Of a stretch of 64,000 bases of DNA, positions 1-64,000 are shown one piece after another. The position numbers and the translations under genes were made by a program. The stretch is from Cephalotus follicularis. Its lineage: Eukaryota > Streptophyta > Magnoliopsida > Oxalidales > Cephalotaceae. Each line of letters starts with the position of its first letter. Position 1 is the stretch's first letter. The stretch is from the NCBI GenBank assembly GCA_001972305.1, contig BDDD01001768.1, positions 62,001 through 126,000 on the forward strand, read 5' to 3'. The notes beneath the pieces were generated by a model, which did not search any database, had not been told where the DNA came from, and saw only the letters and a program-made list of their open reading frames with translations.

Positions 1-585
1 ACTCCACTTCTCGATCCGGTGGCATACCAGGTAAATCTTCATGGAAAACGTCGGTGAACTCCTTAACAACATGTAACTCTTCTATCTTCATCTTGTCTTT
101 ATCGGTATCCATCACATAGGCAAGATAGCCTTCACATCTTTTTCCCAATAATCGTTTAGCTTGCATCGATGATATGATCTTTAGGGGTTCACTGACTCCC
201 TCGTTTCGGAAAACAAATTCAAGTTGTTTCGGTATAGAAAACTTAACTTCCTTCTTAAAATAGTCAACACTAGCATGATTCGCCGAAAGCCAATCCATGC
301 CTAGTATGACATCAAACTTTAGGATTGCTAGAGGTACTAAATCTACTAGCATCATCCTATCACATAACATTAGGTCACAAGACTTGTGTACTTTATCAGC
401 TACCAAAGTATTACCACTTGGGGTTTCAACAGCTAGATCTATCTCCAAATCTTGTGATGGGGTACTTAAATATCGTGCAAAAGATAAAGACACAAAAGAA
501 TGCGTTGCTCCCGTATCAAACAATACATATGCAGATTTAGAGCATACGGGAAAAGTACCTGTTACCACGTCATTGGAGGGTCATA
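1..585 (-). pseudogene. K: Ty3/gypsy pol fragment (protease to start of RT), open at window edge
   Basis: Read on the minus strand, this is one uninterrupted frame from a TGA near 585 to the window edge. It encodes a retroviral-type aspartic protease with the active-site motif DTGATHSF, then the [10 protein letters not shown] signature about 75 residues later, the linker before RT (RCEGYLAYV) and the DLPGMPPDREVE motif that precedes the RT fingers. It resembles other chromovirus pol proteins but is clearly diverged from elements A, C, D and E, so it is a separate family. The gag half is missing: the frame begins at residues SNDVVTGT, which in related polyproteins follow the gag-protease linker. 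RT and integrase would lie left of the window. No stop interrupts the visible part, so K may be comparatively young or simply short. Confidence 0.8.
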
Positions 586-665
586 CTACGGGTCCATTAA
601 ATTATCTGCCAATTACACAATAGCAAACATAAATAATATCTTACATGGAAATTTGGGTCCTTACA
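586..665 (-). repeat. K: probable LTR 5'-end fragment
   Basis: On the minus strand the sequence starting at 665 reads TGTAAGGACCCAAATTTCC, a typical chromovirus LTR beginning (TG, then a GACCC-rich start). It abuts the truncated integrase of element A exactly. About 80 bp later it changes abruptly into K protease coding sequence, so most of the LTR, the leader and gag are deleted. I infer that K inserted into A here. The TSD would be CTACC (666-670), whose second copy would lie left of the window. Confidence 0.4.
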
Positions 666-710
666 CTACCTCCCCCACTCTCTCCAATATCTCGTAAGGT
701 CCAATATACC
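666..710 (-). pseudogene. A: integrase C-terminal fragment left of the D insertion
   Basis: The minus strand encodes [12 protein letters not shown], the conserved stretch just before the integrase GPY/F end in these elements. It continues the reading of 10635 onward (LAPRY) once D is removed. The last five bases, ATACC (706-710), are one copy of the TSD made by D; the other is 10630-10634. The matching stretch in element C (22276-22325) confirms the join. Confidence 0.85.
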
Positions 711-861
711 TGTAATAACCGCAATTACAATTAATGTATATTGCTCCAACTTTAAATAAAATATACATTTTAATTGAGATTAATTGTCCAATTATTATAC
801 GGATTGTGGTTGTTAATTTAATTGAGCAAATGAACCTAAAATAACCAAAAGAAACCTTCGA

Positions 862-940
862 TAGCCGACTGTCACAGGGTAACAGTCGACTGCCTGATAC
901 GTGGTGTGACAGTCGACTGCCTGGTAAAGACAGTCGACTG
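862..940 (+). promoter_or_regulatory. D 5' LTR: TCGA array 1 (four sites)
   Basis: Four copies of the 10-bp palindrome CAGTCGACTG or a one-base variant, with cores at 864, 885, 912 and 933. Spacing is 21, 27 and 21 bp. The sister array in the 3' LTR (8251-8329) keeps the same spacing with point changes in two cores (GTAGAC, GTCAAC). It lies 152-230 nt into the LTR, the usual U3 region, so a regulatory role is plausible but unproven. Confidence 0.7.
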
Positions 941-2191
941 GAATGGTACAGAACAGACGTCTGGCATCCGCAGAGACAAGGATGACAAGTGTGCTAATCG
1001 TGGCATACATGAGGGATGCGTTTCACCACCTGCCATAACATGCAAGGGGAGTGCCTTGCATGCCCTCTATTCCTTCTGCAAGATTTGCAGACCTGCACTT
1101 GCAAAAACAGAAGAGAAAAGTGAGGAGAGGTGCATGTGAGAGAGAGAAGGAAAAGAGAGAAGGCTAAGTAATGTAGTCTGGCGATTCCTAAGTTTTTTTC
1201 TAAGCTCTATATCAGCTGTTAGATTATAGTTGAGTGTTAGAAAACACTGAGAGGAGAGGAGAATTGCTGGAGAATTGTGAAAGCTTGCATTTGAGGATTG
1301 GAGAGTTCAAAGAGACTTGGGAAGCTTTGATTCTCATGGTAAATCACTAATCCGAATACCTTAATGTTCTTATGGTTGTTAATAAGTATATGTGTTCTAG
1401 TCACCTCTATACATAACTTCTGTAACATGCAAGCATGGTAATTACTAGAAGTAGATTTGGTTAGTGGAGGGATATTGTTAATGAAAAAAAAAATGGAGAC
1501 TTAATGGATTATTAAGAATTACTGGAAAACAACTTTTATATTGCATATTATATATATATATATTATTGAACTGAATTAATTGAATTGATTGTCTATGTTA
1601 TTGCCGATTAGTCGAGTGATGACAGATGTCACTGGCTAACGGAGGTGGTCCTATGTGCCAAGAGCTGGCTAGGTACACACCCAAACTATCTGCAATGCAG
1701 ATCTTATTGTTAAACTGCCCGCTAATACCGGTAGTAAATGTTACCTTTATTATCATCTTCGGAGTGTAGGGTGATAGTTAGGTGGTGCACAGTTGGTGCT
1801 AGGAGTTAGCGACATGTGACACCCAAACCACATTATGAATTGATTGTACCCTTGTGCGGTATTCTTGCATTGTATTGTCTATGGCCACTTGACATGGTTG
1901 CTTATATAGTGGAATACTTAAATGTTATTTTAATATAAAATGTCATACATGTTGCATTCATATATTCCTTAGCATGCATTATCTTCCTACTTAGCCAAGT
2001 GAGGACAACGGCTAACCCCTACAATTTCAGATTAAGCGAAGACGTACGGGAGGTGCTGTTTTAGCTTTGGAGAGTTGCTTTTCTATCTTAAGGTTTTTAT
2101 TTTTATGATGTACTATATTTTAATGAACGGTTGATACCCTGTGATGCTGTTGTACTTTCCTTATGTATAAGGATATTGTTGGATTGTGCTT

Positions 2192-2213
2192 GCACGTAGT
2201 ATGAGCTGCGTGC
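2192..2213 (+). other. D 5' LTR: conserved stem-loop
   Basis: GCACG pairs with CGTGC around a loop containing TAGTATGAGCTG. The same structure lies about 150-170 bp from the LTR 3' end in A, C, E, H and the solo LTR in E, with different but still pairing stems (see findings). The 3' LTR copy is 10461-10482. Confidence 0.6.
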
Positions 2214-2364
2214 GGATGACATGTATTTTATATTCCGGCTTACTGAATTCTTCCGCTTATATATGAATTGTTGAATGGAATGCTGGAATATTATATTTAT
2301 TTAATTCTGATATCACCATATATGCTTGCCTCTAACGAAACCGAACGGCGGGGTGTGACAGGCA

Positions 2365-2376
2365 TGGTATCAGAGC
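2365..2376 (+). other. D: primer-binding site for initiator tRNA-Met
   Basis: TGGTATCAGAGC, 12 nt complementary to the 3' end of plant initiator tRNA-Met, four bases after the 5' LTR. This is the usual minus-strand primer site for Ty3/gypsy chromoviruses and fixes the LTR boundary and element orientation. Confidence 0.92.
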
Positions 2377-2464
2377 ATATTCCATATATGCTAGCTGGGA
2401 TAAGTTTCTCAGAAATTAAGTGAATTGTTTCCTAATGATTATGTCATTCCATATAGGAAACCGA

Positions 2465-3640
2465 ATGGACCTACGAAGAGGTAGAAGAGGAAAGTGTAGA
2501 GCCGACGAAGGTGTGAATGCACCGCCAGTGCCTGGAAATGACCCGGCAGTTAATGAAGGAGGGAATGTTCCCCCAGTGCATGATGAGAGGAGTCACTTTG
2601 ACCGCATGGCTGACCTCTTTCAACAACAGATGCAAGCTAATGCGGCCAACATGGAACAGATTCGGCAAATGTACGAGGCTAACTGGGCCTATCATCAGGC
2701 TCCTGAAGCTTGCCATACTGGTGGTTTTGGCCGAGATCTGGAGCGATTTATGAGACAGAATCCTCTGACATTCAATGGTCAGCTGAATGCTACTGTGACC
2801 GAGCAGTGGATTAGGGATTTGGAGAAAATATTTGCTACCCTGGAATGTACCGATGAGCAGAAACTCAGCTTTGCTGTATACCGCTTATGGGGCGAGGCTA
2901 CTTACTGGTGGGAAAGGACTGAAGCAAAATGGGAATCTCGTGGACTTGACCGGACTTGGGACAGATTTCAGTCTGAGTTTCTTGAGGCTTATGTGCCACA
3001 GATAGAGCGTGACCGATGGGAGACAGAACTGATGGAGTTACGTCAAGGAGACATGACGGTAGCTCAGTACCAGACCAGATTTGTGGAGCTAGCAAGACAT
3101 ACACCTTATCTTGTGGAGGTGAATCACGGATGATCCGAAGGTTTCTAAAAGGCCTTCGACCAGACATCAGATCTAAACTGTTGATGTTACAGCTGACCTC
3201 TTTTGTAGATGTTGCTGAGAGGGCGATGATTCTGGAGGTTGATGCGAATGAAAGGAGAGCAGGGCGGTCTCGTACTAATCAATCGAGGGCCGTACAGTCA
3301 CAAGGGTGAGGAAGTAATAATCCTGCTAAGTCAACAAAGTCTGACAACAGAGGTCAAGGAGGTTCTCGACGCAGAAACTCACGATCAAGGACACCTACCC
3401 GAAATAGTCAACAGAATGCAGGTGGATGTGTTTTTTGCGGTCGTCAGAATCATGATGAGACTGAATGCTGGAAAAAGATGGGGAAATGCTTGAGGTGTGG
3501 TTCGCAGGAACACATGATGAATAGTTTCCCGATTATGAGGGATCAAGCACGCGGCCAACAGGGAGGTGCGGGTGCTAGTGGTAGTGTTGCGGCTGCTCAA
3601 CCACAGAAGGAAACCGGGAAAGGGATTATGAAAGGTAGGG
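2465..3640 (+). pseudogene. D: gag, frameshifted
   Basis: The start at 2465 gives MDLRRGRRGK, the same start seen in A and C. The capsid-like region runs through residues such as FMRQNPLTFNG and YWWERTEAKWESRGLDRTWDRF. A one-base deletion near 3118 (GTGGAGGTGAA against GTGGAGGGTGAA in C) shifts the frame, and a TGA follows near 3307. Two zinc knuckles remain recognisable: CVFCGRQNHDETEC (3427-3469) is complete, but the second (3487-3528) ends in Phe instead of the last Cys. The product would be the nucleocapsid/capsid polyprotein that packages element RNA. It is non-functional here. Confidence 0.88.
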
Positions 3641-5443
3641 TCTACACCTTATCTAAAGATGATGTGCCAGAATCTACTACTGTAGTGGGAGGTACTATTT
3701 ATATATCTGGCATACCAGCTCATGTATTGATTGACCCTGGTGCGACGCATTCATTCATTGCATCTGAATTTGCTTGCAATTTGCATGGTATTACTTCTAG
3801 ACTACCTTATGTATTGGAGGTGAGTACTCCTGCGGGTACTTGTCTTCTATCTGATTCCATAATGAAAGATTGTGAGATCATGGTAGCTGGAATCCAATTA
3901 TCTGCTGACTTGATAGTGTTACCCATCCGGGATTTTGATGTAATCTTGGGGATGGACTGGCTGTATGCTCATCATGCTTGTGTTGATTGCTACAACAAGA
4001 TGATGACATTTTACCTTTAAGATGGGACTGAGTGCAAGTTTATCGGGGAGAAGAATGTTTCTGCTCCGATCATTTCATATACTCGAGCACAGAAGTATCT
4101 CAAGCAAGGATGCAAAGGCTATTTGGCGTATGTGATTGATCATACGAAAGGTATGCCCAGTATTGAACAAGTGCCTATTGTATGTGAATTTCCTGATGTA
4201 TTTCCATATGAACTCACTTCGTTGCCACTGGAGAGGGATATAGAGTTCAGTGTTGAGCTGTTGCCTGGAACTGCTCCTATATCCAGAGCACCCTACCGAA
4301 TGGCTCCCGCCGAACTGAAGGAGTTGAAGGTTCAATTACAGGATTACCTTGATAAAGGCTTTATCAGACCAAGTGTATCACCATGGGGAGCACCGGTTCT
4401 ATTTGTGAAAAAGAAGGATGGATCGATGCGGCTATGCATTGATTACAGGCTGTTAAATCAGGTAACAGTGAAGAACAAGTATCCTCTGCCACATATTAAA
4501 GAGTTGTTCGACCAGTTGCAAGGCTCAACTCTATTCTCCAAACTTGCCTGAGAACAGGATACCATCAACTGAGGATCAGAGAGTGTGATGTGGAGAAAAC
4601 CACATTTTGAAAAAGATATGGGCATTACGAATTTCTGATACTGCCGTTTGGTTTGACAAATGCTCATGCAGCCTTTATGCGTCTGATGAACAAAGTGTTC
4701 CAACTTTATCTTGACTAGTTTGTCGTTATATTCCTAGATGACATCCTGATTTATTCGAAGAGCATCGAGGAACACATGCAGCACTTGAGAATTGTATTGC
4801 AGACACTACGGAAGGAACAGCTATACGCCAAATTCAGCAAGTGCGAATTTTGGCTGGATCATGTGACTTTCCTAGGTCACATGGTGTCGAGTGAAGGATT
4901 GTCAGTGGATTATTCGAAGATAGAGAGTATTGTTGATTGGCCCCAACCGAGGAACGTTACTAAGGTCCGGAGTTTCTTGGGATTGGCTGGATACTACCGA
5001 AGGTTCATCAAGGGATTTTCGAAACATGCTACACCTTTGACACAGTTGAATCAGAAGAAGTCAAGTTTTGTGTGGGATGATTCCTGTGAGGAAAGTTTCC
5101 AAGAGTTGAAGAGTCGGTTGATTTCGGCTCCAGTATTGGCATTACCTGAGGGTAATGAGGGTTTTACTGTCTACATTGATGCTTCTGGGAAGGGATTGGG
5201 ATGCGTACTTATGCAACATGGTAGAGTGATTGCATACACATCAAGGAAGTTAAAGTCGTACGAGGAAAATTATCCCATACACGATCTTGAGTTGGCAGCC
5301 ATAGTGTTTGCTTTGTAGAAATGGAGGCACTACCTCTATCGTGCTCGGTTTGAGATCTTCACTGACCATAAGAGTTTGAAGTATTTGTTTTCCCAGAAGG
5401 AACTCAACATGAGACAGAGACGATGGGTGGAATTCTTTAATGA
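3641..5443 (+). pseudogene. D: pol part 1, protease-RT-RNase H (first copy), broken
   Basis: The protease active site DPGATHSF is intact at 3733-3756, followed by [14 protein letters not shown] at 4018-4020 replaces the Gln of the LQDGTE motif. RT starts near 4270 ([39 protein letters not shown]). A one-base deletion near 4548 (FSKLA then stop) and several TGA/TAG codons follow. The catalytic pair FLDD is still present at 4737-4742. RNase H reads [14 protein letters not shown] and [12 protein letters not shown], then TAG at 5316-5318. The sequence stops at 5443 inside the WVEFFN motif, where the second copy begins. Confidence 0.88.
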
Positions 5444-6952
5444 TTGATGTAATCTTGGGGATGGACTGGCTGTATGCTCATCATGCTTGTGTTGATTGCT
5501 ACAACAAGATGATGACATTTTACCTTTAAGATGGGACTGAGTGCAAGTTTATCGGGGAGAAGAATGTTTCTGCTCCGATCATTTCATATACTCGAGCACA
5601 GAAGTATCTCAAGCAAGGATGCAAAGGCTATTTGGCGTATGTGATTGATCATACGAAAGGTATGCCCAGTATTGAACAAGTGCCTATTGTATGTGAATTT
5701 CCTGATGTATTTCCATATGAACTCACTTCGTTGCCACTGGAGAGGGATATAGAGTTCAGTGTTGAGCTGTTGCCTGGAACTGCTCCTATATCCAGAGCAC
5801 CCTACCGAATGGCTCCCGCCGAACTGAAGGAGTTGAAGGTTCAATTACAGGATTACCTTGATAAAGGCTTTATCAGACCAAGTGTATCACCATGGGGAGC
5901 ACCGGTTCTATTTGTGAAAAAGAAGGATGGATCGATGCGGCTATGCATTGATTACAGGCTGTTAAATCAGGTAACAGTGAAGAACAAGTATCCTCTGCCA
6001 CATATTAAAGAGTTGTTCGACCAGTTGCAAGGCTCAACTCTATTCTCCAAACTTGCCTGAGAACAGGATACCATCAACTGAGGATCAGAGAGTGTGATGT
6101 GGAGAAAACCACATTTTGAAAAAGATATGGGCATTACGAATTTCTGATACTGCCGTTTGGTTTGACAAATGCTCATGCAGCCTTTATGCGTCTGATGAAC
6201 AAAGTGTTCCAACTTTATCTTGACTAGTTTGTCGTTATATTCCTAGATGACATCCTGATTTATTCGAAGAGCATCGAGGAACACATGCAGCACTTGAGAA
6301 TTGTATTGCAGACACTACGGAAGGAACAGCTATACGCCAAATTCAGCAAGTGCGAATTTTGGCTGGATCATGTGACTTTCCTAGGTCACATGGTGTCGAG
6401 TGAAGGATTGTCAGTGGATTATTCGAAGATAGAGAGTATTGTTGATTGGCCCCAACCGAGGAACGTTACTAAGGTCCGGAGTTTCTTGGGATTGGCTGGA
6501 TACTACCGAAGGTTCATCAAGGGATTTTCGAAACATGCTACACCTTTGACACAGTTGAATCAGAAGAAGTCAAGTTTTGTGTGGGATGATTCCTGTGAGG
6601 AAAGTTTCCAAGAGTTGAAGAGTCGGTTGATTTCGGCTCCAGTATTGGCATTACCTGAGGGTAATGAGGGTTTTACTGTCTACATTGATGCTTCTGGGAA
6701 GGGATTGGGATGCGTTCTTATGCAACATGGTAGAGTGATTGCATACACATCAAGGAAGTTAAAGTCGTACGAGGAAAATTATCCCATACACGATCTTGAG
6801 TTGGCAGCCATAGTGTTTGCTTTGTAGAAATGGAGGCACTACCTCTATCGTGCTCGGTTTGAGATCTTCACTGACCATAAGAGTTTGAAGTATTTGTTTT
6901 CCCAGAAGGAACTCAACATGAGACAGAGACGATGGGTGGAATTCTTTAATGA
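3935..6952 (+). repeat. D: 1509-bp tandem duplication of pol (3935-5443 and 5444-6952)
   Basis: The block from the protease motif DVILGMDWL to the end of RNase H occurs twice, head to tail, with a constant offset of 1509 bp. I found one clear difference, A at 5210 against T at 6719 (synonymous Val). Both copies share the TAA, the frameshift in RT, the later TGA/TAG codons and the TAG in RNase H, so the duplication happened after the gene had decayed. The junction 5443/5444 has no obvious microhomology. An assembly duplication cannot be excluded from sequence alone. Confidence 0.93.
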
Positions 6953-8115
6953 ATATAACTGACATATTCAATACCACCCTGGGAACGCGAATGTAGTGGC
7001 TGATGCCCTGAGTCGCAAGGCAATGATTGCTGGAGCAATGATTTCACAGTGGAAGCTATTGGAGGAATTTCAGAGATGGAATCCGTTCATGGTTTCCCGA
7101 GGAGTTATTGTGGCAAGTCTGAGAGCACAACCAAAACTTCTGGAGTGTATTCTGACTGCTCAGTATAGTGACACCGAGTTATGGGGTATTCGTGAGAAAC
7201 TAGACACCGATTCTGAGTTCTCCATTCACACTGATAACATTTTGAGGTTCCGAGGGAGGATATGTGTTCCGGATGATGAGAGCATCAAGACTGAGCTACT
7301 GTAACAAGCTCACAAGTCAAAATACAGTGTTCACGCTGGAAGTTCCAAGATGTGGCACGACCTGAAAAAGAACTACTGGTGGAGTGGTATGAAACGGGAG
7401 ATTGCTGAATAAGTAGCAAGTTGTTTGACCTGCCAGAGAGTAAAGGCTGAACATCACAAACCTGCGGCACTGCTACAATCGCTACCAGTGGTTGAATGGA
7501 AATGGGAGCATGTGACCATGGACTTCGTGTCAGGATTACCGAGGTCACGGAATCAGGATGAGGCAGTGTGGGTAGTAGTGGACAGACTTACTAAGTCTGC
7601 TCACTTCCTTCCGATGAACATGACATATTCTATCAAGAAGCTTGCTCGATTGTATATCCGGGATATAGTGAGATTGCATGGGGTGCCAGTCAGTATTGTC
7701 TACGACCGAGATGCTAGATTTACTTCAAGGTTCTGGAAGAAGTTCCAAACCGCTATGCGAGCAACCTTGAACTTCATCACTGCATTCCACCCACAGACTG
7801 ACGGGCAGTCCGAGCGTACTATTCAAACTCTGGAGGATATGTTACGGGCTACCATGATTGATTTTGCTGGGAGTTGGGAGGATCATCTAGCACTGATTGA
7901 GTTCTCCTACAACAACAGTTTTCACACCAGCATTGGAATGGCTCCCTATGAAGCTTTATATAGGAGAAAGTGCAGATCACCTATTTGTTGGGACGAAGTA
8001 GGTGAGAGACAAGTGCTGGGACCGGACTTGGTGCAAGAGACCACTGATAAAGTGGAAATAATCAAGAAGAGACTGCTAGCTGCACAAAGTCGGCAGAAGA
8101 GTTACGCCGATAGCA
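5444..8115 (+). pseudogene. D: pol part 2, second PR-RT-RNase H copy plus integrase
   Basis: The second copy (to 6952) repeats all defects of the first; its RT FLDD codons are at 6246-6251. After 6953 the original pol resumes: the RNase H end [15 protein letters not shown] carries an upstream TGA. The integrase zinc region (AHKSKYSVH ... CLTC) holds stops at about 7303 and 7410. The catalytic core is open from 7425 to 8123: Asp of TMDF at 7521, YDRDARF (Cys to Tyr before the second catalytic Asp) and [10 protein letters not shown] with the Glu. Sequence is lost after KSYAD, so the C-terminal domain and chromodomain are missing. Confidence 0.87.
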
Positions 8116-8116
8116 G

Positions 8117-10629
8117 CAATTAATGTATATTGCTCCAACTTTAAATAAAATATACATTTTAATTGAGATTAATTGTCCAATTATTATACGGATTGTGGTT
8201 GTTAATTTAATTGAGCAAATGAACCTAAAATAACCAAAAGCAGCCTTCGACAGCCGACTGTCACAGGGTAACAGTAGACTGCCTGATGCGTGGTGTGACA
8301 GTCAACTGCCTATTAAAGACAGTCGACTGGAATGGTACAGAACAGGCGTTTGGCATGCAGAGAGACAAGGATGACAAGTGTGCTAATCATGGCATGCATG
8401 AGGGATATATGTCACCACCTGCCATAACATGCAAGGGGAGTGCCTTGCATGCCCTCTAATCCTTCTGCAAGATTTACAGACCTGCACCTGCCAAAACAGA
8501 AGAGAAAAGTGAGGAGAGGTGCATGTGAGAGAGAGAAGGAAAAGAGAGAAGGCTGAGTAATGTAGTCTGGCGATTCCTAAGTTTTTTCTATGCTCTATTT
8601 CAGTTGTTAGATTAGAGTTGAGTGTTAGAAAACACTGAGAGAATAGGAGAATTGCTGGAGAATTGTGAAAGCTTGCATTTGAGGATTGGAGAGTTCAAAG
8701 AGACTTGGGAAGCTCTGATTCTCCTGGTAAATCACTAATCCGAATCCCTTAATGTTGTTATTGTTGTTAATAAGTATATGTGTTCTAGTCACCTCTATAC
8801 CTAACTTCTGTAACATGCAAGCATGGTAATTACTAGAAGTAGATTTGGTTAGTGGAGGGATATTGTTAATGAAAAAAAAAATGGAGACTTAATGGATTAT
8901 TCAGAATTACTCCTGGAACTTGTAATTTAATGAGAGGATTATTGATACTTACAGGTATTAATGCATGTGTTCGGAAACATACATGTTATAGATTAAATTC
9001 TTGCAAATTGGAAGATTGGTTGGTGAAAAGGCTTTGGAAACTCAAAGAGAGAGATCAATCCCAATTGATCTCGGCATAGAAATTGAGGTAGGGGTAATGA
9101 CATATTTTGGAAGATATGAGTATGCATATCATGTATGGTTATTTTCTGCTTGATTGCATGCATTGATTGGATTTGTATTAGGCATTGAAACATACAACCT
9201 GCTACTGCCTGCATTTTCTGGGCAAAGCAGTCGACTGTTCTTCATGATAGTCGACCACTCAACCTATCTAGTCGACTGTTAAACAGTCGACTGACCTAGG
9301 TTAAAATGCTGATATAGTTCCTGTTTGGGCCTCAATTTTAATGTAATTAATTTGGCCTCCACATGGATGATTAGAATAATCAATCCTGGCCTTATACACA
9401 ATTACATTTCAGAATCTAAACAAGTATGCACTCCTTGTGTGAGTTGCACATGAATGACTATGGTATGCTAATTACCTTATTGAATGTCTTGAATTGCTAT
9501 TATGCTTCACTGTTGCTGTATATACTACGTCATAATTCGTATATACTGCCTAAGTGTTCTTCAACACTATTATCACTTATATTCAATGATTAAACCAAAC
9601 TAAGTGCTATAAGCATGGATATGGATTCTTACTAATGGTTTCAAAATGAATACTTATTGCCAATGAATTGCTGCACCTCCTATGAGAGGTACCTACTGTT
9701 TTGTTCTCCAACTGGGAACCACTACTGTAGTGATATCGTTTTCCTCCTCTGAGATGTATGATCAATGAATTGTTAAATGTTTCTAAAGAAAACAACTTTT
9801 ATATTGCATATTATATATATATGTAATATTATTATTGAACTGAATTGATTGAATTGATTGTCTATGTTATTTCCGATTAGTCGAGTGATGGCAGATGTCA
9901 CTGCCTAACAGAGGTGGTCGTATGTGCCAGGAGTTGGCTAGAGTACACACCCAAACTGTCTGCAATGCAGATCTTATTGTTAAACTGCCCGCTAATGCCA
10001 GTAGTAAATGTTACCTTATCTTTCATCTTCGGAGTGTAGGGTGATAGTTAGGTGGTGCACAGTTGGTGCTAGGAGTTAGCGACATGTGACACCCAAACCA
10101 CAGTATGAATTGATTGTACCCTTGTGCGGTATTCTTGCATTGTATTGTCTATGGTCACTTGGCATGGTTGCTTATATATTGGAATACTTAAATGTTATTT
10201 TAATATAAAATATCATACATGTTGCATTCATATATTCCTTAGCATGCATTATCTTCCTACTTAGCCAAGTGAGGACAACGGTAACCCCTACAATTTCAGA
10301 TTAAGCGAAGACGTACGGAAGGTGCTATTGGAGCTTTGGAGAGTTGCTTTTCTATCTTAAGGTTGTTATTTTTATGATGTACTGTATTGTAATGAACGGT
10401 TCATACCCCGTGATGCTGTTGTACTTTCATTATGTAGAAGGATATTGTTGGATTGTGCCTGCACGTAGTATGGGCTGCGTGCGGATGACTTGTATTTTAT
10501 ATTCCGGCTTACTGAATGCTTCCGCTTATATATGAATTGTTGAATGGAATGCTAGAATATTATATTTATTTAATTCTGATATCACCATATATTCTTGCCT
10601 CTAACGGAACCGAAGGGCAGGGTGTGACA
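8117..10629 (+). repeat. D: 3' LTR (5' end truncated)
   Basis: It aligns with the 5' LTR from CAATTAATGTATATTGCTCC onward, so only about 20 bp are missing at its start, and it ends GGTGTGACA before the TSD ATACC. It retains the about 875-bp middle part lost from the 5' LTR. It carries array 1 (8251-8329), array 2 (9228-9293), the conserved TTTCAG block (10261-10299) and the stem-loop (10461-10482). Confidence 0.92.
9228..9293 (+). promoter_or_regulatory. D 3' LTR: TCGA array 2
   Basis: Four GTCGAC cores with spacing 20, 21 and 15 bp, mostly within CAGTCGACTG. It lies about 1.1 kb into the LTR. The 5' LTR has lost it with the internal deletion. Confidence 0.65.
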
Positions 10630-10634
10630 ATACC

Positions 10635-13600
10635 TTGGAGCCAACTTCCCTTTGAGGCAAAAACGGTGTATCCCTTTCGAAGGCGAGATCTTCAAGAAAA
10701 CATGATCCCCCTTCTCGAATTCTAGCTTTCTTCTCTTGCTATCGGCATAACTCTTCTGCCGACTTTGTGCAGCTAGCAGTCTCTTATTGATTATTTGCAC
10801 TTTATCAGTTGCCTCTTATACCAAGTCTGGTCCCAACACTTGTCTCTCACCTACTTCGTCCCAGCAAATAGGTGATCTGCACTTTCTCCCATATAAAGCT
10901 TCATAGGGAGTCATTCCAATGCTGGTGTGAAAACTGTTGTTGTAGGAGAACTCAATCAGTGCCAGATGATCCTCCCAACTCCCAGCAAAATCAATCATGC
11001 AAGCCCGTAACATATCCTCTATAGTCTGAATAGTACGCTCGGACTGCCCGTCAATCTGTGGGTGGAATGCAGTGGTAAAGTTCAAGGTTGTTCCTATCGC
11101 TGTTTGGAACTTCTTCCAGAACCTTGAAGTAAATCTAGCATCTCGGTCACAAACAATACTGACAGGCACCCCATGCAATCTCACTATCTCCCTTGTATAC
11201 AATCGAGCAAGCTTCTCGATGGAATACGTCATCTTCATCGAAAGAAAGTGAGCAGACTTAGTAAGTCTGTCCACTACTACCCACACTGCCTCATGCTGAT
11301 TCCGTGACCTCGGTAATCCTGACACGAAGTCCATGGTCACATGCTCCCATTTCCATTCAACCACTAGTAACGATTGTAGCAGTCCCGCAGGGGTCTGATG
11401 TTCAACCTTCACTCTCTGGAAGGTCAAACATCTTGCTACATATTCAGCAATCTCCCGTTTCATACCACTCCACCAATAGTTCTTTTTCAGGTGGTGCCAC
11501 TTATTGGAACTTCTAGGGTGAACACTGTATTTTGACTTGTGAGCTTGTTGCAATAGCTCATTCTTGATGCTGTCGTCATCTGGAACACATATCCTCCCTC
11601 GGAACCTCAATATGCCATCAGTATGAATGGAGAACTCAGAATCAGTGTCTAGGTTCTCACGAGTACTCCACAACACAGTGTCACTATACTGAGCAGTCAG
11701 AATACGCTCTAGAAGTTCCGGTTGTGCTCTCAGGCTTGCCACAATAACTCCACGGGAAACCATGAACGGATTCCATCTCTACAATTCCTCCAATAGCTTC
11801 CACTGTGAAACCATTACTCCAGCAATCATTGCTTTGCGACTCAGCGCATCTGCCACTACTTTCGCCTTTCCTGGGTGGTATTGAATGTTTCAGTTGTAGT
11901 CAAGAATCATCCCACACAAAACTTGACTTCTTTCGGGTCAACTGTGTCAATGGTGCAGCAAGTTTGGAAAATCCCTTGATGAACCTTCGGTAGTAGCCAG
12001 CCAATCCCAAGAAACTACGAACCTCCGTAACGTTTCTCAGTTGGGGCCAATCAACAATACTCTCTATCTTCGAAGGATCCACAGACAATCCTTCACTTGA
12101 CACTATGTGACCTAGGAAAGTCACATGATCTAGCCAAAATTCGCACTTGCTGAATTTGGCATATAGCTGTTCCTTCCGTACTGTTTGCGATACAATTCTC
12201 AAGTGATGTATGTGTTCCTTAATGCTCTTCGAATAAATCAGGATGTCATATAGTAATATAACTACAAACTGGTCAAGATAAGGTTGGAACACTTTTTTCA
12301 TCAGACACATAAAGGCTGCAGGAGCATTTGTTAAACCAAACGGTAGTATCAGAAATTTGTAATGCCCGTATCTGGTTCGAAATGCGGACTTCTCCACATC
12401 ACCCTCTCTGATCCTCAACTGATGATAGCCTGTTCTTAGGTCAAGTTTGGAGAATATAGTTGAGCCTTGCAATTGGTCGAACAACTCCTCAATATGTGGC
12501 AGAGGATACTTGTTCTTCACCGTTACTTGATTTAGAAGCCTATAGTCAGTGCATAACCGCATCGATCCATCCTTCTTTTTCACAAACAAGACCAGTGCTC
12601 CCCACGGTGATACACTTGGTCTGATAAAGCCCTTATCAAGGTAATCCTGTAATTGAACCTTCAACTCCTTCAGTTCGGCAGGAGCCATTCGGTATGGTGC
12701 TCTCGATTTAGGAGCAGTTCCGGACAACAACTCAATACTGAACTCTACATCCCTCTCCGGTGGCAACGAAGTGAGTTCATCAGGAAATTCACATACAACA
12801 GGCACTTGTTCAATACTGGGCGTACCTTTCATATGATCAATCACATACGCCAAATAGCCTTCGCATCCTTGCTTGAGATACTTCTGTGCTCGAGTATATG
12901 AAATGATTGGAGCAGAAACATTCTTCTCCCCGATAAACTTGCACTCAGTCCCATCTTGAAGGTAAAATGTCATCATCTTGTTGTAGCAATCAACACAAGC
13001 ATGATGAGCATACAGCCAGTCCATCCCCAAGATTACATCAAAATCCCGGATAGGTAACACTATCAAGTCAGCAGATAAATGCATTCCAACTACCATGATC
13101 TCACAATCTTTCATTATGGTGTCAGATAGAAGACAAGTACCCGCATGAGTACTCACCTCCAATACATAAGGTAGTCTAGAAGTAATACCATGCAAATTGC
13201 GAGCAAATTCAGATGCAATGAATGAATGTGTCGCACCAAGGTCAATCAATACATGAGCTAGTATGCCAGATATATAAATAGTACCTCCCACAACAGTAGT
13301 AGATTCTGGCACATCATCTTTAGATAAGGTGTAGACCCTACCTTTCACAATCCCTTTCCCGGTGTCCTTCCATGGTTGAGCAGCCGTTACACTACCACTA
13401 GCACCCACACTTCCCTGTTGGCCACGTGTTTGATCTCTCATCATTGGACAATTATTCAGCATGTGATCTTGTGAACCACACCTCAAGCACTTTCCCATCT
13501 TCTTCCAGCATTCAATCTCATCATGATTCTGACGACCGTAAAAAGCACATCCACCTGTATTCTGTTGACTATTTCGGCTAGGTGTCCTTGATCGTGAGTT

Positions 13601-14500
13601 TCTACGTCGAGAACCTCCTTGACCTCTGTTGTCAGAATTTGTTGACTTAGCGGGATTATTACTTCCTTGTCCCTGTGACTGTGCAACCCTCGGTTGATTA
13701 GTACGAGACCACTCTGCTCTCCTTTCATTCGAATCTGCCTCCAGGATCATCGCCCTCTCAGCAACATATACAAAAGAGGTCAGCTGCAACATCAACAGTT
13801 TAGATCTGATGTCCGGTCGAAGGCCTTTTAGAAACCTTCGGATCATCCGTGATTCACCCCCCACAAGATAAGGTGTATGTCTTGCTAGCTCCACAAATCT
13901 GGTATGGTACTGAGCTACCGTCATGTCTACTTGATGTAACTCCATCAGTTCTGTCTCCCACCGGTCACGCTCTATCTGTGGCACATAAGCCTCCAGAAAC
14001 TAAGACTGAAATTTGTCCCAAGTCCTGTCAAGTCCACGAGATTCCCATTTTTCTTCAGTTCTTTCCCACCAGTAAGTAGCCTCGCCCCATAAGCGATATA
14101 CAGCAAAGTTGAGTTTATGCTCATCGGCACATTCCAGGGCAGCAAATATTTTCTCCAAATCTCTAATCCATTGCTCAGCCACAGTAGCATTCAGCTCACC
14201 ATTGAATGTCGGAGGATTCTGTCTCATGAACCCCTCCATATCTCGGCCAAAACCACCAGTATGAAAAGCTTCAGGAGCCTGATGATAGGCCCGGTTAGCC
14301 TCGTACATTTGCCGAATCTGTTCCATGTTCGCCGCATTAGCTTGCATCTGTTGTTGAAAGAGGTCAGCCATGCGGTCAAAGTTACTACTCTCGCCTTGCA
14401 CTGGGGGAACATTCACTGTCGGGTCATTTCCATGTACTGGCGGAGAATTGACTCCTTCGTCGGCCCTACGCCTTCCTCTTCTTCCTCTTCGTAGGTCCAT
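10635..14500 (-). pseudogene. A: gag-pol of host chromovirus, decayed, RNase H deleted
   Basis: Minus strand; gag starts at 14500 (MDLRRGRRGR). A TAG at 14000-14002 replaces Glu in FQSEFLEA; a long frame (13984-11900) then covers gag, two zinc knuckles (first [14 protein letters not shown] lacks a Cys, second [14 protein letters not shown] complete), protease (DLGATHSF, Pro to Leu) and RT. The RT catalytic pair has become YD (LLYDIL), so polymerase activity is lost. About 0.37 kb encoding nearly all of RNase H is deleted near 11905. Integrase (11763-10816) retains TMDF, CDRDARF and SERTIQTIED, but its zinc motif ends CLTF; TAG codons interrupt before and after it. The C-terminus continues across D at 710-666. 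Confidence 0.9.
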
Positions 14501-14588
14501 TTGGTTTCCTATATGGAATCACATACTCATTAGAAAATAATTCACTCAATTTCTGAGAAACTTATCCCAGCTATCATATATGGAATTC

Positions 14589-14600
14589 GCTCTGATACCA
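14589..14600 (-). other. A: primer-binding site (initiator tRNA-Met)
   Basis: The plus strand reads GCTCTGATACCA; the minus strand reads TGGTATCAGAGC. It lies four bases from the LTR end at 14605, which fixes A as a minus-strand element whose 5' LTR is to the right. Confidence 0.92.
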
Positions 14601-15984
14601 TGCTTGTCACACCCCATTGTTCCAATTCCATTAAGACAAGCATATGTGGTGATATCAGAAATAAATATAATCCAGCATTCACATTCAACAATTCATATAT
14701 ATGCGGAAGCATTCATATCTAGATTATAAAACATAAGTCATCCGCACGGAGCCCATACTACGTGCGTATAAAATCCATCAAATTATCATTTTACATAAGT
14801 ACAACAACATCACGGGGTATGAACCATTCATTACAATACAGTACACCATAAAAATAACAACCTTAAGATAGAAAGAAGCTCTCCAAAAGTTTTAGCAGCA
14901 CCTTCCAACGTATTCGCTTAATCTGAAATTGTAGGGGGTTAACCGTTGTCCTCACTTGGCTAAGTGGGAAGATAATGCATGTTAAGGAATATATAAATGC
15001 AACATGTACGACATTTTATACTAAAATAACATTTAAGTATTCCAATATATAAGCAACCATTCCAAGTGGCCATAGACAATACAATGCAAGAATACTGCAC
15101 AAGGGTACAATCAATTCATACTATGGTTTGGGTGTCACATGTCGCTAACTCCTAGCACAAACTGTGCACCACCTAACTATGACCCTACACTCCGAAGATG
15201 ATAGATAAGGTAACATTTACTACCGGCATTAGCAGGCAGTTTAACAATAAGATCTGCATTGCAGACAGTTTGGGTGTGTACTCTAGCCAACTCCTGGCAC
15301 ATAGGACCACCTCCGTTAGCCAATGACATCTGCCATCACTCGACTAATCGACATTAACATAGATAATCAATCCAGTAGTAATATTACATATATCAATGGT
15401 ATGCAATATAAAAGTTGTTTTCCTTAGAAACATTTAACAATTCATTGATCGTACATCTCATAGGAGGAAGATGATATCAATACAATAGTGGTTCCCAGAT
15501 GGAGAACAAAACTGTAGGTACCTCTTATAGGAGGAGTAGCAAATCATTGGCAATAAATTTTCATTTTGAAACCATTAGTAAAAATCCATATCCGTGCTTA
15601 TAGCACTTAGTTGGTTTAGTCCTTGAAATATGGAAACAATAGTGTTTATGAACACTCACTAGTATATACTAATTATAACAGTAGCATATACAGCACAATA
15701 GTAAAAGACAGTAGCCATCCAAGGATTCAACAAGGTAATTAGCATACCATAGTCATTCATGTGCAACTCACACAAGGAGTGCATACTTGTTTAGTTTCTG
15801 AAATGTACTTGTATATAAGGCCAGGATTGATTGTTCTTGTAATAACCGTAATTTTGGGTCATGTATTGTAATCATCGATGAATAAAATATACTTTTGAAG
15901 TGTTATGTTGTTACCTTTTTAAATGAATGAAGTTGGGATACAATTCTAAATTGGAAAACTAAAGAAATGATTTCTGGTACTAAA

Positions 15985-16130
15985 CCGCCGACGCCTACGG
16001 TCACACCGTCGACGCTTTAAGCCCTGACACGTGCACAATACGAAGGCGCCAACCGTCGACCTTTAAACGCCCAACATCGACACTTAAAGGCGTTAAGCAT
16101 CGACGCCTAAGGTTAAACCGGCGACGCTTT
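15985..16130 (+). promoter_or_regulatory. B: TCGA array 1, GCGTCGACGC type
   Basis: NTCGAC-like cores at 15987, 16008, 16055, 16076, 16099 and 16120: spacing 21, 47, 21, 23, 21. The flank is ...CGACGCYT rather than CAG...CTG, while the LTR position (148-293 nt) is the same as in D. Confidence 0.6.
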
Positions 16131-17055
16131 AGACTTGTTCTAGCGTAGAACACTTGTCAATTGGCATGGAAATTGCAGTGTTAAAATGGTGGGCTAAGGA
16201 CAAGTGTCCTATAAACGTGTCAATGCTTAACAGAAGCCTTCACCAGATGGGTAACATGCAAGGATGGAGCCTTGCATGTGATCTGAACCTGCAACCTGCA
16301 AAACACAACAGAAAAGTGAGAGAAAAACAGGGCATGAGTGCATGCATGAAGGAGAGAGAAATGCACAATGGAAGTTAAACTAGCTGAGGAAATTAAAGGC
16401 ACGAAATTGAGCCTTTATATCAGCTGATCCTTGAACTAGCCGAGTGTTAGAAACATTGAGAATTAGGGAGACAATCTGGACAATTGCTAGAGGTTGAAGG
16501 AGCTTGAAGTTCAAAGGGGAAAGACTTGGAGCACCACCTGGATTTGGTAAGTAATCCGAAATTCCTTGATATAGTTAAGGTTGTTAGTGATGTAGCATAC
16601 TGGTGTTAGCTATACATATCCATTGCTAACAAACAATTATGGAGTAAACCTATAATTAGAGATTGCAGGGGTATAATTGCAAAAGGGCATTTTCAAGCTT
16701 AGAAGCTAATGATAAGCTATGGTTTAAATTATACTTGTTACCATGATTCGGTGACAAGTTTAACTCGCTAGTATTAATGTATAAACCTTAAACATGCAAT
16801 TGTTTAGGCTAAATTCTGCAATTTTGGGAGATTGAAAGGAGGGTGAAGAACTTGGACATAAAGTGAGAGGTCAATCCAATTTGGCATTGGGATAGCAATT
16901 GAGGAAGGGGATTTTGACATGTTTTTGAACATATAACATGTATAATATGTTATGATGGTTGATACTTGATTGCATGTTGAATTGGATTGAGTTTGGGTCG
17001 AATTTGTGCATCCCCTATTTTGAAACTGCTCCTGGAATTCGTATGAATGCCAGAA

Positions 17056-17193
17056 GCGTCGACGCTTACACATAACTGTCTACGCTTTGATACGAAAATG
17101 GCATAATAAGTCTTAGAATGCCGACGCTTAAGCTGTGTAATGTCGACGCCTAGTCATTAACCGTCGACGCTTATATAGTGACAGTCGCCGCTT
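17056..17193 (+). promoter_or_regulatory. B: TCGA array 2, GCGTCGACGC type
   Basis: About six GTCGACGCTT-like sites, some decayed (GTCTACGC, GTCGCCGC), at 1.2-1.36 kb into the LTR. This is the same relative place as array 2 in D and C. Confidence 0.55.
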
Positions 17194-18476
17194 TAGAACA
17201 GTAGGTGTAGGAATTTGTAAATTGATCGATTGAATTGATTGTGGTTGCAATTACTCTTGATTTGATATAATGTAACTATTATTATTGTTATTGGATGAAA
17301 TCTCTCCTGTTATGATTACATATTCGAGGATTTCACCAACCTAATGTTTAAACATAAACAATGATTTTCTAACAGCTTTCTAATGGAAATCTTATTGTCA
17401 TACAACTACTGTTATTTTCCTCTTGATAGAGGCACTGCTACTGTTTTGTTCTCCAATTGAGAACCACTATTGTATTGATATCGTTTTCCTCTTATGAGAT
17501 GTACGATCACTGAATTTTTAATGTTTCTAAAGAAAACAACCTTTTATATTGCATATTATATATATGTGTAATATGACTATTGAATTGAATTGATTACATT
17601 GATTGTCTATGTTATTGCCGATTAGTAGAGTGATGGCGGATGTCACTGGCTAACGGAGGTGGTCCTATATGCCATGAGTTGGCTAGAGTACACACCAAAA
17701 CTACCTGCAATGCAGAGCTTGATTGTTAAACTGCCTGCTAAACGCCAGTAGTAAATGTTACCTTTTCTATCATCTACGGAGTGTAGGGTGATAGTTAGGT
17801 GGTGCACAGTTGGTGCTAGGAGTTAGCGACATGTGACACCCAAACCACTGTACTGATTGATTGTACCCTTATGCGGTATTCTTGCATTTGTACTATCTAT
17901 GGCCACTTGGCATGGTTGCGTATATATTGGAATAATCTATATGTATATAAATGTATATCATTTCATTTTAACTGTCATGCATATTTACATTTATAGATTC
18001 AATTACATGCTTATCTTCCTACTTAGCCAAGTGAGGACAACGGCTAACCCCTACAATTTCAGATTAAGCGAAGACTTTGGAGATTGCTGCAGAAGCTTGG
18101 AGAGCTTCTACTTTCTATCTTAAGGTTTTTATTTTGTTATGATGTACTGTAATTTGTAACGAATGGTTCATACCTCGTGTTAATGATGTATTTCCCTTAT
18201 GTATAAGGATAACTTGTTCGATTATGCCTGCGCGTAGTATGGGATGCGTGGGGATGACTTATGTTTATAATCCAAAGAAACTGCTTCCGCATATGTATTT
18301 GATTTGTTATGAGAATACTGGATTATTATGCTTATTCCTGATATCTCCATATATGCTTGTCTCTTAATGTAACCGAAAGGCGGGGTGTGACAGTTCTAAT
18401 CATCCATATGGAGGCCAAGTTGATTATATTTAAATTGAGGCCCAAACAGGACCTATATCAGAATTTTAACCCAGGA

Positions 18477-18589
18477 CAGTCGACTGTTCCCAAGAACAGT
18501 AGGCTGTTTTGATTGAGTAGTCGATTGTTTCCTCTTAACAGTCGACTGGATAGATTGAGTAGTCGACTGCCATGAAGAACAGTCGACTG
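18477..18589 (-). promoter_or_regulatory. A LTR: TCGA array 2
   Basis: Six sites based on CAGTCGACTG, two with mutated cores (GTAGGC, GTCGAT). Spacing is 20, 21, 21, 21 and 20 bp. It matches the C array at 20777-20890 in order and spacer lengths. Confidence 0.7.
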
Positions 18590-19484
18590 CTTTGCCCAGA
18601 AAATGTAGGCAGTAGCAGGTTGTATATTTCAATGCCTAATACAAAACCAAACAGTGCATGCAATCAAGCAGAAAATAACCATACATGATATGCATACTCA
18701 TATCTTCCAAAATATGTCATGACCCCTACCTTAAATGCTATCCCGAGATCAATTGGGATTGATCTCTCTCTTTGAGTTTCCAAGGCCTTTTCACCAACCA
18801 ATCTTCCAATTTGCAATAATTAGCCTACACAATTGCATGTTTACAGGTCTATAAATCAATACCAGAAGTTTATTCAGTTATCTATTCATGATAACATCAA
18901 GGAATCGAATCAGAGGCTATAATCAAATTCCTAAGTTTCCTTTCTCTTGAACAACATAACAATTCTTGACTTTACTTTCACATTTAACCCCTTTCGTTGC
19001 CATTTCTAAGTTTAACATCATGGACAGTAGGCATGCAAGCGGTATGTACTCCTGTTAGCCTACAATTTCGACCATAATCTAAGATTTAGAAGCTTTCCAG
19101 AAAAAGATCAAAGCTTCCAAGTCTCTTGAACTCTCCAATCCTCAAATGCAAGCTTTCACAATTCTCTAGCAATTCTCCTCTTCTCTCAGTGTTTTCTAAC
19201 ACTCACACTCTAATCTAACAGCTTATATAAAGGATTATGAGCCTTAGAATTCGACAGATTCCCCTTAACTCAGCCTTCTCTTTTCTCTCTCTCACATGTA
19301 CACTCCTCTCTCATTCTTTCTATCTTTTTCTCACTACTCTGCTGTGATTGCAGGTCTGCAGAGTACATGCGAGGCACTTCTTTTGCATGCGATGGCAGCT
19401 GCAGGCTTCGCATAACACCTGTCCATCATGCCTTGCCTCTGCCCTGTCTCATATGCATGCACAGACACCTGTTCTGTACCATTC

Positions 19485-19563
19485 TAGTCGACTGTCTTTA
19501 ACAGGCAGTCGACTGTCACATGACGTATCAGCCAGTCGACTGTTCCCCTGTGGCAGCCGGCTG
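19485..19563 (-). promoter_or_regulatory. A LTR: TCGA array 1
   Basis: Cores at 19487, 19508, 19535 and 19556 (the last GCCGGC), spacing 21, 27, 21 bp: the same spacing pattern as array 1 of D. Confidence 0.68.
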
Positions 19564-20776
19564 TCGATGGCTGCTTTTGGTTATTTTATGTCACACCCCA
19601 TATTTCCAATTACATTTTACGTTGGACAAGCATATGTAGTGATATCAGTATTAACATAATATTCCAGCATTCACTTAAGAAATCATAAAATAATATGCGG
19701 AAGCAGTTAATAAGCCAGAATATAATAAAAGTCGTCCGCACGCATCCCTTACTACGTGCGGGAACAAGTCAAAATCAATATCCTTACATAAGGAAAATAC
19801 AACATAACGAGGTATGAACCGTTCAATTACAAATTTCAGCACAACATCATAAATAACAACCTTAAAACGAAAGTATAAGATTTCCAAGCTTCAGCAGTAG
19901 TCTTCCCAAGTCTTCGCTTAATCTGAAATTGTAGGGGTTAGTCGTTGTCTTCACTTGGCTAAGTAGGAAGATAATGCATGCTAAGGAATATATGAATGCA
20001 ACATGTATGACAGTTTATATTTAAAATAACATTTCAGTGTGCCAATATATAAGCAAACATGCCAAGTGGCCATAGACAATCCATATGCAAAGATACCGCA
20101 CAAGGGTACAATCAATCAGTCCAGTGGTTTGTCCGAAGACCAGTATTGGGCTCAAGACGTCGCTAACCCCTAGCCTACGTCGAGCTACCTAGCTATCACC
20201 CCAACTCCGCTGATGATAGGAGGTAAACAGTGCTGCCGCCATTTAGCGGGCAGATAACAGTGTACGGTCTGCGATGAAGATTAGTATGGTGAATAAGTAC
20301 TAGCCAACTCCTAGCACGTAGGCTCACCGCCGTAATCAGTGATATCTTCCCATCACTCGACCATGGTATGCATAGACAATCAATCAGTCAATTCAGTTCA
20401 ATAATATTACATATATATATGATATGCAATATAAAATGTTTTCTTTAGAAACATATAACATTTCAGTGATCGTACATCTCATATGAGGAAACGATATCAG
20501 TACAGTAGTGGTTTCCAATTCGGAAAGGAAACAGTAGGTGATAAAACAGTAGTTGATAAATCAGTAGTTTCTTGTAAATAATAGTTTTCATTTGAAAATG
20601 ATGGTTAAACCATGAATTGCGCTTGTAGCACATAGTTCGTTCGATCGTTGTAATATAAGTAGTAGCGATGTTAAATAACATCAAAATAGTATATACTATA
20701 TAATGGTAGCATATACAAATCAATAACAGTATCAAACAGTAGTAATTCAATCAATATTATGCAATTTTGCCCAGGA

Positions 20777-20890
20777 CAGTCGACTGCTCCCAAGAATAGT
20801 CGACTGCTTTGGTTGAGTAGTCGACTGCTTTGCCTTGGCAGTCGACTAGATAGGGTTGAGTAGTCGACTGCCATGAAGAACAGTCGACTG
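20777..20890 (-). promoter_or_regulatory. C 3' LTR: TCGA array 2 (six sites)
   Basis: Six GTCGAC cores at 20779, 20799, 20820, 20841, 20863 and 20883. Spacing is 20, 21, 21, 22, 20 bp, mean about 20.8. The flanks are CAG/TAG and CTG/CTA. The sister array is 27680-27793. Confidence 0.75.
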
Positions 20891-21655
20891 CTCCTGCCCA
20901 GAAATGTAGGCAGTAGCAGTTTGTATGCAATTCATTGTCAAATTTCACACATGCAATCATACAGAAAATAACATGCATGATATGCATAAAATATCTTCCA
21001 TAACATATCACTACCCCTACCTTAAAAAGCTATCCCGAAATCAATGGAAACTTGATTTCTCTCTTTGAGTTCCAAGCCTTCTTTACCAACAATCTTTCCA
21101 TCCAGCAGAATATAATCTAAACATGCATGTTTATGGACACATGCATTAGTACCAGTAGGTTTCAGTGGCACTTATAACAATTACAATTCCAACAGTAGCT
21201 TAATCACTAGCTCATTGAGTCTTAAACATCACTCTTACCATTCTACCACTTTCTCTTTGAACCCGATGTCAAATATCATTAAATTTCAGGTTCATTGATC
21301 TTAACTTGTTTTGACAGAAGGTATATATATATATATATATATATATACAGTGTTTCTAACACTCTCTCTCAGCTCATGCACAGCTGATATAGGGCATTGA
21401 ATTCGCCAGAGTCTTTAACTCCCCTTCTCTCATCACATGCATTTCTTTTCTCTCCTCTCTTCCATCTCTTTCTCACCTTTCTCTCTTTTGATTCTTGCAG
21501 GTTGCAGGTCTGAAATTGCAGGGGGAATAGAGGGCATGCAAGCATGCCTTTTTGCATGCTCTGGAAGCTCCTGTCTCGTGTGACACCTGCCCACCATGCA
21601 ATCTCCTCTTTGTTCAGTATAACAGGCATGCACAGACACCTGCTCTGTACTGATC

Positions 21656-21761
21656 CAGTCGACTGTCCACAACACGCATCAGGCGGTCGACTGCTCTCCT
21701 GTGACAGTCGGCTACCCCTTCACAAACCAGGAAGTTGACTGCCCCCTGTGGCAGTCGGCTG
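21656..21761 (-). promoter_or_regulatory. C 3' LTR: TCGA array 1 (five sites)
   Basis: Cores GTCGAC, GTCGAC, GTCGGC, GTTGAC, GTCGGC, spaced 28, 21, 27, 20 bp. The sister array at 28839-28965 has one extra 21-bp unit. Confidence 0.7.
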
Positions 21762-21931
21762 TCAAAGGCTATTTTAGGGTTTCTTAGCTTGTTACTTCAC
21801 CAATTTTACATCCATTCATCCCAAGCAATTACCAAACACAATTTAATAATAATTGGACATTAAATTCAAATGAGTGCACATTTTATTAATCAATATTACA
21901 ATGTACACGAATTGAATTTGCGGTTATTACA

Positions 21932-21942
21932 TTTCCCCCTCC
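21932..21942 (-). other. C: polypurine tract
   Basis: The minus strand reads GGAGGGGGAAA directly before the 3' LTR start TGTAATAACC. It is the plus-strand priming site. Just upstream is the common AATTCGAGGACGAATTTTC motif found after chromovirus pol genes. Confidence 0.88.
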
Positions 21943-21977
21943 TTAAAGAAAATTCGTCCTCGAATTTAGCCCTTACA

Positions 21978-24900
21978 TTACATTCCGAATAGGTGGGGAA
22001 ATGTCTCCCTCATTTCTTCCTCACGCTCCCACGTAGCTTCCTCCGCTCCGTGAAAACGCCACAGTACTTTGACCATAGGGATGGTCTTGTTCCTTAAAAC
22101 CTTTTCCATTCGATCCACAATCCTCGTCGGCCTTTCTTAATAAGTCAATCTCGGGCTAATGATACTAGGGTCGTAGCTCAAAATGTGAGATGGGTCGGGT
22201 ACGTATTTTCGTAACATGGAAACATGAAATACATTATGTACGTCCGACAAGCTAGGCGGTAGTGCAATCTGGTATGCTACCTCCCCCACTCTCTCCAGTA
22301 TCTCGTAAGGTCCAATATACCTTGGAGCTAACTTCCCTTTTAGGCCAAAACGGTATATCCCTTTTGAAGGCGAGATCTTCAATAAAACATGATCTCCCTT
22401 CTCGAACTCTAGCTTCCATCTCTTGATATCGGCGTAACTCTTCTGCCAACTCTGTGCAGGTACCAGTCTCTTCTTGATCATCTCCACTTTATCAGTGGTA
22501 TCTTGTACCAAGTCTGGTCCAAGCACTTGTCTTTCACCTACCTCATCCCAGCAAATAGGTGATCTGCATTTTCTCCAGTACAAATCTTCATAGGGAGCCA
22601 TTCCAATGCTGGTGTGAAAACTGTTGTTGTAGGAGAACTCAATCAATGCCAGATGATCCTCCCAACTCCAAGCAAAATCAATCATGCAAGCCCGTAGTAT
22701 ATCCTCCAGAGTCTGAATCGTACGCTTGGACTGTCCGTCAGTCTGTGGGTGAAATGCAGTGTTGAAGTTCAAGGTTGTTCCCATAGCTGCTTGGAACTTC
22801 TTCCAGAACCTTGAAGTGAATCTAGCATCACGGTCGCAGACAATTCTGATCGGCACCCCATGCAATCTCACTATCTCCCGAATATACAATCGAGCAAGCT
22901 TCACGATAGAATATGTCATGTTCATCGGAAGAAAGTGAGCAGACTTGGTGAGTCTGTCTACTACTACCCACACTGCCTCATGCTGATTCTGTGACCTCGG
23001 TAATCCTGACACGAAGTCCATGGTCACGTGCTCCCATTTCTATTCAACCACTGGTAGCGATTGTAGCAGTCCCGCAGGTTTCTGATGTTCAGCCTTCACT
23101 CTCTGACAGGTCAAACATCTTGCTACATATTCAGCAATCTCCCGTTTCATACCGCTCCACCAGTAGTTCTTTTTCAGGTCGTGCCACATCTTGGAACTTC
23201 CTGGGTGAACACTGTATCTCAATTTGTGAGCTTGTTGCAGTAGCTCATTCTTGATGCTCTCATCATTCGGAACACATGTCCTTCCCCGGAACCTCAATAT
23301 GCCATCAGTATGAATGGAGAACTCAGAATCAGTGTCTAGGTTCTCACGAATACTCCACAATTCAGCATCACTATACTGAGCAGTCAAAATACGCTTGAGA
23401 AGTTTCGGTTGTGCTCTCATACTTCCCACAATCACTCCTCGGGAAACCATGAACGGATTCCATCTCTGAAACTCCTCCAATAGGTTCCACTGTGACACCA
23501 TTGCTCCAGCAATCATTGCCTTGCGACTCAGCGCATCAGCCACTACATTCACCTTTCCCGGGTGGTATTGAATATTGCAGTTATNTTCTCCTCGTACGGC
23601 TTCAACTTCCTTGATGCGTATGCAATCACCCTACCATGTTGCATCAGAACGCATCCCAAACCTTTCCCAGAAGCATCTGTGTAGACAGTAAATCCCTCAT
23701 TACCCTCCGGTAATGCCAACACTGGAGTCGAAATCAACCGACTCTTCAATTCCTGGAAACTTGCCTCACAAGAATCATCCCACACAAAACTAGACTTCTT
23801 CTGAGTCAACTGTGTCAGTGGTATAGCAAGCTTCGAAAATCCCTCAATGAATCTCCGGTAATAGCCAGCCAATCCCAAGAAACTACGAACCTCCGTAACG
23901 TTCCTCGGTTGGGTCTAATCAATAATACTTTCAATCTTCGAAGGATCCACTGATAATCCTTCACTCGACACAATGTGACCTAGGAACGTCACATGATCCA
24001 GCCAAAACTCGTACTTGCTGAATTTGGCGTACAACTGTTCCTTCTATAGTGTCTACAGTACAATTCTCAAATGCTGCATGTGTTCCTCAATGCTCTTCGA
24101 ATAGATAAGGATGTCGTCTAGAAATATAACGACAAACTGGTCATGATACGGTTAGAACACTCTGTTCATCAGACACATAAAGGCTGCAGGAGCATTTGTC
24201 AAACCAAACGGCAGTATCAGGAACTCGTAGTGCCCATATCTGGTTAGAAATGCAATCTTCTCCATATCACCCTCTCTAATCCTCAATTGATGATAGCCGG
24301 TTCCCAGGTCAAGCTTGGAGAATACAGTTGAGCCTTGCAGTTGGTCGAACAATTCCTCAATATGTGGCAGAGGATACTTGTTCTTCACCGTCACCTGATT
24401 CAGCAGCCTGTAATCAATGCATAGCCGCATCAATCCATCCTTCTTTTTCACAAACAGAACCGGTGCTCCCCACGGTGACACACTCGGTCTGATAAAACCC
24501 TTGTCAAAATAATCCTACAGTTGAACTTTCAACTCCTTCAGTTCGGCAGGAGCCATTCGGTATGGTGCTCTGGATATCGGAGAAGTTCCAGGCAATAACT
24601 CAATGCTGAACTCTACATCCCTCTCCGGTGGCAACGAAGTGAGTTCATCTGGAAACACATCAGAAAATTCACATACAACAGGCACTTGTTCAATACTGAG
24701 CGTACCTTTCGTATGATCGATCACATACGCCAAATAGCCTGCGCATCCCTGATTGAGATACTTCTGTGCTCGAGTATATGAAATAATCAGAGCAGTAACA
24801 TTCTTCTCCCCGATAAACTTGCACTCACTCCCATCTTGCAGATAAAATGTCATCATCTTGTTGTAGTAGTCAACACAAGCATGATGAGCATACAGCCAGT

Positions 24901-26385
24901 CCATCCCCAAGATTACATCAAAATCATGGATAGGTAATACTATCAGGTCAGAAGATAATTCAATTCTAGCTACCACGATCTCACAATCCTTCAGAACAGT
25001 ATCAGATAGAAGAGAAGTACCCGCAGGAGTACTCACCTCCAACACATAAGGTTGTCTAGAAGTAATTCCATGTAAATTGCGAGCAAATTCAGGTGCAATG
25101 AATGAATGCGTCGCACCAGGATTAATCAATACATGAGCTAATATGCCAGAGATGTAAATAGTACCTCCCACAACAGTAGTGGATTCCGGACATCATCTTT
25201 AGATAAGGTGTAGACCCTACCTTTCACAATCCCCTTTCCGGTGTCTCTCCGCGGTTGAGCCGCCGCAACACTACCACTAGCACCAGCACTCCCCTGTTGG
25301 CCGCGTGCTTGATCCCTCATCATCGGGAAATTAATCACCATGTGATCTTATGAACCACACCTCAAGCACTTTCCGATCTTCTTCCAACATTCGGTCTCAT
25401 CATGATTCTGACAACCGCAAAAAGCACATCCACTTGCATTCTTCTGACTGTTTCGGCCAGGTGTCCTTGCTCGTGCGCATCTAGAACCTCCTTGACCCCT
25501 GTTGTCAGATCTGGTTGACTTAGCAGGATTATTACTTCCTTGCCCCTGTGACTGTATGGCCCTCGATTGATTAGTACAAGTCCGTTATGCCCTTCTCTCA
25601 TTTGCGTCAGCCTCCAAGATCATGGCTCTCTCAGCAACATCAACAAAAGTGGTCAGCTGCAACAACAACAATTTATACCTGATGTCTGGTCGAAGGCCTT
25701 TCAGGAACCTTCGGATCATCCGTGACTCACCCTCCACAAGATAAGGTGTATGTCTCGCCAGCTCTACAAATCTGGTCTGGTACTGAGCTACCGTCATATC
25801 TCCTTGATGTAACTACATAAACTCTGTCTTCTATCGATCACGCTCAATCTGTGGCACATAAGCATCAAGAAATTCGGACTGGAATCTGTCCCAAGTCCTA
25901 TGAAGTCCATGGGCTTCCCATTTCACTTCAATCCTTTCCCACCAGTAGGTCGCCTCGCCCCACAAGCGGTACACAGCAAAACTGAGTTTCTAATCATCGG
26001 TACACTCCAGAGCAGCAAATATCTTCTCCAGATCTCTAATCCACTGCTCGGCCGCAGTAGCATTCAGTTCACCATTGAAAGTCAGAGGATTATGTCTCAT
26101 GAACCGCTCCAGATCTCGGCCAAATCCACCGGCATGGCAAGCATCAGGTGCTTGCTGATAGGTACGGTTAGCTTCGTACATTTGCCGAATCTGTTCCATG
26201 TTGGCCCAATTCGCCTGCATCTGCTGTTGAAAGAGATCAGCCATGCGATCAAAGTGACTCCTCTCGTCATACGCTGGGGGAACATTAACTCCTTCATTCA
26301 TTGCTGGGTCATTTTCAGGTATCGGCGGTGTGTTGACACCGTCGTCGGCTTTACACCTTCCCCTTCTTCCTCTTCGGAGATCCAT
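21978..26385 (-). pseudogene. C: gag-pol with chromodomain, decayed
   Basis: Gag starts at 26385 (MDLRRGRRGRCK) and meets TAG at 25990-25992. First zinc knuckle CAFCGCQNHDETEC is complete; the second has a stop and ends in Phe, not Cys, as in D. The protease site reads NPGATHSF: the catalytic Asp codon is Asn at 25121-25123. The RT FLDD codons survive at 24113-24118, but stops flank them. RNase H runs to KLKPYEE, then an N at 23585 and a jump to the RNase H end, losing about 60 residues. Integrase (23552-22137) keeps TMDF, CDRDARF and the Glu, with one TAG for Trp near 23040. The C-terminal chromodomain is clear: RIVDRMEKVLRNKTIPMVKV, VLWRFHGAEEATWEREEEMR, stop TAA at 21978. Confidence 0.9.
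23585..23585. other. Single ambiguous base (N) at RNase H deletion junction of C
   Basis: The plus strand reads GCAGTTATNTTCTCCTCG. To the right is RNase H (KLKPYEE); to the left the protein resumes about 60 residues later. The N suggests an unresolved join, so the deletion may be an assembly feature. Confidence 0.9.
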
Positions 26386-26476
26386 TCTGTTTCCTATATG
26401 GAATGACAAAATCATTAGGAAACATTTCACTTAATTTTTCCGAGAAACTTATCCCAGCTTAGCATATATGGAATAT

Positions 26477-26488
26477 GCTCTAATACCA
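26477..26488 (-). other. C: primer-binding site (one mismatch)
   Basis: The plus strand reads GCTCTAATACCA; the minus strand TGGTATTAGAGC, one change from the tRNA-Met site. It lies three bases from the 5' LTR. Confidence 0.85.
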
Positions 26489-27679
26489 TGCTGTCACACC
26501 CCGTATTTCTAATTACATTTTATGTTGGACAAGCATATGTAGTGATATCAGTATTAACATAATATTCCAGCATTCATTTAACAAATCATAAAATAATATG
26601 CGGAAGCAGTTAATAAGCCGGAATATAATAAAAGTCGTCCTCACGCATCCCATACTACGTGCAGGAACAAGTCAAAATCAATATCCTTACATAAGGAAAA
26701 TACAACATAACGAGGTATGAACCATTCAATTACATATTTCAGTACAACATCATAAATAACAACCTTAAAATGAAAGTAGAAGCTTTCCAAGCTTCAGCAG
26801 CAGTCTTCCCAAGTCTTCGCTTGATATGAAATTGTAGGGGTTAGCCGTTGTCCTCACTTGTCTAAGTAGGAAGATAATGCATGCCAAGGAATATATGAAT
26901 GCAATATGTATGACAGTTTATATTTAAAATAACATTTCAGTGTGCCAATATATAAGCAAACATGCCAAGTGGCCATAGACAATCCATATGGAACGATACC
27001 GCACAAGGGTACAATCAATCAGTCCAGTGGTTTGTCCGAAGACCAGTATTGGGCTCAAGACATCGCTAATCACTACCCTACGTCGAGCCACCTAACTATC
27101 ACCCCAACTCCGTTGATGATAGGAGGTAAACAGTGTTGCCGCCATTTAGCGGGCAGATAACAGTGCACGGTCTGCGATGCAGATCAGTATGGTGAATAAG
27201 CACTAGCCAACTCCTGGCACGTAGGCTCACCACCGTAATCAGTGATATCTTCCCATCACTCGACCACGGTATGCATAGACAATAAATCAGTCAATTCAGT
27301 TCAATAATATTACATATATATATTATATGCAATATAAAAAGTTTTCCTTAGAAACATTTAACATTTCAGTGATCGTACATCTCATATGAGGAAACGATAT
27401 CTGTACAGTAGTGGTTTCCAATTCGGAAACAAAACAGTAGGTGATAAAACAGTAGTTGATAAATCAGTAGTTTCTTGTAAATAATAGTTTTCATTTGAAA
27501 ATGATGGTTAAAACATGAATTCTGCATATAGCACATAGTTTGTTCGATCGTTGTAATATAAGTAGTAGCGATGTTAAATAACATCAAAACAGTATATACT
27601 ATATAATGGTAGCATATACAATTCAATAACAGTATCAAACAGTAGCAATTCAATCAATATTATGCAATTTTGCCCAGGA

Positions 27680-27793
27680 CAGTCGACTGCTCCCACGAAT
27701 AGTCGACTGCTTTGGTTGAGTAGTTGACTGTTTTTCCTTGGCAGTCGACTAGATAGGGTTGAGTAGTCGACTGCCGTGAAGAAAAGTCGACTG
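27680..27793 (-). promoter_or_regulatory. C 5' LTR: TCGA array 2
   Basis: Six sites in the same order as 20777-20890, two changed (GTTGAC, AAGTCGACTG). Confidence 0.7.
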
Positions 27794-28838
27794 CTCCTGC
27801 CCAAAAATGTAGGCAGTAGCAGTTTGTATGCAATTCAATGTCCAATTTCACACATGCAATCATACAGAAAATAACATACATGATATGCATAAAATATCTT
27901 CCATAACATATCACTACCCCTACCTTAAAACGCTATCCCGAAATCAATGGAAACTTGATTTCTCTCTTTGAGTTCCAAGCCTTCTTTACCAACAATCTTT
28001 CAATCCAGCAGAATATAATCTAAACATGCATGTTTATGGACACATGCATTAGTACCAGGAGGTTTCAGTAGAACTTATAACAATTACAATTCCAACAGTA
28101 GCTTAATCACTAGCTCATTGAGTCTTAAACATCACTTTTACCATTCTACCACTTTCTCTTTGAACCCTATGTCAAATATCATTAAACTTTGGGTTCATTG
28201 ATCTTAACTTGTTTTGACAGAAGGTATATATATATATATATACTTAAGAGAATGTCTATATAATGCCAACTTACAACATCTATAATCCAATTAGAGTTTA
28301 TAATCCCATTTACACCTGAACCATTTACCACCTTCTATTCCAATTCTAAGAGTTGTTGATTCTAATCCATTAACAGGAGATATTAACATTCCTAGCCACA
28401 TTATAATCATAACAACAGAGAGTTTGAATTAAGGACTTACCAAGAACTCCAAAGCTTCAATCTTCCTTCTTTGAGCTCTCTCAATCCTCCAATACAAGCC
28501 CCAATAATCCCAGCAACTCTCTCCAATTTTCAGGATTTCTAACACTCTCTCTCAGCTCATGCACAGCTGATATAGGGCATTGAATTCGCCAGAGTCTTTA
28601 ACTCCCCTTCTCTCATCACATGCATTTCTTTTCTCTCCTCATTTCTATCTCTTTCTCACTTTTCTCTCTTTTGATTCTTGCAGGTTGTAGGTCTGGAATT
28701 GCAGGGGGAATAGATGGCATACAAGCATGCCTTTTTGCATGCTCTAGCAGCTCCTGTTTCGTGTGACACCTGCCCACCATGCAATCTCCTCTTTGTTCAA
28801 TCTAACAGGCATGCACAGACACCTGTTATGTCCCGATC

Positions 28839-28965
28839 CAGTCGACTGGAGGCATTGTCCAGTCGACTGTCCACAACACGCATCAGGCAGTCGACTGCTC
28901 CCCTGTGACAGTCGGCTGCCCCTTCACAAACCAGGAAGTCGACTGCCCCCTGTGGCAGTCGGCTG
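28839..28965 (-). promoter_or_regulatory. C 5' LTR: TCGA array 1 with one extra unit
   Basis: Same as 21656-21761 plus one additional 21-bp unit at its left end: two CAGTCGACTG copies 21 bp apart follow GATC where the sister LTR has one. Confidence 0.72.
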
Positions 28966-29264
28966 TCAAAGGCTGTTTTACGGTTTCTTAGCTTGTTACT
29001 TCACCAATTGTACATCCATTCATCCCAAGCAATTACCAAACACAATTTAATAATAATTGGACATTAAATTCAAATGAGTGCACATTTTATTAATCAATAT
29101 TACAATGTACACGAATTGAATTTGCGGTTATTACATTTTAGGTCTATTTGCTCAATTAAATTAACAACCACAATCCGTATAATAATTGGACATTAAATTC
29201 AAGTAAGTGCACATTTTATTCATCAAGGTCACAATATACACGGATTGAAATTGTGGATATTACA

Positions 29265-31593
29265 GTAAGTTTTTTTCCGTTATTTTGGGGTTAAATCCGC
29301 GTTCCGAGATTGTTTAGTGGGTCAATTCATCGTTCTTATATTTTTATGGGGGTAATTGTAAATTTTAAAAAGTTATGATTTAAGTCGTTTCATATTTTCT
29401 TTTTGCATACAACATAAATGATCGTCGTAAGTTATTTGCAGTGATTTTGGGGTCAAATTTGCATTACAATATCGTTTAGTGGGTCAATTTATCATTCATA
29501 CATTTCTGGGGACGTAATTGTAAATTTTGAAAATCTATGTTTGGAGTCGTTTCAGGGTTTCTTTTTCAGACAACATAATTGCATCGTCGTAAGTTTTTTG
29601 CCGTGATTTTGGGGTTAAATTTGAGTTCTAAAATCGCTTAGTTGGCCAATTTATCGTTCTTATATTCCTATGGGCATAATTGTAAAATTTGAAAAGTTGT
29701 GTTTTAAGTCGTTTCGAGGTTTGTTTTTGCAGACAACATAAATGCATCGTCGAAAGTTTTTTGCCGTTATTTTGGGGTTAAATTCTCCTTCCGAGATCGT
29801 TTAGTGGGTCAATATATCGTTCTGATAATACTATGGACGTAATTATAAGTTTCAAAAATTTATATTTAAAGTCGTTTCATGGTTTCTTATTTTAAACAAC
29901 ATAAATTCATCGTCGTAAGTTGTTTGCCGTAATTTTGGGGTCAAATTCGCATTCTGAGATTTTTTAGTGGGTCAATTTATCATTCCTATATTTCTAGGCA
30001 TGTAATTATAAATTTTGAAAATTTATGTTTTGAGTAGTTTCAGGGTTTCTTTTTGTAGACAACATAAATGCATCGTCGTAAGTTGTTTACAGTGATTTTA
30101 AGGTCAAATTTGCGTCCCGATATCGTTTAGTGGGTCAATTTATCGTTCATATATTTTTAGGGACGTAATTGTAGATTTTGAAAATTTATGTTTTAAGTAG
30201 TTTCAAGGTTTCTTTTTGCCGACGAAATAAATGCATAGTCGTAAGTTTTTTGCCGTGATTATGGGGTGAAATTAGTGTTCCAAGATCGTTTAGTGGGTCA
30301 ATTTATCGTTCTTATATTTTTAGGAGCGTAATTGTAAAATTTGAAAAGTTAAGTTTTAGGTCGTTTACTGGTTTCTTTTTGCAAACAACATAAATGAGTC
30401 GTCGTACTTTTTTTGACTTGATTTTGGGGTAAAATTCGCGTTCCGAGATCGTTTAGTGGGGCAATTTATTGTTATTATATTTCTAGAGGCGTAATTGTAA
30501 ATTTTGAAAAGTTATGATTTTATTCATTACAGGGTTTCTTTTTGCAGACAAAATATATGCATCGTTGTAAGTTGTTTACGGTGATTTTTGAGTAAAATTC
30601 GCGTTCCGAGATCGTTTAGTAGGTCAATTTATCAATTTCATATTTTTAGGGGCGTAATTGTAAATTTAAAAAAGTTATCTTTTAAATTGTTTCATGGTTT
30701 CTTTTTGCATATAATGTATATTTATCGTCGTAAGTTGTTTACCGCGATTTTGACTTTAAATTCACGTTCCGATATCGTTTAGTGGGTCAATTATTGTTCT
30801 TGTATTCTTGTGGGCGTAATTGTAAATTTCAAAAAGTTATGATTTAAGTCGTTTCAGGGTTTATTTTTGCAGACAACATAAATGCATCGTCGGAAGTAGT
30901 TTGCCGTTTATTTTGGGTTCAAATTCGTGTTCTGAGATCGTTTAATAGGTCAATTTATTGTTCTTACATTTCTAAGAGAGTAAATGTAAATTTTGAAAAG
31001 TTATGTTTTAAGTCGTTTCGGGGTTTCTTTTCCCGGAGAACATAAATGTATCGTCGTAAGTTGTTTGCCGTTATTTGGGGTCAAATTCGCGTTCTGAGAT
31101 GGTTTAGTGGGTCAATTTATCGTTATTATATTTCTAGTAGCGTAATTGTAAATTTTTAAAATTTATGATTTAAGTCGTTTCAGGTTTCTTTTTGCAGAGA
31201 ACATAAATGCTTAGTCATAAGTTGTTTGACATAATTTTGGGTCAAATTCGCTTTCCGAGAACGTTTAGTGGGTCAATTTATTGTTATTATATTTTTAGGG
31301 GCGTAATTGTGAATTTTAAAAAGTTATGTTTTAAGTCATTTCAGGGTTTCTGTTTGCAGAGAACATAAATGCATCGTCGTAAGTTATTTGCCATGATATG
31401 GGGGACAAATTCGCTTTCTGATATCGTTTAGTGGGTCAATTTATCGTTCTTATATTTCTTGGGGGGTAATTGTAAATTTCAAAAAGTTATGATTTAAATC
31501 GTTTCAGAGTTTCTTTTTACAGACAACATAAAAGCATCACCGTAAGTTGTTTGCCGTGATTTTGGGGTCAACTTCGAGTTCCGAGATCGTTTA
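29265..31593 (+). repeat. Satellite block S1, about 163-bp monomer, about 14 copies
   Basis: Tandem AT-rich monomers. The landmark GATCGTTTAGTGGGTCAATT recurs at 162-163-bp steps (cores at 29312, 29474, 29636, 29799, 29962, 30125, 30288). Other landmarks are GGGGTCAAATTCGCGTTCCG, GGGCGTAATTGTAAATTTTG and CATCGTCGTAAGTTGTTTGC. Monomers differ by many substitutions and short indels. The length fits a plant centromeric or pericentromeric satellite (inference). A abuts its left edge and E interrupts its right edge within GTTTA. Confidence 0.95.
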
Positions 31594-31735
31594 TGTCACG
31601 CCCTCGTTTCCACAACAAGACAACATATAAAGTGGTAAGGCAATCAACAATAATAATTCAGCTCTTGCGATAAAACGAATCAATAAAAACCTTAGATAGC
31701 GGAAGCAATAACGTAAATGAGCCGAATTTAAACAC

Positions 31736-31763
31736 GCATCACGCATCCCATACTACGTGATGC
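31736..31763 (-). other. E 3' LTR: conserved stem-loop, E-type stem
   Basis: Eight-base arms GCATCACG and CGTGATGC enclose a 12-base loop (plus strand CATCCCATACTA). The loop is the same as in A, C and D, but the outer stem differs and still pairs. Confidence 0.65.
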
Positions 31764-32040
31764 CCAATAATCCAAACATAACTGTCGATCGCCCAAAACG
31801 GAGCGTGAAATATTACAGTACGAGATAACAAATATCCTTTGTTACAAAATCCGAATAACATGATCAATGTTATAATCATACAAGTTTTTCAAAATGGTTA
31901 ACCCCTTTTAGAAAGCAACCATAATGCAAATCACAGCAAAAATGCAACATATGCTCAGAATGCGTCTAGGTTCGTTCCTAGAGTCGTTTCGGGTCTAGCG
32001 GGTCCAATACGAGTGAAATTCTACTAATCAAGGGGATAGG

Positions 32041-32162
32041 CATCGATGTCTTTCCCTAAGGAGTCGACGTCTTCACACTAAGGCGTCAATCCCATGTACA
32101 AATATTCCCAGGCGTTCTTGGACCAAAGACGTCGATGTCTTTACAAAGACGTCGATGTCTTT
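32041..32162 (-). promoter_or_regulatory. E 3' LTR: TCGA cluster, GACGTCGATGTC type (third)
   Basis: Sites such as CATCGATGTC, AGTCGACGTC and two GACGTCGATGTCTTT units 20 bp apart. Confidence 0.6.
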
Positions 32163-32380
32163 ATGATACCAGAGAGTATCAGTTCGCGAGTCTTGATTCT
32201 GGAGGGTAGAAATCAGCCTTTTAATCCTTCATATAAATTAATCTCACTCTCTAAACGTGTAAGGCATGCTACTAGTTAACAGGAATATAACCAGAACATC
32301 AATTCGAAACCAAACAAGTGATTGCAAGTGGCTAAATGGCCATCTGAAATGAACATTACAGTTCTACGATTTCCCAGAAA

Positions 32381-32466
32381 AGGCGTCGATGTCTATCAAA
32401 AGACATCGATGTCTTTCAAATTTTCACACGAAGGCATCGACGTCTTTACATAGACGTCGATGTCTT
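32381..32466 (-). promoter_or_regulatory. E 3' LTR: TCGA array 2, GACGTCGATGTC type
   Basis: Four sites spaced 20, 31 and 20 bp: two, three and two helical turns. About 1.1 kb into the LTR. Confidence 0.65.
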
Positions 32467-33225
32467 CACAACCCAGAACATCTTTTTCCACAGTTTTAAC
32501 ACACCAAGCCATTATCAAATCCATCTTTTACACAACCAACTCACATATTCATGTAATCGTACATGCATGATTAACTCAGTGTACCACAGTAACACCACAA
32601 CAAGTCCAGAATCACAATTCAACCATTAACATGCTATTCCTCATGTTATTCATTAACTTAAAACCCCAAAATGCATGTATAAATCTATCACTTTCCCCTA
32701 CCTTATTGTTCCAAGTTAGGAACTGGAAAGTCCACCTCTTTGAGTTCCTAAGTTCTTGCCACCAGCAGCTCCAAGATCCTCTCAGCAACTGCTACCCACG
32801 AGCTCCAATCTCTAGCTCCAAGCAAACTCAACAATGGTGGCTCTCACACTCACTATTTTCTTTCCTCTCTTTCCTTTGGTGTTTTAAAACGAGAGAGAGA
32901 AGTGGGGAGGGTTATTCTTATGCAGATGGCTCCCCCCCAACATCCTTCTCCTTACATTTAATGGGCACCTCTCGTGCCCTCTCCTACTTTCCAGATTCTG
33001 CACTTTCCTTTTGTTTTCTTTAACCTTCTTTCTTTTGCAGGTTGCATGTTAGGATGATATGTTCCTTGCATGTTCCATGTGAGGGGCATGTTTGGAGCTG
33101 CCAGGAAACACACCATCATGATCCACTTGTCACAATGCACATGTTTAAGCGTCTGTAAAGCCCCCAAAGATCCCCCACTGCATGTTACTTTGTCAGTGAA
33201 AATCGTGACAGACGTTCTTTACAAA

Positions 33226-33380
33226 GCCGTTGAAGTCTTTACTTAGACGTCGATGTATTTTCCCCCTTTTGTAAGAAGGTGTCGATACCTTCTTTAAATG
33301 TCGACATGCATGCCCATGCATTCACGTGTACCTCGGTCCCCATAGGCGTCAACGTCTTTACAAAGACGTCGATGTCTTTG
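33226..33380 (-). promoter_or_regulatory. E 3' LTR: TCGA array 1, GACGTCGATGTC type
   Basis: Cores near 33229, 33249, 33281, 33300, 33348 and 33368, spacing 20, 32, 19, 48, 20. The sister array in the 5' LTR (40126-40300) has one more 20-bp unit. Confidence 0.68.
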
Positions 33381-33548
33381 TCCCAAAACAGCGCCGTTTA
33401 AGTTTTGACATACACATTCCATTTCCAAAACCACAATTAGGGTTTGTAAGCATCTTTTCAGTTCAAAAACTCAACATTCTCATTAATTCAAGTTTAAGAT
33501 TACATCATAAATCGAATTATTACATTCAGGAAAATACCGGGCGTTACA

Positions 33549-33559
33549 TCCACCCCTCC
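33549..33559 (-). other. E: polypurine tract
   Basis: The minus strand reads GGAGGGGTGGA immediately before TGTAACGCCCGG. The ATTTCGAGGACAAAATTTCT motif lies just upstream. Confidence 0.85.
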
Positions 33560-33593
33560 TTCAAGAAATTTTGTCCTCGAAATTAACACAACA

Positions 33594-36500
33594 CTAGAAC
33601 AAGAGTGGGTAACGTTCTCGGATGTCATCCTCACGTTCCCAAGTCGCTTCATCCGGCCGATGAAATTGCCAATAAACCTTTACCATCAGAATGGACCGGT
33701 TCCTCAAAACTTGTGTCTTCCAATCCAAGATTTTCACGGGTGACTCCTCACAGGAAAGGTCATCCCTCACCGAAACTGAGTCATAATCCAGGACATGTCA
33801 TGGGTCTCGGATATAACCTCGTAGCATCGATACATGAAAAACATCATGTACACTCGACAATGTAGGGGGAAAGGCTAGATGGTATGATACCTCCCCAACT
33901 CTTTCCAGAATCTCAAAAGGACAAATATAGCGTGGCGCTAGCTTGCCCTTTTTCCCGAATCTTTGCACTCCTTTCCACGGAGATACCTTCAAAAAAACGT
34001 GATCCCCAACATTGAAGGTTAAAGGACTTCTCTTCACATTATCGACGTAGCTCTTTTGCCGACTCTGCGCTGCTAGCAACTTCTCTTTGATGAACTTGAC
34101 TTTCTCTAAAGTCTCCTCCACCAAATCCGACCCAAGCAATGGTCGTTCCCCAACCTCATCCCAACAAACGGGTGACCTACACTTCCTCCCATACAATGCC
34201 TCGTATGGGGCCATACCAATACTCGAGTGATAGCTGTTGTTGTAAGAAACCTCTATCAGAGGGATATGGTCCTCCCAGGTTCCACCAAAATCGATCACAC
34301 AAGCCCGAAGCATGTCCTCCAAGGTTTGGATGGTACGCTCCGACTGTCCGTCTGTCTGAGGGTGGAAAGCAGTACTGAGATTCAATCTCATTCCGAAGGC
34401 TGTCTGGAATCTCTTCCAGAAGTTGGAAGTGAAGATCGAATCCCTATCACAAACGATGCTCACTGGAACACCGTGCAGTCTCACAATCTCCTTCACATAT
34501 AACCGAGCCAACTTGCTCGCAGAATCAGTGACATGCGTGGGCAAGAAGTGTGCTGATTTCGTGAGTCTATCAACAATAACCCACACGGCATTATGACGAT
34601 GCCTAGTCAGTGGAAACCTAGAAACAAAGTCCATCGTAATGTGTTCCCACTTCCATTCTGCCACTGGCAGTGACTGTAACAGTCCCGCAGGTCTCTGGTG
34701 CTCGGCCTTGACCCTCTGACAAGTCAAACACTTCGCGACATATTCTGCAATCTCGCGCTTCATACCGGGCCACCAATAAGTCTTCTTCATATCTTGGTAC
34801 ATCTTGGTGCTACCAGGATGAATACTGTACAGGGATTTATGAGCCCCGCGGAGTAGCTCATCCTTCACTCTCAGTTCATTCGGAAGACATACACGTCCCC
34901 GATATCTCATAATACCATCATCATGTACTCTAAAATCATACTCCGAATCCAGATTCTCTCGATTCCGCTGCAGTTCAGGATCATGGGGTTGTGCATCTTT
35001 GATGTGATGCAGTAACACTGGTTTTACCCGCATGTCGGCAAGAAAGATCCCCGGTGACTCATTGACTGGAGACCATTCCTGGAAGTCTTCCAACGTCTTC
35101 CATTGCGACACCATTGTACTAGCGACCATAGCCTTGCGGCTCAAGGCATCAGCGACTACATTTGCTTTCCTGGGGTGGTATTGGATACTGCAGTCATAAT
35201 CATTAAAGAACTCTACCCACCTACGCTGTCTCATGTTCAGTGTGTCCTGACAGAACAGGTATCTCAGACTCTTATGATCGGTAAAGATCTCAAACTACGC
35301 CTCATAAAGATAGTGTCTCCACTTCTGAAGGGCAAAGATAATAGCTGCAAGTTCAAGGTCATGAGTCGGGTAGTTTTCTTCATACGGCTTCAGTTTCCTA
35401 GAAGCATAAGCAATCACTTTTCCTCGTTGCATTAGCACACAGCCCAAGCCCTTACCCGATGCATCACTATAGACTGCAAAGCCCTCATTACCTTCGGGTA
35501 ATGCCAAGATGGGAGCGAAAACCAACCGATCCTTCAATTCACGGAAACTAGCTTCGCAATCATCATCCCAGACAAACAAAGTCTTCTTCTGGGTCAGTCT
35601 CGTCAAAGGCTCAGCTATTCTCGAGAAATTCTGAATAAATCTTCTGTAATACCCTGCCAAGCCAAGAAAACTGCGTACCTCCGTTACATTCCTCGGTTGT
35701 GGCCAATCTCGTACCACCTCTGTCTTTGACGGATCCACCGCCAAACCTTCTCTAGATACAATGTGACCAAGAAAGATCACACGGTCAAGCCAAAATTCGC
35801 ACTTACTGAATCTGGCATACAGCTGGTGCTCTCGGAGAATCTGTAGAGCCAACCTCAGATGGCAAGCATGCTCTTCCTCACTCTTTGAGTACACAAGTAC
35901 GTCGTCAATAAACACAACGACAAACTGGTCCAAGTACGGTCGGAACACATCGTTCATCAATGACATGAACACAGTCGGTGCATTGGTAACACAAAAGGCA
36001 TCACCAGGAACTCATAGTGACCGTATCTTGTCCGGAAGGCAGTTTTCTCAATATCTCCTTCCCTCACCCTCAACTGGTGATATCCTGTTCTCAAATCAAG
36101 CTTCGAGAACACTCTCGCTCCTTGCAACTGGTCGAAAAAATCTTCGATGTGGGGTAAAGGATACTTGTTCTTGATCGTTGCCTTGTTCAACATTCTGTAG
36201 TCGATGCAGAGCCTCATCGACCCATCCTTTTTCTTGAAAAACAGTACAGGTGCACCCCACGGTGAAACACTGGGTCGAATGAAGCCCTTATCTATCAGGT
36301 CCTGTAACTGTAATTTCATCTCTCTTAACTCTGCAGGAGCCATTCTGTATGGTGCTTTCGAAATAGGAGCTGTACCTGGTGTAAGATCGATAACAAACTC
36401 CATATTTCTTCTCGGTGGTAAAGATCCCAAGTCATCCAGAAATACATCTAGAAATTCACACACCACTGGGATCTCTTCCAGGCTCAAACCCTTCTCCTTC

Positions 36501-36996
36501 CTCCGATCAATCACATAAGAAAGATACCCTTCACATCCTTTCACGAGATACCTCGACGCACGGATGAAGGATATTATTGGTGTAGAAAACCCCTTGTCTC
36601 CCTTGAACTGGAAAGTAGTACCATCAGGCAGATGAAAATCAACCGTCTTGCTGTAGCAGTCCATGTAAGCATGATGTGCTGACAGCCAATCCATCCCCAA
36701 AATAATATCAAAGTCGCGGATAGGCAACACTATCAAATCAGCATACAAGGAGATGCCTGTCATAGACATCTCACAACCCCTATATACAGTGTCTGTATAC
36801 ATGGAAACTCCGACAGGTGTGCTCACATCCAAAGTATATGGCATGCAGTCAGGTGTTACATTTAAACAAGATGCAAAATGTGATGAAATGAAAGAATGTG
36901 ATGCTCCAGGGTCCATCAATACTCTAGCAGCAAAACCATAAATATACAGTGTACCTCCAACCAATGAGGTAGACTCCGAAACCTCTGTCTGTGAAA
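33594..36996 (-). pseudogene. E: pol, protease-RT-RNase H-integrase-chromodomain, lightly decayed
   Basis: Protease (36964 onward) has an intact DPGASHSF and [10 protein letters not shown]. The RT frame runs to YEFLVMPF, where a small deletion near 35985 shifts it; the next frame (35972-35295) carries FIDDVLVYS with both catalytic Asp, then RNase H ([37 protein letters not shown]). One stop near 35296 interrupts. Integrase (35234-33798) is complete: [13 protein letters not shown] zinc motif, TMDF, CDRD and [10 protein letters not shown], and the GPY/F region. A TGA for Ser at about 33799 cuts off the chromodomain (PVKILDWKTQVLRNRSIL, DEATWEREDDIRERYPLLF), whose stop is at 33594. Only these three lesions lie between protease and the natural end. 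Confidence 0.9.
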
Positions 36997-37001
36997 GGGT
37001 A

Positions 37002-38183
37002 TGTCACACCCCGTATTTCCATTCACGTACAATGGACCAGCATATGTGGTGATATCAGAAAATAAGCATAAATAATATTCCAGCATTTCGATTAATCATA
37101 AATAAAATTTGCGGAAGCATTCTATAAACCGGAATATATATAAAACCGTCCGCACGCATCCCATACAACGTGCGGGTAAAACCACAATTATCCTTACACA
37201 AAAGGAAAATACAACACTACGAGGTATGAACCGTTCAATCTCAAAATTACAGTACAACATCATAAGTAATCAACCTTAAATCAAAATTTCAATCTCGAAT
37301 TCATTCATTTAAGTGTTTGACAGAAGGTATGTAAATACTTAGAAACCATTTAAGCATTTGTTCTAACACTAACAACAATTAAAATCTATCTAGAGGCTAT
37401 ATCACCAATTCCACTTGCTCCAATTTACTACTTTCCATTTCTATTCCAAAGATTGTTATTCAAATCCATTAACAGAAGATATACAACATTTTTCCTAGTC
37501 ATTTTATCATCAAAATAACAAGAATTTTGGATCAAGGACTTACCAAGATTCTAAAGCTTCAAAGTCCTCCTTTTTGAGCTTTCTAACATCTCCAATGCAA
37601 GCCTTCCACAATCCTTAGTAACTCTCACTTCACTCTGTGTTTCTAACACTCAAACAACATTCCATCAGCAGATATACCTCTCAAGAACCTCTGAATTCAT
37701 CAGATTTGTTACCTACTCACATGCACTCCCATTTTTCTTTCATTCTTTCCACCACATGCCTCCCTCACTTCCACTTTCTCTCTTTATTTATTAATTAGTA
37801 GGTTTTAGATCTGCAGAGAACATGCAAACATTCGACTTTTGCATGTTCTGGCAGATGGTGGATGCATGTGCCCATACCTACCAATCTCTCTTGTCCCTGT
37901 ACATGCTAGGCATCTATCCTGGAGCAAACCAATCGACTGGAATTAGTGGGCAGTCGACTGCCTTCTTCACGTGGAAAATAGTCAACTGTTGCCCTGTGAC
38001 AGTCGGCTATTTGGGCTAGATTAGGGTTTCCTAGTCTTTGAAACTTCACCAATTGCATATCAATTCACCCCAAACATTTACCAATCATAGAAATCAGTAT
38101 AATTGGATAAATAACTCAATCAAAATGTATATTTTATTTCAATTTTGGATCAATATACATTAATTGAAGTTGCGGTTATTACA
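37002..38183 (-). mobile_element. Solo LTR (1182 bp) inside E
   Basis: TGTCACACCCCG ... TTGCGGTTATTACA with TSD GGGTA (36997-37001 and 38184-38188). It is related to the A/C/D LTR family but about half the length, so internally deleted. Stem-loop at 37151-37174 (CGCACG/CGTGCG). TCGA array 1 is present; array 2 is absent. Confidence 0.92.
37930..38009 (-). promoter_or_regulatory. Solo LTR in E: TCGA array 1
   Basis: Cores ATCGAC 37932, GTCGAC 37953, GTCAAC 37981, GTCGGC 38002: spacing 21, 28, 21. Confidence 0.68.
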
Positions 38184-38188
38184 GGGTA

Positions 38189-39313
38189 AAAACTCTACCT
38201 TTCACAATGCCCTTGCCGGTGTCCCTTCACTGTGAAGGCCCCGCTGCTGCTAGCTGGTCTGGTAGGTGCTGTAACTTGACTCTTCGGGCAATCTTTCATA
38301 GAATGGCCAGATGCCCCACACCTCAAACATAGCCCGTTCATCCTCCAACAATCCTTCTGTAAGTGGCCCTTCCGACGACAGTGATAACAAGCTCTGGTTC
38401 CCGCATTACTCCCCTGACTAGGGGTCCCCAATGTGGCGGTCTGCCCAGATCTGTTCTTCAATGATTTAGTTGGAGAACCACTACCTTGCCATTTCGAAGA
38501 AGCTGGTCTTGTAGGGTTATGTTTAATTTGCTGTGTCCGGGCCCTCTCTGCTCGGTCCTCACTAGATATTCTCTCCAGCAGTCTCGCATTTTGAGCAACC
38601 TCCGAAAAGGTACCCAGCTCCATAGCCCTAATCATCGACCGAAGGTCCGGTCGCAAACCCTTCAAAAACCTCCGTATCTTTTTCACATCATCAGCTACAA
38701 GATATGGTGAATGTCTGGATAGCTCCATAAACCTGGCCTGGTACTCGGCCACAGTCATCTCCCCTTGCTGTAATTCAAGAAGCTCTGTCTCTCTTCCTTC
38801 TTGCTCCATCCGGGGTACATAGGAATCGAGGAACTCTGTTTGGAATCTCTCCCATGTAGCATCAAGTCCCACTGACTCCCACTTTGCTTTGACCATCTCC
38901 CACTAGTGAGTGGCCTCTCCCCATAGACGGTACACGGCAAATTTCAGTTTCTGAGCATCGGTACAGTCCATCACTGCAAAAATCTTCTCCAAATCTTGAA
39001 GCCATCTTTCAGCATTCGTGGCATCAAGTTCTCCTCGAAAGCTAGGTGGGTTCTATCTCATAAACCTCTCGATGTCCCTTCTAAACTGACTACCATCCTC
39101 TCCCGGGCAGTGATCGGGAGCTCTATGTTGCAGTAGAGCTTGCGTGTAGTACTAGCGCATCTCCTCCGCATTGGCCATATTAAAGGCCATCTGTTGCTGG
39201 AAGTAGTCCGCAATCCGGGTCATCGGGCCTCTATTATCTTGGGGAATATTCACTCCTTCAGGGGCATTGGCTCCAGCGGCCCTAGCCCTACCACGCGTTC
39301 TCCTTCGGTCCAT
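38189..39313 (-). pseudogene. E: gag, three in-frame TAG codons
   Basis: The start at 39313 gives MDRRRTRGRARAAG. The capsid region is recognisable (FRGELDATNAERWLQDLEKI, FAVYRLWGEATH). TAG replaces a residue near 39150, a Gln before NPPSFRG (near 39055) and a Trp near 38905. Downstream the frame is open (38896-38195) with two complete zinc knuckles, CYHCRRKGHLQKDC and CLRCGASGHSMKDC. The gag-protease link is interrupted by the solo LTR at 37002-38183. Capsid/nucleocapsid role is inferred from family. Confidence 0.88.
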
Positions 39314-39408
39314 TTGTTCTTATAAGAAGGACGATGGTTAGTCACGGCTTTAGGAAATAATTTATTGATTGCCAAGGAAAATATCCTAGCTAAGCATATA
39401 TGGAATAT

Positions 39409-39420
39409 GCTCTGATACCA
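39409..39420 (-). other. E: primer-binding site (initiator tRNA-Met)
   Basis: The plus strand reads GCTCTGATACCA, three bases from the 5' LTR at 39424. Confidence 0.92.
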
Positions 39421-39423
39421 CGT

Positions 39424-40468
39424 TGTCACGCCCCCGTTTCCACAACAAGACAACATATCAAGTGGTAAGGCAATCAACAATAATAATTCAGCTCTTGCGA
39501 TAAAACGATAAAAAAAAACCTTAGATAGCGGAAGCAATAACGTAAATGAGCCAAATTTAAACACGCATCACGCATCCCATACTACGTGATGCCCAATAAT
39601 CCAAACATAACTGTCGATCGCCCAAAACGGAGCGTGAAATATTACAGTACGAGAGCCACCAGCAGCTCCAAGATCCTCTCAGCAACTGCTACCCACGAGC
39701 TCCAATCTCTAGCTCCAAGCAAACTCAACAATGGTGGCTCTCACACTCACTGTTTTCTTTCCTCTCTTTCCTTTGGTGTTTTAAAATGAGAGAGAGAAGT
39801 GGGGAGGGTTGTTCTTATGAAGATGGTTCCCCCCCCCAACATCATTCTCCTTACATTTAATGGGCACCTCTCGTGCCCTCTCCTACTTTCCAGATTCTGC
39901 ACTTTCCTTTTGTTTTCTTTAACCTTCTTTCTTTTGCAGGTTGCATGTTAGGATGCTATGTTGATTGCATGTTCCATGTGAGGGGCATGTTTGGAGCATG
40001 CCAGGCAACACACCATCATGATCCACTTGTCAAAATGCACATGTTTAAGCGTCTGTAAAGCCCCCAAAGATCCCCCACTGCATGTTACTTTGTCAGTGAA
40101 AAACGTGACAGACGTTCTTTACAAAGGCGTCGACGTCTTTACTTAAACGTCGATGTCTTTTCCCCCTTTTGTAAGAAGGTGACGATGCCTTCTTTCAATG
40201 TCGACGTGCATGCCCATGCATTCACGTGTACCTCGGTCCCCATAGGCGTCGATGTCTTTACAAAGACATCGATGTCTTTACAAAGACGTCGATGTCTTTG
40301 TCCCAAAATAGCGCCGTTTAAGTTTTGACATACACATTCCATTTCCAAAACCACAATTAGGGTTTGTAAGCATCTTTTGAGTTCAAAAACTCAACATTCT
40401 CATTAATTCAAGTTTAAGATTACATCATAAATCGAATTATTACATTCAGCAAAATACCGGGCGTTACA
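39424..40468 (-). repeat. E: 5' LTR (1045 bp, about 0.9 kb deleted)
   Basis: Matches the 3' LTR except that AGTACGAGA joins GCCACCAGCAGC near 39656, removing the middle with clusters 2 and 3. Stem-loop near 39565-39592. Its array 1 is 40126-40300. Confidence 0.92.
40126..40300 (-). promoter_or_regulatory. E 5' LTR: TCGA array 1 with one extra unit
   Basis: Between CCTCGGTCCC and TTTGTCCC there are three sites (40248, 40268, 40288) against two in the 3' LTR: one extra 20-bp unit. Several cores also differ by point changes. Confidence 0.72.
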
Positions 40469-40781
40469 GTTTAGTGGGTCAATTTATCGTTCCTATATTT
40501 TTAGGGACGTAATTATAAATTTCGAAAAAGTTATGTTTGAAATCTCTTCAGGGTTTCTTTTTGCAGAGAACATATATGAATCTTTTTAAGTTGTTTATCA
40601 TTATTTTGGGATCAAATTCACGTTCAAAGATCGTTTAGTGGCTCAATATATCTTTCTTATATTTCTAGCGGCGTAATGTAAATTTTAAAAAGTTGTATTT
40701 AGAGTCGTTTCAGGATTTCTTTTTGCAGACAACATGAATGCGTCGTCGTAAGTTGTTTGCCGTTATTTTGCGGTCAAATTC
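40469..40781 (+). repeat. Satellite block S2 (about two monomers)
   Basis: Continues S1 after E, starting with the duplicated GTTTA, and ends inside GGTCAAATTC where F begins. Confidence 0.93.
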
Positions 40782-41930
40782 TGTCACACCCCGAATCGCG
40801 AAGGCGAACCCCCACGATTCGACACGTGAGATACCATCCATTCAGTCCGTTCAATCAAATATAAATCATACTCCATATCATTTATCAATCATATCTCACA
40901 GTGCTATACATATAAAACTTTAAATCAAAGACATACAAGCGGAAGAGTCATTATGTAACATCACCTGGACCTGAACCTGACCCATTACATTACAATACAA
41001 TGCAATGGGTCAGCAACCCGAAGGTTGTGTAGGATACACATATGCAAGGTACATATAGGAGTGCAGCAGATAAGTATGCCATATGAGAGATGTATGTACA
41101 ACATGAGAGATGTGTGCATGACTATCGTTATAAACCCTGCTATGAAATCTAGCATTTAGATGCATGCCGTTTTCCATCGTAGTCACCGTTTGACAACCGT
41201 ATCCATATGATTCCAACAAAATTCCATTATCATTTGCCGTCCATATCATTCCAAAGTCCTTTCAAAGCATTTATAAGCTCTTCTCGACCTTCCTTGCCGA
41301 GGTAACAGACTAGGCGCATTTGGCGTTCTAGGCAAAGGTCCTTATTCCACTGGCAGACTAGAGTAGCATTCATAAGTAGAACAGAGATGAGAAGAGGGAC
41401 CTTCTCTAACACTGGGCTCTCTAGCTACACCCACCATCACTATCCATACACCATCACAATCCGGACCATCACGATCCATAACGATATGATCCGCAACCAT
41501 ATCGTACTCATTCCATAACCACACGATTCGTAACCATACTGTCTGTATGGAGAACGACTATACTATATACCATGCATGCAACAATTTAAAGATATGCCAT
41601 GCATGCCATAGGGACTAAGGTGCTATGCATACATCCAGTGTAATCATAAGTTGTGTGTGTGTGTATGTATCAATATGCCATGTGATGTCTTGTGTATAAA
41701 TGGCAAACGTGGACAGCTTCAATATACCAGCCGTCCCTAAGTAGGGTATATTTAGCTAGTCCTAATTACATTAAAGGCCATAGGCCTGCAGACAATCCAT
41801 ATAACAATCCATATCAATCATAGGGACAATCAGTTCAGAGGGTCCATCCCACCCTCGACGCACTTTTGGTGACGTGGAGGAGTGAGAAATGAGCTAACAC
41901 TAACCACGTCGTTTATTTCTTGATTTGTAG

Positions 41931-42042
41931 GGGTCCACCCATGTGTGGGGTCCGCGCAACGTATATGGGTCCACCCAATGTGTGGGGGCCATGCAATGTA
42001 TATGGATCCACCCAATGTGTGGGGTCCGCGCACCGTATATGG
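41931..42042. repeat. F: three 36-37-bp tandem units
   Basis: The unit begins GGGTCCACCC and ends GTATAT, each with TGTGTGGGGTCCGCGC or a variant in the middle. Three consecutive copies with few changes. Confidence 0.8.
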
Positions 42043-42573
42043 TCTATCGTTCCTGACATTCACGACGAAATTGAAGGTCAGGAACGGGTTATCTCTATAG
42101 TCTCATACGACACAATCAACAATGTATCCCGTAGTTATAACCCAAAATCATGTATGCTTTTAAATAATAGGGACCGTTTTGTAAAGGATCTCTTGGATCC
42201 ACGTCCGTCAATTAAGTAAAGATCATTTCGTAGTCATAAATCATTTTTCATATTCAATGGCCATTTTCATTTCCATAATCCATTTTGTAATCAATTTTCA
42301 TATATCATTTGTTTGGTCCCTATCGAAGTTATGATGAATGGAAAGGGAGTCCAAATGGGAGAATCCACGTCCAGATGTCCCAATGGAACTATCCTAACCA
42401 TTTTTCAAAACCATTTGTATAAAATCCCCTTTTTATGAAACTTCCTTTAAAGATTCGTTTTGCAGGTTGATCCGTAGTTTAAAAATGTCACAAGAGGATT
42501 TTCATAGGCTTCAAGGCCTTAGGGAGGCTTCCTATGAAATCCATTTTTATAGAAATCCATTTCGGATCAAAAC

Positions 42574-43207
42574 TGTTGACAATTAAGTCTCAATCCTTGT
42601 TTTGATGATAACATATTTGAATCTAACTAAGTTACTTGATGTGCAAGGAATTACAAGTTGAATATCAAAGCAATATGCCATCTGCAGAAAAATAAGTCGA
42701 CTCCTTTCCAAATAGCATCGACGCCTTTTGTACAGAATGAACTGCAAAGAAAACATCTACCTCCCAGTATTAGCATCGACGTCCGTACCAAAAGAAGTCG
42801 ACTACTTCCATAAGACGTCGACTCCTTTCAAGATGACATCGACTACTTCATTGATAACATCGACGTGTTTTGACATTTTCTGGACCAGAAGCTACTGTAT
42901 GAAAATGCACTCAAAGACATCGATCCTTAAAGGAAAGACATCGACGTCCAAGTAAAAGACATCGACGTCTTAATATAGAGATCGACGCCATTTTCATCAT
43001 TGCTTCCTTAATCAAATCGAGATAGTGGAAACTCAAGGAGCTCCCTTGGGAAAAGTGGACGTAGGCAAGAGTTAGCCGAACCACTCTAAAAATCGGAGAA
43101 GTTTTTCCTTCCTTGTCTATTTACTTTTAAAGTTATTAAATTTCCGCATTTACTTCAATATTCAATTCACCCCCCCTCTTGTATATTGCAAGAGTGTTTT
43201 TATTTCA
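42574..43207 (+). mobile_element. Copia-like solo LTR (634 bp) in F
   Basis: TGTTGACAATTAAG ... TTTTTATTTCA with AAAAC at 42569-42573 and 43208-43212. The beginning (TTGTTTTGATGATAACAT) and the CAATTCACCCCCCCTCTTG near the end are typical of Ty1/copia LTRs of the SIRE/Angela kind (recognition from memory of the family, not a search). It shares no backbone with the gypsy LTRs yet carries TCGA arrays. Confidence 0.75.
42694..42989 (+). promoter_or_regulatory. Copia-like LTR: TCGA arrays
   Basis: NTCGAC/NTCGAT cores at 42696, 42717; 42775, 42797, 42817, 42838, 42859; 42919, 42940, 42961, 42981. Spacing within clusters is 21; 22, 20, 21, 21; 21, 21, 20. The flanks vary (AGTCGACTCC, CATCGACGTC). 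Confidence 0.72.
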
Positions 43208-43672
43208 AAAACCATATAAAACTGTTGAGTTTAACTAAAATAGGGCACTAAGCGTCGATGCTTAGCCATAGGCATTGACGGTTTTAAAAATCATAAGTAT
43301 AAAGCATCAACGGTTTGTTTGAAAGCATAAGGCGTCAACTGTTTGGTTTAACACATAAAAGCATTGACAGTTAAGAAGAAAGCGCCGAAGGTTTTGGAAG
43401 AAATATCATTTTGCAAAACAGTTCACAATTCAGTGAAAACCATGTCTAAAACCCGTTCAAAGCCCCTTTTTAAGATTCATCCCATTGCTCGTGAATTGAG
43501 AGAAGGCAAGAACTCATTGTAACGCCCGAGATTTTTTATGTATAGTAATTTCACAATGTAATTGTACTTTGAATTGTGAAATTAATAATATATGAGTTTC
43601 CAAAATGGAAGGTGTTGTTTTTAAATCTTTTATGTGCTTAAAAGTGTGATTACTTGGTATGAACACTGGTGG

Positions 43673-43824
43673 CAGTTGACTGGCAGGAGAGACCAGCCGA
43701 CTGGATGGCTGCGTGTAGAGGCAGTCGACTGGTGGGAGGAACCAGCCGACTGGCCAACTGTCGAGCAATGTGGTAACAGACTGTCAGGCGCATAGCCGAC
43801 TGCCAAGGAATGAATAGTCGACTG
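43673..43824 (+). promoter_or_regulatory. H: TCGA array 1
   Basis: Cores GTTGAC 43675, GCCGAC 43696, GTCGAC 43724, GCCGAC 43745: spacing 21, 28, 21; two more sites follow (about 43795, 43817). The variant CAGCCGACTG contains GCCGAC, the core of the plant DRE/CRT element. Confidence 0.68.
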
Positions 43825-44644
43825 GATCATGCCCTGTTTATTGCATGTGACACGAATCACATGTTACATCTGACATTGGAAGTTTGAGGCCACCTATGCT
43901 TCATGCAGCCGAAGGAGAGAGTGTAAAAGACACCTGGGAATCATGCAGGCTTCATAGGGCAGAGAAAAATCAGGCCTTGTGGGTGTGTGCTTGCATGTGA
44001 AGGGGGAGTGTGGCATTCAGTGCCATGTGAGGTGTGAGGGAAGAAAGGAGAGGAAAACCTCTGCATAAAAACATCTCAGCAATCTCTCTCATCCTAGTAC
44101 TGTTTGTTTGAGAATCACAGAGAGAATTATAGAAAGAAACCACAAGAAAGAGAGAAAAGGGAGTGTTTGTCCATTGTTGAGACTTGGAGCTCAAGTGCGA
44201 GCTGTTCTTGGAGCTGCTGGGATTGGAGCTGGAGCTTCTGGGGAGCTCGAAAAGCCACTGATTGGAACACAAAGGGTGGACTTATAGATTCCTAACTTGG
44301 AATCAAAGGTAGGGGAAAGTTTCCATGGCATTTTGAGTTAAACTTAATGCATGTTCCATGAATTCCAATGCCTTGTTATGTGAAGTTGTAACTACTGGTT
44401 TTAGAACGTTATTGCTACTGTCTTAAGAGCCGTTATGCTAACTGCTGAGAATTAATGTGGTTGATATGCATGCATGTTGAACCTTATATGGCTTGGCTTG
44501 TATGATGAAATGGATGTTGGATAAACTGCTATATGGATGATATGACAATCCGTAGTTGTATTTCCTGTCCCTGAGCTTGATTTATCTGCTTACCATGAAT
44601 TATTGGAGTGGTGTGATCGATTTGTATGCCACTGGTTTGTAGAA

Positions 44645-44903
44645 CAGTCGACTGTCGAAGGAAGGCAGTCGACTACTCATTGATCCCAGTCGACTGCCAA
44701 TGGAAAGCAGTCGACTACTCATACTTCTCCCTGCCCAGAAGATGAAATCTAGGAATTTTCTCCTGTGTGAATACTGGAACAGTCGACTGTTGAAGAACAA
44801 CAGCCGACTGCCTAATGGACCAGTCGACTGGTAGAATGAACCAGTCGACTACTCATACTGCTCAACCCATAAACAGTCGACTGGTGAGGATCCCAGTCGA
44901 CTG
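44645..44903 (+). promoter_or_regulatory. H: TCGA array 2 (ten sites)
   Basis: Cores at 44647, 44668, 44689, 44710 (21, 21, 21) and 44782, 44803, 44823, 44844, 44876, 44896 (21, 20, 21, 32, 20). The 32-bp gap equals three helical turns. Spacers are unrelated. Confidence 0.75.
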
Positions 44904-45988
44904 GTTGGCTGCTGTTTGCCTAAAAATAACGCGAAACGATCCCGATTCCTGTTATGGTGCATTTGAGCATTTGTATGCATCGCATATGCACTGTTGACTA
45001 CCTGATTGTATACTGTTTATTAATTGTTCATGATTTCTAAAGTATTGATATTTAGAAATGCATATATGAACTCGGAATAGGATAGTTTGAGTATGAAAAT
45101 ATGTATTGGTTATATAACGTATTTTCGACCGAACTGATAATCAATTTACACTACTAAAACTGTTTAAAGGTATTTCTATTGAAAATATATATATTTCAAA
45201 TGTTGTCACTTTTGGAAACATTTTGGAAATAACCTGCCTGTTGTGGATCAAATCGATCACTACTGTTTACTGTACTATTACTGTTTGAATTCACTGGTTG
45301 CTCTGTGAATTGCTATGTGTTTGTGTTTGAGCTACTAGTTGCATGGCGGAGGCTGCAAGCGATGACTAGTGGTAGGGTTGTACCTAGGGGCCAGGAGCAT
45401 GGCTAGGTGACTCACTGTCACGCCCCAAACCATGGGATGGGCCCCACGATTCGACACGTGGCAATCCGTACAATCAATAACAATAATGAGCATAAAAATT
45501 TAAACTTAAATAAATTAAATCATAATCAAAATCAAAATCCTTTATTTAATGTGTGGATTACAGACCCAGTTCGAACCATATAAATTACATACTGCTATGA
45601 ACCAGAATAAAATAAATACATAATTTATCTCCTGCACTTGTCCATGGAAGCGTACTGTCGAGGAGGAGCTTACCCAATAATCTTTATCTTTAGCGCTGCT
45701 GCGACGTGCCTCCACTGCCGGTACCTGTACCTGGCCCATTCAAAGGAATGGGTCAGCAACCCTGAGGGTTGTGTAGGTTACCCCATATACGGGCACATAC
45801 CAGAGGAACAAACAATACAAACAGAAGAGAAACAATAATAAATATGCATGCCTACATGAATGCAGATCATAATCCGTAGCATCATCATCATCATTCTTTG
45901 TTCTCGGACTGCTCTACTCAAATCATACATAGCAATCATATCACAGAGGAGTCTAGTCCGGTCATCCTATGGTCTGGTCCGTATACAT

Positions 45989-46224
45989 GGTTCACCTTTA
46001 GGTTCACCAGCCCGCGGAATTCTCCTCCAGGTTCACCTGCTGAGCGGAATTCACCCCCTTAGGTTCACCTGCTCGCGGTTCACCCTTTGGATCACCTGCT
46101 TTGGCGGAATTCACCTTTAGGTTCACCATTGGCGGTTCGCCCGAGGATCACCTGCCTCGCGGAATTCACCCCCTTAGGTTCACCTGCTCGGCGGAATTCT
46201 CCCCAGTTGGGCTCACCAGCTCGG
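45989..46224 (-). repeat. G: short-motif array with TTCACC core
   Basis: GGTTCACC and GCGGAATTCACC alternate, the TTCACC cores mostly 12 and 18 or 14 and 18 bp apart. About 14 copies, some decayed (TTCTCC, TTCGCC). Confidence 0.75.
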
Positions 46225-46739
46225 GATTATTTATCTAAGTCTTTTCCTTTTACATTCCATTTCCTAATTCCATTTCCTTCCTTGGCTTATTTCCCTTTTC
46301 TTTTCTTCGGCTTCCTTAAGCTATTTCTTAAGCCAGGTCAGGGGCTCACCATTGTGCAGGGCAATTCCCTTGCACAAGGTTCGCCTCAGCACGTGCATGG
46401 CGTATGCAGGCCACTTTTCACTATATAAACATATGCCCGGGGACTTTCATGTGTCAATTTCCTTATTCTTACTGCCCGGCCACGCACGCGTATACATACT
46501 CATTCGTTTCCTTATTTATAATTACATGCGGGGTGGCCATGCACGTGTTCTATAATTGCCACTTAACTCTATGTGAGTAATCATCCATCATATTACTTGG
46601 CCATGTATGTCCATTTCCCTTCCTTTTGAACACATGCAGGAAATGCATACCAGGAGGAGTACATGCCCAGGATGGTCACTTGTTCAGGGCAGGGGACAAC
46701 ACATGCAAGGATACATGGTTGCATTATCCCCTCCCTCGG

Positions 46740-47300
46740 GTGCACGCGAGGACGCACGGAAGAAGGGCGCTCGGTAAGCACAAGTGCAGGCCCCTCTCCT
46801 CTGGCTAGTGGCATCCATGGTATGTCACCCAGGCGTCCCTTGCGCCCAGTCCAGGCGGCTCAACACATCACCTCCCGGCAGCACCTGCGCTCGGCCAGGA
46901 CGGCGCGTCGCTCAGCCCGGACGGCTCGTGCGCTCGGCCAGGACAGCATGTCGCTCAGCCCCCGGCTCGTGCGCTCTGCAACTCCCCTGGTAGGTCACGC
47001 GTCAGCACAGTCATCGCACATGTCATCCCCCGGCGAGTCAAGCGCTCGGCCCAGGCGCCCTGGCATCTTCCCACGGCAGCTTGGAGAGCTCGGCCATGGC
47101 GTCTTCCCCCGGCTGTTTGGAGCGCTCCGGCTAGCTCTTCCCTGGCGCTCGGCATGGCTGCTTTGCGCCATGACAGTTCGACATTATGGAGCGCGGGCAT
47201 TGTGCTCGGCAATGGAGCTCAGGTATAGTGCTCGGACATGAGCGCCCGGCACCTCTGCTCAACATGAGTGCTCAGCACCTTTACCCGGCACTCCGCTTTC
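46740..47300 (-). repeat. G: GC-rich, GCTCGGC-rich segment
   Basis: Far more GC-rich than its surroundings, with recurring GCGCTCGGC / GTGCTCGGC / GCGCCCGGC. Apparent open frames here have no recognisable protein and most likely reflect base composition. Confidence 0.6.
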
Positions 47301-49774
47301 TCCTCTGTACGGGTCTTCATGACAACAAGCTACACCCGGCGGATTAATGGAGCTCGGCGTTACGCACGGCATGCTTTGGACGCATGCCCCATGTGCGCCG
47401 GCAGGGATGGCGGCTCGGGTGGCGTCCTCAGTATCTTGGCTTCTCCTGCTCATGGCGCTGCTGGGCGAGGCGTACCGTTTGTGTGAACAGGAGGTATCAA
47501 ATATGGGAAGGGGGAAATGCTCACATGCCATATGCATGACGTTGGGCGTGGCGCCAATGGCCAGATATAAAGCGCATGTATGTACATATAAACATAACTC
47601 CAAGTGGCCTACCTAATATATATATATATATATATATATCTACAAACAAATTACACATAAACTAGAAAGCAATCAGAGGTCACATACAGCAATCACACAA
47701 TAAATCACACACAATCATGCTGGTAGGCACTCGGATATGGAGCAACCTACCTGGAGCAAGGTTGAAAACGGAGATGCTCCTTCCTCCTTAAATCCGGCTT
47801 TCCTTAAGGCGGGGGACTGCTACACGCTTTGGCTTTGCCAATTCCCTTCCTTGCGCATCCCTGCTCCCAGAGAATGGTAATTATACCATTGAAGTGCAAG
47901 GGGCTTGGGGGCTCCATGGCAGGACCCACTTTGTCACCTTCCTCACTCTCTCTCTCATTCTCTCCATTTCTGTGGAACGAGTGTGCAAGAGAAAATGGCC
48001 AAAAGCATGTCTAAATGGTCCCCTTTTCTTTTTATAATAGCCTTAGGAAAGATCTAGAATTCTTGAGAGAATTCTCACGGCGGAGAGTCATCCTTGGGCT
48101 TGGGCCAGCTTCCCCTCACTATGGCCAATTTAGACTTTGCACAATAGGGCCCAAGGATCTAATTATACCAATAGATCCGGCCCAAGAATATAACCATAAT
48201 TCCTTTAGCCCACTTTCACAAATTATATCATCTTAAGGCCCAAAAATCATAATTTATTTTTCATTAAGGCCCAATTAAATACATCGTAACTTTCGGGTCC
48301 AGCCCAAAAGTGGGAAAAATGGTTACAAAGCCCAATAATAATATTTTATAATATTTAGGGCTCTTACACTCACTGTACTGTTGCCTCGCTCGGTTGCCCG
48401 AAGTGGGGACCGGAGTGGGAGGGTAGCGTGGGGCCAGGAGTTGGCGGCGCTATACATACTGTTGTTGTGGTCCTATGTGGACATACTGACTGTTGTTGTG
48501 GTCCTATGTGGACATACTGTACTGCTTGTTGGTCCTTCTTGGACATTACTATGTTGTTGATGTAGCCCTGGCGGGGTTACTACTGTACTGTTACTACATA
48601 CGTATATTCCTTATATATGTAACACTGATATTTACTGTACTGTTAAAATATATATACTTCTCATATATATATATGAACTGGTTTTCCTACACTGCATCAT
48701 TTATGCATTCATATCATGACATGCATTATGTTAATCCCGAACTGCTGTTATGACTTGGCCGAGTGAGGACAAAGGCTAACCCCCTACTTTACAGATTGAT
48801 GCAGTGGACCGGTCAGACTGACATGGGTGAAGATCAAGTTGTTGTATTCTTGATTTTACTTCTCCTGATTTGTATTAAACCTGTGTTGGTTATGGTTTTG
48901 GGATGTACCGTTATTATGATTTTGTTACTGAAGGAATTTAAACTTGTACTGTACTTCACGCTCTGTTTTATGGGCGATTAACTTAATGTTTTGTATTTGG
49001 GTAGCGTGCGGTATGGGATGCACGTTTCGAGTTACAACTTATGAACTTGTTATGCTTCCGCAACTGACAGTTTGTTTAAAACTTTTAAATTTTATGGATT
49101 TTACATAAGCTGTATTTTATGTTAATTGCCTTTACCGCTTTAATGCCTGTCTCTCTAAACGAGGTGTGACACTCATCTCCTCTCAATTCAACATCTAAAC
49201 CTTATACCATATGCAATATCCACATCCCTTTGTATACTCGTATGTATATATATATATACAATCATGCATTCATATAATTACAATACGTACACATATCAAT
49301 CCATATAACCATTTAGAATGCATGAATGCAATGCAAGTAGCATAACCTACTCCAGTGATCTACCATTCGTACACCACCGTCCCATCCCGGCGTGTACGAA
49401 TGGGATCAAGGCAACAGCCATCTGAGCACGTACCATCGGAACATATGTATACCTACCTATTAACGGTTGAGCTTGCGAGTCAGGAGGACTTGCAGCAGAA
49501 TACACGAGCTGCCACCTCCTCTAAGCTTCACTCGTTGTCATGAGCACAGCTCCATCTTTTGTCAACGGAGTTCTCTTTCTCTCCTTGTATCACTACAATA
49601 ACCATCACACATTCTGTTACGACTTACACAAATGTAGCAAATACACATTGTCGTAACCGGAGTTCCAACCAATTTCTGGCCAACACATCGAAACTCCAGC
49701 CACGGCGTAAATAGGCTCCAAATTGTCCAATCTATGCACTGGTAGTAGTGACTCGCCATGAATCGCACAGTCAC

Positions 49775-50100
49775 AGCCGGCAGTGAGTCAACTCACTGAG
49801 TCAACTCGCCGGTCAACCACAACTTCGATCACCACCCGAAATCGCCACACAATCATTAATTCTACGCGTCACTGCCAAAGACTCGCCGTGACTCGCCGTA
49901 GAACACGCTGTCACGGGCGGCCAGTGAGTTCAACTCACTGAGTTGACTCGTCGGTCGTCCATAACTCTGGCTACCACCATAAAACGCATCACAAGAACCA
50001 GACAAACACATCTATGCCCCTAACTCTCTGAGACTCGGCGCTAAACGCGTGGTCAAAGGCGGCAGCGAGTTGATTCACTGAGTCAACTTGTCAGTTTGAA
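49775..50100. repeat. F: about 145-bp imperfect tandem repeat (three units)
   Basis: Units start near 49775, 49918 and 50063, each with GTGAGTCAACTCACTGAGTC or a variant and then CTCGCCGGTC. TGAGTCA is itself a near-palindrome. Confidence 0.6.
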
Positions 50101-50458
50101 TCCGGCTGTTTCTGGCTGAATGGTGCCTCAATAGTGGTCAAAGGGGGAAGAGCTAGCCTTCTAGACCAAGACCAGCACCATCCGCGACGCTAACCGGCGG
50201 CAGAACGCACGACAGTGCGTGACAGAGGCGGTCGGGCGAAGAAGAAGGAAAGAGAAAGGAGGAAGAGAGAGTTACCGTCGGTTGAGGCGAGCACCGCCCG
50301 TCCTCCGGTCGTCGTCGCTTTGCCCGGCGCCGTTTCTTCTCTCCAGCGCCATCTCTCCCGCTCTCTCTCGCTTTCTCTCCCACAATCTGTCTTCCCTTTC
50401 TTCTTAGCGCGCCTGGCGCTTCTATAAAGCGCCGAGTGCTTTTTCTCTTTTTTTTACA

Positions 50459-53400
50459 TATATTTGCTTTCCGAGATCGTTTAGTGGGTCAATTTATTGT
50501 TCTTATATTTCTAGGGGAGTAATTGTAAATTTTGAAAAGTTATTATTTAAGTCATTTCAGGTTTTCTTTTTGCAGAGAACATAAATGCATTGTCTTAAGT
50601 TGTTTTCCGTTATTTTGGGGTCAAATTCGCGTTCCGATATTGTTTAGTGGGTCAATTTATCGTTCTTATATTTCTAGGGGTTTAATTGTAAATTTAGAAA
50701 TGTTAAGTTTTAAGTTGTTTCAAGATTTCTTTTTGCAGACAACATAAATGTATCGTCGTAAGTTGTTTATCGTGATTTTGGGATCAAATTCGCGTTCCGT
50801 GATCGTTTAGTGGGTCCATTTATCATTCTTACATTTCTTGGGACATAATTGTAAATTTTGAAAATTTATGTTTTAAGTCGTTTTAGGGATTCTTTTTGCA
50901 GACAACACAAATGCATCGTCGTAATTTTTTTGACGTGATTTTGGGGTTAAATTCGCGTTCCGAGATCGCCTAGTGGGTTAATTTATCGTTCTTATATTCT
51001 TATAGGCATAATTGTAAATTTTAAAAAGTTTTGTTTTAAGTCGTTTCAAAGATTCTTTTTGCATACAACATAAATGTATCGTCGTAAGTTTTTTGCTGTT
51101 CTTTTGGGGTTAAATTTTCTTTTCGAGATTGTTTAGTGGGTCAATATATCGTTCTTATAATACTAGGTGAGTAATTGTAAGTTTTAAAATTTTATATTTT
51201 AAGTCGTTCCAGGGATTCTTTTTGTAGAAAACATGAATGCATCGTCATAAATTGTTTGCCGTTATTTTGAGGTCAAATTCATGTTACGAGATCGTTTAGT
51301 GGGTAAATTTATCGTTCTTATATTTTTAGGGGCGTAATTATAACTTTTAAAAAGTTATGATTTAAGTCGTTTCAGGGTTTCTTTTTGCAGACAACATAAA
51401 TGCATCGTCGTAAGTTGTTTAACGTGATTTTGGGGTCAAATTCGCATTTCGAGATCGTTTAGTGGATCAATTGATCGTTCTTATATTTCTAGGGGTGTAA
51501 TTATAAATTTTAAAAAGTTATGTTTTAGGTCATTTCTTGGTTTGTTTTTGCAAACAACATAAATGCAACGTTGTAAGGTTTTTGACGTGATTTTGGGGTC
51601 AAATTTGCTTTCCGAGATCGTTTAGTGGGTCAATTCATCGTTCTTATATTTCCATTGTCGGAATTGTAAATTTCAAAAAGTTGTGTTTTAAGTCGTTTCC
51701 GGGTTTCTTTTTGCAGACAACATAAAGGCATCAACGTAAGTTGTTTACCGTGATTTTGGGGTCAAATTCGCTTTCCGAGATCGGTTAGTGGGTCAATTTA
51801 TCGTTCTTAGATTTTTAGGGGCGTAATTGTAAATTTTAAAAAGTTATGATTTTAGTCATTACAGGGTTACTTTTTCCAGACAAAATACATGCATCGTCGT
51901 AAGTTGTTTACCGTCATTTTGGGGTAAAATTTGCGTTATAAGATGGTTTAGTGGGTCAATTTTTCGGTTTTATAATTCTAGGGGCGTAATTATAAATTTA
52001 GAAAAGTTATCTTTTAAATCGTTTCATGGTTTCTTTTTGCAGACAACGTAAATTCATCGTCATAAGTTGTTGACAGTGATTTTGTGGTCAAATTCGCGTT
52101 CCAAGATCGTTTAGTGGGTCAATTTATCGTTCTTATATTCTTAGGGCGTAATTGTAAATTTTAAAAAGTTATGATTTAAGTCGTTTCAGGGTTTCCTTTT
52201 GCAGACAACATGAATGCATCGTCGTAAGTTGTTTGCCATTATTTTGGGTTCAAATTTGCGTTCCGAGATCGTTTAGTGGGTCAATTTATCGTTCTTACAT
52301 TTCTAGGAGCATAATTGTAAATTTTGAAAAGTTATGTTTTAAGTCGTTTCGGGGTTTCTTTTTACAGAGAACATAAATGCATCGTCGTGAGTTGTTTGCC
52401 GTTATTTGGGGTCAAATTCTTGGTCTGAGATCGTTTAGTGAGTCAATTTATCGTTCTTATATTTCTAGGGGCATAATTATAAATTTTTAAAATTTATGAT
52501 TTAAGTCGATTCAGTGTTTCTTTTTACAGAGAACATAAATACGTCGTTGTAAGTTGTTTGACATAATTTTGGGTCAAATTTGCCTTTCGAGAACGTTTAG
52601 TGGGTCAATTTATCGTTTTCATATTTTTAGGGGCGTAATATAAAAATTTGAGAAGTTATGTTTTAAGTCGTTTCAAGGTTTCTTTTTTCAGACAGCATAA
52701 ATGAATTGTTGTAAGTTGTTTGTCATTATTTTTGGGTCAAATTCGGGTTCCGAGATCGTTTAGTGGGTCAATTTATCGTTGTTATATTTCTACGGACGTA
52801 ATTGTAAATTTTAAAAAGTTATTATTTAAGTCATTCCAGAGTTTCTTTTTGCAAAGGGTATAAATGCATCGTCGTAAGTTGTTATCCTTTATTTTGTGGT
52901 CAAATTCGCGTTCCGAGCTCGTTTAGCGGGTCAATTTATCGTCCTTATATTTCTAGGGGCGTAATTATAAATTTTGAAAAGTTATGTTTTAAGTCGGTTA
53001 AGGGTTTCTTTTTGCAGCCAACATAAATGCATCGCTATATGTTTTTTGCCATTATTTTGGGGTTAAATTCGCGTTCTGAGATCGTTTAGTGGGTCAATTC
53101 ATCGTTCTTATATTTTTAGGGGGGAAATTGTAAATTTTGAAAAGTTATGATTTAAGTCGTTTCATGGTTTCTTTTTGCAGACAACATAAATGCATCGCTA
53201 TATGTTTTTTGCCATTATTTTGGGGTTAAATTCGCGTTCCGAGATCGTTTAGTGGGTCAATTCATCGTTCTTATATTTGTAGGGGGGAAATTGTAAATAT
53301 TGAAAAGTTATGATTTAAGGCGTTTCATGGTTTCTTTTGGCAAACAACATAAATGCATCGTCGTAAGTTATTTGCTGTGATTTTGGGGTCAAATTCGCGT

Positions 53401-54551
53401 TACTAGATCATTTAGTGGGTAAATCTATCATTCATACATTTCTAGGGACGTAATTGTAAATTTTGAAAATCTATGTTATGAGTCGTTTCATGGTTTCTTT
53501 TTCAGACAACATAAATGCATCGTCGTAAATTTTTTACCGTGATTTTGGGGTTAAATTTGAGTTCCGAGATCGCTTAATGGACCAGTTTATTGTTCTTATA
53601 TTCCTGTGGGCGTAATTGTAAATTTTAAAAAGTTATGTTTGAAGGTGTTTCAAGGTTTCTTTTTACAGACAACATAAATGCATCGTCTTAAGTTTTTTGC
53701 CGTTATTTTGCGGTTAAATTCGCGTTCGAGATCGTTTAGTGGGTCAATATATCATTTTGATAATACTACAAGCGTAATTGTATGTTTTAAAAACTTATAT
53801 TTAAAGTCGTTTCAGGAATTCTTTTTACAGAGAATATAAATGCATCGTCATAAATTGTTTGTAGTTATTTTATGGTCAAATTCGTGTTCCGAGATCGTTT
53901 AGTGGGTCAATTTATCGTTCTTATATTTTTAGGGGCGTAATTATAAATTTTGAAAAGTTATGATTTATGTCGTTTTAGGGTTTCTTTTTGCAAACAACAT
54001 AAATGCATCGTCATAAGTTGTTTAATGTGACTTTGGGGTCAAATTCGCGTACCGAGGTCGTACAGTGGTCAATTTATCGTTCTTATATTTCTAGTGGCGT
54101 AATTATAAATCTTGAAAGGTTATGTTTTAGGTTGTTTCCTGGTTTCTTTTTGCAAACAAGACAAATTCACGTTCCTAGATCGTTTAGTGGGTCAATTTAC
54201 CATTTTTCTATTTCTAGGGGCGTAATTGTAAATTTTGAAAAGTTATGATTTAAGTCGTTTCAGGTTTTTTTTACAGACTATATAAATGCATCGTCATAAG
54301 TTGTTTGTAGTGTTTTTGGGGTCAAATTTGTGTTCTAAGATCGTTTAGTGGGACAATTTATCATTTTTATATTTCTAGGGACGTAATTGTAAATTTTGAA
54401 AAGTTATGTTTTAAGTCGTTTCAGGGTTTTTTTGCACATAACTTGAATGCATCGTCGTAAGTTTTTTGTCGTGTGTTTGGTGTTAAATTCCCGTTTCGAG
54501 GTCGTTTAGTGAGTCAATATATCGTTCTTATATTTTTAGGGATGTAATTGG
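50459..54551 (+). repeat. Satellite block S3, about 25 monomers
   Basis: Same monomer and strand as S1/S2. Two adjacent nearly identical monomers (about 53030-53190 and 53193-53350, sharing CATCGCTATATGTTTTTTGC) show recent local amplification. A shortened monomer near 54155-54180 (CAAACAAGAC joined to AAATTCACGTTCC) recurs in S6. Confidence 0.95.
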
Positions 54552-54770
54552 AAAGTTTTGTGTGGGATGATTTTTGTGAGGCAAGTTTCCAAGAATTGAA
54601 GAGTCGGTTGATTTCGGCTCCAGTATTCGCATTACCGGAGGGTAATGAGGGTTTCACTGTCTATACTGATGTTTCTGGGAAGGGATTGGGATGCGTTCTT
54701 ATGCAACATGGTAGGGTAATTGCATACGCATCGAGAAAATTAAAGCCGTACGAAGAAAATTATCCAGTAC
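54552..54770 (+). pseudogene. Isolated RNase H fragment in satellite
   Basis: Encodes [18 protein letters not shown], then [20 protein letters not shown] and [11 protein letters not shown]: the start of RNase H of the A/C/D family. It is cut at both ends. The satellite joins it in a short shared AAAGTT, and the right end runs into a (CA)n microsatellite. No stop within the 70 or so residues. This is a copied scrap of pol, not a gene. Confidence 0.82.
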
Positions 54771-54808
54771 ACACACACGCACACACACATATATATATAT
54801 ATATACAC

Positions 54809-54856
<48 letters not shown>
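54768..54856. repeat. (CA)n/(TA)n microsatellite
   Basis: ACACACGCACACAC, TATATATA, then a long ACACAC run and TATATATA. Confidence 0.95.
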
Positions 54857-55324
54857 TAAATCCGGTAGATACGAAAAAAATTATATATCTATATAAGATT
54901 TCATAAATATATACAAAAAAAATTATATAGAGATTGGATCTAGACATGAATACCTGAAATCAAAGCTTTGATGTTGGTTGGAGGAGAAGACAGAAAGAGG
55001 AGACTGGCGACACACAGAGAGAGGAAGAGAGCGAAGGCAGTGAGAGAGAGGAAGAGTCGGGCGAGCGGCGCACAGGGGGAGGGAAAGGGAAAAAAAGAGA
55101 GAGGGTAAAAAGAAAGATAGCGCCGGGTACAATTAGGGTTTGGGGCCAGGGCATGGCCAGGGCATTTAATGTCCTCGCTATATATTCAAAGCATGGCGAC
55201 AGCATGGCGAGGGCATAGTGCCCTCGCCATGCCTTTTTTCAAAAAAATTAAAAACAACGGCACAACGGTAAGCGGATTACTCTGCCCTCTCCATACCCTC
55301 ACGTTGCCCTGTTTTTTATTAGTG
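54857..55324. mobile_element. Possible CACTA-type transposon right end
   Basis: A purine-rich non-satellite stretch ending TTTTTTATTAGTG at 55324. Reversed, this is CACTAATAAAAAACAGGGC, like the CACTA termini of plant En/Spm elements. A long inverted repeat lies at 55201-55231. The left end is not identified (CACTAA at 54806 is inside a microsatellite), and no transposase is present. Confidence 0.35.
55201..55231. repeat. Perfect inverted repeat (14-bp arms, 3-bp loop)
   Basis: Left arm GCATGGCGAGGGCA, loop TAG, right arm TGCCCTCGCCATGC. GGCATGG/CATGGC words also recur nearby. Confidence 0.85.
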
Positions 55325-55835
55325 AACTTACGACGATGCATTTATGTTGTCTGTAAAAAGAAATCCTGAAAAGACTTAAATCATAGCTTTTCAAAATTTA
55401 CAATTACGACCCTAAAAATATAAGAACGATAAATTGACCCACTAAACGATCTCGGAAAGCGAATTTGACCCCAAAACCAGGACAAACAATTTACGACGAT
55501 GCATTTATGTTCTCTACAAAAAAAATCCCTGAAATGACTTAAAACATAACGTTTCAAAATTTACAGTTACGTCCAAAATAACGACAAACAACTTACGATG
55601 GTGCAATTATGTTATCTACAAAAAGAAACCATGAAACGACTTAAATCATAGCTTTTCAAAATCTATATTACGCCCCTAAAAAATATAAGAACGATAAATT
55701 GACCCACTAAATGATCTCGGAGAGCAAATTTCACCCCAAATCATGGCAAACAATTTACGACGATACATTTATGTTATCTGTAAAAAGAATCCCTTAAATG
55801 ACTTAAAACATAACTTTTCAAAATTTACAGTTACT
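55325..55835 (-). repeat. Satellite block S4, inverted, about three monomers
   Basis: Reads as the reverse complement of S1-S3 (ACTTACGACGATGC, TGACCCACTAAACGATCTCG). One monomer is shortened. It stops inside AATTTACAGTTAC at the LTR fragment I. Confidence 0.93.
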
Positions 55836-55891
55836 GAACAAAGCCATGACATGAATGCATCATGATGCAGTACATACTATATCTTGATGCA

Positions 55892-55945
<54 letters not shown>

Positions 55946-56584
55946 CCCCAGAGTCATGATGTCACAATATCACATTGCATATTATCACATTTCACGGTTC
56001 ACAAACAAGTCCAAAGGACTACACAGTTCTTGGTTCATGGTTCATGGTGGGTACAAAAAGTGTCGCCATCGCCTGGCCCCAACGTCGTACTCCTGTCATC
56101 GGCCCTGACTCCGGACGGCACGAAGTAGGTCACGGTACAGTGAGTCACCCAGCCAACTCCTGGCCCCTGAGTTAACCCGACCACTAGTCATCACTGGCAT
56201 CTCCGCCACACAACTAGTACGGTCACAATCACAATCAGCATCACAGTCAAACACAATCACAATTATCTCGATGTTCAATTTAGTTTTCCAAGTAATTTAT
56301 AAAAAAAAATACTTGAAAACAAACTCATTTTCACGATGTCACGGTTCTCGATTCACGATGTTACAAAACTCAGTTCACAGTGTTTTGGAAGTCATTTTCA
56401 CGATATTTCAAAAATATATATTTTCTCAAAACATACATTTTTGTGTTAAGTAATGATTCATAATAATCATGTATGCACTTCCAACAAAAGATATAACAGT
56501 TCACAGTCAGTTATCACAATGCACAAATCAATTTATGACAATTCACAACGCATACACATGCTCACAATGCAAAACAGACCCTAA

Positions 56585-56920
56585 CAATCGGCCGTCTCTC
56601 ACTGGTAGTCGGCGGTTTTCCTTAAACAGTCGGTTGTCTCCCCCTGACAGTCGACTGTTTTCCTTCAACACTCGGCTGTCCTAACATTGGCAGTCAGCTG
56701 CCCACACTCGACAGTCGAATGTTCATACCCAACAGTTGGCTGCTGGCCTACAGCAGTCGGCTACTCAAGCCTCTGCAGGTATCTCTCAGTAAAACACATG
56801 GACAGTCGACTTGCTCCCAAGCACAGTCGGCTGGATCCATTGAGTAGTCGGCTGTTCATACTGAACAGTCGGCTGGCGCACTCGAACAGTCGGCTATCCC
56901 CTTTTGGACAGTCAGCTGGT
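56585..56920 (-). promoter_or_regulatory. I: TCGA/TCGGC array 2 (15 sites, strictly 21 bp)
   Basis: Cores at 56587, 56608, 56629, 56650, 56671, 56693, 56714, 56735, 56756, then 56805, 56826, 56847, 56868, 56889, 56911. Spacing is 21 or 22 throughout, apart from one 49-bp gap. Most are CAGTCGGCTG; some are GTCGAC, GTCAGC or GTTGGC. The largest and most regular array in the window. Confidence 0.8.
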
Positions 56921-57450
56921 TCCTACAGACAGTGCACAAAATAGTAGCGAAACAAAGCCATAACTCACAATAATCCATTACAACACAGAGCATTATCACC
57001 ACAACATCACATTCATGCTCATAACACAACACCTTGCATGCATTTCATCTTATGGACAATATTATAGCTGAACTTAAATCACAAATATAACACTTCCCCT
57101 ACCTTAGAACTCCAAGTTAGGAGTTTCAATCCACCTATTTAAGTCCAAACCTGAGGCTTTTGAGCTCCCAAAACTAGTCCAGCAACTCCACAATTTTGGT
57201 TCTTGCCGCAGGTTCAAGTCTCCAAGTCAAACAAGGCACCTTGGATCAACAACACACTCACTTTCTCCTCTTTCTCTCCACTCTTTTAACTTCTCTTCTC
57301 CTATCTGTGAAAATGGTGAAGATTGGGGGAGGAAAAACGTGTTTTTATGGAGGAAACACATCCCCCTCTCTTCTGCCGACATTAATACAAAACACTCCCC
57401 CCTTTTCTGCCAATAGTCTAGCGCGCATGTTGTGCTGCCAGACCTGTCGA

Positions 57451-57580
57451 CAGTCGACTGCCTCGACCTGGAAGTCGGCTATCTCCACCGACACTCCCCC
57501 ATTCGGCTGCTTCCCACAGCAGTTGGCTGGTTCCTTCATCAAGGGGGTCCAGTCGGCTGCCTCCTTATGGCAGTCAGCTG
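57451..57580 (-). promoter_or_regulatory. I: TCGA array 1
   Basis: Cores at 57453, 57474, 57502, 57522, 57552 and 57573: spacing 21, 28, 20, 30, 21. Position 143-272 nt from the LTR start, as in the other families. Confidence 0.68.
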
Positions 57581-57723
57581 CCCACCCTGCACCACACATA
57601 CATTACAACTTCTCTTGCAACTTTCCAACACACCAAAGAGCAAATTCATGATTCTCATTAATTCAAAGTGTAAATTACATTGGAAATACAATATTACACT
57701 TAACGAAAATCTTGGGCGTAACA

Positions 57724-58840
57724 CATTTTTAGGGGCGTAATTGTAAATTTTTAAAAGTTATGTTTTAAGTCGTTTCAGGGTTCCTTTTTGGAAACAACTT
57801 AAATGCATCGTCGTAAGTTTTTTTTCTCATGATTTTGGTATTAAATTCGCGTTCCGATATCCTTTAGTGGGTCAATTTATCGTTCTTACAGGGGCGTATT
57901 TGTAAATTTGGAAAAGTTATGTTTTAAGTCGTTTCAGGGTTTCTTTTTGCAAACAGCTTAAATGCATCATCGTAAGTTTTTTGCCATGATTTTGGTGTTA
58001 AATTCGCGTTTCAAGATCGTTTAGTGGGTCGATATATAGTTCTTATATTGTTATGGGCGTAATTATAAAATTTGAAAAGTTATTATTTAAGTCGTTTTAG
58101 GGTTTCTTTTTACAGACAACATAAATGTATCGTCGTAACCTGTTTGCTGGGATTTTGGGGTCGAATTCGCGTTCCGAGATCCTTTAGTGAGTCAATTTAT
58201 CGTTCTTACAATTCTGGGGGCATAATTGTAAATTTTGGAAAGTTATGTTTGAAGTTGTTTCAGGGTTTCTTTTTGCAAACAACTTAAATGCATCATCGTA
58301 AGTTTTTTGCCGTGATTTTGGGGTTAAATTCATATTACGAGATTGTTTAGTGGGTCTATATATCGTTCTAATATTTTTAGGGACATAATTGTAAATTTTG
58401 AAAAGTTATGATTTAAGTCATTTCATGGTTTCTTTTTGCAGACAACATAAACACATTGTCATAATTTGTTTGCAATGATTTTGGGGTCAAATTCACGTTC
58501 TGAGATCGTTTATTGGGTTAATTTATCGTTTTTACATTTCTAAGGACGTAATTATAAATTTTGAAAAGTTATTTTTAAGTTGTTTCGGGATTTTTTTTTA
58601 CAAACAACATAAATGCATCGTCATAAGTTTTTTCCCTTGATTTTGGGGTTAAATTCGCGTTCCGAGATCGTTTAGTGGGTCAATATACCGTTCTTATAAT
58701 TTTATGAGCGTAATTGTAAATTTTGAAAAGTGATGATTTAAGTCGTTTAAGGGTTTCTTTTTGCAGACAACATATATGCATCGTCATAAGTTGTTTGCAG
58801 TGATTTTGGGGTCAAATTCGCGTTCCGAGATCGTTTAGTG
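57724..58840 (+). repeat. Satellite block S5, about seven monomers
   Basis: Plus orientation. Several monomers carry distinctive variants (GGTTCCTTTTTGGAAACAAC near 57778; GCAAACAACTT with CATCATCG near 58278) that recur in the same order in S6. Confidence 0.94.
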
Positions 58841-61699
58841 TGTAATACCCCGTACCTTTTTGGAGCTTCAAGAGTTCTTTTTTTTTTAAAGTTGTTGATA
58901 TGCTTTCTTTGGAGTTTGGGCTTATGTGTGATTATGCATATGAGAAGGACGTGTTAAGCCAAGGTTTAAGTGAGTTTTGTGGATGTTGAAGGACTTTTAT
59001 GAAAAGCTTCTTGAGGAAGATTCCAACTTTCAAGACAAAAGACGGCTTATGTTGGGTTTTGTGTGGAGTTATCTTGAGATGTGGTCTTTCGTTTCTCCTA
59101 GCTTCAGTAGGTTAGAGAGTTTTAGAGAGAGAGAGTCTAGTGTTCTTCTTCTTCTTCTTTCCGTCCTTAGCGTCTGGACCAGTGGAAGCTTGAAGCTTCC
59201 AACCCCAGCAAGAAGAACAAGCAGACAAGGTATAGGAAGGAAGCAGACAAGCCAGAGGAAGAGTGTAGCAGAGAAGAAGAGACGTTAACGACCAAGGAAG
59301 TAGCAAGAACTGTGAGTGGGACATCCTTTCTTTTAAAGCATTTTATTGTTCATCTTATTTTATTGAGATTCCTTCTCCTTAGCTTCAGTTTGCGTAAGCG
59401 AGTTATGATGGGAAGTTGTTTTCCCTAATGTCTTATGTTAACCATTCTTTTTGAGTGGAGTGTCCCCAGAGCCCAGAGCAAGAAAGATGTTAAGCATCCT
59501 TTTATCGTTCATCTACGGATGAGATAACGTGTACGTGTTCACCCCCCTCCTCAGCGTACCTATTGTCTATGATGGGTTGTTTAGCGAGTCTGCCCCTAGG
59601 TCCTACCTGGATCTCCTCACATTGTGGCTAGGACAGTGTACAGGGTTGAGCACAGCCGAACACACATGTACAAGCTCCTTCCTCCTCAGCCTATCATCAC
59701 AGGATGAGAAGTTGAGTGAGTTTGTCCTCGGGTTCCATACTTGGATCTCCTTGCATTGTTGCTAGGAAAATGTGTAGGGTTTGAGTACAGTTGAGCTAAG
59801 TTATCAGATATAGTAGAGATTAGAGCCTTTCAGTAGGTTTTCTAGGGGAGGACTTTGTCCTCGGCATCAATGCCTTCAGTTCAGAGTAAGACTCTTTCCT
59901 CGGCAGTCATGCCATCAACTCATATAAGTAAAGCAAAGAAATAGAAAGCACAGAAGGGAACCATGGGTTCTCGGCAGGTGAACTGCCCAGCTCAGCGCCA
60001 CTATAAGTTGGCAAGTATATTATGTAACCAGCAGGCTTCAGCCTAGAACACCTCAGCTCAGCGCCACTATGAATTGGCAAGTATATATATGTAATCAGCA
60101 GCAAAGCAAGCACAGTAAAGAAAAGCCAGTTCTAGCTTAGTTGTTCTCCTCGGGTGTTTAGCTAGGAAGGACCCCAGTTCTTTTTCAGATCACTTTCTTT
60201 TTAGTTAGTTGTATTCTTATGTTATTTCAGCTTTCATGAATATTATAGAATCAGCTAAGTAGAGAAAAGAGTAAGTTTTTCGAGTACTTTGAGCTTTTTC
60301 GTATTGTATGCCATGAGATATGCTTTGTATACAGTCTTTTTTCCCAGTTGGGATAGTTATTCATGCTCATGGTAAGTTTTCTTCAGCACATTCATTTTAA
60401 GAATGTACCAGAGGATGTTTTGTTCCCATTCACTTAGTCAGTTGGACTAATCCCCTCACAGATTCTTTTGCAGACCAGCCAGCCGAAGGAGACCCTCCAG
60501 CCCAGCAGTAGATAGCTCAGCAGGGTAGTTTTGTAGCTCAGCTTTGCGGGACGCCAGCTCGGGCGTTTAGCTTTGCATTGCATTGCATTGGGCATTCTTC
60601 GGGTTCCCTTACCCCCTTGTGTAGTAAAGCAGCTGAGAGCTTTCTTTGTGTAAGGATATGTTTATGCCAGGGAAGGCATTGTATGTATGCCAGGGCTCGA
60701 AATATGCAATGATGTGATACTTTCAAGAATGTTTATGTATGTTTTGAGTTTATAGATGTGTTTATCATGTGTTTTTATGAACTTTTCATATTTTGAGTTT
60801 TGTGATCCCAGGTTTGGTCGGGGAGCCAGAGAGTCCCCGGACTAGTTTAGCGGAGATGAGCCCAGCAGGGGTGTTATGTTTATGCTTGGGAGCATAGGTT
60901 AAGAGCTTTACCCCAGGGAGGCAAGGTGTCCCTAGGGCGATGTTGATGTTGGGCCTTGATAAGGGAGCAGGGAAGGTGTCCCTAGAGAGCGTGGCCAGGG
61001 GTGCCATGTTAGAGTAAGGCCCATGACGGGCGAAAGATATGTTAAGTGTTTTATGTTTTAAGTTAAACGGTGGGTTTGTTAAGTGATCCTTAGGGACGTG
61101 CAGTGAAGGTTGTACGCTGGGGGACAAGATGTGTATGCATGGTCTCGAGTGTAGGTTTAAGTGATCACGTGAGGCGCTTATTTTGGTTTCTCCCCAGGTG
61201 TTAGTTATGTGGAGCGTTTTAATGTTAGTGTTGTTGTGACCAGCAGGGGTAGCGGGTGACAAGGCTTGTCCCCAGGGGAGTTTAAGTGCACAGGTGTGGT
61301 GCACGTGGCTCTCTCCCCGGGCATGTTTGTCCACAGGTTGTTAGTGAGCTCGTGGGTTGCACGTGTGTGCTCTCCCCAGGCTTTTGCGCGATAAGTTAAG
61401 TGATCATGTGAGGATCACGTGGGTGTTCTCCTTGGGCATAAGTGATGCAGCGCGTTTTGGAGCTTTGGTTTTGTAGTGCTGGGGTCACAAGCAGGAGAGG
61501 AGTTGGATCCCCTGCCCGGTTGCCTCGTTAGCTGAGCGCCCAGCCGAGTCTTTCTCCTCGAGCTTTTTGCCCGATAGGTCCCTGGGGAGTTTTAAGACAG
61601 CTCCTCCGCCAGTTATAGTTTGAGAGGGTTGTTGGCAAGAGTAGTGCCATCCCCGGCAGGGCACGTGTCCCATAGAGTTAGCGGGAACTGGTCCTGACA
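58841..61699 (+). repeat. J: 5' LTR (2859 bp)
   Basis: TGTAATACCCCG ... GGTCCTGACA, ending four bases before the primer-binding site. It contains imperfect direct repeats (about 59575-59660 with 59705-59795; 59991-60034 with 60055-60100) and a cluster of CACGTG palindromes with CTCCCC words. The open frames it contains have no recognised product. Confidence 0.85.
61160..61670 (+). promoter_or_regulatory. J LTR: CACGTG (G-box) cluster
   Basis: CACGTG at 61166, 61302, 61360, 61416 and 61662. Several are part of an imperfect repeat with CTCCCC(A/G)GG downstream. CACGTG is the known G-box bound by plant bZIP/bHLH factors. Function here is inferred only. Confidence 0.5.
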
Positions 61700-61702
61700 A
61701 AT

Positions 61703-61714
61703 TGGTATCAGAGC
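61703..61714 (+). other. J: primer-binding site (initiator tRNA-Met)
   Basis: TGGTATCAGAGC, then CGAAGGTTTGGG. Confidence 0.9.
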
Positions 61715-61842
61715 GAAGGTTTGGGTTTTTCCTTGTGCTTTCTTTGTTAGTTAGTGGGGTATCTCTTGGGGTTGCATTCATGCATTGCATCTAGGTTGCG
61801 ACGTTTTCGTGATACGTTAGCAGGTTGTTGTTGTAGAAGACG

Positions 61843-62203
61843 ATGCCACCTCGGTTTCGTAGCACGGTTCGTGGCAGAGGTCGCGTTAGAGGCAGAAGCA
61901 GAGGAAGAGCGATTACTCGCCGGACAGTGGAGCCAGAGGTTCATGTAGAAGCGCCAGAGGAGCAAGCGTATGTGGGAGCAGAAGGACATGGATCTCGACA
62001 GGTACCAGAGGAGCCTATCCCAGCAGCGCAATCAGCCCCGCGTATGCCTCCACCAGTACCTGCCAGTGGACTTGCAGAGATGATGCAAGCAGCAATGTTG
62101 TGGGAGCGGACCATAGGTAAGAGAGTAGAGTCAAGTTTAGCAGACCAGAGGACGCGTCAAGAGCAAGGACGGAGGACCAGTGGAAGCTTGAAGCGCCCTT
62201 AAT
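61843..62203 (+). pseudogene. J: gag N-terminus, truncated
   Basis: The start at 61843 gives MPPRFRSTVRGRGRVRGRSR, an Arg/Gly-rich beginning usual for chromovirus gag, followed by a Pro/Glu-rich linker and the predicted helix LAEMMQAAMLWERTIGKRV. Reading passes into LTR-like sequence at about residue 110 (RRTSGSLKRP) and stops. The capsid core and zinc knuckle are absent, so this is a remnant. The 129-base leader 61714-61842 holds no other feature I can see. Confidence 0.75.
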
Positions 62204-62225
62204 TGAAAGAAGAACAAGCAGTGGA

Positions 62226-64000
62226 AATGTATCGCCGTAACTTGTTTGCCAAGATTTTGTGGTCAAATTTGCGTTCTGAGATCGTTTAGTGGGTCAATTT
62301 ATCGTTCTTACAATTCCAGGGGCGTAATTGTAAATTTTAGAAGGTTATGTTTGAAGTTGTTTCAGGGTTTCTTTTTGCAAACAACTTAAATACATCATCG
62401 TAAATTTTTTGCCGTGATTTTGGGGTTAAATTCATGTTTCGAGATCGTTTAGTGGGTCAATATATCATTCTAATATTTCTAGGGACGTAATTGCAAATTT
62501 TGAAAAGTTATGATTTAAGTCATTTTAGGGTTTCATTTTGCAGACAACATATATACATCGTCATAATTTGTTTGCAATGATTTTGGGGTCAAATTCGCGT
62601 TCAGAGATCGTTTACTGGGTTAATTTATCGTTTTTACATTTCTAGGGACGTAATTATAAATTTTGAAAAGCTATTTTTTAAGTCGTTTCAGGGTTTTTTT
62701 GTAAACAACATAAATGCATTGTCATAAGTTGTTTAACGTGACTTTGGGGTCAAATTCGCGTACCGAGGTCGTTTAGTGGGTCAATTTATCGTTCTTATAT
62801 TTCTAGTGGCGTAATTATAAGTCTTGAAAAGTTTTGTTTTAGGTCGTTTCCTGGCTTCTTTTTGCAAACAAGACGAATTCGCGTTCCTAGATCGTTTAGT
62901 GGGTCAATTTATCGTTTTTCTATTTCTAGGGGCGTAATTGTAAATTTTTAAAAGTTATGATTCAAGTCGTTTCAGGGTATTTTTTTTACAGACTATATAA
63001 ATACATCGTTATAAGTTATTTGCGTGTTTTTGGGGTCAAATTCGCATTCCGAGATCGTTTAGTGGGTCAATTTATCGTTTTTATATTTCTAGGGACATAA
63101 TTGTAAATTTTGAAAAGTTATGTTTTAAGTCGTTTCAGGGTTTCTTTTTGCACATAACTTGAATGCATCGTCGTAAGTTTTTTGCCATTTTTTTTAGTTC
63201 AATTCGCGTTTCGAGATCGTTTAGTGGGTCAATATATCGTTTTTTATATTTTTAGGGGCGTAATTGTAAATTTTAAAAAGTTATGATTTAAGTCGTTTAT
63301 GGTTTCTTTTTACAGACAACATAAATGCATCGTCATAAGTTGTTTGCCATGATTTTCGGGTCAAATTCGCGTTCTGAGATTGTTTAGTAGATCAATTTAA
63401 CGTTCTAATATTCTTAGGTGCGTAATTATAAATTTCAAAAAGTTATGATTTAAGTCGTTTCAGGGTTTATTTTCGCAGAGAACATAAATGCATCATCGTA
63501 AGTTGTCTGCCGTTATTTTGGGGTCAAATTCGTGTTCTGAGATCGTTTAGTGGGTTAATTTATCGTTCTGATATTTTTAAGGGCGTAATTGTAAATGTCG
63601 TAAAGTTATGATTTAAGTCGTTTCAGGGTTTCTTTTTGTAGACAAAATAAATGTATCATCGTAAGTTGTTTGCCATGATTTTGTGGTCAAATTCGTGTTC
63701 CGAGATCGTTTAGTGTGTCAATTTATCGTTTTATATTCTTAGATGCGTAATTGTAAAATTTGAAAAGTTATGATTTAAGTCGTTTCAGCGTTTCTTTTTA
63801 CATACAAGATAAATGCATCGTCGTAACCATTTTGTCGGGATTTTGGGGTCAAATTCGCGTTCCGAGATCGTTTAGTGGGTAAATTTATCGTTCTTACATA
63901 TCTATGGGCGTAATTGTAACTTTTGAAAAGTTATGTTTTAAGTTGTTTCAGGGTTCCTTTTTGGAAACAACTTAAATGCATCGTCGTAAGTTTTTTGCCA
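62226..64000 (+). repeat. Satellite block S6, about eleven monomers, open at window edge
   Basis: Same monomer and strand as S1-S3. Its first monomers match S5 (58130-58720) and the next ones match the end of S3 (54011-54500), including the shortened monomer near 62870-62885. The last monomer matches the first of S5. Confidence 0.95.

What the first reader, a model, noticed from the sequence alone, without database searches (positions are those of the whole stretch)
862..57580. LTRs carry helically phased arrays of a TCGA-centred palindrome
Across the LTRs of A, B, C, D, E, H, I, the solo LTR in E and a copia-like LTR, a 10-bp near-palindrome (CAGTCGACTG, or a family variant keeping TCGA or TCGGC) recurs every 20-22 bp, i.e. 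about two turns of B-DNA. The spacers are unrelated in sequence, so this is not an ordinary minisatellite. Longer gaps are often near three turns (31-32 bp in E and H). The best case is I (56587-56911): 15 sites, 13 of 14 gaps being 21-22 bp. In H array 2 the first gaps are 21, 21, 21. Such phasing places all sites on one face of the helix, as expected for cooperative binding of a dimeric protein. I do not know a described plant LTR system of this form.
Basis: seen in the sequence. Interest (0 to 1): 0.88.

Follow-up and report, generated by a model that had tools for sequence, protein, structure and literature searches.

The report
Paired oriented TCGA sites in LTRs
Jumping elements of different kinds in one plant genome carry very many copies of a short DNA word, set about 21 letters apart and facing the element's own reading direction, which looks like a shared switch for turning the elements on.

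Summary
The window is from the pitcher plant Cephalotus follicularis. CAGTCGACTG occurs 197,377 times in the 1.58 Gb assembly against 939 for the reversed word; 37,144 exact pairs lie 20-22 bp apart, control 132. Spacers are mostly unrelated, so it is not an ordinary minisatellite. Sites lie in gypsy and copia LTRs and, in two loci, just upstream of a third ORF.

Two corrections. The site is oriented: variants fall on its 5' half, so the sense strand reads RYCGAC (86 variants against 8); same-facing pairs outnumber one opposite arrangement 31,800 to 656. And 27-29 bp gaps recur and break helical phase, so whole arrays are not on one face.

Cores diverge about 3-fold less than spacers between lineages, but not between the two LTRs of one insertion: selection on active elements. 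Best reading: an oriented LTR enhancer array read by a trans-acting factor shared across families. RYCGAC is a catalogued CBF/DREB core, but the conserved arms go beyond it, so the factor stays open. No binding or expression was tested.

The parts
862..963 (+). Array 1 of the 5' LTR of gypsy element A (5 sites within 2 mismatches; gaps 21, 27, 21, 23)
8251..8329 (+). Array 1 of the 3' LTR of A (gaps 21, 27, 21)
9228..9293 (+). Array 2 of the 3' LTR of A (gaps 41, 15); the matching part is deleted from the 5' LTR
18477..18589 (-). Array 2 of the LTR of gypsy element B (gaps 20, 21, 21, 21, 20)
19485..19563 (-). Array 1 of the LTR of B (gaps 21, 27, 21)
20777..20890 (-). Array 2 of the 3' LTR of gypsy element C (gaps 20, 21, 21, 22, 20)
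21656..21761 (-). Array 1 of the 3' LTR of C (gaps 28, 21, 27, 20)
27680..27793 (-). Array 2 of the 5' LTR of C (gaps 20, 21, 21, 22, 20)
28839..28965 (-). Array 1 of the 5' LTR of C (gaps 21, 28, 21, 27, 20)
37930..38009 (-). Array 1 of solo LTR E inside element D (gaps 21, 28, 21)
43673..43824 (+). Array 1 of LTR H (gaps 21, 28, 21, 50, 22)
44645..44903 (+). Array 2 of LTR H (10 sites; gaps 21, 21, 21, 72, 21, 20, 21, 32, 20)
56586..56918 (-). Array 2 of LTR I (15 sites counting two weak ones read by eye; mostly GCCGAC type on the sense strand)
57451..57580 (-). Array 1 of LTR I (gaps 49, 20, 30, 21)
15985..16130 (+). Class 2 sites (RYCGACGC type) near the start of solo LTR S
   Evidence: outer limits by eye
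17056..17190 (+). Class 2 sites further along solo LTR S, cores 21-22 bp apart
   Evidence: outer limits by eye
32040..32465 (-). Class 3 sites (GACRTCGAYGTC) in or beside the left LTR of gypsy element D, doublets at 20 bp
40126..40297 (-). Class 3 sites in the right LTR of D, doublets at 20 bp
42694..42990 (+). TCGA-centred sites about 21 bp apart in a copia-like LTR (similar over about 70 bp to the LTR of copia locus L001)

Best explanation
These are oriented, multi-site cis-regulatory arrays in LTRs of many Cephalotus retrotransposon families. Each class 1 site is about 14 bp: a CAG[T/C]CGACTG core plus two flanking positions on each side where one base is avoided; other classes keep an RYCGAC core with other arms. 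Sites come as doublets or runs about 21 bp apart and face the direction of transcription. A trans-acting DNA-binding factor, or a small family of factors, shared by copia and gypsy elements probably binds them cooperatively and raises transcription from the LTR and, in some elements, of an internal ORF. Element lineages that lose sites make fewer new copies, which keeps sites while spacers drift. Shown: arrays, spacing, orientation, genome-wide excess, location, conservation between lineages. Inferred: protein binding, cooperativity, transcriptional activation. The likeliest single named class of factor is AP2/ERF of the CBF/DREB type because the sense strand reads RYCGAC; I give that identity alone about 0.25. 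The confidence below is for the oriented, factor-bound regulatory array, whatever the factor.
For: Genome-wide excess and spacing. Sites in LTRs, 3 in 30,696 bp of other stretches. Orientation: 86 variants against 8 in 25 units; 31,800 same-facing pairs against 656. Flank exclusions in two samples. Core divergence 0.103 against spacer 0.337 between lineages, near-duplicate rows left out, but 18/240 against 34/710 between LTRs of one insertion. CpG-decay form rare beside the GCCGAC form (21,361 against 177,392). In two related copia LTRs the array ends 43-44 bp before a TATA box; in two loci an array lies just upstream of a third ORF. RYCGAC, GTCGAC and RCCGAC are catalogued CBF/DRE cores (passages of PMC9138379).
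Against: No binding, expression or methylation data. Positions 2-3 and 8-9 are as conserved as the central bases, more than a lone RYCGAC site needs, and arms change symmetrically between classes. In gypsy LTRs array 2 lies downstream of the TATA-like stretch that I read by eye. Orientation could be partly inherited: the L001 copia array aligns weakly with gypsy arrays, so exchange or common descent of arrays is possible, and several of the 25 units are copies of one another. Two units are ties.
Confidence: 0.68

Rival explanations
1. One reading: a symmetric homodimer binds palindromes that all lie on one face of the helix.
For: Dyad-symmetric core and flank exclusions; 138 of 190 adjacent gaps are 20-22 bp; arms change on both sides between classes.
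Against: Variants are oriented; gaps of 27-29 bp recur in A, B, C, E and H and break phase.
Confidence: 0.12
2. An element-encoded activator or anti-silencer, working like VANC, reads the arrays; the PF20167 third ORF downstream of an internal array is one candidate.
For: VANC targets are also short, same-facing and dense, in non-coding parts (passages of PMC5735166). Arrays lie just upstream of this ORF in two loci. 349 relatives were found and the 120 listed are all from Cephalotus.
Against: No DNA-binding domain was recognised, the predicted model is unusable (pLDDT 41), and the window's gypsy ORFs that I scanned show only gag-pol domains.
Confidence: 0.09
3. A decayed minisatellite in which the core is kept only by chance or by unit duplication.
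For: A few spacers do resemble each other: 6.2% of within-array pairs reach 70% identity, 0% of shuffled and 2.4% of between-array pairs.
Against: Spacers otherwise unrelated; core conserved about 3-fold better between lineages; flank exclusions next to otherwise drifting bases.
Confidence: 0.03
4. The sites act in RNA, as hairpins or pairing palindromes.
For: Neighbouring palindromes can pair with each other by sequence.
Against: Flanking pairs -1/+11 are complementary in 79 of 226 sites against 71 expected, and -2/+12 in 80 against 76; no folding of arrays was run.
Confidence: 0.03
5. The arrays serve DNA methylation or nucleosome positioning rather than a sequence-specific activator.
For: Each class 1 site holds one CG and two CHG positions, by sequence.
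Against: This does not predict the orientation or the flank exclusions.
Confidence: 0.05

Closest known systems
VANC target motif arrays of VANDAL transposons in Arabidopsis (PMC5735166, passages read)
   Different: DNA transposons with a TE-encoded VANC protein shown to bind; [quoted passage not shown] no reader is known here.
DRE/CRT (CBF/DREB) sites in LTR promoters, as in tomato Rider (PMC6762207, passages read)
   Same: RYCGAC-type core inside an LTR; Rider's U3 holds DREs and a CBF site, and Rider responds to drought and ABA.
   Different: Rider is one family and its transcription did not respond to cold; here there are arrays with fixed step, conserved arms and fixed facing, in several families.
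BII boxes of the tobacco Tnt1 LTR (PMC3316501, passages read)
   Same: Repeated protein-binding boxes in an LTR promoter, said there to bind defence-induced factors.
   Different: One family and another motif; that the boxes are tandem repeats in U3 is recalled, not read.
Ordinary minisatellite
   Same: A regular step of about 21 bp.
   Different: Spacers do not align and cores are oriented and conserved.

Membership tests
CBF/DREB (DRE/CRT) binding-site array | Core RYCGAC on a fixed strand | tested here: met
   86 variants keep RYCGAC on the sense strand, 8 do not; catalogue entries
CBF/DREB (DRE/CRT) binding-site array | Conservation limited to the core and near flank of a monomer site | tested here: not met
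   Arm positions 2-3 and 8-9 differ at 0.01-0.10, like the central bases
CBF/DREB (DRE/CRT) binding-site array | Binding by an AP2/ERF protein and stress response | not testable with these tools
   no binding or expression data
VANC-type target array | Many same-facing copies of a short motif in non-coding parts | tested here: met
VANC-type target array | Element encodes the protein that reads the motif | tested here: inconclusive
   Window ORFs scanned show gag-pol domains only; ORF3 (PF20167) of other elements has no known function and no usable model
VANC-type target array | Loss of DNA methylation over targets | not testable with these tools
   no methylation data
LTR enhancer boxes of the Tnt1 kind | Repeated boxes upstream of the LTR TATA box | tested here: met
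   Two related copia LTRs, last site 43-44 bp before TATA; in gypsy LTRs only array 1 lies upstream of a TATA-like stretch read by eye
LTR enhancer boxes of the Tnt1 kind | Boxes bind induced nuclear factors | not testable with these tools
   no binding data
Ordinary minisatellite | Whole repeat units align with each other | tested here: not met
   Spacer identity 0.41 within arrays, 0.31 shuffled, 0.32 between arrays

The most novel reading that the evidence does not exclude
Retrotransposons of two superfamilies in one genome share one oriented doublet code (RYCGAC sites, step about 21 bp) read by a retrotransposon-encoded activator or anti-silencer, possibly the PF20167 third ORF, whose own expression is driven by the same array: an LTR-element counterpart of VANC that works in trans across families.
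Probability: 0.09. Interest if true: 0.92.

Novelty: new variant of a known kind. Interest (0 to 1): 0.72.

Why it matters
374,769 exact copies of two related 10-bp words in one plant genome, found in copia and gypsy LTRs and locked to the direction of transcription, suggest that unrelated retrotransposons depend on one trans-acting factor. If so, one factor could govern the activity of many families at once. Comparing lineages with the two LTRs of one insertion gives a direct way to see selection on a retrotransposon promoter. The arrays are also a natural library of site number, step and facing for testing enhancer grammar in plants.

Tried and rejected
Minisatellite decay: spacers mostly do not align. 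RNA stem: no clear excess of complementary flanks. One-face phasing of whole arrays: broken by 27-29 bp gaps; a period of 7 bp fits all pair distances about as well as the best helical period (R 0.53 at 7.0, 0.57 at 10.3), which may be a by-product of steps 21 and 28. ORF3 fold: model too poor, so no fold search was made; a profile search of solved structures gave nothing below E 0.11. A reversed-hexamer control for RYCGAC pairing overlapped the motif itself (25 of its 156 sites had a neighbour at 19-22 bp, against 145 of 285 for the cores) and I do not rely on it. CAGTCGACTG in papers: 29 papers hold it, 20 were listed, and none of those 20 titles is about plant LTRs. Searches for LTR palindrome arrays listed 2 and 3 papers, none of this kind by title and abstract start; one for DREB with LTR returned none; Cephalotus with retrotransposon listed 9 papers, none mentioning such arrays in title or abstract start. 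A genome paper looked up by a recalled DOI is not held. The doublet was absent from viral contigs, a collection where plant genomes are not expected. Never answered: the second opposite pair arrangement, the GACATCGACGTC count, a spacing control at 23-25 bp, a matK search.
Full report
What the window is. The window holds islands of a 163-bp satellite and nested LTR retrotransposons; five ORFs scanned from elements A, B, C and D carry Ty3/gypsy gag, protease, reverse transcriptase or integrase domains. A protein of contig C1650 matches a Cephalotus follicularis protein at 100% over 97% of the query, on a contig of the same length, 220,990 bases, so the host is the pitcher plant C. follicularis (Oxalidales). 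Self-comparison gives element A (711-10629, +) inserted in element B (-), element C (19592-29137, -) and solo LTR S inside the LTR of B, element D (-) with solo LTR E inside it, and LTRs H and I.

In 11 listed LTR stretches 92 ten-mers are within 2 mismatches of CAGTCGACTG, against 5.1 expected; 7 other stretches together hold 3. TCGA pairs at 20-22 bp number 39 in LTRs and 1 outside; shuffled LTRs give at most 3 in 200 trials, and a randomisation that keeps local density at most 10 in 1000. The assembly holds 197,377 CAGTCGACTG against 939 of the reversed word, and 37,144 exact pairs 20-22 bp apart against 132. Among the first 100 sites of contig C1, 37 of 63 gaps under 200 bp are 19-22 bp. 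Of 20 stretches taken from every hundredth contig, not chosen for the motif, 9 hold a class 1 array. A second class, AGCGTCGACGCT, occurs 28,659 times against 37.

The step. In 36 arrays (window, L001, L004 and the 20 stretches) 138 of 190 adjacent gaps are 20-22 bp, 18 are 27-29 and 14 are 48-52. The order 21-27/28-21 recurs in A, B, C, E and H. In the two other motif classes sites also pair at 19-21 bp: 17 of 28 gaps up to 60 bp for GACRTCGAYGTC and 18 of 24 for AGCGTCGACGCT. The recurring unit is thus a doublet about two helix turns long. Gaps of 26-35 bp are out of phase (mean cosine -0.37), so whole arrays do not lie on one face.

The site. Aligned by orientation, 180 sites in 27 arrays show a 10-bp core and flanks that avoid one base each: T at -1 in 3, C at -2 in 6, A at +11 in 8, G at +12 in 5 of 180. 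In 41 non-redundant spacers from contig C1 the same avoidance appears: A first in 4 of 82, G second in 5 of 82 ends. The core is not symmetric in its variants: position 4 is T or C, its mirror is nearly always A. In one search the orientation was set by this same variant, so independent orientation was needed. In 25 units that I oriented by LTR homology, LTR start, TATA, primer-binding site or coding strand, variants on the 5' half (GCCGAC 60, ATCGAC 26) number 86 and on the 3' half (GTCGGC 4, GTCGAT 4) 8; 23 units have a 5'-half majority and 2, E and L012, are ties. Several of those units are copies or relatives of one another. Within 16 arrays with two or more GCCGAC/GTCGGC variants, 14 are pure and 2 mixed (read). 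Genome-wide, same-facing pairs of this variant number 31,800 and one of the two opposite arrangements 656; the other was not counted.

Not CpG decay, not a minisatellite. The CpG-decay form is rare (21,361, control 4,173) beside the GCCGAC form (177,392, control 1,330). Spacers within an array are on average 41% identical, shuffled 31%, between arrays 32%; 6.2% of 355 within-array pairs reach 70%, so some unit duplication occurred.

Selection. With sites chosen in one sequence and scored in another, cores differ at 0.097 and spacers at 0.290 (all pairs), or 0.103 and 0.337 without near-duplicate rows; core CpGs are lost in 59 of 409 comparisons and others in 88 of 166; core positions range from 0.01 (position 2) to 0.19 (position 1). 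Between the two LTRs of one insertion (A, C, and a gypsy element of L010 whose two LTRs flank gag-pol ORFs) cores differ at 18 of 240 and other positions at 34 of 710; the D pair has no class 1 site and is not in those sums. So after insertion the cores are not protected. The counts are pairwise and not independent, and the LTR-pair sample is small. The contrast is what one expects if sites matter for making new copies and not for the host.

Where the arrays are. In A5, C3, C5, E, H and I array 1 begins 142-176 bp from the LTR start. Array 2 lies about 0.5-1.05 kb further on (from coordinates), after TATA-like and splice-donor-like stretches that I read by eye. L001 has an LTR followed by a copia gag; an LTR in L011 is similar to it over several parts. 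Their arrays of 12 and 18 sites end 43 and 44 bp before a TATA box. Two further arrays lie just upstream of a third ORF with the PF20167 domain: in L004/L008 downstream of an ORF with a weak zinc-knuckle match, in L009 downstream of an ORF that I recognise as copia RNase H from memory, Pfam giving no such match.

Shared or inherited? The arrays occur in copia and gypsy LTRs with the same facing. The L001 array aligns weakly (E 1e-4 to 1e-6, 70-83% over 50-100 bp) with gypsy arrays. That may come from the shared motif and step alone, but exchange or common descent of arrays is not excluded.

Mechanism. I favour an oriented enhancer array bound by a shared trans-acting factor. RYCGAC is catalogued as a CBF element (CBFHV), GTCGAC as the HvCBF2 CRT/DRE core and RCCGAC as the DRE/CRT core (passages of PMC9138379; 22 papers hold both CBFHV and RYCGAC, 8 listed). 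Tomato Rider has DREs and a CBF site in its LTR, responds to drought and ABA, and did not respond to cold (passages of PMC6762207). Against a plain CBF site, arm positions 2-3 and 8-9 are as conserved as the central bases and arms change symmetrically between classes. Closest in form are VANC target arrays (passages of PMC5735166). The PF20167 third ORF is a possible element-encoded reader: 349 relatives were found, the 120 listed all from Cephalotus, but its model was unusable (pLDDT 41), so this stays speculation.

Novelty. Regulatory repeats in LTRs and same-facing target arrays are known kinds. An oriented doublet code in elements of two superfamilies at this scale I did not find described in the searches listed, which cover only open-licence papers.

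Noticed in passing
3935-6952: Direct tandem duplication of 1,509 bp at 99.9% identity inside the reverse transcriptase region of element A: a recent duplication or an assembly artefact.
   Followed up: no
29265-31593, 50462-54560, 57723-58847, 62231-64000: Arrays of a 163-bp satellite, with retrotransposons B and D inserted into them.
   Followed up: no
1-29264: Nested insertions with short overlaps at the joins that look like 5-bp target-site duplications: A in B, C and solo LTR S in the LTR of B.
   Followed up: partly
36 arrays in window and samples: Frequent steps 21, 28, 42, 49 and 63 are all multiples of 7; a 7-bp period fits pair distances nearly as well as the helix repeat. Unexplained.
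   Followed up: partly
L009 6098-6928, L008 1537-2721: A third ORF with the PF20167 domain; 349 relatives were found and the 120 listed are all from Cephalotus. Function unknown.
   Followed up: partly
41931-42042, 45998-46224, 46886-46976: Short tandem repeats with units of 37, 29-57 and 43 bp, not related to the arrays.
   Followed up: no
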